Shown here in pieces: positions 1 to 64,000 of a stretch of 64,000 bases of DNA. A program made the translations under genes and the position numbers. This stretch comes from Lepas anatifera. Its lineage: Eukaryota > Arthropoda > Thecostraca > Lepadidae. The stretch's first letter is position 1, and each line of letters begins with the position of its first letter. The stretch lies in contig JAOTON010002200.1 in NCBI GenBank assembly GCA_034440635.1, forward strand, positions 62,001-126,000, given 5' to 3'. The notes under the pieces were generated by a model. It saw nothing but the letters and a program-made list of their open reading frames with translations, had not been told where the DNA came from and made no database searches.

Positions 1-882
1 TGGGGCTATGAGCATCCTGGGGAGATTTGGGCAGTAAGCGTTCTGGGGGAGCATCCTTCCGTGGATATCACTAGTATCATGGGTGGAAATCCCGGGGGGG
101 GGTGGGTGGTTCCGCTCCTAGTTCATAGCTATTACCTCTGGCTCATCACTGCCGCCCTCGACTTTTGACTTTGTCCTGTTTCTTACAAAAAGCTTGCCAC
201 TTGAACTTGATTCCAGGCCTTGGTCACACTCTGCCCGCGAATACAAAAAGTTTGCCACTTGAACTTAATTCCAGGCTTTGGTCACATTGTGCCCGCGAAT
301 ACAAAAGCTTGCCACTTGATTTTGGACTATAAAGATCATTCGAGTACCGAGTTTTCCTACCTTGAGGCTAGAAAGTACTTTTAATAACATATTTGACTGA
401 GGTCCTCAGAGGAAGTCCCTAGATATACGGCAATAAGTACCACTTGCGCACACGCATGAAGGTATACTGCGGGCACACAGGCAGACGACCGAGGTGCACT
501 CAGGCAGGTTCGTGTTCCATGCAGAAAACTGCTGGCTGTGGAACTCTGCCAGCTCTATGATTCCATTGCTCGTCCTCTGAATCTTGTCTTCCAGCAGCAG
601 GCGTAATTGGCAATGAAAAGTACCAAACGGGCAGCGCTCTCTCCATGTCCTCTTCTTTTTGGAAGGTGTACGAGATAGAATATCTTCGTTCTCTCTGCTC
701 TATAAATAATCTTATATGGGACTTTTTAGCTTTGCGAAGAACTGCTCTCTGCACTTTTTTGGGGAAGAGGGAAGAAGCCCATTTTCAGTTTTGGGGAAAA
801 TTTCTTATTTTGCTCTAACGTAGACCCGACACAGGCCAAGTAAAATGCTGGCAAGGCGAAGATGATTAAAAAGGAGGAGAAG
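1..882. other. Unrecognised AT/GC-mixed DNA with a short 58-bp duplication
   Basis: No gene is recognised here. Positions about 191-325 hold a little over two copies of a 57-58 bp unit that contains TTGCCACTTGAACTT followed by CCCGCGAATACAAAA. The minus-strand open frames at 500-935 have no recognisable domain and I treat them as chance. Confidence 0.6.
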
Positions 883-884
883 TG

Positions 885-2014
885 ACCAGTGCAGCTGGTG
901 CATGCTGCCTCAGGGCTTGTCGGCGCCCATTGCACTGCCTCAGGGCCCAGTGCACTGCCTCAGGGCCCAGTGCACTGCACTCATGGCTGGATGGTGTCCA
1001 GTGCACTACTCTCAGGGCCCAGTGCACTGCACTCATGGCTGGATGGTGTCCAGTGCACTACTCTGAGGGCCCAGTGCACTGCACTCAGGGCTGGACGGCG
1101 CCCAGTGCACTGCACTCAGGGCTGGACGGCGCCCAGTGCACTGCACTCAGGGCTGGACGGCGCCCAGTGCACTGCCTCAGGGCCCAGTGCACTGCCTCAG
1201 GGCCCAGTGCACTGCCTCAGGGCCCAGTGCACTGCCTCAGGGCCCAGTGCACTGCCTCAGGGCTGGACGGCGCCCAGTGCACTGCCTCAGGGCTGGACGG
1301 CGCCCAGTGCACTGCCTCAGGGCCCAGTGCACTGCCTCAGGGCCCAGTGCACTGCCTCAGGGCCCAGTGCACTGCCTCAGGGCCCAGTGCACTGCACTCA
1401 GGGCTGGACGGCGCCCAGTGCACTGCCTCAGGGCTCAGTGCACTGCCTCAGGGCCCAGTGCACTGCCTCAGGGCTGGACGGCGCCCAGTGCACTGCCTCA
1501 GGGCCCAGTGCACTGCCTCAGGGCTTGTCGGCGCCCAGTGCACTGCCTCAGGGCCCAGTGCACTGCCTCAGGGCTGGACGGCGCCCAGTGCACTGCACTC
1601 AGGGCTGGACGGCGCCCAGTGCACTGCACTCAGGGCTGGACGGCGCCCAGTGCACTGCCTCAGGGCCCAGTGCACTGCCTCAGGGCCCAGTGCACTGCCT
1701 CAGGGCCCAGTGCACTGCCTCAGGGCCCAGTGCACTGCCTCAGGGCTGGACGGCGCCCAGTGCACTGCCTCAGGGCTCAGTGCACTGCCTCAGGGCCCAG
1801 TGCACTGCCTCAGGGCTGGACGGCGCCCAGTGCACTGCCTCAGGGCCCAGTGCACTGCCTCAGGGCTTGTCGGCGCCCAGTGCACTGCCTCAGGGCTGGA
1901 CGGCGCCCAGTGCACTGCCTCAGGGCCCAGTGCACTGCCTCAGGGCCCAGTGCACTGCCTCAGGGCTCAGTGCACTGCCTCAGGGCTGGACGGCGCCCAG
2001 TGAAGCTGGTGCAT
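885..2014. repeat. Minisatellite 1: 20-bp unit with an 11-bp optional insert
   Basis: The basic unit is CAGTGCACTGCCTCAGGGCC. Many copies insert TGGACGGCGCC or TTGTCGGCGCC, which gives 31-bp and longer units. CAGTGCACTG is a perfect 10-bp palindrome. A direct repeat, AGCTGGTGCATGC, brackets the array near 894 and 2003. The unit has no stop codon in any plus frame, so all three plus frames stay open for about 1 kb. I read that as a by-product of composition, not as a gene. Confidence 0.95.
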
Positions 2015-2245
2015 GCCAGTGAGTCTCACCCCTTTTTGGAACGCTCTCGCAAGTGCGGCACGTGTCAGTCCAGTTTATGGCCGAGCCTCCCCCTGTGTCA
2101 AGAATAAATGGGTTAGATCACCGACGGCAACGGCGGGGCCAATATTCATTTCCCGGGGACCCACCAGTAATTTTCGCACCGACCATGCATTATCGCTCGC
2201 AAATATAGCTACCTGCGTCATTGACGTCATTCAAACATTTAACCG

Positions 2246-3107
2246 TTTGTCGGGGCTGCCAGCGGGCAGGCCCGTGTGCCACCGTTTGTCGGGGCTGCCA
2301 GCGGGCAGGCCCGTGTGCCACCGTTTGTCAGGGGCTGCCAGCGGGCAGGCCCGTGTGCCACCGTTTGTCGGGGCTGCCAGCGGGCAGGCCCGTGTGCCAC
2401 TGTTTGTCGGGGCTGCCAGCGGGCAGGCCCGTGTGCCACCGTTTGTCGGGGCTGCCAGCGGGCAGGCCCGTGTGCCACCGTTTGTCGGGGCTGCCAGCGG
2501 GCAGGCCCGTGTGCCACCGTTTGTCGGGGCTGCCAGCGGGCAGGCCCGTGTGCCACCGTTTGTCGGGGCTGCCAGCGGGCAGGCCCGTGTGCCACCGTTT
2601 GTCAGGGCTGCCAGCGGGCAGGCCCGTGTGCCACCGTTTGTCGGGGCTGCCAGCGGGCAGGCCCGTGTGCCACCGTTTGTCGGGGCTGCCAGCGGGCAGG
2701 CCCGTGGGTCACCGTTTGTCGGGGCTGCCAGCGGGCAGGCCCGTGTGCCGCCGTTTGTCGGGGCTGCCAGCGGGCAGGCCCGTGTGCCACCGTTTGTCGG
2801 GGCTGCCAACGGGCAGGCCCGTGGGTCACCGTTTGTCGGGGCTGCCAACGGGCAGGCCCGTGTGCCACCGTTTGTCGGGGCTGCCAGCGGGCAGGCCCGT
2901 GTGCCACCGTTTGTCGGGGCTGCCAGCGGGCAGGCCCGTGGGTCACCGTTTGTCGGGGCTGCCAGCGGGCAGGCCCGTGTGCCACCGTTTGTCGGGGCTG
3001 CCAGCGGGCAGGCCCGTGTGCCACCGTTTGTCGGGGCTGCCAGCGGGCAGGCCCGTGTGCCACCGTTTGTCGGGGCTGCCAGCGGGCAGGCCCGTGTGCC
3101 ACCGTTT
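2246..3107. repeat. Minisatellite 2: 39-bp unit, about 22 copies
   Basis: The 39-bp unit contains CGTTTGTCGGGGCTGCCAGC, then GGGCAGGCCCGTGTGCCAC. Copies differ by only a few substitutions, such as GTGGGTCACC in place of GTGTGCCACC and AACGGG in place of AGCGGG. A single-base insertion lies near 2331. The period is 13 codons, so most frames on both strands are open and would spell 13-residue peptide repeats. No start context, splice signal or domain supports translation. Confidence 0.95.
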
Positions 3108-3360
3108 GGTGCTGGTGGCGTCGATATGGTGACAGTACATCACGCTGACTCACGCGCCGTGCCTCCACCTCTGTCCTGGTATTCGGTTGGCGGCACTGAG
3201 TCACTGCCCACCGCCCCCGGGCTAGCTAGCCTGACATATTTTTGGTTTGGCGCGCCGGCCACCGGCGAATTCCACACACTCGGAGCAGTAACGGCGGAAC
3301 GTCCCAACTTAAGGGGGTGCCATGGCCTTTTCATTCCAATTTTCCCGTCAACACCGAGTG

Positions 3361-3665
3361 TTAACCCTCGCCACGGTGGGGGTGTGAACACCCCCTTCGG
3401 ATTTTTCCGGCGGCACGAAAAAAGCTGCAGCGCGAAGCGCACCTTATCCATGGCATACCTTATCCATGATCAATTTCGCAAATTTCCCCAAAATTTTAAG
3501 GTTGTTTTTCAATTTTAAAATTCTAAGGTCAGGTCATCAGTGCAGGGCAAGTGATGTCACCTCCAAAAAATGTTTAAGGTGGCGTGAGTAATAAAATTGT
3601 GAATCTATCCAATTCAAACTTATACCACATAATGGGCCCATCGAATACTGGGGCATTCCTAGACA
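3361..3665 (+). mobile_element. TTAA MITE family F1, left-end fragment
   Basis: The fragment starts at TTAA followed by CCCTCGCCACGGTGGGGGTG. It continues with a hairpin (GGGGGTGTGAACACCCCC), the TTTTTCCGGCGGCACG block and an AGGTCAGGTCA stretch. The same order of blocks recurs at 28411, 37355 and 48576, and inverted at 44365. The copy loses similarity near 3665, so its right end is missing. Confidence 0.75.
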
Positions 3666-5137
3666 AATCGACCAAGCAATAACACCGTACTTCTCAGATT
3701 TTGATGAACCAAAAATGAACCAAATAACGACATTTTTGGTAACCTAAGCGATATTACAAATTAAGCCAAATATGAAATGGTCTACTGCCCATCATTCAGA
3801 GCTGCTGGTTCCGAGATTCAAACACTTGAAATGTTCGCATGCATTTTTTTGTGCTGATGCATTAATTTTCAAATGTGTTAGAAACCAACTTTTGCTATTC
3901 TTACATTCTGAAGATATACGCAGTGGGTGTTTTTGTACATTGCTACTTTCTTACTCGTAAACCCAAAAATATGTCCTATTTGTTAACGTATCATCATGCG
4001 TAACCTATGTTTTATGTTCCTTAACTGCTCTCTTTCTCCAGAATAGTTTTAAGAAGCTATTGAGCTTTCCGAAAAGTGAGTAATGTAATGGTTTTTCCCG
4101 ATAATTTTTGTTTCCGATGATGATTATTAGAGTTTTAGGGCACTGCAGCTACAAAGGCTATATGTGTCCGTCAGAGTTGTGCTACATCATTCTGGGATTG
4201 TCCCTATTAACTAAAGTGGCCTACACAGAGGGTGTGAAATCTAAGAATATGTGATGGGGGGTATATACTACGTCAAAATGTATTTCTCTCAGATATGATA
4301 GCACTTTCCCAATGTCTATGGACGCGTCATTGCCTAGAATCTGTCCCAGCGGAACCGGTGGGAAGAATCGCCGCTGACTTCGCCTCAGTTGGTCGCTAAT
4401 TTTTGTATCCGTTGTCACTCGAATATAGTAACTTCAATTGAACAGTGTTAACACCAACATCTATTGGATCGGTGCCGTCCGACAGCTGGCTGATGTTCGG
4501 AATCTGAAAGCTCTGAATCTTCACTTTTTAATGTGGAGAAGTTCTTTAAATAGTAAATCCAAGAAAACAAACTCCACTACGTCATTCCAAATATCAAACT
4601 AAGCCTTTATCACAGATCCCACTTGCCATTGGAATCTCATGTTTTCTTTCTTTCTCGGGGCCTTAGTTAGACCTAGAAGACTTGGTCGAGCCAGAGGGTC
4701 TACTACCAGCCTCGTAGACACACTGGCGATCCGGGCTCTTACCCGCTCCTGGAAGCCGGTGCATGCTTTGTCCAGCTAGGTATTCCTTAAAACACCACAA
4801 ATAAAAAAATTGACCGCTTGGCCCCAAAATGGTACCTGGGACCATCCTTACTTTGGTTTAGTTCAAAATAGCTTTGTATCGATCACCAATAACAAGATGA
4901 GTCTTCAATTCAGAAACAAAGGGAACTTAGGATCCGCGATTGGTCGAGTCTTTTTCCGTATGTGGGATTTAATTAAGAGGGGGGGTGAATGGAGTTAATT
5001 AAATATTCTTTCATCGCCCCGATACAAATTTACCAAAAAATCTACTTCTTGGCGGGGGGAATTGACATGTTTGCCCCCATCGTTACATGTGAGAGGCACA
5101 CTGTCCCCCCCTCCCCCGCTTCCGCCGCCACTGCCGA
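3666..5137. other. Unrecognised intergenic DNA
   Basis: This is AT-rich sequence without a recognisable domain, RNA gene or repeat family. The short open frames at 3772-3960, 4221-4418 and 4663-4845 show no family motif. Confidence 0.6.
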
Positions 5138-5797
5138 GCGGCCGTGCCGAACTGACGTTAACGGGAGGCTCTGTCAAACGGCGGTGCGTTACGGCGGCGA
5201 GCGGCCGTGCCGAACTGACGTTAACGGGAGGCTCTGTCAAACGGGGGTGCGTTACGGCGGCGAGCGGCCGTGCCGAGCTGACGTTAACGGGAGGCTCTGT
5301 CAAACGGGGGTGCGTTACGGCGGCGAGCGGCCGTGCCGAGCTGACGTTAACGGGAGGCTCTGTCAAACGGGGGTGCGTTACGGCGGCGAGCGGCCGTGCC
5401 GAGCTGACGTTAACGGGAGGCTCTGTCAAACGGGGGTGCGTTACGGCGGCGAGCGGCCGTGCTGAGCTGACGTTAACGGGAGGCCCTGTCAAACGGGGGT
5501 GCGTTACGGCGGCGAGCGGCCGTGCCGAGCTGACGTTAACGGGAGGCTCTGTCAAACGGCAGTGCGTTACGGCGGCGAGCGGCCGTGCCGAGCTGACGTT
5601 AACGGGAGGCTCTGTCAAACGGGGGTGCGTTACGGTGGCGAGCGGCCGTGCCGAGCTGACGTTAACGGGAGGCCCTGTCAAACGGGAGTGCGTTACCGCG
5701 GCGAGCGGCCGTGCCGAGCTGACGCTAACGGGAGGCTCTGTCAAACGGCAGTGCGTTACGGCGGCGAGCGGCCGTGCCGAGCTGACGTTAACGGGCA
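5138..5797. repeat. Minisatellite 3: 63-bp unit, about 10.5 copies
   Basis: The unit contains GAGCGGCCGTGCCGAGCTGA, then CGTTAACGGGAGGCTCTGTC, then AAACGGGGGTGCGTTACGGC. Copies are more than 95 percent alike, so the array is young or homogenised. The period is 21 codons, which makes several frames open. No coding signal is seen in the flanks. Confidence 0.95.
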
Positions 5798-6079
5798 TAA
5801 AAGGGCGGCTAGACATTTGAAATACCTCGATCTCGTTTTCTCAAAATCAGCCGAGGTAAAAAGCGATGTTTGTAGTGGTATATTTCAGGCCGATTATTTC
5901 GAGACCTGTACTGTTTTTAAAGCCCTAGCAATTATGTGCCCAATAGTGAGCCGAGTGACAGCGCTTAACTGTAAGAGAGCAGATTTCGATGGAATGGCGA
6001 AGGGTCTTCAGCTTGTTCTATGGTATGTTTTTCTACATTCCGAGTTGGAAGAATCTGTAGAAATGTTCTGACATTCTTA

Positions 6080-6270
6080 ACGCAGCTATACGTCATCATG
6101 TTCCTTCGGTCACCTTACGCCGTCGTTGCCCGCCCTGGTTCGACGCTGACGTCCGTCGTGTGCTTAGAGCGAAAGAAACTGCTTTCAAACTTTTGAAACG
6201 CAGCAGGAGTCAGGAAATCATCAACAATCTTGAGGACAAGCGGCGGCTATTCAAAAGTAAATTTAAAATC
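6080..6270 (+). pseudogene. LINE ORF2 fragment (endonuclease-RT linker)
   Basis: One plus frame reads PPWFDADVRRVLRAKETAF, followed about 15 residues later by EDKRRLFKSKF. This has the look of the linker between the endonuclease and reverse transcriptase of CR1/Jockey-type non-LTR elements (the W-F-D-x-x-V-R-x-x-x-x-x-K pattern). It is too short to assign a clade and has no flanking ORF. Assignment rests on motif memory only. Confidence 0.45.
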
Positions 6271-6776
6271 AGGTCAAGAATGTTTTGTTTCTTTTAAGGA
6301 TGCTGGCGTACTCCCGGAAGGTTGCAATTTGACTCGCCTGTCTCTGAATGATGACCACCCGGAAAAGCGGCTAGTTTTTGGCAGCCTTGGCAGCTGTGTG
6401 TGCATACATTTTAAGGGCACCATACTGTCAGTCTGACCGGCCAGCCAGCAGCTCGGTCAGTATTTCTCTATATCCAATGGGTCATGACTCGTTGTGATGC
6501 TTGGCAAGTCCCGCTGTGGGTACTATGAAACTCAAAGCACTGCGGAGAGGACTGTCTGTGGTGCGCCAGAACAGCCCGCTGTGTCACGCAGGGTGCCAGC
6601 CGGCAGACAGATACGTGAAGGTTGAAACCCACTGGTTGTTTGAACTCTCAGGTCCCGAACTATCTAACGGCACCGGTCAATCAATGGATAATCTGTTCCC
6701 AAATTGAAATTCCCAATCTTTGCTTATCTATTGATATGCGCGTATATATATCGGGATGCTAATCTTGTTAATATAT

Positions 6777-6890
6777 TGCTAATATTTCTTGTTTTCCTTT
6801 TCTCGAGCATGATATGGATGATATGTTCCAATTTTGGAACATATCATCCATATCATGCTCGGGAAAAGGAAAACAAGAAATGTTAGCAAT
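6777..6890. repeat. Near-perfect inverted repeat (hairpin), about 55-bp arms
   Basis: The left arm, TTGCTAATATTTCTTGTTTT and onward, runs to the centre CCAATTTTGG near 6833. The right arm returns as its reverse complement, ending AACAAGAAATGTTAGCAA. Only about two mismatches separate the arms. No target duplication is obvious. Confidence 0.9.
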
Positions 6891-7224
6891 AGAAGCAGCC
6901 TTCATAAACGTAACATCTACAACCAACGGGAATATGGAAAAATGAAACAATGCGATGCTGTGGCGAAAATCATAATCGAAGAATGTAAGAATGTGTTAGC
7001 TAGGGATATTGTGAACTGTTTCCGACTGTATTGTCAAAGTTGAAAAAACAGTTCTGCTCTCAGCAGCATGATGAAGATTTTCATGAAGAGTTTGCATGCT
7101 CTGTCAATGCCTAGTTTTGAAGAAAAAATTAAAAAAATTCAAACAGTAGCGTCAATGTTTGCGATTCGATGTACGAGCTTTTTTGTTTTATGTTTTTAAT
7201 GGTGTGCATTTCGTTTTCATTTTA

Positions 7225-7412
7225 TTAGGGCCACTCCCAACAGGCACACTTGTCCAATTACATTGGGTATTGGCGTGGGTGTTAGGGATCCTCGCCACCG
7301 GGTCAGATCGGACACGGAAGGCGGTTTCCCGCCGTGGGGATTAAACCCACGTTAATCCATGCTATCCGATCTAAAGACTGGAAATGAAGCTACTAGGCCA
7401 CCCAGCCCCTGC
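7225..7412 (-). mobile_element. tRNA-like SINE fragment
   Basis: On the minus strand the head reads GGGGCTGGGTGGCCTAGTAG, which resembles a tRNA box A. About 45 bases on, GTGGGTTTAATCCCCAC can pair as a T-stem and resembles box B. The segment sits in otherwise unremarkable AT-rich DNA. It could instead be a decayed tRNA pseudogene. Confidence 0.5.
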
Positions 7413-7667
7413 ATTGGATTTTACTGCCGTGCGTTGTTGCTTGCGCAGCATTGTTTAATGCCCTGCATTGGTGTATTGTATTTTAATGCCGTGATTAAGG
7501 CGGAATAGCCTAAACGTAGGCATGTTAATTTGTAACTTTTGTAAAAATGTATGCAAGAATCCCATTGTAAGACCCTTTTTTAGTTCAAATATCTTGCTAT
7601 TGGTTATGCATTTCATGCTTTCACGTGCTACAGCATGTCGTCACTAGGGTTGTGCGTTTCAGAATTT

Positions 7668-7842
7668 TCTTGAGTCGACTCAACTCAACTCATGTGCTGA
7701 GAGTGGTCGACTCAGCTCTGACTCAACTCATTGTCACAAGTTCAGTGAGCCGACTTCAGCTCCGACTCGAGGTTAAATTCTTCCGACTCAACTCCGACTC
7801 AACTCACGACTCAACTCAACTCAAATTTTGACTCAGTTTCAA
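7668..7842. repeat. GACTCAACTC simple-repeat tract
   Basis: This is a degenerate run of GACTCAACTC and GACTCAGCTC words, spaced by short unique bits. TGACTCA (an AP-1-like heptamer) recurs by composition. I see no gene. Confidence 0.8.
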
Positions 7843-7924
7843 AATATATAAATAGATGATAAATAATATAAATAATGACACATGAATCAATCATTAAACT
7901 TGTAAAAGACAAGCTGTACAGGAC

Positions 7925-8895
7925 AGAGACGGCGGATTCCATTTTCGAGAAGTGGTGCAAGATTTTCTGGAGGGGGCGCCTTCCTCCCCAGGGGGCGCCA
8001 TCATCTCTTGGGGGGCGCCTTTGCTATCCAATGGCGTTCTGCAGAAACTCTTTCGACTCGGCGTGCGAGGCCACTTGGGGTGGTTTATTTCTAATATTCC
8101 GAAAAATAGGTATTTTAGATTTCGCGTAAACTCAGTCGTATCGGATTGGCATCAGCAACAGAGTAGCATAGCCCAGGATTCTGCGATATTCATAGCCTTG
8201 TTTGCAGTTATGACCAATGATATTGCAGACACTTCCCGCAAACATACGTCACGTGTTTTTCGTTGAAGACTTCACAATATGTGTGACAGTGTCTACTACA
8301 GCAGCTGCGCAGAGGCGGCTGCAGCTTGGCCTTGACATATTGCAGCAATGGATCACACGCAATGGACTGAAATTTTCAAGTTCAAAGACATAGTGCATGC
8401 ACTTTTATAATAGACATTGAGACTGAATACCCGATTTTGTAAATTCGCGGAAATCCGAGCGACGTTATAGCAGAAACCAGATTTATCAGGCTCACACTCG
8501 ATAAGCTTTCATATGTGCCACACCTGAAGGATTTCCGCAAAAAAATGTTTCGATACGCTGAAAATACTGAAGGTGTTGACGAGGATGAGATACCGTGCAG
8601 ATAGAGAAATGTTTCTCATGCTATACACGTTATACGCTTATCGCCTATATATACGTTATGCGCACGTTATACGCTCATTGTTATACGCTACGTTATAAGG
8701 TTCTTATGCTGTATAGATCACTTATTCGTCCGAAGATCGAGTACGGCTGTGTCAGAGCCGCATGACGAAATCCATGGAGCGAAGCGGATTGATATTTCTC
8801 AAGAGGCTCTATTTCTGGCCGTTTGGCGGTTCTGACAGTTGATACCAGGGCTCTGCAATTGTGTAGGGTGATTGCCATTTTACGCTAGACGCCCA
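7925..8895 (+). pseudogene. Degenerate RNase H-type LINE: reverse transcriptase part
   Basis: Several plus-strand frames line up with a non-LTR reverse transcriptase of the I/Nimb/R1 kind. A VNSVVSDWHQQ...IALFAVMTNDIAD stretch (8130-8230) corresponds to the region before the catalytic loop. FVEDFTIC near 8260 stands where F/YADD should be, so the catalytic Asp pair is lost. LYRSLIRPKIEYGCV near 8709-8755 is the RT C-terminal motif. Stops and frameshifts are frequent. A GGCGCC-rich insert interrupts the 5' side at 7968-8030. The same element seems to continue at 10385 and at 10982-11575. Confidence 0.6.
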
Positions 8896-9540
8896 AACTA
8901 AGGCCCCCAAATTTAAACTCAAAATAGTTTTTGAGAAATTTTGGAACAAATGTTTTCAATTTTGCATTTTTATCATTTTATTTCTTAAGCGACGAACTTG
9001 AAATTTGCCTCCTTTTGAATAAGCAACAAGGCCACCTAAGAAAAAAAGTTCGAACTGGTCCGACAATGTCAGACAATTGTATAACAGTGGTTGACAGATA
9101 TTAACACTTAAACCAACACAGCAGGCAGATGAACGCGTTTCGACAAAAATTGTCTTCTTCAGCATCTATGGTAGGAGGGATAAGGGATCCTTATCCCTCC
9201 TACCATAGATGCTGAAGAAGACAATTTTTGTCGAAACGCGTTCATCTGCCTGCTGTGTTGGTTTAAGTGTTAATGGTCCGACAATATTTATTAAGCCAAA
9301 ACGCAGTATTTCTAGTACAAGCAAAAAAGATTATTGAAATTTGACAGCCGACTTGTAAGCTCGAAATGTCAGAAGGCACGCTTCAGTTAGTTTAAAGACA
9401 GCCACGTGGAGGCAGCTACGTCAATTTTCTTGTGCTTAGGCATAGTTTCCAGTGGAAAACGTAAAATTCTGACCTAGTTTTTGCCATTTTGCCGGAGGAC
9501 TACATTTTTGCTCATTTCATTTAAATCTTAATCTCTCGCG
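8896..9540 (-). repeat. Dispersed repeat F4 (copy 1) carrying a foldback insertion
   Basis: Sequence here matches, in inverted orientation, a second copy at 42690-42950. Shared blocks include CTTGTGCTTAGGCATAGTTT, the GGCACGCTTCAGTTAGTTTA block and CTGGTCCGACA. The copy at 42.9 kb lacks the central palindrome and so serves as an empty site. Function is unknown. Confidence 0.7.
9058..9286. mobile_element. Foldback element: 174-bp perfect palindrome with flanking direct repeat
   Basis: Positions 9101-9187 and 9188-9274 are reverse complements of each other, with essentially no mismatch, centred on GGATCC. The insertion is bracketed by a direct repeat, TGGTCCGACAAT, at about 9057-9068 and 9274-9285. 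This word occurs once in the empty copy near 42893 (inverted). The length of the duplication is unusual for a DNA transposon. An assembly palindrome artefact must be considered. Confidence 0.75.
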
Positions 9541-10126
9541 ATCTAATGCGCCGATTTGACTTTTCATTTCAAATAATGAAAGAACATTGCTTCCGCCTGA
9601 TAATATTCGGAGATGGATATCGTGATAATAAAATTCATTGTCTTATATGTATAAATATAATTTTAGTAGAAAACCTTTTATTTGCAGCTTTTCGGTTCAG
9701 AGCACATGTCATTCACAAGCTCAGAATTGACATGGCTGAATAGGAAAATTAATTGCAGTCATTCAATTCATTTACACTACCCACTTATCTCCAACGGCTT
9801 TCGAGTAATTCGTCCGAAAGGGTATTTCAAGGAGCTAAATTTCTCGGAACATGTTTGCTTCTCACCATGGTTTCAAGTCCTCAAAATGAATGGAAGTGGA
9901 TGCAATTTGGCATAAAGCTAGCTTAGGGTCCTGGGTCGCCGATACAAGTGATTCTAGGCGAATCTAATGTTTGGTTCGTCTTCTAGAAGCAGCTTTATAC
10001 CATGCCTTTTCTGTACGAACACAACACCCGGCGCCACGATCACGGCATCGTTTTGATTGCGTGATACCGGCCAGTGACCTCCTGACGGGTCACAGGTGTA
10101 GGGTTAGTGGGAGTCGGTACAGTGTG
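9541..10126. other. Unrecognised AT-rich DNA
   Basis: I see no domain, RNA gene or clear repeat here. Confidence 0.6.
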
Positions 10127-10240
10127 GCGCAGTGGTCTAGTGGTTAGAGGTCCTGTCTCGTGATGAGGGGTGCGCGGGTCGAATCCGGGGTTGACTGCGG
10201 GATATTTACTATTTATTTCAAAGAAAAGAATGATGGCACT
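10127..10240 (+). mobile_element. tRNA-derived SINE head
   Basis: GTGTGGCGCAGTGGTCTAGT then GGTTAGAGGTCC forms a box-A-like start. GGTCGAATCCGGGG is a good box B about 40 bases later. The spacing fits a tRNA-like Pol III promoter, but no complete cloverleaf with an amino-acid stem is evident. A SINE head is therefore likelier than a functional tRNA. Confidence 0.55.
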
Positions 10241-10384
10241 GACCTACAGGCTTATGAAGAGATACATTGAGAATGAAATATGGCTGATTTCAGCACATTG
10301 TCATGCGGCTCTCCTGCACCGGTGGGGGGTTATCCCAGGTCGCAGACCGGGGTTGCGTATGAGGCCACTCCTTAGTCCGCGAAA

Positions 10385-10526
10385 AAGATTATCGATATGT
10401 CCGTCATCTCGCTATCAGAATAGTAACAGGAGCGTTCCAAGCTTCACCCATAATAAGCATGCCAGTGGAAATTAATGAAATACCGCTACAAATGCGCAGT
10501 AAGATACTCGCTTTGCATTAAGCCAT
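10385..10526 (+). pseudogene. LINE fragment, RT C-terminal region
   Basis: The plus frame reads RHLAIRIVTGAFQASPIISM and continues with PVEINEIPLQMRSKILAL. This matches the conserved A-x-R-I-x-T-G-A-F-x-x-x-P-x-x-x-x-x-x-E-x-x-x-x-P-L-x-x-R block after the RT domain of RNase H-bearing LINEs. It probably belongs to the same element as 7925-8895 and 10982-11575, with MITE copy A inserted next to it. Confidence 0.6.
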
Positions 10527-10981
10527 TAAAAGGAATGTGGCACCTTTAGAACGTGATTTTAACTGATATAGCCAAGTTGTAAAGCAAATCGGAAAACCAG
10601 GTGCTCTATATATCATTTGTCTTGGAACTCGATTTTTCCGTAGAAAAAACTAAAACCTACCCGAAATGTACCTCTCATGTACCTCTCGCCAGGCGGCCAT
10701 TGTTGTGAGCTGCTGGTGTGACGACATATGCTGACATCACGATGAGCATCAGCCAATCGAAGCCCTTGAAGTGTTTCGAGTATGGTAGTGGTTGCCAGAT
10801 CATGACATCATCCAGAGGCAGATATTTATTCATTTTTCTAGAGGAGTATTTTAAAAATAAAAGCATTGAGCTTGTTGTACATTTTTCAGAGAAATCATGA
10901 GTGGTTTCATTACTTTGGGCTAAAAGTACGCCTAATTACACAAAATTCCAGGATTTTACCAAGGTGCCACGTTCCCTTTAA
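10527..10981 (+). mobile_element. TTAA-flanked MITE, family M, copy A
   Basis: The terminal inverted repeats are TTAAAAGGAATGTGGCACCT on the left and the inverse of TTAAAGGGAACGTGGCACCT on the right. TTAA sits at each end. The element lies inside a degenerate LINE, so it inserted after the LINE. A second copy of the same body is at 20950-21786 in the same terminal configuration. No transposase is encoded. The TTAA target fits piggyBac-type mobilisation, which I infer. Confidence 0.8.
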
Positions 10982-11575
10982 AATAAGCCACCAACACGCC
11001 CCACATACCAAACATTTTTTTGGCGACGCCTACCTCAGTCAGATAGACAGTGGCTTGCGTTTTGCAACCCGTCACCAGGGAGTGAGAGTCTGTGCCTGGC
11101 TGGCACAGGCTGGTATCGACAGCAATCTCGTCGAACCACATGAAGCAGCTGTTATTGAACCATAGCTCATCTCGACAGTTAACACGAACACAACCTACGC
11201 CAACAAAGCAAAAATTTGCCTCCTGAACCGACGCGCCAGTAATTTATGAACTTGCTTGCGGAGCCGTTCGAAAACCATGTCTGTTTCTATATAGACGGTT
11301 GCAAAAGAAAGTGACAATGGCACAGGGCGTGCATTTGTTGGTGACGATGTTGAGAAGTTTTCTAGTTTGCCTTACGAAGGATCCATTTTTACTTCAGAGC
11401 TTTACTCCATTTTTTTGCTGTTTGGACCAAGTGTCTAAGCTCATGGTGAAGAAGTTTGCGATTTTTACCGATTCGCTGTCTTATCTGCAGACATTGAAGC
11501 CATTTTATTTCTATAATGCGTCGTCACCTTGGCAGGCCATGCTGAAGATGACTGGATCTTCTGTGTGCACTGATT
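10982..11575 (+). pseudogene. LINE fragment, RNase H domain remnant
   Basis: CFYIDGCKRK near 11280 corresponds to the RNase H first strand (usual F-Y-T-D-G-S). FTSELYSIF near 11390 carries the second conserved acidic block (x-x-E-x-x-A/S-I). AIFTDSLSYLQTLKP near 11459 carries the third (x-x-T-D-S-x-x-x-x). These order correctly but lie in different frames, so the copy is dead. It follows the RT remnants upstream on the same strand. Confidence 0.6.
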
Positions 11576-13045
11576 AGTCCAGTAGGAAGACACAGGCAGT
11601 TTGGATGGCTACCATCTCAGCCTGAAAACTCGAGCAGAGCGAGCCTGCTGGTCGCCTGAGCTCATGCTGGGCTCTGTCTGGTGACTCAATGAAGACCCAG
11701 CTCCCCCGCTCGTGACCCCTCCGTGCACTGACCCGTCGGTCCACACCCATGTGGCACATTGAGTCAGGGAAGCGAGGTGGGGGAGAGCTACTCGCTTCTT
11801 CCGGACATGTGGCGCTCCTGATGTCAGTGGGCCCACGTCTAGTTGAAATGTGACTCACTCTCCTGATACCCACAGTGGAAGACGTCGAGGAAGGAAAGAC
11901 TCGATGGGGAGGGAGATGCCTGCTTGATCCCACATGTCTTTGCCCACCTGCCGCCACCCGGTCACGGAGGAGAGTCGAGAGAGCGCTGTCGCCTCCGCAC
12001 GTCTTCACAGAGGGTCTTCTGGCGGCAGGGTATGGAATTTCACCAGCAGTCGGGTCGCGAGTACCCTCCTTCTGGCCGCTACGCGGGGAGCCTTAACTCG
12101 GCTGGGAGTGGAGTGGGTGCATCCTGTGATGATACGCGCCGACGCTCTCATTTTGCGTTCCAGCAGCTCGATATGAAATGGCGGTGTGGCGTGGAGCCAC
12201 GCTGCGGCCGCTTACTCCATCGCTCCTCTCACGTAGCCAGTAGCGACGGTTCGGAGGTGCTGTTCGTGCAGCCCCCAGTTGCAGCCGGACAGTTGACGTA
12301 GGTGGGAGATGCGGGGTGGACCTTCTCCCACAGTCTCTTACAGTGTGGACCGAAATGGAGGAGCCGATCGATGGTGACGTCAAGTAGCTGTAGGGTGTCT
12401 CCAGCAGTGACAGACTTCCCGTCGACCTTAAAATTGAAGGGATCGGCGTCTCTGGCCCACTGGGACATCACCAGTACTTGGATTTTGGCTCCTGATACCA
12501 CCATTTTGTGCTGTCGGGTCCACTTCATGAGGGTGCCAGCAGCAGCTTTATTGCGCCCGGTCCTTGGCGACTTGGATGTTTTTGCCCGTGCAGAGAGCCG
12601 CCGTATCATCGGCGTACATGTAGGGGAGCATCCGGGAACAGCGCAGAGTGCGTCTACCAGCCGAGCCGCCCATACAAAATAAAACTGGCGATAAGACACT
12701 TCCTTACGGCAGGCCAGTTCGGAAAATGCGCTCACTGGAAAGCACACCATTTAGTTCCACCTGGACTCTTCGGTCCCGGAGTCACTGCCAAATCCAGGCC
12801 ACCGTGCAATTTGACAGCCCCATCTACAGCAGGCGAACGCGTAGCAGGTGGTGGTCCACTACGTCGTACGCGTGCGCGAAATCAAACGCGACGAGGACGT
12901 ATTTCTGCGCGGTCTGTCCATCGGGAGGGCGGCTGTGTCTCGATTTGGGCATGCACAGTGCACGCTCACCTCTTCTCTTAAATGAGTCCTGAACTTGACC
13001 TGAAGGCGATGGTTGATGGTACAAGTGGATGGTCAGTGACAAAAT
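11576..13045 (-). pseudogene. Degenerate R1-like LINE: RT plus RNase H
   Basis: Read on the minus strand, YVLVAFDFAHAYDVVDHHLL (12850-12905) is the first RT catalytic block. RTGLP, a stop, then GSVLSPVLFCMGGSAG follows, and YMYADDTAALCTGK near 12590-12625 is an intact YADD box. VWTDGSVHGG near 11740 is an RNase H start, and SSFQAEMVAIQTAC near 11600-11630 is its second acidic block. Frameshifts and stops separate the blocks. The clade call (R1 or a relative with RNase H) is tentative. Confidence 0.65.
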
Positions 13046-14040
13046 ATACTCGTTTTATCAATCTGAATGGTCTTTTCACTTCGATCTGAACACTGCACAT
13101 GATCATTAAACGCGCAAATTACAGACAATAAACGAAAAAAGTTTTCAATTTATCAAGAGAGTACTTGGACACATTGAAATTGTTTTCTTTTATTCTAGTA
13201 GGGCCCATTTGTGTCACAAATCACACATGCCTATGGCATGATCTATTTCAGCATTCAATCACATGGCTACCGAAATTCTCTTAACACCTCCGAAATTTCA
13301 CGCACAAGAGCAATTCTCCCATGCTGATGAATTGAAGAATATAGATAAAGGTCGATGGAAAATGACCACATACTTCATTTTGTGTTTATCTTAACGTTTC
13401 AACTTCCCTTATATCTCCTTGAGTCTGCCATCTGGTTCAAACATTATTTTTTAGGAGCAATTAATAATGTGGGTTAAAGTCCGGTTTGTGTCTCCTACAA
13501 CTTAAAAGCTTTTCCGCTGAGATAATTTTCTTGGACAGCGCACAGGCCAGGTTCACACTCGCTGCGATTATTTTCAATGTCCTCTCACCATTATCTTACG
13601 AATCTTGGCCACGTGGAAAGGCAAAATGATGCTTATCATATTTGATATTAAAATAAACTTAACCCCTCTTCACTAATAGAAAAATCCTCAGATATATACC
13701 TTTATGTTCAGCTGTTGCATCTTCCCAAGTGTCTTGAATTTCTCCATGACCTAGTGGCAGTTACAGATTTTTCAAGAGTTGCCGAAAAAGTGTGGACTGA
13801 ACTGTTAAGCAATTCATTGTTTCAAATATCACGCCAAATAGGCATCTTGCTTGGCTGGTACAAACTGTTATGGCTGGGAGAGGGTGGGATAGGACGTTGT
13901 TAAAAATACGATCCACCAAAATGACGGCAACCGAAAACCGAATACCATAGGCGCCCTTTGGGTGAAAAGTTCATGGTAAAGTGCCCACTTTGAGGCTCCG
14001 CGTTCTCCCCCCCACCTTACTAAAATTCTAGATCCGCCCA
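13046..14040. other. Unrecognised AT-rich DNA
   Basis: No recognisable gene, RNA or repeat is seen in this stretch. Confidence 0.6.
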
Positions 14041-14290
14041 TACGCGGATCCAGGGGGCAAAGGGGAGGGGCAGATGCAGCCCCCGATCGATCCTCGGCGC
14101 CCCCTGAAATGGTCACGGCGCCCCCCTGAAAGGTCGATGGCACTCGCCTGAAGTGGCGCTTCCCACTCTCCCCAGGATGCGAAAATCGGTGCTCACCGAT
14201 AGGATTTTACGCCCACCTGGTAGGTTTTTCCGGTCAAAAGTGGCGCCCCCTGCTCCGGATGGCGCCCCCGGGAAGGTGCTCCCCTCCGAT
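14041..14290 (-). repeat. GGCGCC-rich degenerate repeat, short copy
   Basis: GGCGCCCCC words recur at about 15-40 bp spacing. The stretch looks like a short inverted relative of the larger tracts at 15300-16060 and 16300-16600. Confidence 0.6.
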
Positions 14291-14661
14291 TGGCAATCCT
14301 GGATCTGCCTATAGATCCGTCACTGTTCAAGAGCAAACAATTCACAGAAAAAGCAGGATGATATCAAATGTTAGCGGGGAGTGGTGCGGCCAAGATAATT
14401 GATGATGCTAACAAATTGTTTAGTTATGTGGATAAAATAATTGGGTCGCCACACGGGATTGGAAGGGGACTCCTGCCTTCTTATGAGATGGGCAGTGTGC
14501 TAAAAATATATCGTCAAGTCAATATAAAATTTAGTTTTATACAGTGCACTGTTCACTGCAGTGATACAAGAGTGCTCTGTCCTTTTTCTGTGGGTTTATG
14601 ACACCCGGTAGGGTTCGTTTTAGCCTCAAATATGGCTTTTGTGGTATTTATTTGGCCATTT

Positions 14662-15018
14662 GGCCGCCCCGGTTGCTCGGTTGGTAGAGCGTCGGGCTCC
14701 GGCCCGCTGCTGAGAAGCATGCAGTGGCAGTGCATGTCCAGGCTTGAGATCGGTTCCCCTGAGACGCTCCGGCGCTCAATCGTTTGCCCGACGTAGGTCG
14801 GCTGGCAACTGACTGATGAGAGGGTGACCTGAGCGAGGCGGCCATCCCTGTGCTTTGTGGGAGGTTAAACTTTGGCTTCTAAATCAACCCTTCATTGTGG
14901 GCGTTACTCGTTCGGGTGGTGGGGTCGGGGTCTCCGTGACAAGTCCCTTGAGGACTTTAATGAGACTCAGACTCCAACAGCCGTACTGGGAAGAACTTGG
15001 ACGAAATTTATAAAAAAA
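14662..15018 (+). mobile_element. tRNA-derived SINE, copy 1 (full length)
   Basis: The head GGCCGCCCCGGTTGCTCGGT then TGGTAGAGCG is a tRNA-like box A. The body continues through CAGTGGCAGTGCATGTCCAG and TTTGTGGGAGGTTAAACTTT and ends in AATTTATAAAAAAA. Five long copies of about 355 bp occur in the window. They act as internal references for insertions and deletions. Confidence 0.85.
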
Positions 15019-15299
15019 CAAGATTTTTTAGTGCAAATACAATTTGAACCTTTTGGCCTTTTCGCAAACCCGGTTTGGCCTTTTTCCGTTGAAAAAAAAC
15101 CCGCAGTCCTGGGCAGCATCTCTAATCTTTAGAATATGGAATAACAAAAATTAGGAGACATTTTTTTAACACTAGCACGTCTAAATTTTATTAACACCTC
15201 CCCTCCAAATGGGGGTTTGGTCCCCTGAAGACATTATAATGGCCAGCACAAGAAAATCGCCACCGCCCCCCTCCACTGAGTTTTCCTTAAAAAATGTTC

Positions 15300-16295
15300 T
15301 GCTGTCCTTTCCAGGGGCGCCTTTCCTATCCATGGGTGCTTATTCTTTCCAGAGGGGGCGCCTTTGCTCTCGGGGGGGCGCCTTTTGCTATCCAGGGATG
15401 CCTGTGCTAACCAGGGGGTGCATATTATATCAAGGGGCGCCGTTGATCTTCTTCGGAGGCGTCTCTGCTGTCCAGGAGGCGCCTGCGCTATCCAGGGGCA
15501 CCTATGCTATCCAGAGACCCGGATCCTTTACTCAGGGGGCGGGGGCCGACTTTTGCTGTCCAGGGGTGCCTGTGCTAACCAGGGGCGCATATGCTATCCC
15601 GGGGTGCCGTTGCTCTTCTTTAGGGGCGTCTCTGCCGTCCAGGGGTGCCTATGTTATCCAGAGGGTGTGTTCTGTCCATGGGGCGCTTTTGGTATCAAAG
15701 GGCGTATTTGCTGTTTCGGGGGCGCCTATCCTATCCAGAGGGCGCCCCTGCTGTCCAGGGAGCGCGATTGCTATTAAAAGGAGCTTATTGTATCCAGAGG
15801 GGTGCCTTTGCTCTATGGGGGGAGGGGGCGCCTCTTAGTGTACAGGAGTGCTTGTGCTAACCAGAGGGCGCCTATGCTATTCAGGGGCGTCGTTACTCCT
15901 CAATTGGGGGTGCCTTTTTCTGTCTAGGGGCGCCTCTGCTTTCTAGAGGTCGCCTTTGCTATCCAGAGGGGCGCTTTTACTCAAGGGGGTGGGCACCTTT
16001 TGCTGTCCAGGGTGCAGCTTTGATGTCAGGGGGCACCATTCATATTTGAAAGTGTATTTTATTTTACACAGAGGGTACTACCTCTTCAGACAGGTGATGT
16101 ATCTGATTTTCTCTTGACCGGCCGGGGGCGGCGGCAAAATCCGGGGGTGCTACCCAAATCCGTGAGGGCCTCCCCGTACGAGGTCAAAACCAGGTGTGCA
16201 AAAATATACTATTGTACACCATCATTTTTTCAAGGTGTGCAACTGCACACCCTGTCCTGCGGAATCCGCCGTCCCTGCCGCCGTTGTTCTCGGGA
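15300..16295 (+). repeat. Degenerate GGCGCC/TATCCAGGGG repeat with a hairpin tail, copy 1
   Basis: The front half repeats GGGGCGCCTTTGCTATCCAG with heavy variation, at spacings of about 20-45 bp. It ends in a non-repetitive tail from about 16030, with two hairpins: GGTGTGC...GTACACC near 16194 and GGTGTGCAACTGCACACC at 16234-16251. It is followed by a second shorter copy of the whole arrangement at 16300-16815. Confidence 0.75.
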
Positions 16296-16299
16296 GGGG

Positions 16300-16815
16300 G
16301 GGGTTCTCTCTTATCTCTCCAGGGGGCGCCTTTCTTATCAAAGGGCGCCTATGTTTTCCAGGGGCGCCTTTTCTCTGCGGGGGGGCGCCTTTTGCTGTCA
16401 AGGGGTGCCTGTGCTAACCAGGGGGCGCATGTGATATCTAGGGGCGCCGTTTCTCTTCTTCGGAGGCGCCTCAGCTGTCCAGGAGGCGCCTACGCTTTTC
16501 AAGGGCGCCTATGCTATCCAGAAGGGCCCCTTTACTCAAGGGTGGCGCCTTTTGCTTTCCAGGGCGCAGTTTTGATGTCAAGGTGCGTCATTCATGTATG
16601 AAAATGTCTTTTTCACAGAGGATCCTACCTCTTCAGGTAGGCGGTAATTAGGCTTGATTTTCTCTGACCGGCCGGGGGCGCCGGCTGAGGCCTGGGGGGG
16701 GGCGCCTCCTGGACAAAGCCAAAACAAGTGGTGCAAAAAGATACTTTTGCACCACTTGAAAAAAAATCGAGTGGTGCAACTGCACCACTTGCACCCTGGA
16801 ATCCGCCGTCCCTGG
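16300..16815 (+). repeat. GGCGCC repeat with hairpin tail, copy 2
   Basis: This has the same order as copy 1: GGCGCC tract, TTCACAGAGGATCCTACCTC, TGACCGGCCGGGGGCG, two hairpins and GGAATCCGCCGTCCCTG. The hairpins are AAGTGGTGCAAAA paired with TTTTGCACCACTT (16726-16757) and AGTGGTGCA/TGCACCACT (16770-16789). Confidence 0.75.
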
Positions 16816-18560
16816 TACAGGAAGTCACACAGGAAACGGAAGATTAAAATATGGAAATCAATGAATTAGTATTATTAAAGCCAGGAGCCAAGGATATCCT
16901 TTTTCTAGACTGCCACTGCCAAATAAAGCTGCCACACCATGTGGTTAGGGTTACAACAACATAGGGAAATAATTGCACCTCCATACTATTCGAAAATTCC
17001 CAAGTTAAAAAACATGATCTAAACTGTATTTTCAGGGATGATAAAAGTATTGCTCTTTGTTTCTGTTAAAGAAGGATGATAGATAATTTTGCTAAATGAA
17101 ACATTCGTATGCCATGAGTCTAACCAAAATCTAAGCTATAATTACTAGAGTACCTAGTTGCATTTGCAAATTCTAAGAACTATAGCAAAACCTAGGCAAT
17201 AGCATACCATATCAACATATGACAAAGGACAATAGAAATGAAAATTTTATCAAAGTGTTGCATTTAACCCGTTTTCGGCCGTAACTCTTTTCGATTTAGA
17301 TTATCGTGAAATCGATAGAGAATGCTTGCTATAGCCGACGTGACCAAACAAACAGATCAGCGCGGCACGCGGTCCAGACTAGTTTCATATTATTTCCAGC
17401 TATTTTTCCAGAACCTTGGACCTGGAGTGGACTACTTCAACTGGGTATTGACTGCCCAAAGCTCAAAATGGGTGACAGGGGAAGCATGATGAAATGATTT
17501 ATTTAACATTTTGTAACATCCCAATAAAGTACGCATGCATTACTCCAGGTACCTACTTACCTTCCTGTGAGTAAGACTCACGTGTGCTTTGATAGCTTAG
17601 ATGTTTCAATGGACACAGTTGTAACTTTTACAGTCAGGGTCTCATGCTGTGTGTAGGAAGTGCCTGTATAGTTAAATTTCCTTGGTCTTCCACTCACTAT
17701 ATACCATCAAGTTGAAATCTGGCAGACTTTTAATCCGGCCAGTTTAGTTCTATGATTTGGAAAAATAAACTTAGCTTATGCAATTGAACAATATGTTTAA
17801 AAAAATTAATGATTCGCTCTTACTCTTGTCGGGACGACACATTTTATCTACCTATAGTTTTAAAATTGTGATGGATTTTCATTTTTTTTGTTTGAATTTG
17901 TTTTCTACAACCTTTGACATTCTTGGATCAAAATATAATTTTGAAAAAATGTGGCCCAATTCTTGTAATTTTTATTTCTTATCAAATTTAGATTTCATGC
18001 ACAGATGCTGAATTAAAATGTCAGAACACACATAAATATAAACTTTGAAAACAATCGAGCGTAAACTATGAGAAAATGAGAGACATTCAGTTATACATGA
18101 ATGCCTTTACGAATGCTTCAAACATTTATATGCCCATAACTTTTGAAATTGCCAACATATTTCAAATTTCTTTTTATGGAATCAGTCCCCCAGGTTACTT
18201 AGGAATATGCATATAGAAGAAATAGATTTTAACCCCCAAGAATTCAAAATCATTATACAATTTTGGATTACTTTCCACTTTAAAAATATTTTGCATGACC
18301 TGAAGACCATCTAAACTAATTTTGAATAATATCCTCTAATAAATTAAATATTTTGTATTACCTAAATGTGACAAATAAAGGCCATGTCCTCAGGCTTCTG
18401 CTCCACAAGCTATAATTGCCTCTGGGGAACGTTCCTATCATCTCGGGGCATCAACTGGTCTGCGTTGGGGAACGAAATTGTTTTTTTTTTCTGAGTTAGT
18501 TAGTTAGTTAAGGACTTTTTATAAGGCGTTCTGTGCAAAACACCTTTGCCCGCCTCTAAA
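16816..18560. other. Unrecognised AT-rich DNA
   Basis: This is long AT-rich sequence. Short open frames (17306-17497, 17778-18011) carry no recognisable motif. There is a TTAG run near 18497. Confidence 0.6.
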
Positions 18561-18918
18561 TTTTTTTATAAATTTTGTTCAAGTTGTTCCTGGTAAGGCT
18601 GCTGGAGTCGGAGTCTCACTAAAGTCATCAAGGGACTTGTCACAGGGACCCCGACCCCACCACCCGAACGAGCAACTCCCTCAATGGAGGGTTAATTTAG
18701 AAGCCAAAGTTTAACGTCCCACAAAGCACAGGGACGGCCGCCCCGCTCAGGTCACCCTCTCACCAGTCAGTTGCCAGCCGACCTGTACGTCGGGTAAACT
18801 ATTGAGCGCCGGAGCGTCTCAGGGGCACCGATCCCAAGCCTGGACATGCACTGCCACTGCATGCTTCTGAGCAGCGGGCCGGAGTCCAACGCTCTACCAA
18901 CTGAGCTACCGGGGCGGC
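18561..18918 (-). mobile_element. tRNA-derived SINE, copy 2 (full length)
   Basis: This is the inverse of copy 1. It runs from TTTTTTTATAAATTTTGTTC at the left (3' tail) to the tRNA-like head CTGAGCTACCGGGGCGGC at the right. It is highly similar to the copies at 21028 and 56711. Confidence 0.9.
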
Positions 18919-19278
18919 GATTATTTACTTGTGATTATTTGTGACCTCTGCAGCCCCTTATGGGCGTTTTTCTAACCCTCTTGGTCTTGAGATCTCAGGG
19001 GGGCACTTAAGGACCCCTCCACTCCGCGTTGACGGCAGACCCTTCTCCACTGCGCGTATTAAGGGCCGGAAAAGGACAAAAAGCGTAAAACGGAGAACGC
19101 TTATTAAGGTCATAATGAGACAATTTTTGGCAGGCTGTTTCAGTCTCCTGGAACTAGTTAGAAATACTGATGTGTTCTTCCGTACCTAAGGCTGTTTCCC
19201 AGCGCACACAACCCAGACAAAGTTGGTCGGGCCCGCGTGCCGTAGTCAGCTGACCGGGCCCGCCTCTGTCCGCTACAG

Positions 19279-19457
19279 AGTAAGCAGTCACCGGTGGAGG
19301 AGCTGCTGAACCAGGCCGACCAACTCATCGCCAACCAGAAGCCCAAGGCCGAGGTGTACTCTGCAATGGCAGAGAGCCTGGGACTGGCCTGGCGTGACCT
19401 GAACGCGCAGCTGGAGACGCGCCGTCAGCTGCTGCAGCACAGCGTCGACTTCCACAG
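19279..19457 (+). CDS. CCDC141: CCDC141-like spectrin-repeat protein, exon 1 of those visible
   Basis: The exon follows CGCTACAG and ends CCACAG before GTGAGA, in phase 2. An alternative AG at 19287 would remove three codons. It encodes about 59 residues of helical, charged sequence with VEELLNQADQLIANQ, VYSAMAESLGLAW and LETRRQLLQHSVDF. The middle motif closely follows VYDAMAETLGEAW of human CCDC141 as I remember it. CCDC141 is a centrosome-associated coiled-coil/spectrin-repeat protein. The first part of the gene, including the start codon, is not recognised upstream. The exon-intron junction is followed at once by about 20 repeats of itself. Alternative: another spectrin-repeat family such as SESTD1 or Trio. 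Confidence 0.7.
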
Positions 19458-19930
19458 GTGAGACTGCACCCTCCACAGCGTCGACCTCCACAGGTGAGAC
19501 TGCACCGACCTCCACAGGTGAGACTGCACCCTCCACAGCGTCGACCTCCACAGGTGAGACTGCACCGACCTCCACAGGTGAGACTGCACCGACTTCCACA
19601 GGTGAGACTGCACCCTCCACAGCGTCTACCTCCACAGGTGAGACTGCACCGACCTCCACAGGTGAGACTGCACCGACTTCCACAGGTGAGACTGCACCGT
19701 CCTCCACAGGTGAGACTGCACCGACCTCCACAGGTGAGACTGCACCGACTTCCACAGGTGAGACTGCACCGACTTCCACAGGTGAGACTGCACCGTCCTC
19801 CACAGGTGAGACTGCACCGTCTTCCACAGGTGAGACTGCACCGACCTCCACAGGTGAGACTGCACCGACCTCCACAGGTGAGACTGCACCGACCTCCACA
19901 GGTGAGACTGCACCGACCTCCTCAGCGTCG
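19441..19930 (+). repeat. 24-bp minisatellite made of the exon 1 donor junction
   Basis: The unit is GACCTCCACAG, then GTGAGACTGCACC. It is the last 11 bases of exon 1 plus the first 13 of the intron, repeated about 18-20 times. A few units carry an extra CCTCCACAGCGTC. Each unit keeps CAG|GTGAGA, a near-consensus 5' splice site. In the exon 1 frame the second unit reads CAC AGG TGA, so use of any downstream donor adds a stop. Confidence 0.95.
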
Positions 19931-19934
19931 ACTT

Positions 19935-20550
19935 CGGAGGGAGGCGAGCGGAACGTCTTCCCCGGCCGCGGCCGTGTAGCTGTGGAGGACCGGGCCAAAG
20001 CTGTGGCCCGCGTCCGTACATACTCCCTCGTGAGCAAGCACCCCCGCCACCAGAGACATGACCGAGCCACGAAGGCCTTACTGCGCACAGAGAGGTCTTG
20101 CCCATGCCCTTGTGATGTCTCCTGTCAGCCCTTCCGCAAAGACGAGATGCTGGACCAGATTAGGCATATGAGGTCCAAGAAAGCGCCCGGGCACGATGAC
20201 GTGTGCACGGAGCACCTCCGGCACCCGGCACCGGCAGCCCAGGATTCCCTCCTGCACCTCATCAACAGCTCGTGGTGCACCTCAATGGTGCCTAAGGCGT
20301 GAAGGAGAGCGACCATTATACTGATCTTGAAAGTGGGGAAGAACCACACGACGTATCCAGCTATCGGCCCATCTCACTCACCAGCCACATCGCGAAGCTG
20401 GCCGAGTGGATGGTCGGAGCAATGCTAACCCACCTGCTGGAGAGGGACAGGACAATCACAGAGGAGCAGGCTGGTTTTCACGTGTGGCTGCTCCGCCGAA
20501 GAGAACCTGGGACGACTCGCCCAAGAAGTCCAGGACAGTTTTAAACTCCC
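19935..20550 (+). pseudogene. 5'-truncated LINE RT fragment (R1-like)
   Basis: Two plus frames match the N-terminal RT region of R1-type LINEs. FRKDEMLDQIRHMRSKKAPG and HDDVCTEHLR are followed by LLHLINSSW. Then, in another frame, come SYRPISLTSHIAKLAEWM and LLERDRTITEEQAGF. A frameshift and a stop near 20300 break the frame. It begins directly at the end of the exon 1 donor array, in intron 1. Confidence 0.7.
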
Positions 20551-20949
20551 GAGGCCGCGAGGTCGCTCGTCCGACGGCAAGAAAAATACAAATATGTGAG
20601 TTGGATTATATTAATTGGCACCAATATGTATAAAATACAGTGGCTGCGCTGCCATAGAGGCACATTAGCCACTGCTTAGCCACTTTTAAATGTCGAAGTA
20701 TGTATGTATTTTATGTGGAATAAATATAATTTGACTCTATGTTTGACGAAAAGATAATATTCCTTTTTCGGATCAAGGGGTCAAAGAGCCGATGATTTGC
20801 ATATCTGAGAATCCATGTTCGCAGCTCTTACCGTCAACAAATGTGAGATTAGGCACTTCGCGATTTCGCTGAATCTGCCTAACACCGTTGCAAACATAGC
20901 GTGTGCTTTTTGATTGACATCTTTAATATCTCATTGATTCGGACGCGAG

Positions 20950-21786
20950 TTAAAGGGAATGTGGCACCTTGGTCGAATCCTGGAATTTAGTGTAATTAGG
21001 CGTACTTTCAGTCAAAAATAATGAAACTTTTTTATAAATTTTGTTCAAGTTGTTCCTAGTACGGCTGCCGGAGTTGGAGTCTCACTAAAGTCATCAAGGG
21101 ACTTGTCACGGAGACCCCGACCCCACCACCCGAACGAGCAACTCCCTCAATGGAGGGTCAATTTAGAAGCCAAAGTTTAACGTCCCACAAAGCACAGGGA
21201 CGGCCGCCCCGCTCAGGTCACCCTCTCATCAGTCAGTTGCCAGCCGACCTGTACGTCGGGTAAACTATTGAGCGCCGGAGCGTCTCAGGGGAACCGATCC
21301 CAAGCCTGGACATGCACTGCCACTGCATGCTTCTGAGCAGCGGGCCGGAGCCCAACGCTCTACCAACTGAGCTACCGGGGCGGCTACTACTCATGAATTC
21401 TCTATTACTACTCATGATTTCTCTGAAAAATGTACAATAAGCTCAATATTTGGTTTTTGAAAATACTCCTCTAGAAAAAGAAATAAATATCAGCCTGTGG
21501 ATGATGTCACGATCTGGCAACCACTACCATACTTGAAACGCTTTAAGGGCTTGGGTGGCTGATGCTCATCGTGACGTCAGCATATGTCGTCACACCAGTG
21601 GCTCACAACAATGGCCGCCGGCGACGGGGGCTGAGGGGGGACGGTGTCAGGTAGGTTTTAGCTTTTTTCTACGGAAATATCGAGTTCCAAGACAAATGAA
21701 ATATGGAGTACCGGGTTTTCCGACCTGCTTTACAACTTGGCTATCTCAGTTAAAATCACGTTGTGAAGGTGCCACATTTACTTTAA
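20950..21786 (+). mobile_element. TTAA-flanked MITE, family M, copy B, split by a SINE
   Basis: The left end is TTAAAGGGAATGTGGCACCT and the right end is the inverse of TTAAAGTAAATGTGGCACCT. TTAA lies at both ends. The body matches copy A at 10527-10981 in the same terminal configuration, for example ACGGAAATATCGAGTTCCAA. SINE copy 3 has inserted inside it. Confidence 0.8.
21028..21384 (-). mobile_element. tRNA-derived SINE, copy 3 (full length)
   Basis: This is a full-length inverse copy, from TTTTTTATAAATTTTGTTCA to GAGCTACCGGGGCGGC. It lies inside MITE copy B, so this SINE was active after the MITE inserted. Confidence 0.9.
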
Positions 21787-23216
21787 ATCAGCAAATCAGG
21801 CATGCCTTGGCTGCTAGCACGTGCCATGCCGGGTCTTAGGACCTTTATTTCAGCGGATTCGTTTATAGACATTCTTGTATTCGTAGGTGTCTAGCCTTAT
21901 CTCCTGCGGCACAGTTGTTTGCCAGTCATGGCACAAAATCTTGCGGATAAAATTAAAAATCCGTTCACAAATCGGTCGTATATTACATCGGTCGTACATC
22001 GTGAGAAATTGGATGTCATAAAAATGAAGTGCTGAAGCTGTCCTTGAAATGGGAAGCTCTCGTAAGTACCTTGTCCTTCACGGCATACTTAACTACCGAC
22101 CTATCCTTCTTGAATTTTGCCTCGTACCTTCATAAACTGCCGCATAACCCTTTCCACAATTCATTGGCATATGTTTTTTATATTTGTTTTTAATTTGTAT
22201 GATATTAAACATTTAAACATAAATATTTTTTCTTGCTCATTGACTTGAGCTTGCCCCTTCTCTAGCCGACCTGCTGGATCCGCCCCTGTCCAATATCAGG
22301 TAAAAAGCCTGGGTGACGTCCTTACCTATAAGCCAATCGTGCCTAGGCTGTCATAATGTTCAAGCGCCGCCACTGATAAAATACAATTCCAAACTTTTGC
22401 AAAGATAAGCACACATACTTCCTATATTTTATTGGCTTCAAAATACCTTCATGTGAAGATCGTTGCTTAAACTACATAAAACACCAATAAAAAATGGAGT
22501 GTACACATCGAAATTAGTAACGAGCACCAAGCCCAATACCATCGCCGGCCACTCAGCCTGCAGTCGGCACGCCGGATAGACGCGTCCGGTTGGTAGTGGT
22601 GTAACAGGGAGGGGAGAACTGAGCAAGACTTCGCTTCGGTGACACTGCGAATGAACTTGATGTTGTGTGGAGGCTACTATTGCTAACAGAAAAATTTAAG
22701 CTATTCCGAAAAACTGAATGTATTACCGGAACATTTGTAACAGTTCCGATACTCCCGAACAGTTCCGAACATTATGTATTCCAGTTCAATTTATATTAGA
22801 AAGCACACACCACAGAAAAAAGCCACACAACGTCCCACGCCGACAACCGTTTTTCGAACATATACAATTAAGGCATGCTGCTTTACTTGTGGCGCCATTG
22901 AACTTCACATATTCAATGTGAAGCTCTAACCTTCTGTTCCTCATCATTCGAGAGCTCAGGACAATAACGGTATTCGAATTAATCGGTAGGAACTTGTGAA
23001 TCTTCAATGTTTCTTTTCTCGTGATTGCGTTATCGAAGCGTTTTCTGAGCTCAGTAGCTTATTTGAGTACTTTTTATTGAAAAAATTTCCGTAGAGATCG
23101 AGGCAAGCAATGGAACACTGCTTTCCGTTTTCTCTTCCACGCATGGTTGCTGAGATTGTAGGATATGGGTAACCCCATGCCAGTAAAGGTGGCCCGGGGC
23201 CTCATACCAATGTGCG
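21787..23216. other. Unrecognised intron 1 DNA
   Basis: AT-rich. No domain, RNA gene or clear repeat is seen. Confidence 0.6.
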
Positions 23217-24123
23217 TTAACAAGCACACTGTAGGGGGAGCCTCGGAGGTCCCCACACACTTTCTATAGGTGGCCGAAGAACCGTTTGTGGCCAAAAAAA
23301 CGCTATTTAACTGCTTTTGAGAATACTCAATGGCACGTCGATTAGTTAAATAATATTGAAAATCAGCCCCAATTTTGTAATTATAGGCTTAGTTAAACCC
23401 TTCATTTTGAAATCGCCGCAATCGTGGGGTTGCACCAGTTCGCGTACATCAAAGACTGACTGGCAATGTTATAGCGCCAGATAAAACGAGATTATATGTC
23501 AAGTTTACCCCACATGAAGGTCAAGGTCACAGCTCAAGGTCATAACAGCATTCTTAAAGTCATTGGTCCGATGCTTCCGGTCGCATGGCGTTACCCAGTA
23601 TGACGTATATTATGCTACGACCTCGTAGTTAAGATCACTCAATGTAAAGGTCAAGGTCACAGGTCAAAGTAAAATGTCATGAGTAAAGATCAATCCTTAT
23701 TTCCCGTCCAACGGTTGCTATGGTGCTAGTCATGGTGTAATTATGGGGAATATGTCCTATTGTGACGTCATAGGTCAATGACCTTGAATGCTCTTAACCC
23801 CAAAAGTTAAGTTAAAATTTTTGGAACGTTTTCACCATGAAGTTGATCCTTTTTAGTGAATTCTGTACTTTTTGCGTTTAATCATGGCATTTCCGGATGA
23901 ATCCCCAGCACGGCTAATACTTGACTTTTATGACCCCGTTTGAAGTTGACGATACTGACCTAAGTGAATTAAAATCGGTCATAATATATAGTTCAATAGT
24001 TCCCACCCAGTTCCCAACCAGAGTTTTTCTAAGCCTCCTAGTTTCCGAGAGCTCAGGGGGCCTACCACTTACCAGTCCCCCCTCCAGTGCGCGTGTCAGG
24101 CCCCTCTCCAGTGCGGGAGTTAA
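23217..24123 (+). mobile_element. TTAA MITE family F3 with nuclear-receptor half-sites
   Basis: TTAA sits at 23217 and at 24120. The inner ends are loosely inverse: AACAAGCACACTGTAGGGGG against the inverse of the right end, AACTCCCGCACTGGAGAGGG. The body matches 31047-31600 over blocks such as GTTGCACCAGTTCGC, CAGTATGACGTATATTATG and AGGTCAAGGTCA. TCAAGGTCA, the extended half-site of ERR/SF-1-type receptors, occurs at 23521, 23534 and 23650. Confidence 0.6.
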
Positions 24124-24749
24124 GGAATCGGACATTGATTATAATCTATTGTTTTAAATACATCTGTACCCTGATGTCCCATCAATCCCACCATTGACAC
24201 CTTTTTCGTGACCAGAGACGTTTGTTAGTCGCAGCGACGGCGGGCCGCGCTGGCGCATGAACGTCGCAAAAGTTGGGCTCGGGACGTTTGGGAGCTCAGA
24301 TCTCGCTTCCTGATAAAGTTTCTCTTCTTTTTCTTGCTGAATCTTATAGAGAAAATTGTAAAGAGTAATTTGAGTCTCAAAAAGTTTAAAATAAGTCATA
24401 GGAAATAGTTTTATATATTCTGAAAAATTCAGAAATGTAAAATATATCCAAAATTTATTTTTAATTATATTTTTCATGAGCCAGAATTCTTAATTCGTCC
24501 TTAACAGAACTAGCTCAAGTTTTATGGTATTTGTAGAAGCATACAGGAGAAATTTCGTCTTTAAAAATATATGTAAGTGGTTATGGTCAAAATGCCTCAG
24601 GCTATTTTTTCAAACCGTAAGTCGGGGAGAAAAAGGAATGCGAGCATTGCCATCAGCTCCATCAATAGCTTCCCCGACAAAAATACACCGAAATCTACGG
24701 TATGAGGATGTTACCGACTTTTCGACCTGTCGCGGAATGCCCCAATTAT

Positions 24750-24960
24750 AGAATGGAAAATAGTTCGAACTAAGTTTCATTTATTTCCTCTTGTGAAAAC
24801 AGCTTGAACTAAGTTCTATTGATTTCTTTCTGCGAAAACAGTCTGAACTAAGTTCAATTTATTTCCTCGTATGAAAATAGTTTGAACTAAGTTCCATTCA
24901 TTTCCTCGTATGAAAACAGTTCGAACAAGTTTCATTTATTTCCTCGCGTGGAAACAGTGT
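24750..24960. repeat. About 46-bp tandem repeat, 4-5 degenerate copies
   Basis: Each unit carries GTTTGAACTAAGTTCCATT, then TATTTCCTCGTATGAAAACA. The copies diverge by several substitutions each. Confidence 0.85.
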
Positions 24961-25227
24961 ACATGTCTTCCAAAGGGCACTGATTTCTTTTAGGGTTTGT
25001 TTACATTTTTTTCAATTTTTTGTTAGTGTAAAAAAACAAGAACCCGCCCTTTAGGACCTAGAATTTATGTGCATGTATTTCCCTGACGGAGACTGGAAAG
25101 ATATGCAACAATTTTTCAGAGTTGCTTTTTTCCCGCTTTCTAAGCTTCTATTGCAGATTTGCTGGGGTATTATCTGTCGATTACTTTGTCGTCTCCCCTT
25201 ACTTTCCCATAATTCCTGAATCGTATC

Positions 25228-26066
25228 CTCCACAGCCGCTCGGCAATCCTTTGTGTAATCACTGCTGACTGATGTCTGTTCCATGATGCCAGAATAACTG
25301 GGTGGTGTGGCGTTACAGCCGCGCGGAAATCCTTTGTGTAATCACTGCTGACTGATGTCTGTTCCATGATGCCAGAATAACTGGGTGGTGTGGCATTACA
25401 GCCGCGCGGAAATCCTTTGTGTAATCACTGCTGACTGATGTCTGTTCCATGATGCCAGAATAACTGGGTGGTGTGGCATTACAGCCGCGCGGAAATCCTT
25501 TGCGTAATCACTGCTGACTGATGTCTGTTCCATGATGCCAGAATAACTGGTTGGTGTGGCGTTACAGCCGCGCGGAAATCCTTTGTGTAATCACTGCTGG
25601 CTGATGTCTGTTCCATGATGTCAGAATAACTGGGTGGTGTGGCGTTACAGCCGCGCGGAAATCCTTTGTGTAATCACTGCTGACTGATGTCTGTTCCATG
25701 ATGCCAGAATAACTGGGTGGTGTGGCGTTACAGCCGCTCGGCAATCCTTTGTGTAATCACTGCTGACTGATGTCTGTTCCATGATGCCAGAATAACTGGG
25801 TGGTGTGGCATTACAGCCGCGCGGAAATCCTTTGTGTAATCACTGCTGACTGATGTCTGTTCCATGATGTCAGAATAACTGGGTGGTGTGGCGTTACAGC
25901 CGCGCGGAAATCCTTTGTGTAATCACTGCTGACTGATGTCTGTTCCGTGATGCCAGAATAACTGGGTGGTGTGGCATTACAGCCGCGCGGAAATCCTTTG
26001 TGTAATCACTGCTGACTGATGTCTGTTCCATGATGTCAGAATAACTGGGTGGTGTGGCGTTACAGC
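25228..26066 (+). repeat. 83-bp minisatellite ending at the exon 2 acceptor
   Basis: About ten copies of an 83-bp unit contain GGTGGTGTGGCGTTACAG, CCGCGCGGAAATCCTTTGTG, ACTGCTGACTGATGTCTGTT and CCATGATGCCAGAATAACTG. The last copy runs straight into exon 2 as GCGTTACAG|CCGCTCG. Each unit therefore carries a copy of the acceptor plus the first exon bases. Two units retain CCGCTCGG, the closest to the true exon start; the others read CCGCGCGG. Confidence 0.95.
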
Positions 26067-26177
26067 CGCTCGAGAAGCTTCAACGACAGCATGGACCTGG
26101 CTGAGCGCGTGTTCGGTGACGTCAGCATTCCCAGTGACGTCGAGGAAGCACGGGCAGCCATCAGACAGCAGACAGAG
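26066..26177 (+). CDS. CCDC141: CCDC141-like protein, exon 2
   Basis: It begins after GTTACAG with one base completing the split codon from exon 1, and ends CAGACAGAG before GTCAGA in phase 0. A second possible acceptor at GAAG (26077) is also in frame and would drop four codons, SRSR. It encodes SFNDSMDLAERVFGDV and VEEARAAIRQQTE, which continue the spectrin-type helix from exon 1. Order and phase fit the neighbouring exons. The donor GTCAGA is weaker than at other exons. Confidence 0.75.
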
Positions 26178-26825
26178 GTCAGACCATCAGCGGAGGCAGA
26201 CTGGCGTCATTGCACGACCCAAACTACATGCAGATGGCTGTTGTGACAGCATGCACCTGGCCAAGCAGGCCAGTACGGTGCGGCCGGGCCTGGCCGCTGA
26301 GTGGCACCGTTGGGGAGGAAAGGGGATGGACATGGAGAGACAGGGCAAACTACCACAATAGGCTGGCCGGTTTCTGCAAAAGTTTTCAGAACCTTGGCCT
26401 CTACATCTCCGTAGCTGAATGTTTAGGCGCTGATTACGAATATCGGGTCAGAGATGCAAAGACTCAAAATCTTTTGGCGGCGCCCGGCCGCTGAAAATGT
26501 CGGTTATTTTTCAGTTTTGTACACTAAATGGCAAAAACAGCGCATTTTCGGCTTCCTGTAGGTAGTAATATTGTCTAAAGACTCACCAAACATGGATAGT
26601 TCCATTAGTCAGCCATAGACCATGCTGTCCGCTTGGAAAGCTCGGCTGATGTACAGGCTTGGTATGAGGCCGCACGACAATACTCAACGGCAGTGAGGTT
26701 GGTAAGATGTGTGCTAAAACGTTTTTGTAGCTTTGACTGGTTAGATTGCAGGGTTGCTTATGAAGCTTCTTTACTAGACGGCGTCTCTAGATATAGGCGG
26801 CTCAGCCCTCTAGATACCAACTGAG
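26178..26825. other. Intron 2, unrecognised part
   Basis: No gene is seen. Near the end, TACCAACTGAGC (26815) is the inverse of GCTCAGTTGGTA (26837) in the SINE head. It suggests a head-to-head scrap of a second SINE. Confidence 0.5.
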
Positions 26826-27082
26826 CCACCCCGGTAGCTCAGTTGGTAGAGCGTTGGGCTCCGGCCCGCTGCTCAGAAGCATGCAGTGGCAGTGCATGTT
26901 CAGGCTTGGGATCGGTTCCCCTGAGACGTTCCGGCGCTCAATAGTTTACCCGACGTACAGGTCGGCTGGCAACTGACTGGTGAGAGGGTGACCTGAGCGG
27001 GGCGACCGTCCCTGTGCTTTGTGGGACGTTAAACTTTGGCTTCTAAATCAGCCCTTCATTGTGGTAGTTGCTCGTTCGGGTG
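26826..27082 (+). mobile_element. tRNA-derived SINE, copy 4, first segment (split)
   Basis: The SINE runs from its tRNA-like head (CCCCGGTAGCTCAGTTGGTA) to GCTCGTTCGGGTG and is cut there. The missing continuation GGTGGGGTCG appears at 32953-32966, and the tail GGGGTCTCCGTGACAGGTCC appears at 36569 onward. The intact copies in this window give the uninterrupted sequence. Confidence 0.85.
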
Positions 27083-28076
27083 CACAGTGTTCTAACGGAG
27101 CCGAAAGTGGGGACATAATTCAATAACTCAGGAAGCATGAATCCCAGATCAATAATTTTAGTATCAATCGAAAGCTCTTTTCCCACAGACTATGTGCACA
27201 ACATATGAATGTCAAAACCTGACCACAGCGGGCATGACTGTCCGGTATTTGACCTTAGGTCAGCCACAAAAATAACTATATGTATATATGATAAGAAGGG
27301 GGCTTTGCATGGATGTTCTATTTAGTTTCCGGTCACTCTAAGTGTATATGTTACGGCCTGTATGGAAAATCGGCCCGTTTGCAAACGGGCCGGCCCATTT
27401 GTAAACGGGCCAAATAGCTGGCCCGTATGCAAACAGGCCAGCAAATTGGCCCGTTTGCATAACGTCCGGCCCATTTGCAAACGGGCCGGACTTTTGCAAA
27501 CGGGCCAAAGCTGGTAAATATGTGTGTAGCAGATAATGACAAGATGACTTAGTTGATGGTATGTCGGTTAGGAGCAAAAATTGTCAATCGCGAGGTGCAA
27601 GTGAGTGGCATCTCAACCATGTCAATAATAATTTGAACAAGAGAAATACGCCATCAATGATTTGAAAGTATTTTGGGGAATAGCTTTTGTCATGATACTG
27701 CCCTGTGTCTATCAATAGCTGTCATGACACCATTAAATATTTACTGATAGCTATATATCCTTCGGAAACCGCCTAAGCATAAGCGAACCCTGTTTTAGTG
27801 AAATCTTAATCGTCACACTAGGTAAGTATGCACTTTGATTGAGTTACTAGTCATTCTAAATACTTGTTAAATATGTTTGCAGACAAATGCAAGATAATTT
27901 ATGACAAAAATTATAGTTTTTGTCTTTATTCTCCCCTTTGACACACAGATTGTTGTACTGCAGCCCACATCAGAGCAACGAAATCCAAAGAACAGTGGAT
28001 TGAAGCAACAGTGCATTTAATACAATTTTTGGACCAGCTCCGCGCAAACTGCAACACCATCTCTAATAAAACTTAC

Positions 28077-28424
28077 TTACAGAATGTTGGGGGCTCCAAA
28101 GATACAGAAAATGTCAACTAGGTTGTATGCCATCTCTTCTCCTGACTTTGTTCTGAGTGGACGCAACACTACGAATTTGGTGAGGTGGTCCTGACAATTT
28201 AGTATATAGGCATATCCATCCTTCCTCTCACTGTGCCAATCGATGAGACCGACTTGAGCACGTCTGGTCATGTCATCAGTAATAACTAGGAGAGGCACTA
28301 CCGTATTCTGTGGTCGTGTCTTCTTCGTCTCGCAGTTTTTGCAGGTTTCCATGTAAAGCTCATACTCGACAGTCGCTCGACTAATGTTGGCGTAGTTGTT
28401 CTTTACTGCATTAACCCTTGCTTT
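28077..28424 (-). pseudogene. Integrase-domain fragment (KRBA2/Ginger-like)
   Basis: On the minus strand a zinc-binding-type segment (YANISRATVEYELYMETC, then C-E-T-K-K) is followed by GLIDWHSERKDGYAYILN, CQDHLTKFVVLRPL and VDIFCIFGAPNI. This resembles the retroviral-type integrase core found in KRBA2-like and Ginger transposases, where R-G-Q-V-D-L-I-D-M-Q-S, Q-D-H-x-T-K-F and L-F-G-A-P-x-I-L-Q-S-D-N-G are usual. The fragment stops at a sequence that reads as a splice donor (CT|GTAAGTAAG) just before the expected S-D-N-G. Its upstream side is cut by an F1 MITE at 28411. The remaining catalytic residues are not seen. Confidence 0.65.
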
Positions 28425-29005
28425 TGTGTTTGAACACCCCCTCTCGGGTTTTTCCGGCGGCACGAAAAATTGCGGCGGGGAGCGCCGCCAAACTTGGCAC
28501 ACCTTATCCTTGATCAATTCCACAACTTTCCCCAACATTTTGGGGCTGGGTCATCTCAGGTCAGGTCTTCAGTGGAGGTCAAGTGACCTCACCTAAAACA
28601 GTTTAAGGTGGTATAAGAAATAAATTGGTAAATCTATAGGATTGAAACTTATACCACATAATGCGCTCACCAAGTGGTACAACATATATTCCGGGATTTT
28701 TCATATCGATGACCTCAGGTTAAGTACGAGCCTTCACCTCTCAATTGGAAATACATGGAAAAAACAGAAATTGGTCTCTATTTGTGTAGATACAGCTGAG
28801 AATACCTTCATATTTTTAAAATCGTAGTATCCTGGGTCCCTTTCCAGGTTCATGCTGCAATTTTTTTACCTATGACCTCTGAGAGGTGGTCTGAGGTTAT
28901 TTAAGCAGTTTTCAGACTCAGGTCAATTACTTTGCATGAAATGAAGATACAGCGTTTATTTTCATATAATTGCGTTTGAATTGCTATTGCGAGTCGATTG
29001 ATATG
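28411..29005 (+). mobile_element. TTAA MITE family F1, left part
   Basis: It begins TTAACCCTTGC, then CTCGGGTTTTTCCGGCGGCA, CACCTTATCCTTGATCAATT and AGGTCAAGTGACCT (28576-28589, an inverted repeat of AGGTCA with a 2-base gap). It follows the copy at 37355 block by block until about 29005. It is inserted in the integrase gene of the nested element. Confidence 0.7.
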
Positions 29006-30780
29006 CATGTTTTTGTTGATCAACTTGTGCTGTCCTGCAATTGTAATTACATCATACTTTTTGAAGCGTGAGTAGTGCCTCGCTAAGTACAGCTTTCCAT
29101 GAACCTTAATGTCCCCTGTCTTTGACGATCTCATCATAAGTGGACTTCGGCACCGACTGCGTGTTCATTGCTTTCTTATGTTTCGCAGCAACAAATTTCG
29201 CATGGAAATCCTCTTGCGGCATAGTTCCTGATGACAATCATATTTGATAACTTGAAGCAAGAGAATGGGTTCGAGACGAGGTATAAGTCAGCACGCACAT
29301 TGGAAATAATATGACTGCATTCACTTTTCAGGGGAAAATGTTTTCAAAGTATTCAACAATCCAAAACCAATCTGATCAGAGGCTAGATAATGACGGTGTT
29401 CACCAGGGATGGTCTTTGCTTGTGGCTGAGCCAGATTCTAAGCATCGTTAAAACTGGTTCTTGGCAAACAAGGAGCACTAAGTTATTTCTAGATGCATAT
29501 TTACTTCGATAACTGAAAACTTAGGTACCAGTTATTCTCAAATACTAAGGCTCTACAAGCAGGAATCTATTGAAGCATTGCAAGCATTTATTCACGCATG
29601 TAAATGGAATGCAGCACCGTTGCAATGCTTACCATGTTCAGAGAGATTAACATTTACTTAATTTAATAACCCAGTTTACAAGTTCATTGAAAATAAAAAG
29701 ATTCATGAAAATGAAAAAAAATCATTAGATTCATTAAAATAAAAAGACACACTTTCTCTGATAGACCTGACCAATCACTTTGCACAAAACTTAGTTTCCA
29801 TGGTTCAAATGCGATCCGATCGAACCGCGGATCCGGATATATCATGGAGTCGTCGAGTTCATGAAACGCTATTTTCCCAACACTTAAGCACAGACCGGGC
29901 CATAGTGCTGAGGATAAACACTTGTACTCCATCGGCAATGCGATCCGGATCACATTTTGGCCATAGAGACTAAGTCAGTGATTATCATCCGAATCAAAAA
30001 TCCAATCAGTATGTATGGAATACAATTAATTCGATAATGACCTGAATTCATATGCTCATCCAGTTCCGAAACTAAGCTGTTCCAGCACTCAGCAAAAGGT
30101 GGAGGTAATGTTACTTGGGATAATTTGGCTAGAAAGGCCCCAACACAGCCAAATTGGATTCAGTAAAGCAGATGGAGGTGAACTGCAGCATGAAATGGAA
30201 AATCAATTTGGAATTTTATTTCAGTTGCTTAATTTCCTTTACCTAGAAAAGATGGCAGCCTTATCTAAACCGTCTATGATGGGAGGCTCTGGCGTAGCCC
30301 CTAATCGAATTCTCCTGGCCAGATATGATTGCAAATGCAGATGGGGTGGTATTTATATAATTCTTAAATTCATGGCTCAAAAACGAATATTTTTATATGG
30401 ACCTGTCATAGTGAATAAACTGAACTCGAAGATAGTAAAATTCTGATGCCTATATTTAGGGTTCACTCCACGGATGACGCAATATTCTTAAACATATGTA
30501 CGCAACTATGCATAGTTCTTACCAGAGAGTCAGCAAATGTCAAGGCAACGAGATGGTCCAACCACCCCTGCTCTTCTCAGATAAAAGAGGGTGTACAACG
30601 CTTGGTCTTGCGGCGTCAGATCGGGTCACATGTTATGCCCAGGAGGTGGAGTGGGCGGGATTTACCCAATGTGGTTCGGTCCAGAAATGAAAAAATTAGG
30701 CATGATGCGATTTGGAGCTACTTTTGATGAAATTATATCAGTAAACGCGTGCCAAGAAAGCTCTTGCGTGCGAATGTATT
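29006..30780. other. Unrecognised interior of the nested element
   Basis: No domain is recognised in any frame. The open frames at 29684-29953 (minus) and 30099-30446 (plus) have no family motif I can name. Confidence 0.5.
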
Positions 30781-31046
30781 TGACTCAAATTTGTTTTAAA
30801 CGAACCTGCCAATTTGTAAACGGGCCGGCCAGTTTGGAAACGGTCCAGGATACTAGAAAACCCAAACGGGCCAGACTGTTTGCATACGGGCCGGCCCATT
30901 TGCAAACGGGCTAACTTGCTGGCCCGTTTGCATACCGGCCGGCTATTTGGCCCGTTTACAAATGGGCCGGCCCGTATGCAAACGGGCCAATTTTCCATAC
31001 CGGCCGTAACATATACACGCGATATGCTTGGCATTGAAGACGTCAT

Positions 31047-31605
31047 TTAACCCTTGCTTCACACTCGCAATGGAGGGGGCCCTAAGTGCCCCCACCTATT
31101 TTTCCAAAGTAGCCAGAGAACTGTTCGCCGCCAGAAAACGCTACTCGGCCACATTTGAGAGCATTTATTAGCGCGTCAATTAATTAAAAAAATTTGGAAA
31201 TTGGTCCGTATTTTTTTTACTAATAGCCCTTCACAGTCAGACCTATATTTTGAGACCGTCGCACACGGGCGGTCGCACCAGTTCACCTGCACTGTCGACC
31301 AAGTGGCCACGTCATAACGCCAAATAGCCAGGTTATGTATCAATATTAACCCACATGACAGTCAATGTCAAGGTCAAAGGTCTCATGTCCAGGTCATTGG
31401 CTGCAGTATTCCGGTCAGGCATTACTCAGTGGCATTACTCAGTATGACGTATGTTATGTTATGGCTTTATAGTTGAGGCTACTTAGGGTCAAGGTCAAGA
31501 TCAAAGTTTTTCAAGCTCAAACGCCCATTTCCCGCCCAAAGGCTGCTATAGTCCCGGTTATATTGTATATAACCACCCCCTCCCCTTGGGTGCGCTACTG
31601 CATGT
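31047..31605 (+). mobile_element. TTAA MITE family F3, second copy
   Basis: It begins TTAACCCTTGCTTCACACTC, then GGGGGCCCTAAGTGCCCCC, and tracks the copy at 23217 through GGTCGCACCAGTTCACCTGC and CAGTATGACGTATGTTATG. It is rich in AGGTCA words. It lies just outside the nested 3.7-kb element and inside the Transib-like one. Confidence 0.6.
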
Positions 31606-32882
31606 AACCATGAAGACGAAATTGATCACATTCAACGGTGATGTGTTTGTTCATACACCAGCACAATGGTATCAGATTCCTGCCGAATAAATACGAAACC
31701 TTGGCTTCGCCCATGATCGGACGGAATTTTTTTACGGAATCGGCGTTACGTCGATCGCACAGAACTATTTTTCCAATGAGCCTGCCTCACGTTTTATGTC
31801 ACTCTGTGTGTACTTACTTACCTGGTAAAGATCAGCGAGCTGCTTGTTCTCTTTTTAATGAAATTCTTAAGTCCAAATGCTGTATCAGCTATAAGCAGGT
31901 TTACTCGCGTTTCTACACTAATTCGCAACTCCACGTTTACACCATCAAGGACGAAACTCAAGTGACGATTAAAAGAACATTCAACAAATGCGTGTGCGTG
32001 CTGTGACTCTATTCCCTGGTGTTATTTGAAGTGAACTTTGCAAACGAGGAAGGGTTAATTTGTGTATCTCGGTTCTCACCCCATCGTGAGGTCGGATTTG
32101 CAAATCCTGTGCAAATACTAGCTGCGATTCTACGAAGGGGTACTGGGTATGCTAGTGTACTGAGATATCAATTGAAAGCTCGGTTTTCCCATACTGTAAC
32201 CCTTGCACTTTTTCACAACTATTGAGTGGAGACATCAACGACAGTAGGTTAAAGAGTCTAGTCGACAAGCAATGTCAACAGGTGCTCGATCAACTCATTG
32301 TAAACAATGCACTGTATTTTCGCGGTGCCCCGGCCCACCTCCCTCCAAGCCTCCAGGCATATCTCGCCGACGGCCGCCGCCCCCGACCGGCAGCGCGCGC
32401 GACATGCCCTTGTATAATATGTCGCCACCACCACTGCCGCAGCTTGACGCAGCTGAAACTTGCAGGGCAGGTAGACGAAACATCTTGCCATAGTTTAGAA
32501 GTGATCTCAGGGTGGGGCAGGCGACGCAATTTTTTGTATGCTTATCGACAATTGACAGTCTCAAAATGTATGTGAAATATATAGGGTACATATTTTGCTA
32601 TCCAAATTTAATTGTATCGATGACTGGAGAAAACCGTTTGCAGAATCGCATTCTTCATGCCTTAAGCTTTCTGATGCACCCTAGTTTGTCTCATCTTGCA
32701 CGTTTTCTTAGCCTTCAAAAAAGCACCGAAAAAGAGCATTGCTCTTGGCCTTTGGCGTGTTGTGTGGCGAGAGATTCAAAGGCAGCAGTTTGATGCGTGG
32801 TTGTGTCGACTTCAAAGGCCTCACATTTTTTTGTTTGACATTTTCTGACACTCTTGATCATTTTGCTACTAGTTGCAAACAT
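31606..32882 (+). other. Right interior of the Transib-like element, possible decayed coding sequence
   Basis: Three plus-strand open frames (31638-32006, 32222-32575, 32512-32793) lie in series between the MITE and the right terminal repeat. They contain VYTIKDETQVTIKRTF, SLVDKQCQQVLDQLIVNNAL and LQNRILHALSFLMHPSLSHL. I recognise no family. They are the best place to look for a remnant transposase or a captured host fragment. Confidence 0.3.
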
Positions 32883-32952
32883 CAAAATCAGTTTTAAAAA
32901 TAGTCAGAAATTCTAATAATGTCCCCATTTTAGCCTCCGTTAGAACACTGTG

Positions 32953-32966
32953 GGGTGGTGGGGTCG
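32953..32966 (+). mobile_element. SINE copy 4, middle scrap
   Basis: GGGTGGTGGGGTCG lies between the two insertions. GGGTG is the second copy of the 5-bp duplication, and GTGGGGTCG continues the SINE. Confidence 0.8.
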
Positions 32967-33124
32967 TAATCGTTCGTTCGTATATTCGAATCCATCCAAA
33001 TATAATTGGGTTTTCGGGCATCGATTGACAATAGGCACATACTCAAAGCACAACTAACGAGCACACAGGCAAGAAAGTAAGACACACGAGATACGCATAC
33101 ATTGAGATGCCAAGATACTGATAA

Positions 33125-34300
33125 TTAATGATTGACAGCTGGTTGTTCTCTGACCACCTTTCTAAAGCTGGCTAGTGATAGCGCGTTTACGGCGGCAGGT
33201 GGCAACTCATTCCAGATCTTTGCCCACCGGTAATTAAACGACCGTTGTGATGCGGTAAGGCGAAGAGCCGGCAGCTGGAGCACACCTCTTGACGAGGCAC
33301 GCGTTTCTCTAGTTGAGACTTCGCTGCGGCTATGAAAACGCCTTTTGATCTCTTCGGGAGACCAATTAAGCTTTAATGTTTTGAACACTTTTATAGCGTG
33401 TCTCTCGGCTACTATTGTCTCTATCTTGGGCCATCCTAGGGAGTTCAGGACGGGGGTTATATGGTCACGCTTTCTTGAACCAGAGATGATTCGGGCAGCG
33501 AAATTTAGAATTTTTTGGATTCGGTGTAGTGACCCGTGGACTGCTCCACCCCACACAGATAAGCAATACAAGATATGAGGGAATACGTATGCCTGAATGA
33601 TGATTTCCAGAGCCTTTTTTGTAAAGTGATGTTTCAATCTTGAAATAGAGATGAGGATAGCGTTACACTGCTGGCACACGCGTGATGTCTGTGCCTCCCA
33701 TGACAGACTAGGTTCTAGCATAATACCAAGAACTTTTAGTTTGTTTGATGTCTTTAGCATAGTGCCGTCAAAGTCAAATTTGAAGTCGGATGCTTTTTTC
33801 AAGTTGCTTTTGGAGCCAAGAAGCATAAAATCGGTTTTGCTAGCATTGAGCTTAAGAGAGTTTGCAGAAAACCATGCTTTTAGCTCGTTTGCTGTAAGTT
33901 CCAGGCGCGTTTGAAGAGATAGCAAACTCTGCTTGTCGGAAGGGGAGCTTTCGATGTGCATGGTGTCATCAGCATATGAGATGAGCCGACCATGGGTCAC
34001 AAAGCCAGGAAGGTCGTTAGTAAACAGGATCAAAAGGATAGGGCCCAAGATCGAGCCCTGTGGCACACCGCTTTTTACAGGAAGGATAAGACTTCCACCT
34101 CTAACCTTTCGAGAACGCCCGGTCAAATAACTGACAAACCAGTCTGTCTCTATGCCATTCCATGACAACTTTGTAAGAAGAAGATCATGATCTACGCCGT
34201 CGAACGCCTTGGATAAATCTATGGCGGTTACTGCGGATAATTTGCCTTTGTCCGAGTTGTCGACAAAACATTGAACTGCACTGAGAAGTTGAGAACAGCG
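33125..34300 (-). pseudogene. LINE reverse transcriptase, catalytic and C-terminal part
   Basis: Runs from about FVDNSDKGKLSAVTAIDLSK through AFDGVDHDLL, GVPQGSILGPILL and SYADDTMHIES, where the catalytic YADD is intact. It continues to KLNASKTDFMLLGSKSN and a C-terminal domain ending at the stop near 33125 (RWAKIWNELPPAAVNAL, then SLASFRKVVREQ). In function this would reverse-transcribe the element RNA at a nicked target. It is joined to the preceding segment by a frameshift near 34280, so the full protein is not made unless the shift is a sequencing error. Confidence 0.85.
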
Positions 34301-35225
34301 TTTTCTGTCGAAGGCTGCGGCCTGAAGCCGAATTGACTTGGCTGTAATACATGGACACTTTGCAGGTAAACATTGAGCTGAGAGCAAGCAACTTTTTCTA
34401 TTATTTTCGAGAGCACGCTTAAGAGTGAAATTGGTCGATGCTTGGAGGGTATTGAAGGGTCACCAGACTTAAAAATAGGCACGATGGAAGCCAATTTCCA
34501 GTCATTTGGGAATGTTTTCGTGATAAGTGAGCAGTTGAAAAGGCGCAGAAGGTGGGGGCCGATTACAGCAAAACACTTTTTTATCGCAAACAATGGGACT
34601 CCATCCATGCCTACAGCGCGGGACGAGCTCATCGCACGCAAACATAGCTCCGGAAGGGTGACGAGTCTGAAGCTAAAACCTGATGCGCAGACAGTTGGAG
34701 GTCTCGGATGTTTCAATCCCTGTGCGACTTCGGTGGAAAAGGACTCGGCGATGGTGGATCCTACAGTGGCGAAGTGTTTGTTGAGCTCGTCTGTTGCTAG
34801 GGTATTTCCTTCTGATCTTTGTAGCGTCTTGGCTGGTGATTGATTGGTGTTAATGGCGATCTTCTTGAACGTCGGCCAGAAGCTACTGCGACCTCCAGAT
34901 GCGAGCTCACCACACAGAAATTCCCTTCGGGCCTTCACCATTTGCTTCTTGACCTTGTTACGAAGGTTTACGTAGCTCTTCTCCGCTTGTGGAGTCCGCT
35001 GGCAGTGCCAAAGGTCACGAGCCATGTCTCTTTGTGCCATTAGCTGTCGCACCTCAGTCCCTAGCCATGGCATAGGGTCTCGAGTAACGCGCTTGGTGGT
35101 TAAAGGACAAAGTCGGTCCATCACATTGTTCCAGATTTCCATGAAACCCTGTAAGCAGGAGTTAACGTCTTCAGCGTTGCCGACGCCATTCCAGTCGCTA
35201 CTTAGGAGGTCCAGGCACATGCCGT
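34228..35225 (-). pseudogene. LINE linker and RT N-terminal part
   Basis: MDRLCPLTTKRVTRDPMPWL and VRREFLCG-like basic stretches form the linker. FSFRLVTLPE and SSSRAVGMDGVPLFAIKKCF come next, followed by WKLASIVPIFKSGD, KHRPISLLSVLSKIIEKV and QFGFRPQPSTENAVL, which are the first RT blocks. The frame is lost right after the last motif. Confidence 0.85.
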
Positions 35226-36037
35226 CCCAGTTTGCCCGTCTCCAGGGGGAGGGATGTATGAGTCTGTGCCTGTTTCCGGACTCGGCAAACGTTTGTTGTA
35301 ATCAGCACTGGCTGGCGATCGCTAATGCTGTTGGACAGCACTTGGACTTGAAGCGCAGGGTCTTGGTTATTTGTGATGACATGGTCCAGGGCTGTAGAAG
35401 TGGGCCTCAGGTGTGTAGCCTCTCGAACTAGCTGCTTGAGGTTCATCTCATCCAGGAGATTGAGGTACCGTCGTGTGAATGGAGAGTTGTTATCAAGTAT
35501 GTCTATGTTGAGGTCACCAAGGAGAAAAAGAGGTTTGCCTTTGCTCAAGGAAGCACGAAGCTGGTCCTCCAAATGCTCCAGACTGGATGGAATAGGGCTG
35601 TCTGGCGGTCTGTAGGCAACTCCGATCGCAAAAGGCCGCCATCCACTGCACGTAACCGAGGCCCACAACGTTTCCAGAGGCCCATCTCCCGGTGTGGTGA
35701 ACGGTCTTACTTCTATGTCATTACGGTGTAGTATCGCCACACCTCCTCCCCGCTTTCCGATGCGATCGCGCCGAAGAATAGAATAGTTAGGGAAATGAAG
35801 AAATTTATCTAATATGTTTAGGCTGAGCCACGTCTCAGAAATGCACAGAATGTGAATACTGTAGTTTCTAAGGAGACGAAGGATTTCGGCCAATTTACTT
35901 GGAAGTGATCTCACGTTCAGGTCGCATATCTTCATCTTGTCATGGGTTACATTTTGGCATCGGTAAGCGCTTAGGACGTATGAGCACTCTGTTTCGTTCG
36001 GCTTTGAGTCGTACCCGGTATTTGTTCGTTGGTCCAT
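35198..36037 (-). pseudogene. LINE apurinic-type endonuclease domain
   Basis: In order: MKICDLNVRSLPSKLAEI, CISETWLSLN (catalytic Glu), RRDRIGKRGGGVAIL, GVAYRPPDSP, LLGDLNIDILD (catalytic D-x-N) and LDHVITNN. The final motif reads SDRQPVLIT, where APE-type endonucleases normally have S-D-H. The general-base His is therefore replaced by Arg. The probable start is MDQRTNTGYDSKP or the later MKICDLN. The domain would nick target DNA; the lost His suggests this copy cannot. Confidence 0.85.
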
Positions 36038-36565
36038 GATCGGTAATGACAGGGATCAGTTGTTCCTTGTTAGATGGATCCAATTTCTTTTGTTCTTGCG
36101 TAGAATAAGATATAGGTGGGCGGTACATTTTATTCAAAATTATTTGTCATAAGGTTAATTGACAATTATTTATCGGAAGTGTTCTTCCTACACTGTCACG
36201 TTGTTTTGCATAGCTTTGTGGAGGTGGTCTTCTTTGAGTATTCACGTTTTTAGATGTTATACGATGAGTGGCGAATTTGTGGCAAGTAAGATGAAACCAT
36301 CGGTAGAGTCAGTTTCTAGTCTACCGGATCTCAAACAGTACCTGTTTCTGTGCTTCGTCGAAGATTTCGTCGCCGTGGCTGAAACTTCCAGCGTCTTGGT
36401 TGCTCAAGAAACGGTCTTTACCGTAGGAAAATTGTGATCAGATGATGAGTTAAACACTGAACAATAACACGCAGATAAAACAAACTTTTTTTCAAACACG
36501 AGACCCAAGATAATGCAGAGCGGCGTCAAAAGCAGCTGCTCCGTTCTACCGCAGCCGGTAGAAGG

Positions 36566-36655
36566 GTTGGGGTCTCCGTGACAGGTCCCTTGATGACTTT
36601 AGTGAGACTCCGACTCCAGCAGTTGAACTGGGAACAACTTTGACAAAATTAAAAA
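36566..36655 (+). mobile_element. SINE copy 4, 3' segment
   Basis: GGGGTCTCCGTGACAGGTCC through AACTGGGAACAACTTTGACA and AAATTAAAAA is the SINE tail missing from 27082. With 32953-32966 it restores one SINE interrupted by two later insertions. Confidence 0.8.
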
Positions 36656-36877
36656 CGATATGGCCCCGGGCATGTGTGAGTGAGATCCGGGGTGTAATTT
36701 TCTATCTCTTAGGGGGTGCCCGATCATACCGAATACTAATTTGAGCACCCCCAATCATGTTTTGGGCACCCGTAATAGGTACATGTGCCGCCCCTGGTTT
36801 ATCACTGCTGCCCTGAACAGTGTCACCCTATCTCATCACTGCCACCCTGAATCGTGCCGCCCCTGGCAAGTTTGTCT

Positions 36878-37312
36878 CGTCCCGGTTTCATTATTTTTAC
36901 ACTGAAAACTATTTCGAAGAAGGTAGGGGTTCTTTGAAACCATGCAATAGTTTAATATTATTCCACCGTTTTTCAGAACCCCTAGGGTTCTTACCAGTTT
37001 AAGGTTCCTTGAGACCATACAGCGGTAGAATATTATACCGCCGTTGTTCAGAATGCCCATGATTCTGACCTTTTCCATTCTTCAGTCCCATCTTTTTCAT
37101 TCATCGTCCCGGTTTCATTATTTTTACACTGAAAACTATTTTGAAGAAGGTAGGGGTTCTTTGAAAACATGCAATAGTTTAATATTATTCCACCGTTTTT
37201 CAGAACCCCTAGGGTTCTTACCAGTTTAAGGTTCCTTGAAACCATACAGCGGTAGAATATTATACCGCCGTTGTTCAGAATGCCCAGGATTCTGACCTTT
37301 TCCATTCTTCAG
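36878..37312. repeat. 227-bp tandem duplication
   Basis: Two near-identical copies start CCCGGTTTCATTATTTTTAC at 36881 and 37108. Each contains AACCCCTAGGGTTCTTACCA and ATACAGCGGTAGAATATTAT. Confidence 0.9.
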
Positions 37313-37354
37313 TTGGGCATTCTTACGAGAAGAACCCTGATCGGTCCCAATCTT

Positions 37355-38324
37355 ACGGCGGCGCGACCTTAGTGTACCTCCGCGCCACCGTACTTGGTAC
37401 ACCTTATCCTTGATCAATCGAGCAGCTTTTCCCGAAGTTTTAAGGTCGGGTCATCTCAGGTCAGGTCACCAGTGTAAGTCAAGTGTCCTCACCTCTAAAA
37501 AGTTTAAGATAGCATAAGCAAGAACAGGGTTAATCTATCTAATTGAAACTCATATCACATCATGGGTTCGTCGAGTGCTACAAAACATATTCCGGGATTT
37601 TTCATATCCTTTACCTAGTGTCATATACGAATCATAACCTCTCCATTGAAAATACATGCGGAAAATGGCATTGGGCGAAAGATGACTATTTGTATAGATA
37701 CAGCTTGCATACATATACATACATACATACTCTGATGCAGCTGAGCCTTCATACTCACTAAATCTTAGTATCCTAAGCCCTTTTCCAGGTTTACCTTGCA
37801 AGTTTGAATTTGTGACCCCAGAGAGGTCATCTGGGGCAATTTACGCAGGTTTTCAGACTCGGGTCAATAACTGCAGGAAATGATGGTAACGCTTTTATTT
37901 TGATAGCATCAAATTTGTATTATTATTGCGATTTGATTGGTAGGCTAAGTCAGATTGTGACCTTGATCTGACCTTAGGTCGGGTCGTTTTTATGTTTTGA
38001 TCTAGTATAGTATATCATACATCATTCGATTGTCCGTAACGAGAGGAAGCGAACGGTGCCTAAAAATGATTCTAACTCAGTTCTGCCAGACGCCAGAGCC
38101 CAGGGAACAGATCTCGGACATGCCACCTTCTTTGACCTGTCATAACCTCAATATTGACCGGAGCCAAAAAGTGACTAATGTAATTTTTCATGAAATTTTA
38201 TCAGGTATCCACGAGCGTTGGCGTTTTTCGCTATCCTTTATAGGTGCCTAGTTGGAGGGGGTGTGCTCAAACACCCCCACAAGGGTGAAAGTGGCTCGGA
38301 GGCCCACCGGGGATCGGGTGTTAA
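37355..38324 (+). mobile_element. TTAA MITE family F1, almost complete copy
   Basis: It runs from the ACGGCGGCGCG block through CACCTTATCCTTGATCAATC, AGGTCAGGTCACCAG and a long AT-rich centre. It ends at GGGGGTGTGCTCAAACACCC (hairpin), GGCTCGGAGGCCCACCGG and GGTGTTAA (TTAA at 38321). The left TTAA end is missing. It lies in intron 2 just before exon 3. Confidence 0.7.
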
Positions 38325-38490
38325 CAGCCAATACGCGAAGGAGTCAGCTGGACGCAGGTGACCCCGGGATTCTGAACTGGCTTTGAATTATAATGCCGAG
38401 ACTCGAACAGCAAGGTTAGCAACAAGGCATGATCTCCCGTGTATCTTGCTTATAGCATTATCAGTTTGGTTTATTTCTGTGTTGGCTCAG

Positions 38491-38626
38491 GTGAAGAAGG
38501 CCATGCTGGAGTCGTCGATGGCTACTCTGCAGGAAGGCAAACAGCTGCTGGGGAGGTTACGCCAGCTAGCCAAACAGGGAACGATCGACTCTCGACCGAA
38601 ACACCTGCGGGCCAGTGTCCAGTCCG
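38491..38626 (+). CDS. CCDC141: CCDC141-like protein, exon 3
   Basis: A good acceptor, TTTATTTCTGTGTTGGCTCAG, precedes it. It ends GTCCAGTCCG before GTGAGT, in phase 1. It encodes KKAMLESSMATLQEGKQLL and RLRQLAKQGTIDSRPKHL. The first stretch follows KELLERSLALLNKSQQL of human CCDC141 as I recall it, at the right place after exon 2. The entry phase 0 matches the exon 2 exit. Within 40 bases downstream a 45-bp repeat with acceptor-like CTGCCCCGCAG begins. Confidence 0.75.
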
Positions 38627-38645
38627 GTGAGTCCGTGCCGCTGAC

Positions 38646-38790
38646 CTGTTCCATCTGCCCCGCAGCGTCACCAGAGGCTGCGACCCAGACCTTTTCCATC
38701 TGCCCCGCAGCGTCACCAGAGGCTGCGACCCAGACCTTTTCAATCTGCCCCGCAGCGTCACCAGAGGCTGCGACCCTGACCTTTGGTTTC
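38646..38790 (+). repeat. 45-bp tandem repeat, 3 copies, each with an acceptor-like end
   Basis: The unit contains GACCTTTTCCATCTGCCCCGCAG then CGTCACCAGAGGCTGC (read as two adjacent blocks of one unit). The pyrimidine tract plus CGCAG looks like a 3' splice site. It starts about 20 bp inside intron 3. Confidence 0.9.
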
Positions 38791-38829
38791 AATGACACTG
38801 TCATAGGGCTGTCCGAATTGTGGTGCTGT

Positions 38830-39277
38830 TAAGGACAATCTATGTTGAAAATAATGGATTTGGTCTTAATTATTTCTGAAAAATGGTCATTATGCCTAAA
38901 ATTTCGTTTCATTCACATTTCTTCTATTAGCGACAGAAAGTATTCAAATTGACGTGGCGCCAAATCATCATATCATATGGTAGCACTTTGTGTACGATTT
39001 AACCTGTTTGACTTGCGCAAAAATGAACACGAATAAAGATGAAACGTTGGCGTCTAAAAGAGGTTACCATTAAGAATCGAATTGACATGTATCAAGTTCT
39101 TTGATTTGTCTTGGTATATGAAACACATAATAATAACTCACGTTTCAAACTAGTCAATGACGTAAGTTAGGATACCAAGTTAGTCAATAGAACAAATAAA
39201 CACCATGTCCAGTAGCGCTACCAAGGGGGCAGGGGGCCATACCCCCTTCGCCCGAAGTTTTTGGGGGTACACTTCGA

Positions 39278-39282
<5 letters not shown>
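38830..39282. other. Intron 3, unrecognised part
   Basis: No gene is seen. AACCATACCCCCTTCGCCCG-like sequence near 39236 resembles an F1 end fragment. Confidence 0.5.

Positions 39283-39322
<40 letters not shown>
39283..39322. repeat. (AT)n microsatellite
   Basis: This is a run of about 20 AT dinucleotides, flanked on the right by an inverted F1 scrap (GGTGACCTGACCTGAGATGA). Confidence 0.95.
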
Positions 39323-39325
<3 letters not shown>

Positions 39326-39427
39326 CTTACTTATGCTATCTTAAACGATTTAGAGTTGAGGACACTTGACTTACACTGGTGACCTGACCTGAGATGACCC
39401 GACCTTAACACGCGCATTCACGGGGGG

Positions 39428-40462
39428 TCTTAGCCACCTTCGCTCTGACTGTGTCTCTGTGTTGACCTGTTCTGTGTTTCTGTGTTGACCTGTTCTGACC
39501 GTGTCTCTGTGTAGACCTGTTCTTGACTGTGTCTCTGTGTTGACCTGTTCTGACCGTGTCTCTGTGTTGACCTGTTCTGACTGTGTCTCTGTGTTGACCT
39601 GTTCTGACTGTGTCCCTGTGTAGACCTGTTCTTGACTGTGTCTCTGTGTTGACCTGTTCTGACCGTGTCTCTGTGTTGACCTGTTCTGACTGTGTCTCTC
39701 TGTTGACCTGTTCTGACTGTGTCCCTGTGTTGACCTGTTCTGACTGTGTCCCTGTGTTGACCTGTTCTGACCGTGTCTGTGTTGACCTGTTCTGACTGTG
39801 TCCCTGTGTTGACCTGTTCTGACTGTGTCCCTGTGTTGACCTGTTCTGACTGTGTCTCTGTGTTGACCTGTCCTGACCGTGTCCCTGTGTTGACCTGTTC
39901 TGACTGTGTCCCTGTGTTGACCTGTTCTGACCGTGTCTCTGTGTTGACCTGTTCTGACCGTGTCCCTGTGTTGACCTGTTCTGGCCGTGTCTCTGTGTTG
40001 ACCTGTTCTGACTGTGTCTCTGTGTTGACCTGTTCTGACTGTGTCCCTGTGTTGACCTGTTCTGACCGTGTCTCTGTGTTGACCTGTTCTGACTGTGTCT
40101 CTGTGTTGACCTGTTCTGACCATGTCCCTGTGTTGACCTGTTCTGATTGTGTCTCTGTGTTGACCTGTTCTGACTGTGTCTCCGTGTTGAGTTGCTCTGA
40201 CCGTGTCTCTGTGTTGACTTGTTCTGACCGTGTCCACGTGTTGACCTGTTCTGACTGTGTCTCTGTGTTAACCTGTTCTGACTGTGTTTCTGTGTTGACC
40301 TGTTCTGGCCGTGTCTCTGTGTTGACCTGTTCTGACCGTGTCTCTGTGTTGACCTGTTCTGACTGTGTCCCTGTGTTGACCTGTTCTTGACTGTGTCTCT
40401 GTGTTGACCTGTCCTGACTGTGTCTCTGTGTTGACCTGTTCTGACCGTGTCCGCGTGCCACA
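39428..40462 (+). repeat. 27-bp minisatellite running to the exon 4 acceptor
   Basis: About 37 copies of TGACCGTGTCTCTGTGTTGA then CCTGTTC. The last copy becomes CTGACCGTGTCCGCGTGCCACAG at exon 4. Each unit has a pyrimidine-rich tract and CTGAC/TTGAC words that resemble branch sites, but only the last has the AG. The minus strand spells glutamine- and threonine-rich open frames of up to 343 codons, which I regard as artefacts. Confidence 0.95.
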
Positions 40463-40463
40463 G

Positions 40464-40592
40464 CGTGCGCGCAGGTGGAACGATGGCTGGAGGAGCTGCA
40501 CGATCGTCGCCGCTGCCTAGAGTCGCTGTTCAGCGATCGTCGTCTCGTCCTGCAGCAGTGTCTGTCGCTCTCTCAGCTATACGCCGACCTCG
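40464..40592 (+). CDS. CCDC141: CCDC141-like protein, exon 4
   Basis: It begins after GTGCCACAG, with CG completing the codon left by exon 3. It encodes ACAQVERWLEELHDRRR, CLESLFSDRRLVLQQCL and SLSQLYADL, and ends in CTCG before GTACGT in phase 1. This follows SCLKVDRLLELLQDRRRQL of human CCDC141 as I recall it, the best single match in the gene. The last 37 bases of the exon plus the donor are tandemly repeated three more times (to about 40720), so other donors exist at 55-bp steps. The first is chosen because its phase fits exon 5. Confidence 0.8.
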
Positions 40593-40722
40593 GTACGTCT
40601 CGTCCTGCAGCAGTGTCTGTCGCTCTCTCAGCTGTACGCCGACCTCTGTACGTCTCGTCCTGCAGCAGTGTCTGTCGCTCTCTCAGCTGTACGCCGACCT
40701 CGGCACGTCTTGTCCTGCAGCC
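40541..40722 (+). repeat. 55-bp repeat of the exon 4 end and its donor
   Basis: Copies start at 40541, 40596, 40651 and 40706 with CGTCTCGTCCTGCAGCAGTG, then the exon end. Donor versions are GGTACGT, TGTACGT and GGCACGT (the last is dead). Each unit also holds CTGCAG ahead of the coding part. Three extra units are 165 bp, a multiple of three, so the exon frame re-opens in the fourth copy. Confidence 0.9.
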
Positions 40723-40959
40723 GTGCCTGGCGTTCTATGCATCCGAGTCGCAGCATGGAATGGTCGAGAGACCTGTGTTTGTCAGCTGCCGGTGGTATGT
40801 TCTCGCGTCTGGTTGAATTTGTCAATCTTGCAGCTGTTTGAAAACACATAGGCACTGGTATTAAGAGTGGTGAAACATGAACTCTTGGCGGTGAGCGGAG
40901 TCTTTTGTTTCCCAAAGAGGATATGAGTGGATCGATAACTTGTGATTTCTGACATAGGC

Positions 40960-41700
40960 AGTGCACTGTTGGGTGAGAGAGTGATCATAGAGAGTGTCCC
41001 CTCTCCTCCAGCCATAGGCAGTGCACTGTTTGGAGAGTGTCTCCTCTCCTCCAGCCATAGGCAGTGCACTGTTGAGAGAGTGTCCCCTCTCCTCCAGCCA
41101 TAGGCAGTTCACTGTTGGGAGAGTGTCCCTCTCCTCCAGCCATAGGCAGTTCACTGTTGGGAGAGTGTCCCCTCTCCTCCAGCCATAGGCAGTGCACTGT
41201 TTGGAGAGTGTCTCCTCTCCTCCAGCCATAGGCAGTGCACTGTTGAGAGAGTGTCCCCTCTCCTCCAGCCATAGGCAGTTCACTGTTGGGAGAGTGTCCC
41301 TCTCCTCCAGCCATAGGCAGTTCACTGTTGGGAGAGTGTCCCCTCTCCTCCAGCCATAGGCAGTGCACTGTTGGGAGAGTGTCCCCTCTCCTCCAGCCAA
41401 AGGCAGTGCACTGTTGGGAGAGTGTGCCCTCTCCTCCAGCCATAGGCAGTGCACTGTTGGGAGAGTATCTCCTCTCCTCCAGCCATAGGCAGTGCACTGT
41501 TGGGAGAGTGTCCCCTCTCCTCCAGCCATAGGCAGTGCACTGTTGGGAGAGTGTCCCCTCTCCTCCAGCCATAGGCAGTTCATTGTTGGGAGAGTGTCCC
41601 CTCTCCTCCAGCCATAGGCAGTGCACTGTTGGGAGAGTGTCCCCTCTCCTCCAGCCATAGGCAGTGCACTGTTGGGAGAGTGTCCCCTCTCCTCCAGCCC
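40960..41700 (+). repeat. 43-bp minisatellite ending 14 bp before exon 5
   Basis: About 17 copies of CCATAGGCAGTGCACTGTTG, then GGAGAGTGTCCCCTCTCCTC, then CAG. CCCCTCTCCTCCAG looks like a strong pyrimidine tract plus AG. The last copy is followed by CCCGCTCGGTCCCACAG and exon 5, so every unit is a potential false acceptor. Confidence 0.95.
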
Positions 41701-41714
41701 GCTCGGTCCCACAG

Positions 41715-41839
41715 GTGCTGTACAGAAGCGGGCAGAACTGATTCGGAGGGAGTTGGCAGGTAGCTGCCAGCTGGGCGAGTCGCCCGACTCGTCAGCTATC
41801 CTGTTGGAGCAACACGGACGGCTCGAGCAGGAGGCCAAG
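41715..41839 (+). CDS. CCDC141: CCDC141-like protein, exon 5
   Basis: It starts after GGTCCCACAG, with GT completing a Gly codon from exon 4, and ends GAGGCCAAG before GTCAGT in phase 0. It encodes AVQKRAELIRRELAGS, then a polar linker and LLEQHGRLEQEAK. This follows the FQKTIRNLQEQ...HKQEELIIKAK region of human CCDC141 as I recall it. The exon is intact, with no stop in its frame. Confidence 0.75.
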
Positions 41840-42689
41840 GTCAGTGGCAGCCTCTGCTGGCGCTCCAATCAGGCTGCTTATGGTGATACGTTTTATGATC
41901 TGCGTAAGGCCAGCCGTTGTTTCGAGAGATGCTGGAGATGCTCAAATACATGGAACCGAAATGTGGCGCCACTATCCGCTGTCATACCACTTGTAAGCCA
42001 AGCACCAACGTACAGGGGCGGCGGAAGGTAATTTATGGAGGGGCAAACTTGAAAGTCTGAGGCAGGTGGGGGCGTTCCAGGACAAATGGACCACGCACCA
42101 CCTGGATTGTACATAGCATAGTCTCAGATTTCGTTCCAACTTCGTACACACGATTATCAGTTGCGCAGAATTCAGATTTGAGAATATTTATTTTCCCAAA
42201 ATACGGGTTTTAAAGTTACAGCTTGCTGAAAATCGTGACAATCCGTGGTTTTGGCAAAATATGGTGGCGTACAATCATTATTTTCTGTGTAGTCCTTCGT
42301 TATAGATGCTCATTTAAAAGGTGATTGTATTTAAAATTCTATCATCCAACTATGAAAATTTAGTTTTTTTTTAATAATTGTTTCTAAGTTTTTTATTTGT
42401 ATTCAATTTGTGAAACAATTTTTTTAAAGTGTGGCCAGTGATTCGCCTTAAAATAACCTACAGGATAATGTTTTCCTATGCCTGTGCTTTCAAATGACAT
42501 CAATTAAATTTTGCATTCTTGAATTTATCGATGTCTTATCACAAACTTGAATCGTTTTCATCTCCAAATATTATCAGGTGGAAGCGATGTTCTTTCGTTA
42601 TCTGAAATGAAAACTGAAATCGGTCAATTAAATTGCGAGATATTAAAGTTAGAATGAAATGAACAAAAATGCAGTGTTCCGGAAGAACG
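41840..42689. other. Intron 5, unrecognised part
   Basis: AT-rich. No domain, RNA or clear repeat is seen. Confidence 0.6.
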
Positions 42690-42950
42690 TTAAAAACTAG
42701 GTCAAAATTAACGTTTAAGACTCAAAACTATGCCTAAGCACAAGAAAACCGAGGTAGCTACCCCTAGGTAGCTGTCTTTAAGCAAACTGAAGCGTGCCTT
42801 TTTCACATTTAGAGCGTACAATTCGGCTACCAATTTTCAGTAGGTTTTTGCTCAAGTCAGAAATACCGCGTTTTCGCGGAATAAACACTGTCGGACCAGC
42901 TCGTAATTGAGTCGCTTAAGTTCATATCTTAAGAGGTAAAAGTAGAAAAA
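42690..42950 (+). repeat. Dispersed repeat F4, copy 2 (empty site for the foldback)
   Basis: It matches 8980-9530 in inverse orientation, sharing AACTATGCCTAAGCACAAGA and ACTGTCGGACCAGCTCG. It lacks the 174-bp palindrome present in the other copy. Confidence 0.65.
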
Positions 42951-43169
42951 ATATAGCATAGAAAAATTAATCCAAAGTGTTTCAAAAACTATTTCGGATT
43001 TCAACTCGGAGCTTTAGTTTGCGTGTCTGGGCGCAGGAGGGCTATCACACTACACAATTTCATATCTCTGGCATCAAGTCTCAGGACAGACAGACAACAA
43101 CGACGACAAAGCCGACAAAAGACCACGACGAGGCCCACCAAGCAGCCAGTATAGAGCCGCTTGAGAATC

Positions 43170-44365
43170 TTAACCCTTGCCCCGGTGGCGGGTACGAGCC
43201 ACCTTCGCCCTGGTGGGGGAGGCTAAAAAGACCCCCACGATCTCAAAAACTAAGAGAGCTAGAAAAAAAGCGCAAACGGCAATCGAAAGCTCTTCGAAAA
43301 TGATATCGAAAATACTTTGATCATTTTTCTTGTCAGGTCAATATCAAGGTCACCAGAGGTCAAGATACGTCAAAATCGCTAATATGAGGTGTACTAAGGA
43401 AACCTCATATATCTCAGAAACTATGATAGCTAGAAACATTTTTCCATCAACATTCGAAAGCTCTTGAGATGCGCTTTCATTACAGTGACATTCATTTTCG
43501 TGTCAGGTCAAAGCCTAGGGAGCTACAGGTCACCAAATATTGGACATATTCTTGGGAATGTCCATAGCAACCCATGCATAAGGGCGTTTACTTTTTAGCA
43601 AATAGCTTCCAAACCAAACAAGATACAGCCATAGTTTATGCACCATTGCAACCCTCTCGTCCATACGAATCGAATGATATATGATATTGCTATGCCAGGT
43701 CAAATTTAGGAATTTGACCTGACCCAGGTTAACGGTCTGACCCAACTTGACCTGGTCAGTCATGATATATATATATCATTTGACTTCCAGTGACTATAAA
43801 AACACTTTGGTGACAAAATAAAAGCTCTATCTTAGTTTATTCAAAATTTATAGAGAAAAACACCAAAAAATGTTTATTTGACCTAAGGTGACCTTTTAAA
43901 AGTCACAAAACAAAAATCTTGGCATCAGCTTCAGAAATGGGCTAAGAGCAAGTCGCAACCGATGTTTGAAGTTGATTCCATCCATGCTTACTGAGAAAAG
44001 CTTATTTCGTGATTTTCCCCATGTATTGACAATGGGGAGGTCATGCTCTGCACATGACCTTGGGTCACCAATATAAAAAATCCCGGAACAAATGTTGTAG
44101 CTCCTGGTGGGCCCAATATGTGGTATGAGTTTCACTTGATCGATTAACCCTTCTTTTAGTTATGCGGTCCTAAGTATTTTTGAGGTAAGGTCACTTCAGG
44201 CCTGGTGACCTGACCTGAGATGACCTTGAGCCAAAATTTTCAGGAAAGATGTAAAAATGATGAAGGAACAGCTAGACCAAGTTTGGCGGAGCTGCGCGCC
44301 GCCGTTTTTGGTCACTTCGGAAAAACCCGAGGGGGTCTAAAAGACCCCCACCCGGGCGAAGGTTA
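43170..44365 (-). mobile_element. TTAA MITE family F1, complete copy
   Basis: TTAA sits at 43170 and 44362. The outer ends are CCCTTGCCCCGGTGG and the inverse of CCTTCGCCCGGGTGG. Each end is itself a hairpin (GGGGGTCTTTTAGACCCCC near 44330). The body has many AGGTCA/TGACCT words. It shares its right TTAA with the next element. Confidence 0.8.
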
Positions 44366-45379
44366 ACACGCGTCCCGCTGGGGTCCCTTGCATGACGTGC
44401 CCCGCTGGGGGGGGCGTTTTTCGCCCCCTCCGTATCTCGTTCCCCACGAAAGTAAAAGGAAAATTACGGCCGGCGTTCGAAAGCTCTTGACAAGACAAAG
44501 AGAATTTATACGAATAATTTTTATTTCAGGTCAATATTGAGGTCAGCATAGGTCAAAGAATGTTCCATAGGCTTACAGCAGAGCAGTGTACGTTTCCCTC
44601 CCTAGATCTGCCCTCAGGGGAGCTAGAGAAAATCTTTATGCATCATTGGATTCCTCTCATTGCGGCGAATCGAATAATGTATATGACCTTGCTAGGTCAA
44701 ATAGTCAAAATGACCTGACCTCGGCCTAGGTCAGGGTCACAGAGTGACCTGGTATAGTCATATTGCATATCAATCGACTCCCCGTGATAATATAAACACA
44801 ATGCAAGCAAAATGAGAGCTTTATCTCAATTCAGTGAGAAGTTATTGGCAAAACAATCACTCTGCTCCCGTGACCTGATATGACCTTTGAGAGGTCAGAT
44901 GCTCAAAACCTCAACTTTATGGTCAAGAGTGTGGTAAGAATAGACGTTTGAGAATTTTCAGCCTTATCTATGTAGTATTTCCAGAAAACGAGTCCATTCT
45001 ATTTGTCACCATAGACTTATAATGAGGTGACCAAAAAATTTACCCACCTTAGGTCACCAATATCGAAATTCCGAGATAGCAGATTTGTAGACCCTAATGA
45101 CCTTATCATATTGCAGAAGTTTCAAACTCGTCGGTTTGCTAATGTTCCCTGGGCGCTGCTTCAAACTCGTAATTTAAGGTTTTGAGGTCGGGTCACTTGA
45201 CCCTGAATAGCCCCTTGACCTGACATGACCCTACCTAAAAAATTTGGTCAGATGTGTAAAATTGATCAGGGATAAGATACCGTAAGCTTCGTTGTTCTGA
45301 GTCTCTTAGTTTTTTAGCTATCTGGAAAAAACCAGGAGGGGGGACGAATTTCGCCCCCCCCCAGTGGGGCGCGGGTTAA
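44362..45379 (+). mobile_element. TTAA MITE family F2, complete copy
   Basis: TTAA sits at 44362 and 45376. The ends are TTAACACGCGTCCCGCTGGG and the inverse of TTAACCCGCGCCCCACTGGG. Inside each end is a hairpin with GGGGGGCGTTTTTCGCCCCC on the left. The centre is AGGTCA-rich and includes GGTCAATATTGAGGTCAGC. A fragment of the same family is inverted at 48141-48408. Confidence 0.8.
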
Positions 45380-45645
45380 TCCGCTTCGCTCCATTGATTT
45401 CGTTATGCGTCTCTGACAACAACAGACCACCACGAGACCCGCCGAGCGGTCAGAATAGAGGCTATTGAGAAATCTCGATACGCTTCGCTCCATGGATTTC
45501 GTCATGCGGCTCTGACAACGAGGATAACAATGACAACAACAGATCACCACGAGATCCGCCGAGCGGCCAGAATAGAGGCTATTGAGAAATCTCGATACGC
45601 TTCGTTCCATGGATTTTGTCATGCGGCTCTGACGTATGAAACCCC
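45380..45645. repeat. About 113-bp tandem repeat, 2-3 copies
   Basis: Units hold CGCTTCGCTCCATGGATTTC, CTCTGACAACAACAGA, CACCACGAGACCCGCCGAGC and AATAGAGGCTATTGAGAAAT. A diverged unit lies on the other side of the F1/F2 pair (43085-43170), so the MITEs inserted into this array. Confidence 0.75.
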
Positions 45646-45736
45646 CCATTTTGAGTAGCTGGAGTCACCTATGTAAAAAACACACGAAAATGTTAATTAA
45701 CTAGGTATTACCTGACATCGTATTCATAGAAACTCT

Positions 45737-45966
45737 AACTACCGTCAGTGGGGTTTCGGGCAGCTTTGTTGTACCAAGAACACACCGTACACGAACTGCC
45801 GTCAGTAGGGTTTCGGGCAGCTTTGTTGTACCAAGAACGCACCGTGCACGAACTGCCGTCAGTAGGGTTTCGGGCAGCTTTGTTGTACCAAGAACACACC
45901 GTGCACGAACTGCCGTCAGTAGGGTTTCGGGCAGCTTTGTTGTACCAAGAACACACCGTGCACGAT
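45737..45966. repeat. 57-bp tandem repeat, 4 copies
   Basis: The unit is AACTGCCGTCAGTAGGGTTT, then CGGGCAGCTTTGTTGTACCA, then AGAACACACCGTGCACG. It is 19 codons long, which explains matching open frames on both strands. Confidence 0.95.
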
Positions 45967-46565
45967 GATGCTCGTTTTTTTAATAAATCCCCGGAAATAC
46001 CGAGCCATTGCTCTGCCCCTGGTAAAGATATGTCACAATTCTTAAGGAATCCGCCCAATTTAGTTTAAGGAAAGTAAAAAAGTGGCAAAAGCATATCGCG
46101 TACATTTTAGAGATATCTCAGAAAAAGATAAGCGGGTGGGCAAAGTCCACACCCCGCCCGCCTGACAGAAATAGGGGATCAGGCAAACGGTATCATTATC
46201 ATATTTCCTATCCGAGAACGCAGGAGTGTGACTGTTGCACAAGGTATTGAATCCGTGCACGGTTTTGCAGTGTCAGTTTATCAGGACCTGTATTCTTATT
46301 TCAATGCAGTGTAAAATATGGAAGAGTTACTCTGTCAGTGCCGTGAGATGTGCAGGCAATGAAACGATTTCGAACCTGCTGCTAAACCTGCTCAGTCACC
46401 AGCCCTTTACACTGCTTTTGTGGTAAATGTTTTGCTCTATTTTCCTGCTTAAGACTATTTATCCCTCTAAAATAGCTGAGTAAAATTCCGCGTTGATGAA
46501 GTCAACGTGAGAGCTGTAAGTGCGGCCCTGTTGAGCTAAGCGTTGGTGTGACCTGGTGCCGACAG
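45967..46565. other. Intron 5, last part
   Basis: No repeat or gene is recognised. The acceptor region before exon 6 reads GTTGGTGTGACCTGGTGCCGACAG. Confidence 0.6.
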
Positions 46566-46757
46566 GCTGTGCAGGACGCGGCGCTGCGGCTGCTGGGCGC
46601 TGCTGAGGCGCTGGTACGCAGCGCTACCTACGCCCGCGACGAGCCGCGCACACGCGCCTACGCCGTGCTGGAGACCTGTACTCAGCTGACGGAGGAAACG
46701 GACCGGCGCCGCAGTCTGCTCAGCGGCGCACACCAGTTCTTTCAGCGCGCTCAACAG
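46566..46757 (+). CDS. CCDC141: CCDC141-like protein, exon 6
   Basis: It is 192 bases in phase 0 at both ends, from after GCCGACAG to GCTCAACAG before GTAGGA. It encodes AVQDAALRLLGAAEALVRSA, then EPRTRAYAVLETC and TEETDRRRSLLSGAHQFF. Human CCDC141 has a stretch ending with the pattern K-K-A-N-E-F-F-N-S-A-N-K at the same position, as I recall. Base composition is strongly GC-rich, as in the other exons. The donor is the first copy of a 36-bp repeat. Confidence 0.8.
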
Positions 46758-47246
46758 GTAGGACACTGCCCAGTCTCAGCACCATGGCAACAGGAAGGAC
46801 ACTGCCCGGTCTCGTCACCATGGCAACAGGAAGGACATTGCCCATTCTCGTCACCATGGCAACAGGTAGGACACTGACCAGTCTCAGCACCATGGCAAGA
46901 GGAAGGACACTGCCCATTCTCGTCACCATGGCAACAAGGACACTGCCCATTCTCGTCACCATGGCAACAGGTAGGACACTGCCCAGTCTCAACACCATGG
47001 CAACAGGTAGGACACTGCCCATTTCGTCACCATGGCAACAGGAAGGACACTGCCCAGTCTCAGCACCATGGCAAGAGGAAGGACACTGCCCATTCTCGTC
47101 ACCATGGCAACAAGAAGGACACTGCCCGGTCTCGTCACCATGGCAACAGGTAGGACACTGCCCAATCTAAGCACCATGGCAACAGGAAGGATACTGCCCA
47201 TTCTCGTCACCATGGCGACAGGTAAGGCACTGCCCAGTCTCAGTAT
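46745..47246 (+). repeat. 36-bp minisatellite made of the exon 6 donor junction
   Basis: About 13-14 copies of ACCATGGCAACAG, then GTAGGACACTGCCCAGTCTC, then AGC. The exon ends CTCAACAG|GTAGGACACTGCCC, so the unit spans the junction. Several copies keep GT (GTAGG near 46865, 46971, 47007 and 47151, and GTAAGG near 47220). Others are changed to GAAGG and cannot act as donors. Confidence 0.95.
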
Positions 47247-47248
47247 AC

Positions 47249-47966
47249 ATGGGAAAAACGGAAATTGGCCGAACAAAATTGCTCTATTTCTGTGGGTACC
47301 GCTCGGAATGCATTGGTATTCTCCAAATCATGATATCCTAGGCCCTTTTATTGGTTCATGCTGCAAGTTTGGACCTGTGACCTATGAGAGGTTATCTGGG
47401 GATACTTAGAAGGTTTTCATACTTGGGTCAATAACTTTGCAGGACATTATGATATGGGTTATATTTTGATACCATTGCGTTTTGATTGTTATGTTGAATC
47501 CACTGATATCATATTGGCTATTGTCTAACATTGATTCACAAGTATTCACATTTCAACATCTGCTGTGTTGGTTGAAATGTGAATCTTGTCTATGCTAGGT
47601 TAGATGGTGACCTTGATCAGAATTTAGGTCGGACCATTTTGTATGTTTTGACCTAGTATAGTTGTATTATACATAATTTGACTGTCCGTCACAAAGTGCA
47701 TAAACGAAATGGTGCTTAATGATTATAACTGAAATCTATCATACGCCAGAGTCCAGAAACACTTCTCCATGCCGCCTTCTTGACCTGTCAGAACCTCAAT
47801 ATTGACCTGACCCAAAAAGGGACCAATGCAGTTTCCTCATAGATTTTTTATGGGCCATCCACCTGCGATCGTTTTTTTCGCTATCCCGCATAGGAGCCAT
47901 GTTCGAGGGGGTGTTTGAAACGCCCCACCAGGACGAGGGTGGCTCGTAGGCCCATCGGCCACTGTG
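47249..47966 (+). mobile_element. TTAA MITE family F1, right part
   Basis: It follows the copy at 37650-38310: ACATGGGAAAAACGGAAATT, CTGTGACCTATGAGAGGTTA and GACCTGTCAGAACCTCAATA. It ends with the hairpin GGGGGTGTTTGAAACGCCCC and GGCTCGTAGGCCCATCGGCC. Confidence 0.65.
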
Positions 47967-48140
47967 GTTATAACTCAACTCCCTCTGTAGCAAGCAGGGC
48001 CTATTGGAACTATCAGAAGAAACATGTATATGTAACTATAGGATTTTTGAAACCAGTTAGACCTAGAATTGATTGTATACCCCGCTATCAATGGGAGGGC
48101 CCTTTTTAGTCAGCTGGACACCTCGTAACAGATTCGAAGC

Positions 48141-48408
48141 GTCCTGGTAGCCCTCTGCATCCGATCTAGAGAGAGAAACGTGCACTGCTCTGTTGTAAGC
48201 CTATGAAACCTTCTTTGACCTTTGCTGACCTCAATATTGACCTGACATAAAAAGTTCTTCGTATAAAATATCTTTGTCTTATCAAAAGCTTTTGAACGCC
48301 GCGCGTAATTTTCCTTTAGCTTTCGTGGGCAACAAAATACGGAGGGGGGCGAAAAACGCCCCCCCAGCGGGACGCGTCTTGCCAGGGACCCCAGCGGGGC
48401 GCGTGTTA
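48141..48408 (-). mobile_element. TTAA MITE family F2, fragment
   Basis: This is an inverse match to the left part of the copy at 44362. It ends at CCCAGCGGGGCGCGTGTTAA (TTAA at 48405). Confidence 0.7.
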
Positions 48409-48575
48409 AGCAAGAATGTTGGGTCATTTAGAAACTGCCGCTGAGCACCTGGCCAGGGTGACGCGGGATCTTTACGCTGCGACCAGGAGGTGAGGTTACA
48501 ATGCCCCTCTCCGGCTGGGCAGCTACCGCAAAGAGGAAAAGATAAGTATAAGAAAACAGATAGATTGTTAGTGAG

Positions 48576-48930
48576 AGTAACCCTCGCTCCGGTGGGGGGG
48601 GTTGAACACCCCTTCGGGTTTTTCCGGCGTCACGAAACAACGGCGGCGCGAAGCGCCGCTGTACCTGGCCCACCTTATCCTTCACCAATTTCGAAACTTT
48701 CTACAAAATTTTAAGGTTGGGTTATCTCAGGTCAGGTCACCAGTGCAGGTCAAGTGACCTTACTTCCAAAGTTGTTTAAGGTGGAATAAGTAATTCAAAC
48801 GTATACCACATAATGCGCCCACCGAGTACTACAGCATAATTTGCGGGATTTTTAATATAGATGACCTAAGGTCAGGTACAAAACATGACCTCTCCATTGG
48901 AAACGCATGGGGAAAACAGTAATTGGGAAA
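48576..48930 (+). mobile_element. TTAA MITE family F1, left part
   Basis: It runs TAACCCTCGCTCCGGTGGGG, GGGTTTTTCCGGCGTCACGA, AGGTCAGGTCACCAG and AGGTCAAGTGACCT (48747-48760). It ends about 48930, where unrelated sequence begins. Confidence 0.7.
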
Positions 48931-49079
48931 TGATACTTCTGAGCCTATCCACTTCTAAGCCAGAACAGGCCAGTGTCTATTGCACTTCTAAGCCTATCAT
49001 GTTCTAGTTCTAACCTATCATTGCCTATTTTAACCAAGTTTTAAGCACCAATTAGTGAAATTTTGCAGGGGGATGTCTA

Positions 49080-49510
49080 TGGCCGAAATGTTTGTTATAA
49101 GAGGCGGGCTGCTTTCAGTTTAGAGGTAGAGTGTATGCCTGCCATCATTGACGTTTTTAAGATAAACTGCTCTAGTCTAACATCCTTCAAAAAGGTGAAG
49201 AGCTTGTCAAGCAGCTCGAGGTGACCATTGCCCAGAAGGTTTTGGGACATTTCATCAGTACGTGATAGGGGTTTTTCATGGCGTCACATGTACCACAGGT
49301 ACCCGCACGCTCATAGGCATTTCATTTGGAGTGTCCATTCCTAAGTCTGGTGAGGATAACCTCGCCCCGACGACTGTGTTGGTTTGAACTGGTCCAGTAG
49401 CCGATGTTAGGCTTGTGTATAACAAATGGTCGCTGTGGTTGGTTATCCAGTTATTTTGGATTTGCTTCCGGATATGGTTCTGGAGGAGAACTTTGCTATC
49501 ACCTCTAGGC
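49080..49510 (-). pseudogene. LINE C-terminal remnant with CCHC-type region
   Basis: The minus strand reads RRGEVILTRLRNGHSK, a stop, then NAYERAGTCGTCDAMKNPYH and VLMKCPKTFW. This is the L-x-R-L-R-x-G-H-S...C-x-x-C...H-x-L-x-x-C-P block after RNase H in I/R1-like LINEs. In the next frame DKLFTFLKDVRLEQFIL continues it. Stops and a frameshift show it is dead. Confidence 0.6.
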
Positions 49511-51670
49511 CGCTTGAGAGGTGCTATCTCTGAGTTCTAGGGACTTTTGTATCCTTTTCGTCAGGATTATATGACTTTATTAAGTCACCACTCGTTCCCT
49601 GAACAAGGAGCAAGCTGGCTCCCGAGAAACCCTTCCAACAGGGAAAGAGTTGACGACGCCATATGACCCTGGCAGTTGGTGCGTCGATAAGCCCCAAAAA
49701 TTATCGTTATTATTATTAAGTCACCACTCGTTCTACAATGCAGACAAACTGGTGTGACTACGCGATTGCGACGGTAGGAAAAAAACGGCGTAATAAATAT
49801 AAGTAATCAAGCTAATCAATTCGATATATATGTATATATATATTACTATAATATTAAATAAGGTAATTAAGTTGTCATAAAAACAATAATTCTACGACTA
49901 AAAACTTTTTCCAGCAAATTAAATGTACGAGTTACTTGAATGTAAGTCTTTACAACGATAAAAATGAATCAAACTTTTATTTCCATGCAAGAATTATCCA
50001 AAAGATTAAGTTCACGAGCGATCACGGCTCATTTTTCTGACTCGAAAAAGACCAGGTTTCAGCTTCAATTGGTCACAGCATTTGAATAGGCAGTTCCTCT
50101 CTAGAAGTAATAGTTACTCTCTATGGTTTCACCAAATTGCAGAATAATCCTTGTGCTTTTACTTTATTATGAAGCCCGGATTTGAGGAGATAGGTTAATG
50201 AACAACGTTTCTTGGCATAATTATGTTCCTCAGTTCAACACCCCTAAATCCATCTATCTTTGAAAGAAGTTTCTCCCGAAGAGGAAGAAATACTTACGAC
50301 CTTCTTCGCTTTCTGAGCACGATTGGCTCTGAAACAAATTGGTAGGCACACTAATGACTTGTCATGGCGATATCTTAGGGGCGCACTGGTTTAAAGCGAC
50401 CTTCGTTAGATTAATTGGCGCAAAAACCGCGCTGAACGCTTGTTTTTTTGCTTGCCGACATTTTTGGGGCCCTTTGGCGGAATTTCAGGTGCCCTCTTTG
50501 GCTGCCGCTCCCCCCCTGAGCGAAATCCTGGCTAGGCGTTTGAGGACAGCGATCAGAGAATTACGATCTGGCAGTCGCTGTCGATCGGACTCGGGTCACT
50601 TCAACCTGTTGCATATCGAGTGACCTGGTTGCTTGCCTGTATGCTGGATAGTGTGTTATGTGTTGACATTTGGATAGAATCGGATACACGAAAACCATGC
50701 ATAATTGTACCGTTTACACTAGTTCGGTGAGGTAATCAAACCAGGGATTCCATATACCCACCCCCTCCCTGGAGAGTGATGATCTACTTGGAGAGTTAGT
50801 TCATACTAGGTTTGTCGAGCTATTAATTTACCAAACCTCCAGGAGGAAGTCTGGTATGGATTCCTCCCCCCGAACAAACATCGGGTCTGCGTCCACCCTT
50901 GGTGTCGGCGGCACCTGCCATTAGCTGCTATGTTCAGATTATTGTAGCCTGTTGTCAACATATTAGATGCTTCAATGACGATTGAGATAGCTGCTTCAAA
51001 TATTTGAATTGTCAGTATTTTGGCGATTTCGGAAAGATTAAACATGATACGTGTTTGCCCGATGTTTTGGAACCTGCTAGGGCCAAAGTTTTTTGGAATA
51101 CAAATGCTGGTTAAAAAAAGAACACCAAACAGAGATTTTTGCGGTATACATATTTGGAATCTACGCATAAAACTGTATCAGATACAAGAAGAAAACCATC
51201 TAGGTGATGTCCTCGACTTTTTATGCATTAGCTGAAGCAGCGTGCTTGGGTCGCTCAGTTCTCCCTCAGGAAAAAAATTACACGACAGCTCATTATTATT
51301 TACCCCTCCTTGTTAGAAATCATCAGAAAGAGCCAGACCCTTCCACCCTTCGTCACAAAAAGTCACAAAATGCCAGACCCACAAGCCTCTCTCGGTGGCT
51401 GACGGCATATGTCAACAGCCCCTATACGTAATTTGTTTGTAAATAATGCTCAAAACTAGCTGTTTTACCTATATCATCGACACACCCATAAACATTGTCA
51501 AACGTAGCCAAGTAACATTTTCTGTTGTGGAAAAAATGTGTGGAAAAACGCCCAGCCCAGCTAAAAGATTAACTAGGGGTACTTCAGGACCCCTCTCTTC
51601 CGCGCGTGCTGAGCTCAACCCTGTGACCGCATGTCTCAGTGCTTGACCTTCACGGTGGCCTGCGCCTCAG
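49511..51670. other. Intron 6, unrecognised part
   Basis: Mostly AT-rich. AAGTCACCACTCGTTC occurs twice (near 49581 and 49719) as a short direct repeat. The frames at 50339-50623 and 50806-51168 carry no motif I know. Confidence 0.6.
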
Positions 51671-51841
51671 ACGTTGGAGCGTCTGTCGGCGCTGGAGTTG
51701 AAGCTGGGCTCGGCGCCACTTCCAGACAAGCCGCGCGTGCACGCCGAGACCTCTGCTGCCCTGGAGGAGGTGGCTGCTGCCGCCATCAATGCCGGCAACG
51801 CCCTGCTCGACCAGGCTGGACGCGGTACTGACGGCACCGAG
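51671..51841 (+). CDS. CCDC141: CCDC141-like protein, exon 7
   Basis: It is 171 bases, phase 0 at both ends, from after GGCCTGCGCCTCAG to GGCACCGAG before GTACCA. It encodes TLERLSALELKLGSAPLP, then VHAETSAALEEVAAAAINAG and NALLDQAGRG. The shape, two short helices of a spectrin-like repeat, suits its place between exons 6 and 8. In human CCDC141 a V-L-x-x-V-E-x-Y-L-x-L-L segment sits here, as I recall. It is unusually Ala-rich. No array touches either junction. Confidence 0.7.
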
Positions 51842-52207
51842 GTACCACTGAGCCACCTCAAGCTTACTCCCATTGCTTTCCTGGGAAGTTGGCGCGATGA
51901 ATTGTGGGCTCCCTGATCGGGATGGTCAGCGTGGCTGGGGTTCCCTGCTTACATGTTGCATGTAAGGAGCATGATACTCATTTAGTTGTGATTGTGTATA
52001 ACCCTGTTATAAAACCGGAGAATGCATGCCATTGGTTGACAAGAAAGGCCTTATTTTATAGGAACGACCCTGTGCTGTAGAGTAATCATATTTTATGTCA
52101 TTGGAACTTGAAAGTGCCGCTGCTAAAGGACTACTCTGTATATATGAAACTTGCGTGGCGTTTTTATTGGTGACAAATGCATTTACCTCCTCAGGCAATT
52201 TCACTGG

Positions 52208-52576
52208 TTTTGTGGTCGCACGTCGTGTCAGACAGGTTCTGACTCCGCTTGGCATTTGTCGCTGGTTCTACCTCCGCTCTGTTTGGTGTTTGTCGCTGGT
52301 TCTGCCTCCGCTCTGCTCGGCGTTTGTCGCTGGTTCTGCCTCCGCCACCCTGGGAATTTATCGCTGGTTCTGCCTCCGCCACGCTGGGTGTTTGTCGCTG
52401 GTTCTGCCTGTGCCACCCTGGGAATTTATCGCTGGTTCTGTCTCCGCCACCCTGGGCATTTGTCGCTGGTTCTGCCTCCGCTCTGCTCGGCGTTTGTCGC
52501 TTGTTCTGCCTCCGCCACGCTGGGCGTTTAACGCCGGTTCTACCTCCGCCACGCTGGGCGTTCCTTTTTTGTTATT
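52208..52576 (+). repeat. Degenerate 34-bp repeat block, copy 1
   Basis: The units read TTTGTCGCTGGTTCTGCCTC, then CGCTCTGCTCGGCG or CGCCACGCTGGG. The block starts TGTGGTCGCACGTCGTGTCA and recurs at 58378-58861 with the same start. Its core CTGGTTCTGCCTCCGC is shared with the 29-bp array at 52905. Confidence 0.9.
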
Positions 52577-52586
52577 CCCTCCTGCC

Positions 52587-52905
52587 TCCTGGCGGAGAAG
52601 TAGCCGGATGACTCTGAAGCCACCTATAGTCGGCCGTCAGGGCTGTGATGACGTCTTCACGCCGTGCCTCCTCTATGTTCATGCTTATGCTGCCCGTCAG
52701 GCGATGTCGCAGCGCCATCAGGGCGGGGCACTGCAGCAGCACGTGGGCTGGGGTGTCGTTTTCCTCCCGGCAGGCCGTGCACCGAGCCGCTGGGCAGCGG
52801 GGGTCGTCACACTGGAGGCACTGCCGGGAGGGGTTCCGTCCGATGCGATGGAGGTATAGGGCGGAGCTGGACCAATGGCCGGCGCGGAGTAGATGAATGT
52901 CAACG
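52587..52905 (-). pseudogene. LINE C-terminal remnant (Cys/His region)
   Basis: On the minus strand RAGHWSSSALYLHRIGRNPS is followed by C-L-Q-C, then CTACREENDTPAHVLLQCPA and LMALRHRLTGSI. This C-x-x-C...H-x-L-x-x-C-P pattern is the C-terminal zinc-knuckle-like end of R1-type LINEs. The stretch is open and well kept. It sits between two repeat blocks in intron 7. Confidence 0.7.
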
Positions 52906-55900
52906 GCCTCCGCAGGGTGTATCTCAATGGTTCTGCCTCCGCAGGGTGTATCTCAATGGTTCTGCCTCTGCAGGATGTATCTGACTGGTTCTGCCTCCGC
53001 AGGGTGTGTGACTGGTTCTGCCTCTGCAGGGTGTGTCTGACTGGTTCTGCCTCTGCAGGGTGTGTCTGACTGGTTCTGCCTCCGCAGGGTGTGTCTGACT
53101 GGTTCTGCCTCCGCAGGGTGTGTCTGACTGGTTCTGCCTCTGCAGGGTGTGTCTGACTGGTTCTGCCTCTGCAGGGTGTGTCTGACTGGTTCTGCCTCTG
53201 CAGGGTGTGTCTGACTGGTTCTGCCTCTGCAGGGTGTGTCTGACTGGTTCTGCCTCCGCAGGGTGTGTCTGACTGGTTCTGCCTCCGCAGGATGTGTCTG
53301 ACTGGTTCTGCCTCCGCAGGGTGTGTGGCTGGTTCTGCCTCCGCAAGATGTGTCTGACTGGTTCTGCCTCTGCAGGGTTTGTCTGACTGGTTCTGCCTCT
53401 GCAGGATGTGTCTGACTGGTTCTGCCTCCGCAGGGTGTGTCTGACTGGTTCTGCCTCCGCAGGGTGTGTCTGACTGGTTCTGCCTCCGCAGGGTGTGTCT
53501 GACTGGTTCTGCCTCTGCAGGATGTGTCTTACTGGTTCTGCCTCCGCAGGGTGTGTCTGACTGGTTCTGCCTCCGCAGGGTGTGTCTGACTGGTTCTGCC
53601 TCCGCAGGGTGTGTCTGACTGGTTCTGCCTCCGCAGGGTGTGTCTGACTGGTTCTGCCTCCGCAGGGTGTGTCTGACTGGTTCTGCCTCTGCAGGATGTG
53701 TCTTACTGGTTCTGCCTCCGCAGGGTGTGTCTGACTGGTTCTGCCTCCGCAGGGTGTGTCTGACTGGTTCTGCCCCTCCGCAGGGTGTGTGTGACTGGTT
53801 CTGCCTCCGCAGGGTTTGTCTGACTGGTTCTGCCTCCGCAGGGTGTGTGGCTGGTTCTGCCTCCGCAAGATGTGTCTGACTGGTTCTGCCTCCGCAGGGG
53901 TGTGTGACTGGTTCTGCCTCCCCAGGGTGTGTCTGACTGGTTCTGCCTCCGCAGGGTGTGTGTGGCTGGTTCTGCCTCCGCAAGATGTGTCTGACTGGTT
54001 CTGCCTCCGCAGGGTGTGTGACTGGTTCTGCCTCCCCAGGGTGTGTCTGACTGGTTCTGCCTCTGCAGGATGTGTCTTACTGGTTCTGCCTCCGCAGGAT
54101 GTGTCTGACTGGTTCTGCCTCCGCAGGGTGTGTCTGACTGGTTCTACCTCTGCAGGACGTATCTGACTGGTTCTGCCTCTGCAGGGTGTGTCTGACTGAT
54201 TCTGCCTCCGCAGGGTGTGTCTGACTGGTTCTGCCTCCGCAGGGTGTGTGACTGGTTCTGCCTCCCAGGGTGTGTCTGACTGGTTCTGCCTCTGCAGGAT
54301 GTGTCTTACTGGTTCTGCCTCCGTAGGGTGTGTGACTGGTTCTGCCTCCGCAGGGTGTGTTTGACTGGTTCTACCTCCACAGGGTGTGTGTGACTGGTTC
54401 TGCCTCCACAGGGTGTGTGTGACTGGTTCTGCCTCCGCAGGACTGTGTCTGACTGGTTCTGCCTCCGCAGGGTGTGTCTGACTGGTTCTGCCTCCGTAGG
54501 GTGTGTGACTGGTTCTGCCTCCGCAGGGTGTGTTTGACTGGTTCTGCCTCCACAGGGTGTGTGTGACTGGTTCTGCCTCCGCAGGATGTGTCTGACTGGT
54601 TCTGCCTCCGCAGGGTGGTAGCTCAATGGCTCTGCCTCCACAGGGTGTGTGACTGGTTCTGCCTCCGCAGGGTGTGTCTGACTGGTTCTGCCTCTGCAGG
54701 GTGTGTCTGACTGGTTCTGCCTCCGCAGGGTGTGTCTGACTGGTTCTGCCTCTGCAGGATGTGTCTTACTGGTTCTGCCTCTGCAGGATGTGTCTGACTG
54801 GTTCTGCCTCCGCAGGGGTGTGTCTGACTGGTTCTACCTCTGCAGGATGTATCTGACTGGTTCTGCCTCTGCAGGGTGTGTCTGACTGATTCTGCCTCCG
54901 CAGGGTGTGTCTGACTGGTTCTGCCTCCGCAGGATGTGTCTGACTGGTTCTGCCTCCGCAGGGTGTGTCTGACTGGTTCTGCCTCCGCAGGGTGTAGCTC
55001 AATGGCTCTGCCTCCACAGGGTGTGTGACTGGTTCTGCCTCCGCAGGGTGTGTCTGACTGTTTCTGCCTCTGCAGGATGTGTCTTACTGGTTCTGCCTCC
55101 GCAGGATGTGTCTGACTGGTTCTGCCTCCGCAGGGTGTGTCTGACTGGTTCTGCCTCCGCAGGGTGTGTCTGACTGGTTCTGCCTCTGCAGGATGTGTCT
55201 TACTGGTTCTGCCTCCGCAGGGTGTGTGTGACTGGTTTGTGCCTCCGCAGGGTTTGTCTGACTGGTTCTGCCTCCGCAGGGTGTGTGGCTGGTTCTGCCT
55301 CCGCAAGATGTGTCTGACTGGTTCTGCCTCCGCAGGGTGTGTGACTGGTTCTGCCTCCCCAGGGTGTGTCTGACTGGTTCTGCCTCTGCAGTGATGTGTC
55401 TTACTGGTTCTGCCTCCGCAGGATGTGTCCTGACTGGTTCTGCCTCCGCAGGGTGTGTCTGACTGGTTCTACCTCTGCAGGATGTATCTGACTGGTTCTG
55501 CCTCTGCAGGGTGTGTCTGACTGATTCTGCCTCCGCAGGGTGTGTCTGACTGGTTCTGCCTCCGCAGGATGTGTCTGACTGGTTCTGCCTCCGCAGGGTG
55601 TGTCTGACTGGTTCTGCCTCCGTAGGGTGTGTGACTGGTTCTGCCTCCGCAGGGTGTGTTTGACTGGTTCTGCCTCCACAGGGGTGTGTGACTGGTTCTG
55701 CCTCCGCAGGATGTGTCTGACTGGTTCTGCCTCCGCAGGGTGTAGCTCAATGGTTCTGCCTCCGCAGGGTGTGTGACTGGTTCTGCCTCCGCAGGGTGTG
55801 TCTGACTGGTTCTGCCTCTGCAGGGTGTGTGACTGGTTCTGCCTCTGCAGGATGTGTCTGACTGGTTCTGCCTCTGCAAGATGTGTCTGACTGGTTCTGC

Positions 55901-56347
55901 CTCCGCAGGGTGTTTCTGACTGGTTCTGCCTCTGCAGGATGTGTCTGACTGGTTCTGCCTCCGCAGGATGTGTCTGACTGGTTCTGCCTCTGCAGGATGT
56001 GTCTGACTGGTTCTGCCTCCCGCAGGATGTGTCTGACTGGTTCTGCCTCTGTTGCAGGGTGTGTCTGACTGGTTCTGCCTCTGCAGGATGTGTCTGACTG
56101 GTTCTGCCTCTGCAGGATGTGTCTGACTGGTTCTGCCTCCGCAGGGTGTGTCTGACTGGTTCTGCCTCTGCAGGATGTGTCTGACTGGTTCTGCCTCCGC
56201 AGGATGTGTCTGACTGGTTCTGCCTCCGCAGGGTGTGTCTGACTGGTTCTGCCTCTGCAGGATGTGTCTGACTGGTTCTGTCTCCGCAGGATGTGTCTGA
56301 CTGGTTCTGCCTCCGCAGGGTGTGTCTGACTGGTTCTGCCTCCGCAG
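52905..56347 (+). repeat. 29-bp minisatellite made of the exon 8 acceptor, about 120 copies
   Basis: The unit is CTGGTTCTGCCTCCGCAG, then GGTGTGTCTGA. Variants have CTGCAG, GGATGTG or a 25-bp form ending GTGTGA. The last copy continues into exon 8 (CGCAG|GGTGTGTCTGACTGC). Every unit thus contains the pyrimidine tract, the AG and the first bases of exon 8. The array fills about three quarters of intron 7. Minus-strand open frames of up to 421 codons are artefacts of the unit. Confidence 0.97.
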
Positions 56348-56476
56348 GGTGTGTCTGACTGCATGGTGGAGCTGCAGCGGCGTGTGGAGGAACTGAATGC
56401 TCTCTGCACCGCCCACAAGGAGGAGACGCTGAGGCAAGCTCAGCTGAACACCGATTTCCTGGAGAAGTATAACACG
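56348..56476 (+). CDS. CCDC141: CCDC141-like protein, exon 8
   Basis: It is 129 bases, phase 0 at both ends, from after CCTCCGCAG to AACACG before GTGCGT. It encodes GVSDCMVELQRRVEELNAL, CTAHKEETLRQAQLNTDF and LEKYNT. RRVEELNALCTAHKEE follows the RRVDHLTEQCSAHKEY segment of human CCDC141 as I recall it. No further exon is recognised before 64000, so the rest of a gene of this type must lie beyond, with the broken transporter inside its next intron or between genes. Confidence 0.8.
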
Positions 56477-56710
56477 GTGCGTGACCTTTACAGTCAATTT
56501 CTATCCGATGTTTGCTAAGCCTTGCATTGAAGGGAGTGGACCACTTTGTGAAAATCCTGAAAAGAACATTTTAAGAACAAGAGAAGTCTGAAAAACAGGA
56601 AACATAATTTTTCCCCACTTCCATGCGCTAAAAACAGAGATATGTCCTCTTTTCTAACAATATGTGACGTCATCAAAATAACACTGTTGATAATCAGTGA
56701 AATCCCAAAC

Positions 56711-57070
56711 GTTTTTTTATAAATTTTGTCCAAGTTGTTCTCAGTTCGACTGTTGGAGTCGGAGTCTCACTAAAGTCATCAATGGACTTGTCACGGAGAC
56801 CCCGACCCCACCACCGGAACGAGCAACTCCCACAATGAAGGGTTGATTTAGAAGCCAAAGTTTAACGTCCCACAAAGCACAGGGACGGCCGCCCCGCTCA
56901 GGTCTCCCTCTCACCAGTCAGTTGCCAGCCGACCTGTACGTCGGGTAAACTATTAAGCGCCGGAGCGTCTCAGGGGAACCGATCCCAAGCCTGGACATGC
57001 ACTGCCACTGCATGCTTCTGAGCAGCGGGTCGGAGCCCAACGCTCTACCAACTGAGCTACCGGGGCGGCC
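56711..57070 (-). mobile_element. tRNA-derived SINE, copy 5 (full length)
   Basis: This is an inverse copy from TTTTTTTATAAATTTTGTCC to GAGCTACCGGGGCGGCC. It is highly similar to copies 2 and 3. Confidence 0.9.
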
Positions 57071-57785
57071 ATACATTGATCATAAACTCGCCATAAGCTC
57101 CATTCAGAGCATTTTCCGGACGGCGAAAATAGCATGCAGTACAAGAAGCAGCATTGGTACAAGAACTGCACATCAGGTCACTACGGTAGCCGAAATTATT
57201 CAGTGGTAGAAAGATTATGCATATGTCTGATGTAAGGGAAACAATTTCGGAGTTGGATTTTGACAAAAACATTTAAATATTGTTTGCACAAGGATGGGGG
57301 AGGAGGGATATGATGTGTATTGCAGTTATTGACCTAATTTTGGCCAAATAACGCCCTGAACTGGACAACTTTTTGCCTTACATGCCGGTGGCCAATCAGT
57401 TGCATGCTGGTTCACCCGCTATCATGGTATTTTCAGTGTGTGGGCGAGACGTAGGGCTTACGACCAATCAGATTACTGTAACCATATTGAAGGTATTCCT
57501 TCAGGGTTTGAAATAAGCCAACAGGCCCCTTTACTTTGAACATTAAAGCTGGCGGAAATTTTATACCGAGAGCTTTGGGTGAAATTCAATATGCTCATAG
57601 TGGTTTCTCAACACGCTCTACAAAACTGCTATCTCAGTTCAAAAGCCATTATAAAAGTGGGACACTCCCTTTAAGTATTTGTATGCGGCTATGATCGGGG
57701 TATTCACCACGATTCTGGGCCCTGGGCACATTACTTCACACCTTAACGCATTGCCAGGCCTCCGTCATATCGGTTCGTTGTGTAT
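57071..57785. other. Unrecognised DNA with a possible family M end
   Basis: GTGGGACACTCCCTTTAA near 57657 resembles the right end of MITE family M. Nothing else is recognised. Confidence 0.4.
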
Positions 57786-58110
57786 TCCAGAGGTGCAGAA
57801 AGTATGCTGGCTGTCACAAACTCAATGCGACTTATGCCTCCTCTGTCACACAAAGCTGGAAATCATAATTGTATACTTGAATACTATTTCCAATATGCTG
57901 AATGTCATCTACCTGTCTCTTACTTTTTGCAACAGACAAGGTTCAAGCACCAAGCCATTACCGCATGAAAGTAGTAAACTGTGTTTTCATTTTTAGATCA
58001 TGTTTATGTTTTTTGAAGGAAAATTTCCAATTGTGGATCATTGTTTCCAGTGTTGGAATCATAACTATTATTGGCAACTCTGACTGCAGTTTCCACCAAT
58101 GACATGCATT
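57786..58110 (+). repeat. Long inverted repeat, left arm
   Basis: About 320 bp that return inverted at 61301-61632, with shared blocks CTGTCACAAACTCAATGCGA, TAGATGACATTCAGCATATT (inverse) and CAGTTTCCAATGACATGCAT-like ends. The arms enclose 3.2 kb. Confidence 0.85.
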
Positions 58111-58377
58111 TCCCTTTTTGAAGAAGTTTCCATTTTGGGAGGAGTGTTTCCAATTATGGTACATTTTCCCATGATTAAATGTGTCAATTATCATGAAAAT
58201 AATTATTATTGGGAACTAATCTATGAATGGGAGCGCACACCTACACACAATTGGGAACCCTGATGATCAAGCAGCTCCCCCACTGAACTTCTATCTCACA
58301 TATCAACAAAAGGGACAAAAATGTCAATGTCAACATAGGATTTGGATCTACCTAAAAATGTGTTGGTAAATTGGACG

Positions 58378-58861
58378 TTTTGTGGTCGCACGTCGTGTCA
58401 GACAGGTTCTGACTCCGCTTGGCATTTGTCGCTGGTTTTACCTCCGCTCTGTTTGGTGTTTGTCGCTGGTTCTGCCTCCGCTCTGCTCGGCCTTTGTCGC
58501 TGGTTCTGCCTCCGCCACCCTGGGGAATTTATCGCTGGTTCTGCCTCCGCCACGCTGGGTGTTTGTCGCTGGTTCTGCCTGTGCCACCCTGGAATTTATC
58601 GCTGGTTCTGTTTCCACCACCCTGGGCATTTGTCGCTGGTTCTGCCTCCGCTCCTGCTCGGCGTTTGTCGCTGGGATTTCTACCTCCGCCACGCTGGGTG
58701 TTTTTCGCTGGTTCTGCCTCCGCGGAGCTCCCGCCACCCTGGGCGTTTGTCGCTTGTTCTGCCTCCGCTCTGCTCGGCGTTTGTCGCTTGTTCTGCCTCC
58801 GCCACGCTGGGCGTTTAACGCCGGTTCTACCTCCCGCCACGCTGGGCGTTCCTTTTTGTTA
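58378..58861 (+). repeat. Degenerate 34-bp repeat block, copy 2
   Basis: Same start and unit as 52208-52576, with more copies and small indels. It lies inside the long inverted repeat. Confidence 0.9.
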
Positions 58862-58869
58862 GCTCATTG

Positions 58870-61300
58870 GTCCCAGAGATGAGGTCATCAGACTAGCTCA
58901 ATGGGCCACCGAATAGGCTCATAGGGCCTTAAACCAGTTCAAGAAGCCCCCAGAACAGTTTAAGGCGCCAGATCACCTCAGGCGGCCTCAAGCCAACTTA
59001 AGGGGCTCTCACAAGCTCAGCGCCCAGACCAGCTCAGGGTACACTCAGAACCTAGACCCGCTCTTGGGCCCCAGATCAGCTCTTGGGGCCCCAGATCAGT
59101 TCAGGGGCTTCAAGTCAGGTCAGGGGGCAGGATCAAGTCAGGGCCACTAAATCAGCTCAGGAATCCCTTACCAGCTCGGGGCCCAAGCAGTTCAAAAGCC
59201 CCCAGAGCTGCTCAGGGAACACCAGATCGGCCCATAGGACACCAGATCAGCCTCGGGGACAAATAATCAGATCAGTGGTCCCCGACCAGCTCGGGGCTCG
59301 GATCACGCCAGCTCGGGAATACCAGATCAAGTCAGGAGGCACTTAATCAGCTCAGGAGCCCCTATACTCATCTCAGGGGCCCTCACCCAGCCCCCTGTGG
59401 GCCCCCGAGTTCAGCTCAGGGCCTGGGGAGCTGCTCAGGAAATCACGTAATCAGCCCAGGAGGCCCGGAAGGTCAGCTTAAAGGGTGCACCGTATTAGCC
59501 ATGGGGCACCAGACTAGCTCAGAGGAATAAGATGGGCTCCAGGAGACACACTGATGACTCAGCAGGCACCAGATCGGGACTAAGGGGCATTAGTGCACTG
59601 GTGGCACCAGATCTATCCGCTCGGGGTCCAGATCAGCTCCCCAGCCCCCAGACTATGGCAGGAGCCTAAATCAGCTCAGGGGCAACGTAACAGCTCAGGG
59701 GACACAAGGTGGGCTCAGGGCCCCCAAACCAGCTCAGGGGGACCAGACCAACTCAGGGAGTATTATATAGGCTCAGAAGGCACACTTATTTTCTCAGGGG
59801 GCACAAGATTGATTACGAGGGCACCAGATCAGCTCCAGAGGGCACATGATCAGCTCCAGGGGGCACCAGATGAGCTCCCGCCCGTACGATTATTGGCGAC
59901 GAGGCTTTTATCTGGAAACGGATTACGTGCCTATACTCTTCCCGGGTGGTTGGAAAGGCAACAGAATGCCCTAGCTGACCCAAAAGGCGCCTAATTGTCA
60001 AACAATAGTTGAAATCGCTAAATGCAGTCTAGTTCCATCTAGGTTCAACGGCGCAAGGGCAACTAAATGTCGAGCGGCACGGCCCAAAGGGATACACCAC
60101 CTGGAAATCAAAAGGGCACCCGGCACCGATGAGAGCACGTGCCCCCTGTGAGACCCTGGCTGCGGCCCTGGACAGTAAGATAAGCTACGGGAGGCATTAA
60201 ATAAGTTCAGGGGCCCGGATCAGCTCAAAGAGGCACTAAAACAGCTAATAGGGCATCAGGGAAAGCTCGGAGGCATCAGACTAACTTAGGGATCATTATA
60301 TAGGTTCAGAAGGCACGATTTATTTATTCAGGGAGGATGGGGGCACCAGATTGACTACGAGGGGCATCAGATTAGCTCAGAAGGCACACATGATCACCCT
60401 TCAGGGGGCACCAGATGAGCTCTACCCGTACGATTATTGGCGACGATGAGGCATTATCTGGAAACGGACTACGTGCCTATACTCTTCCCGGGTGCTTGGA
60501 AAGGCGACAGAATGCTTTCGCTGACCAAAAAGGCACTTAATTATCAAACAATAGATTGAAATCGCTAAATGCAGTCTAGTTTCATCTAGGTTCAACGGCG
60601 TAGGGCACTAAATTTCCGAGCGGCACGTCCCAAAGGGGTTCACCACCTGGAAATCAAAAAGGGCACCCGGCACGGATGGGGGGCACATGCCCCCTGTGCA
60701 CCCCTGGCTCGGCGGCCCTGGACAGTAGATAAGCTACGGGAGGCATTAAAATAAGTTCAGGGGGCCCGGATCAGCTCAAGAGGCACTAAAACAGCTAATA
60801 GGGCACCAGGCAAGCTCGGAGGCATCAGACTAACTCAGAGAGCATTACTTAGGTTCAGAAGGCACAATTATTTTCTCAGGGGGCACCAGATTGACTACGA
60901 GGGGGCATCAGATCAGCTCAGAGGGCACATGATCAGCTCCAGGGGGTCAAGACCAGCGCTCAGGGGAACCAGATGATGAGCTCAGAGAGGCACCAGATTA
61001 GCTCTGCCCGTACGATTATTGGCGACGATGAGGCATTATCTGAAACAGATTACGTGCCTATACTCTTCCCGGGTGCTTGGAAAGGCGACGAGAATGCCCT
61101 AGCTGACCAAAAAGGCACTTTATTGTCAAACAATAGTTTAAATCGCTAAATACAGTCTAGTGCCATCTAGACTCCAACGGCGTAGGGCACTAAATTTCGA
61201 GCGGCACGGCCCAAAGCAGGGTACACCACCTGGCAATCAAAAGGGCACCCCCGGCACCGATGGTGGGCACGTGCCCCTGTGCCCCCTGGCTGCGCCCCTG
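58870..61300. repeat. Degenerate CAGCTCAGGGG repeat with three about 550-bp superunits
   Basis: Words such as CACCAGATCAGCTCAGGGG recur all through. A conserved block starting CCCGTACGATTATTGGCGAC appears at 59881, 60425 and 61007, each time followed by TACGTGCCTATACTCTTCCC and AATCGCTAAATGCAGTCTAG. No coding sequence is seen. Confidence 0.8.
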
Positions 61301-61632
61301 AATGCATGTCATTGGAAACTGCAGTCAGAGTTGCCAATAATAGTTATAATCCCAATACTGGAAACAATGATCCATAATTGGAAATTCCTTCCCCAAAACA
61401 TAAAATGATCTAAAAATGAAAACACAGTTTACTTCTTTCATGCAGTAATGGCTTGGTGCTTGAACCTTGTCTGCTTGCAAAAAAAGAAGTAAGAGACAGG
61501 TAGATGACATTCAGCATATTGGAAATAGTATTCAAGTATACGAATTATGATTTCCAGCTTTGTGTGTGACAGAGGAGGCATAAGTCGCATTGAGTCATAG
61601 TAACAGCCAGTTCATACCTGTTTTGCACCTCT
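61301..61632 (-). repeat. Long inverted repeat, right arm
   Basis: Inverse of 57786-58110 with small indels. Confidence 0.85.
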
Positions 61633-62373
61633 GCGAAACAGCTTCAGCATTGTCAATGCCATGCACAAATGAAAATACCGTGTCCTAAGGTGTCCACGGC
61701 ATGAAAGATTTGTCCATTATCATTTTACCGTAAAGTTCCAATATCAGGTGCCTGCTCGGTTTTCGCCCACGCAGAGGTTTTTACCATGAAAGCGTCGGGC
61801 ACAGGCAAAAAGTGAGAAGGCCAGCCCAGTACTTCAACCTGATGGTGACAGAAAAATTCCACGATAGAACCGAAAACTGTTCAAGGAAGTTGGGCGCCTC
61901 GGTGCCTTCCGCAGCGGCTGGTTATACAAAATGTCACGATTTCTTCCATTTCCAGCTGAGATTTGGAAAGTTTTGGCCAAAAAGTGGTGGGGGCAGTCCC
62001 TCCTGGCCCCACTTTTGTGACTCTTATAGGTTTTACTGGTAGTGTAACTGCTTTTTGCAAAGAAGACAGAAACACATTTACCTAAGATAGCACACTATCC
62101 GAAAGTTCCGTACGGGTGCCCTGACTCCTGGTTTTAATAGCGGTAAACATTGAGGTATTTTGATTTTAAAATGCTATCTGGATTTCGAACAAGCCTGACG
62201 CTTCGGCTTACAATCTGGGCTTTTGCTTAACTTCATTAAAATATGTTTGAGGGATTTATTATGGCTCTATTTATACCCTTGGCCATTGCTTTTTTACTCT
62301 TTTTTGTTTAGATATGTCTGCAGTGAGAGATGTTTTAAGGGCCAACCTTCATGCGTGTACGCCTACACCTGCG
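61633..62373. other. Unrecognised DNA downstream of the transporter remnant
   Basis: No domain or repeat is recognised. It may include the 3' region of the minus-strand transporter. Confidence 0.5.
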
Positions 62374-63990
62374 CTAAAGCCCGGGAGGAGTTCCGGTGTT
62401 GAATATGTCTGCTTTTCTTAAGTCGACATTAATAATCGACCTAACCGCTTCGTCTATGTACCCCTTTATTGTTCTCTTCATTGACAATACAGAAATCATG
62501 CTTGGTCTGCTAGCTGTAGTTCCATCTCTGCGTTCTGTAGTCCTCCAGATGGCTTTTCCTTTCCTCTTGTCTGGGTTGTAATATTTTCGATTCCAACTCT
62601 GCTCCTGTGAGCTGCCAAAGACGAAGAAGATGATGGTGCCGAACACCATGAGCGCGGCTGGGATGAGGAAGCCACCACCGCCACCGGTCTAGGGTCTCGT
62701 GGCCCTCAGTCAGCCGCTCCCCACCTTACAGCCGGCGCCACGAAGCCGAGGATGCTGGAAGGTGTTGGAGATGCCGTACAGCGTCTGCCGGCGTAGTTGG
62801 GCGCTGCATGTCCATGGCTACGGCTCTGCCAGCCAGAGTAGCCGCAGCCGAAGAGGAGGCCGATTCCGACGAACAGTAGCTTCCCTCTATCGGCACCTGA
62901 TTCCTCTATCCAGGAACGCTATAGCCACCAGACAGACGGCCGTCATTGTCTGGGACAGGAACTGCGCCATCCGGCGAATGTTTGTAACGGACGCAGGATG
63001 TTCCTCTTCCGGAAATGCCAGTCGCTGAAGGCACCATACAACCAACGAGACAATGAAAGCGCCTAGGAAAGGCAGAGAGAAGTGAATACAGCACTGGATG
63101 AGATGTCCTTGTCAAGAATATTTGTGAAGTACTGGGGAAGATCATTCAGCAGCGTATAGTACCCCCAGTCATTGGCGCACGTGTTGGCGGCGACGAGTGA
63201 CCCAGAACCGCTGGAGACAGGGTGAACCTCGCGCCAAGGAAGTGGCGGGGACTTCTTGGCTTTGCCCGTCCCAATAGAGCTGGCGATGTAATCCTTCTCT
63301 TGATCCGTAATGAAGATGCCGATCTTCTCGGGGCTGTTGTACACCAGTATCACCCAGGAAAGAAACCACACAATGGCGAAGGAGCCTGAATGTAAAGACG
63401 GCCTCCCAGCCGAGAGTGTTGATGATGGCTGAAGCTAAAGGGCATGGTAACCGCTGTACCGATGTTGGAGGCACTAATGGTAAGGGAAATCACCACAGCG
63501 CGCTCATTGGGCGGTGCCCAGCTTCGCAGCAGGGCATAACCAGACGGAAACCCCACTCCGAGCACAACGCCCATGATGATTCGGATGGCGACCCTCCTCA
63601 AAACACTGTTCGACCACCAGGCAGCTGAGGATGATTATTGTCAGGATGCCTGCCGAGAGAAGAGAAACGCCGTAGATGTACTTCACATTAGAGATATACG
63701 CGCACATATGTTATGCATATGCATACATATGTATACACATACACACATATACATATGCACTATATAGCCTACTATGCTGTATGCTATAACATATGCATTA
63801 CATATATATATATATACATATACACATGTATATACATATGCATGCACTGTGCATTTATACCTGCATACATATACGCCAATGGCACTCCTGTGATCTGGTT
63901 GCAGACTAGTAGCCGTAGTAGAAGCTTCCGATGGAACCAGACCGGACAGCGTTCTCGTCCCCAGACGAACGGGCCCCGTCCTTCCAGCTG
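62374..63990 (-). pseudogene. SLC17-type anion transporter (sialin/vGLUT-like), frame-broken
   Basis: Minus-strand segments follow the SLC17 fold in order. GSIGSFYYGY then LVCNQITGVPLA (63870-63960) is the first conserved F-x-x-G-Y block. Next come YIYGVSLLSAGILTIIIL, VAIRIIMGVVLGVGFPSGYA with LRSWAPPNERAVVISLTISA, then GWEAVFT and IVWFLSWVILVYNSPEKI. WGYYTLLNDLPQYFTNIL is followed by FLGAFIVSLVVWCLQRLAFP, then a decayed GFVAPAV and MVFGTIIFFVFGSSQEQSW before a stop. Intact proteins of this family have 12 membrane spans and carry organic anions or phosphate. At least six frame changes occur, and 63690-62374 shows no intron, while an AT-rich possible intron lies at 63700-63870. Either a pseudogene or a run of assembly indels. 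Confidence 0.8.
63700..63872. repeat. CATATA/TATACA simple-repeat tract
   Basis: A degenerate ATACATATG/CATACATAT tract between two blocks of the transporter remnant. It is bounded by GCAG|GTATAAATG on one side (minus strand) and may be an intron. Confidence 0.75.
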
Positions 63991-64000
63991 GCGGAGTCGC

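Follow-up and report, generated by a model that had tools for sequence, protein, structure and literature searches.

Tandem arrays lie across five of the 16 exon junctions of a single gene in the 64,000-nucleotide stretch of Lepas anatifera DNA that we analyzed (the window; positions are those of the window, and every feature given is on its + strand). In each of the five the splice dinucleotide is part of the repeat unit, together with bases from the exon and from the intron; the junctions spanned are the donors of exons 1, 4, and 6 (E1, E4, and E6) and the acceptors of exons 2 and 8 (E2 and E8). We believe that the arrays are probably mirage-type minisatellites, that is, products of non-adaptive tandem duplication at exon edges in which the exon-proximal copy is the one used.

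The gene was reconstructed as a chain of eight exons (19279-56476) that encodes 391 amino acids. Its predicted product is a CCDC141/titin-like spectrin-repeat protein, which would make it a muscle-type gene in an arthropod host. Exon 1 (19279..19457), which begins SKQSPVEELLNQAD, is entered in phase 0 and left in phase 2 and was placed by tblastn and by the frame chain; its identity to homologues was 63-82% in 18 of 21 tblastn comparisons. Exons 2 (26066..26177) and 5 (41715..41839) were placed by the frame chain and by gap-free homologues, and exon 3 (38491..38626) by these and by tblastn matches to homologues. Homologue matches and the frame chain defined exon 4 (40464..40592; 79.5% identity to the relative P0011), exon 6 (46566..46757), and exon 7 (51671..51841). 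Exon 8 (56348..56476) fits the frame chain and is 67% identical to the relative P0021, in which its apparent borders are the same. Reading phases were compatible across all eight exons, and when the seven introns were compared with nine homologues, one of which spans only the first three introns, no gap was found within five residues of any intron covered. Because the phases fit and the homologues are gap-free at the introns, the exon borders are independent of the arrays. Farther upstream, the gene has three other junctions (the donor of exon A and both sides of exon B), none of which has an array nearby. The window contained no Rfam match and no tRNA. A bacterial or viral origin was rejected, as there were no sensible genes of such a kind and the exon chain is a conserved arthropod one; a scan of viral contigs gave a single weak match of 37 residues (L001).

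The earlier note had described five boundaries of the gene as tandemly amplified, with exon, splice, and intron bases in the unit. All five arrays are present. (In the sequences below, a slash marks the junction.) The array at the E1 donor (19438..19925) has a 24/36-bp unit and 18 copies of CCACAG/GTGAGACTGCAC, all 18 of which are identical from position -6 to position +12; CAGCGTCGACTTC is present at both of its ends (19440 and 19923). At the E2 acceptor (25232..26069) an 83-bp unit is repeated in 10 copies with TTACAG/CCGC. The exon bases in this unit number four by TRF and seven (CCGCTCG) by direct reading of the copies at 25232 and 25730, and an 11-bp direct repeat, ACAGCCGCTCG, is found at both array ends (25232 and 26062) as well as at 25730. 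The 55-bp unit at the E4 donor (40541..40736) consists of the final 52 exon bases plus GTA and is present in three full copies and one diverged partial copy, with donors GT, GT, and GC. The E6 donor array (46752..47241) comprises 13.7 copies of a 36-bp unit with six exon bases, and GT is retained in six of 14 copies and lost in eight. By far the longest array, at the E8 acceptor (52906..56361), is built of a 29-bp unit, TTCTGCCTCCGCAG/GGTGTGTCTGACTG (rotated), that includes 14 exon bases; we count 119.8 copies by TRF and 121 by our own parse, of which 115 retain AG, and a 34-mer around the acceptor site occurs 26 times. In a short-word self-match over the 16 junctions, only these five, and not the remaining 11, had both of their sides copied nearby. 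The E6 acceptor showed a single far-off self-match, which we attribute to chance.

Three more arrays come within 12-16 bases of a junction and contain no exon bases, in agreement with the earlier claim that arrays abut the acceptors of exons 4 and 5 and begin about 20 bp past the donor of exon 3. A 27-bp array of 37.4 copies (39444..40451) ends 12 bases 5' of exon 4, a 43-bp array of 16.6 copies (40990..41699) ends 15 bases 5' of exon 5, and a 45-bp array (38643..38784) starts 16 bases past the E3 donor. A 34-bp array (52246..52562) is related to the E8 unit; the element has a second copy at 58377-58850. The introns are also filled with many dispersed repeats.

Could arrays have come to lie on junctions by chance? 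For the 13 merged arrays of the gene (short or low-scoring TRF rows were left out, for example those at 21385, 27371, 27448, 29688, 30797-30988, and 31418 and an AT run at 39283), random placement that spared exons gave a mean of 0.35 spanned junctions as compared with the five observed, and a mean of 0.51 arrays within 20 bp as compared with eight; none of 40,000 trials reached either value. Chance in this exon-sparing sense is therefore rejected. If arrays were allowed to swallow exons, the number spanning a junction (four under a 5-base rule, mean 3.03, P 0.40) was not unusual, whereas the number within 20 bp (eight, mean 3.28) had a P of 0.02. Limiting the seeding to 100 bp beside exons gave an expected 1.68 spanning arrays as compared with five (P 0.01). 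Thus, the earlier claim that arrays overlap junctions more often than chance would allow stands under exon-sparing placement and fails, as regards spanning, if exons may be swallowed.

These results bear on the idea of a regional accident, in which the gene is a minisatellite hot spot with transposon-swollen introns and the junction hits reflect coincidence and survival. At a fixed score of 100, the gene has 14 arrays in 37.2 kb (3.8 per 10 kb), as compared with nine in the 50 kb upstream (1.8 per 10 kb) and 21 in 200 kb elsewhere (1.05 per 10 kb), the last figure coming from 20 stretches that were evenly spaced picks on six contigs and not a random sample. This density, the dispersed repeats in the introns, and the P of 0.40 for spanning under the exon-swallowing null are all consistent with a regional accident. 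Nevertheless, we consider it unlikely in view of the zero in 40,000 exon-sparing trials and of the P of 0.01 obtained even when arrays were confined to the 100-bp flanks.

Boundary-spanning tandem repeats are in fact known already, although the earlier note was aware of no such pattern repeated along one gene. The available portions of two reports (PMC3087553, PMC3902484) describe them in amphioxus under the name "mirages," in the genes for Adh3, globins (BflGb6 and BflGb9), troponin C, and PGBD5. As presented there, amphioxus mirages have boundary-spanning units of tens of base pairs at donors and acceptors alike and many copies with intact AG or GT, and the coding chain is apparently unharmed. 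The same features recur here: the composite unit is found at five of 16 junctions, both donors and acceptors are affected, and the 391-codon chain is intact with one authentic copy at each junction, splicing being predicted from the sequence. Unlike the amphioxus cases, the host is an arthropod and not a cephalochordate, five mirages occur in one gene, and the copies number up to 121.

How might such arrays arise? A single tandem duplication with ends a few to about 50 bases into the exon and some tens of bases into the intron would copy the splice junction, and unequal exchange or slippage could then enlarge it to 3-121 copies. The coding sequence would survive because a junction duplicated in this way still has an undamaged copy on the exon side, with the first donor copy or the last acceptor copy bordering the exon. 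Exon definition (a short exon, an intact partner site, and exonic signals) presumably picks this bordering copy, and the duplications would be tolerated because it is the one used. The arrays would thus expand only into the intron and would be near neutral, and the excess at junctions would reflect a mutational bias at exon edges in a generally array-rich gene. In keeping with mirage-type duplication, the exon-proximal copy fits all of the homologues without gaps, the decoy sites are nearly the same as the true site and almost all non-productive (146 of 147), the junctions are hit in excess of the exon-sparing null, array density is high, and GC content falls from 0.64 in exons to 0.57 in 50-bp flanks and 0.44 in array-free introns. 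Nor is there a sign of splice-site upkeep: GT has decayed at E6, and at E8, where the A survives in all 121 copies (121 of 121) and the G in 115 of 120 aligned ones, seven other positions are likewise invariant. The like anatomy in amphioxus goes with unharmed splicing, according to the accessible text of PMC3087553. Against this reading, the mutational bias is drawn from one gene, placement is not unusual under the exon-swallowing null and far less extreme under the 100-bp-flank null, and simple first-AG scanning does not predict that 113 YAG/G sites would be passed over at E8.

The exon-proximal copy is presumably the one spliced. Upstream of the true E8 acceptor are 113 YAG/G sites, making 114 in all, mostly 29 bp apart. 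When 147 alternative sites in the arrays were read through, 146 gave a frameshift or stop; the one that keeps the frame open is a donor copy at E6, which adds 36 residues. These counts, together with the loss of GT in eight of 14 E6 copies, speak against the earlier proposal that decoys tune splicing. We consider it quite improbable that the arrays tune expression, with inner copies competing for the spliceosome and so diverting some transcripts into nonsense-mediated decay or creating an in-frame isoform. The decoys scarcely differ from the true sites (18 of 18 identical at E1; the recurring 34-mer at E8) and, with the exception of the 36-residue E6 copy, non-productive, as a decay switch would require. 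However, a tuning device is hard to square with the loss of GT at E6, with the lack of position-specific upkeep at E8, and with amphioxus mirages, which the portion of PMC3087553 at hand reports not to disturb splicing.

Also proposed earlier was that AG/GT-like sequence seeds the arrays. We reject this, since, of 16 arrays tested, only the E1 array has AGGT in its consensus unit (+ strand), which leaves four of the five junction units without it; only two of the five true sites (E1 and E6) contain the motif. The same scarcity bears on the view that the arrays are left over from the origin of the introns, with an exon piece containing AGGT duplicated in tandem (the Rogers model). Mirages have been proposed as a route to new introns, in the available text of PMC3087553, and intron 1 lies, in our own reading of read-through translations, about 10 nt upstream of an intron in P0006/P0007. 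However, the borders of exons 4 and 8 are apparently common to P0011 and P0021, which would make introns 3, 4, and 7 older than the arrays, whereas a Rogers-type origin calls for introns that relatives lack. We therefore reject intron birth as very improbable. Potato RdRp, ATP2A1, and the 24-bp AGGT repeats of fission yeast likewise involve tandem copies bearing splice signals (as far as the available part of PMC4974935 goes), but here the introns are apparently older than the arrays and the predicted productive transcript gains no new exon or intron. The new introns of Daphnia, also a crustacean, have direct repeats at their edges and are attributed to staggered breaks; in the excerpted account (PMC4202315) those repeats are short, whereas here long arrays cross old junctions. 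In green algae, tandem repeats are enriched genome-wide towards intron ends, but they are mostly of short unit, and junction spanning is not described in the accessible portion of PMC3887541.

Another reading is junction-targeted mutagenesis, a process at work throughout the lineage as opposed to a local accident: DNA breaks associated with splicing or transcription (R-loops or staggered exon-edge breaks) would make duplications begin at splice sites. Its appeal lies in the five hits among 16 junctions of one gene and in the repeats at the ends of the E2 and E1 arrays (ACAGCCGCTCG and CAGCGTCGACTTC), which can be compared with the staggered-break scars of Daphnia described in the part of PMC4202315 available. 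In addition, P0011 has a second exon 4 start piece (ISAACAQLERW as compared with VSAACAQVERW, 84 residues apart), and three CAGGTRAGT motifs at 15-45-bp spacing occur genome-wide 192+193 times as compared with 107+63 for the reversed pattern, in counts that carry no single-motif normalizer and so are not interpretable by themselves. However, the matches counted are concentrated in few arrays (12 contigs hold the first 100 listed), the three upstream junctions of the gene are without arrays, and the junction units share no common seed motif, AGGT being in one consensus of five. We regard targeted mutagenesis as rather unlikely. Only tentatively do we suggest the broader possibility that a lineage-wide process starts duplications at splice junctions, that mirages recur across genes independently of lancelets, and that exon definition alone silences hundreds of decoys.

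Mirage-type arrays such as these amount to a natural test of splice-site choice among near-identical copies. Exon 8 stands at the end of 114 YAG/G acceptors, 26 of them with the same 34 bases, and exon 1 is followed by 18 donors that share the same 18 bases. Among sites so alike, sequence cannot decide the choice of the spliceosome, which would have to depend on position and exon definition. Five mirages in one gene outside the cephalochordates would also mean that what seemed an amphioxus curiosity is something that tandem duplication produces generally, and they offer a way to test exon edges as hot spots for such duplication. Finally, we note that PF00063 has 79 exon places in the genome.

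The exon chain of the gene (19279-56476, forward strand) was built from homology, independently of the arrays. Five of its exons (E1, E3, E4, E6, and E8) were located by tblastn with 21 homologues, E2 and E5 were assigned by frame and alignment, and E7 was assigned by open frame and fit; the phases of all eight exons are compatible on joining, yielding 391 codons with no stops. Pfam identified spectrin repeats (PF00435, 9.7e-9) in a 333-residue version of the chain lacking E7, and a search with the full chain matched 17 proteins, ten of them from named arthropods and one a weak mammalian MCF2-like match. The top match was from the krill Meganyctiphanes (43% along the full chain), with which the window protein was grouped in a tree of 17 rows at 90/84, under the tool's mark for strong support, so that a crustacean affiliation is probable and an arthropod one safe. 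We call the putative product CCDC141/titin-like because one aligned homologue is named CCDC141-like and others titin. Alignment with nine homologues placed every gap more than 5 residues away from the introns they cover, seven in total. Two additional exons of the gene are located upstream on the same contig: exon A at about 18312-18446 of the contig (start TTLSTIAVQSGSTRIIIALLQ) and exon B at about 61383-61505 (EWVELKVLEMTPDL...).

The earlier note had claimed that five exon-intron boundaries of this one gene are tandemly amplified, and our analysis confirmed it. Tandem Repeats Finder returned 64 rows within the window, and words crossing the junction at all 16 exon ends were matched to other places. 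Such matches were found at the E1 donor (array 19438-19925; 17 other places), the E2 acceptor (25232-26069; nine, word -14/+6), the E4 donor (40541-40736; two), the E6 donor (46752-47241; 12, word -6/+14, so set because the repeat unit holds only six exon bases), and the E8 acceptor (52906-56361; 106, word -14/+6), and no nearby matches at the remaining 11 ends. Three further arrays come close to a junction: the E4 acceptor at 12 bases, the E5 acceptor at 15, and the E3 donor at 16. For the exon A donor and both junctions of exon B, the nearest listed arrays (score at least 100) are about 350 bp or more away, and thus arrays span five of the gene's 19 known junctions. Three long GC-rich minisatellites (905-2003, 2242-3108, and 5135-5795) occupy the intron upstream of E1, with no exon found nearby.

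Are junctions hit too frequently for chance, as had also been proposed? In random placements that spared exons (arrays could enter them by no more than 55 bases), 0.35 junctions were spanned on average and 0.51 lay within 20 bp, and the observed values of five and eight were reached in none of 40,000 placements. A founder-unit model predicted 0.30 spanning arrays (P = 4e-6), and a model with seeding limited to 100 bp around exons predicted 1.68 (P = 0.01). Against the proposal, a null in which entire exons can fall inside arrays makes the spanning count ordinary (P = 0.40), many exons being hit by the 3.4-kb array on its own; the within-20-bp count has P = 0.02 under this null. We think that the exon-sparing null is the appropriate one, since the exons are present, and under such nulls the pattern is non-random within this gene. 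The gene region is rich in arrays, with 14 across 37.2 kb that make up 23% of bases, as compared with 21 arrays in 200 kb (3.5%) for a baseline of 20 evenly spaced stretches; the 50 kb upstream holds nine (7.9%). Across the assembly (1.044 Gb, 2,126 contigs), three perfect donor motifs (CAGGTRAGT) at 15-45-bp spacing occurred 192+193 times versus 107+63 for the reversed pattern; matches cluster in arrays, and these counts, which are not normalised to the single motif, are not taken to indicate an excess. A myosin-domain search of the assembly yielded 79 exon places.

The E1, E2, E4, E6, and E8 arrays contain 18, 11, 3, 6, and 114 intact splice motifs, 152 in all, of which five are the true sites (19457, 26066, 40592, 46757, and 56348). 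Use of any other would cause a frameshift or a stop, save for the fourth E6 donor copy, which would add 36 residues (46758-46865, VGHCPVSAPWQQ...). Judged by sequence, the copies match the originals in quality as sites: the 18 copies at E1 show no difference across 18 bases, and the 34-base sequence surrounding the E8 site is present 26 times. The copies are not maintained as splice sites: GT has been lost in eight of 14 E6 copies and AG is retained in 115 of 121 E8 copies, a level comparable to other positions of the unit, seven of which, besides the A of AG, are invariant. A branch-point-like yTrAy is present in 85 of the 121 E8 copies (consensus CTGAC, lying, by direct reading, within exon sequence in the last copy), so each E8 unit would be near a full acceptor, and hence we infer that the last copy must be selected by position or exon definition.

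Introns 3, 4, and 7 seem to predate the arrays, since the similarity of P0011 and P0021 (homologous ORFs read through into introns) to the window ends at the E4 and E8 borders. E4 is 79.5% identical to P0011 versus 55.8% for krill. P0011 also has a second copy of the E4 start, ISAACAQLERW, 84 residues upstream, which at the protein level resembles a junction duplicated into two copies in a relative. Intron 1, the sole intron with a junction array at each end, could possibly have undergone sliding; its position is some 10 nt upstream of that of the intron in the homologues P0006 and P0007, as placed by their read-through translation.

The junction arrays are real and of an already known kind. 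Tandem repeats spanning exon-intron boundaries, or "mirages," have been described for amphioxus Adh3, globins, troponin C, and PGBD5, with splicing reported as normal (PMC3087553, PMC3902484), and the arrays in the window are of the same kind. Our literature search, which reached few subscription journals, found no report of junction-spanning repeats in arthropods, a weak negative. Related, yet different, are green algal tandem repeats close to the ends of introns (PMC3887541), a C. elegans minisatellite tied to alternative splicing (PMC4039745), and tandem duplication as a route of intron gain (PMC4974935). We favor a mechanism in which non-adaptive duplication would be biased towards exon edges; most boldly, the arrays may reflect a lineage-wide, junction-targeted process. 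Both ends of the E1 array carry the 13-mer CAGCGTCGACTTC, and the 11-mer ACAGCCGCTCG occurs at each end of the E2 array, with one further occurrence in its interior. These are reminiscent of the direct repeats in new Daphnia introns, which Li and others interpreted as scars of staggered breaks (PMC4202315).

On its intron side, the E1 donor array directly adjoins a reverse-transcriptase-like fragment (19926-20478, forward strand); the same test revealed none at the other four array ends. Intron 2 contains a non-LTR retrotransposon (33125-36055, reverse strand) whose overlapping frames encode an endonuclease (PF03372) and a reverse transcriptase (PF00078), the nearest named relative of the latter belonging to the barnacle Amphibalanus (54% across 27% of the query). 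The array at 52246-52562, with a 34-bp unit, is related to the E8 unit. Its dispersed element has a second copy at 58377-58850, with 95% identity over 58377-58723, so repeats derived from the junction may have spread, or the reverse. Finally, a dispersed repeat, about 260-360 bp long, is present in five copies of 91-97% identity (14661-15019, 18558-18918, 21028-21384, 26825-27082, and 56711-57072), two of which lie shortly after E2 and E8.
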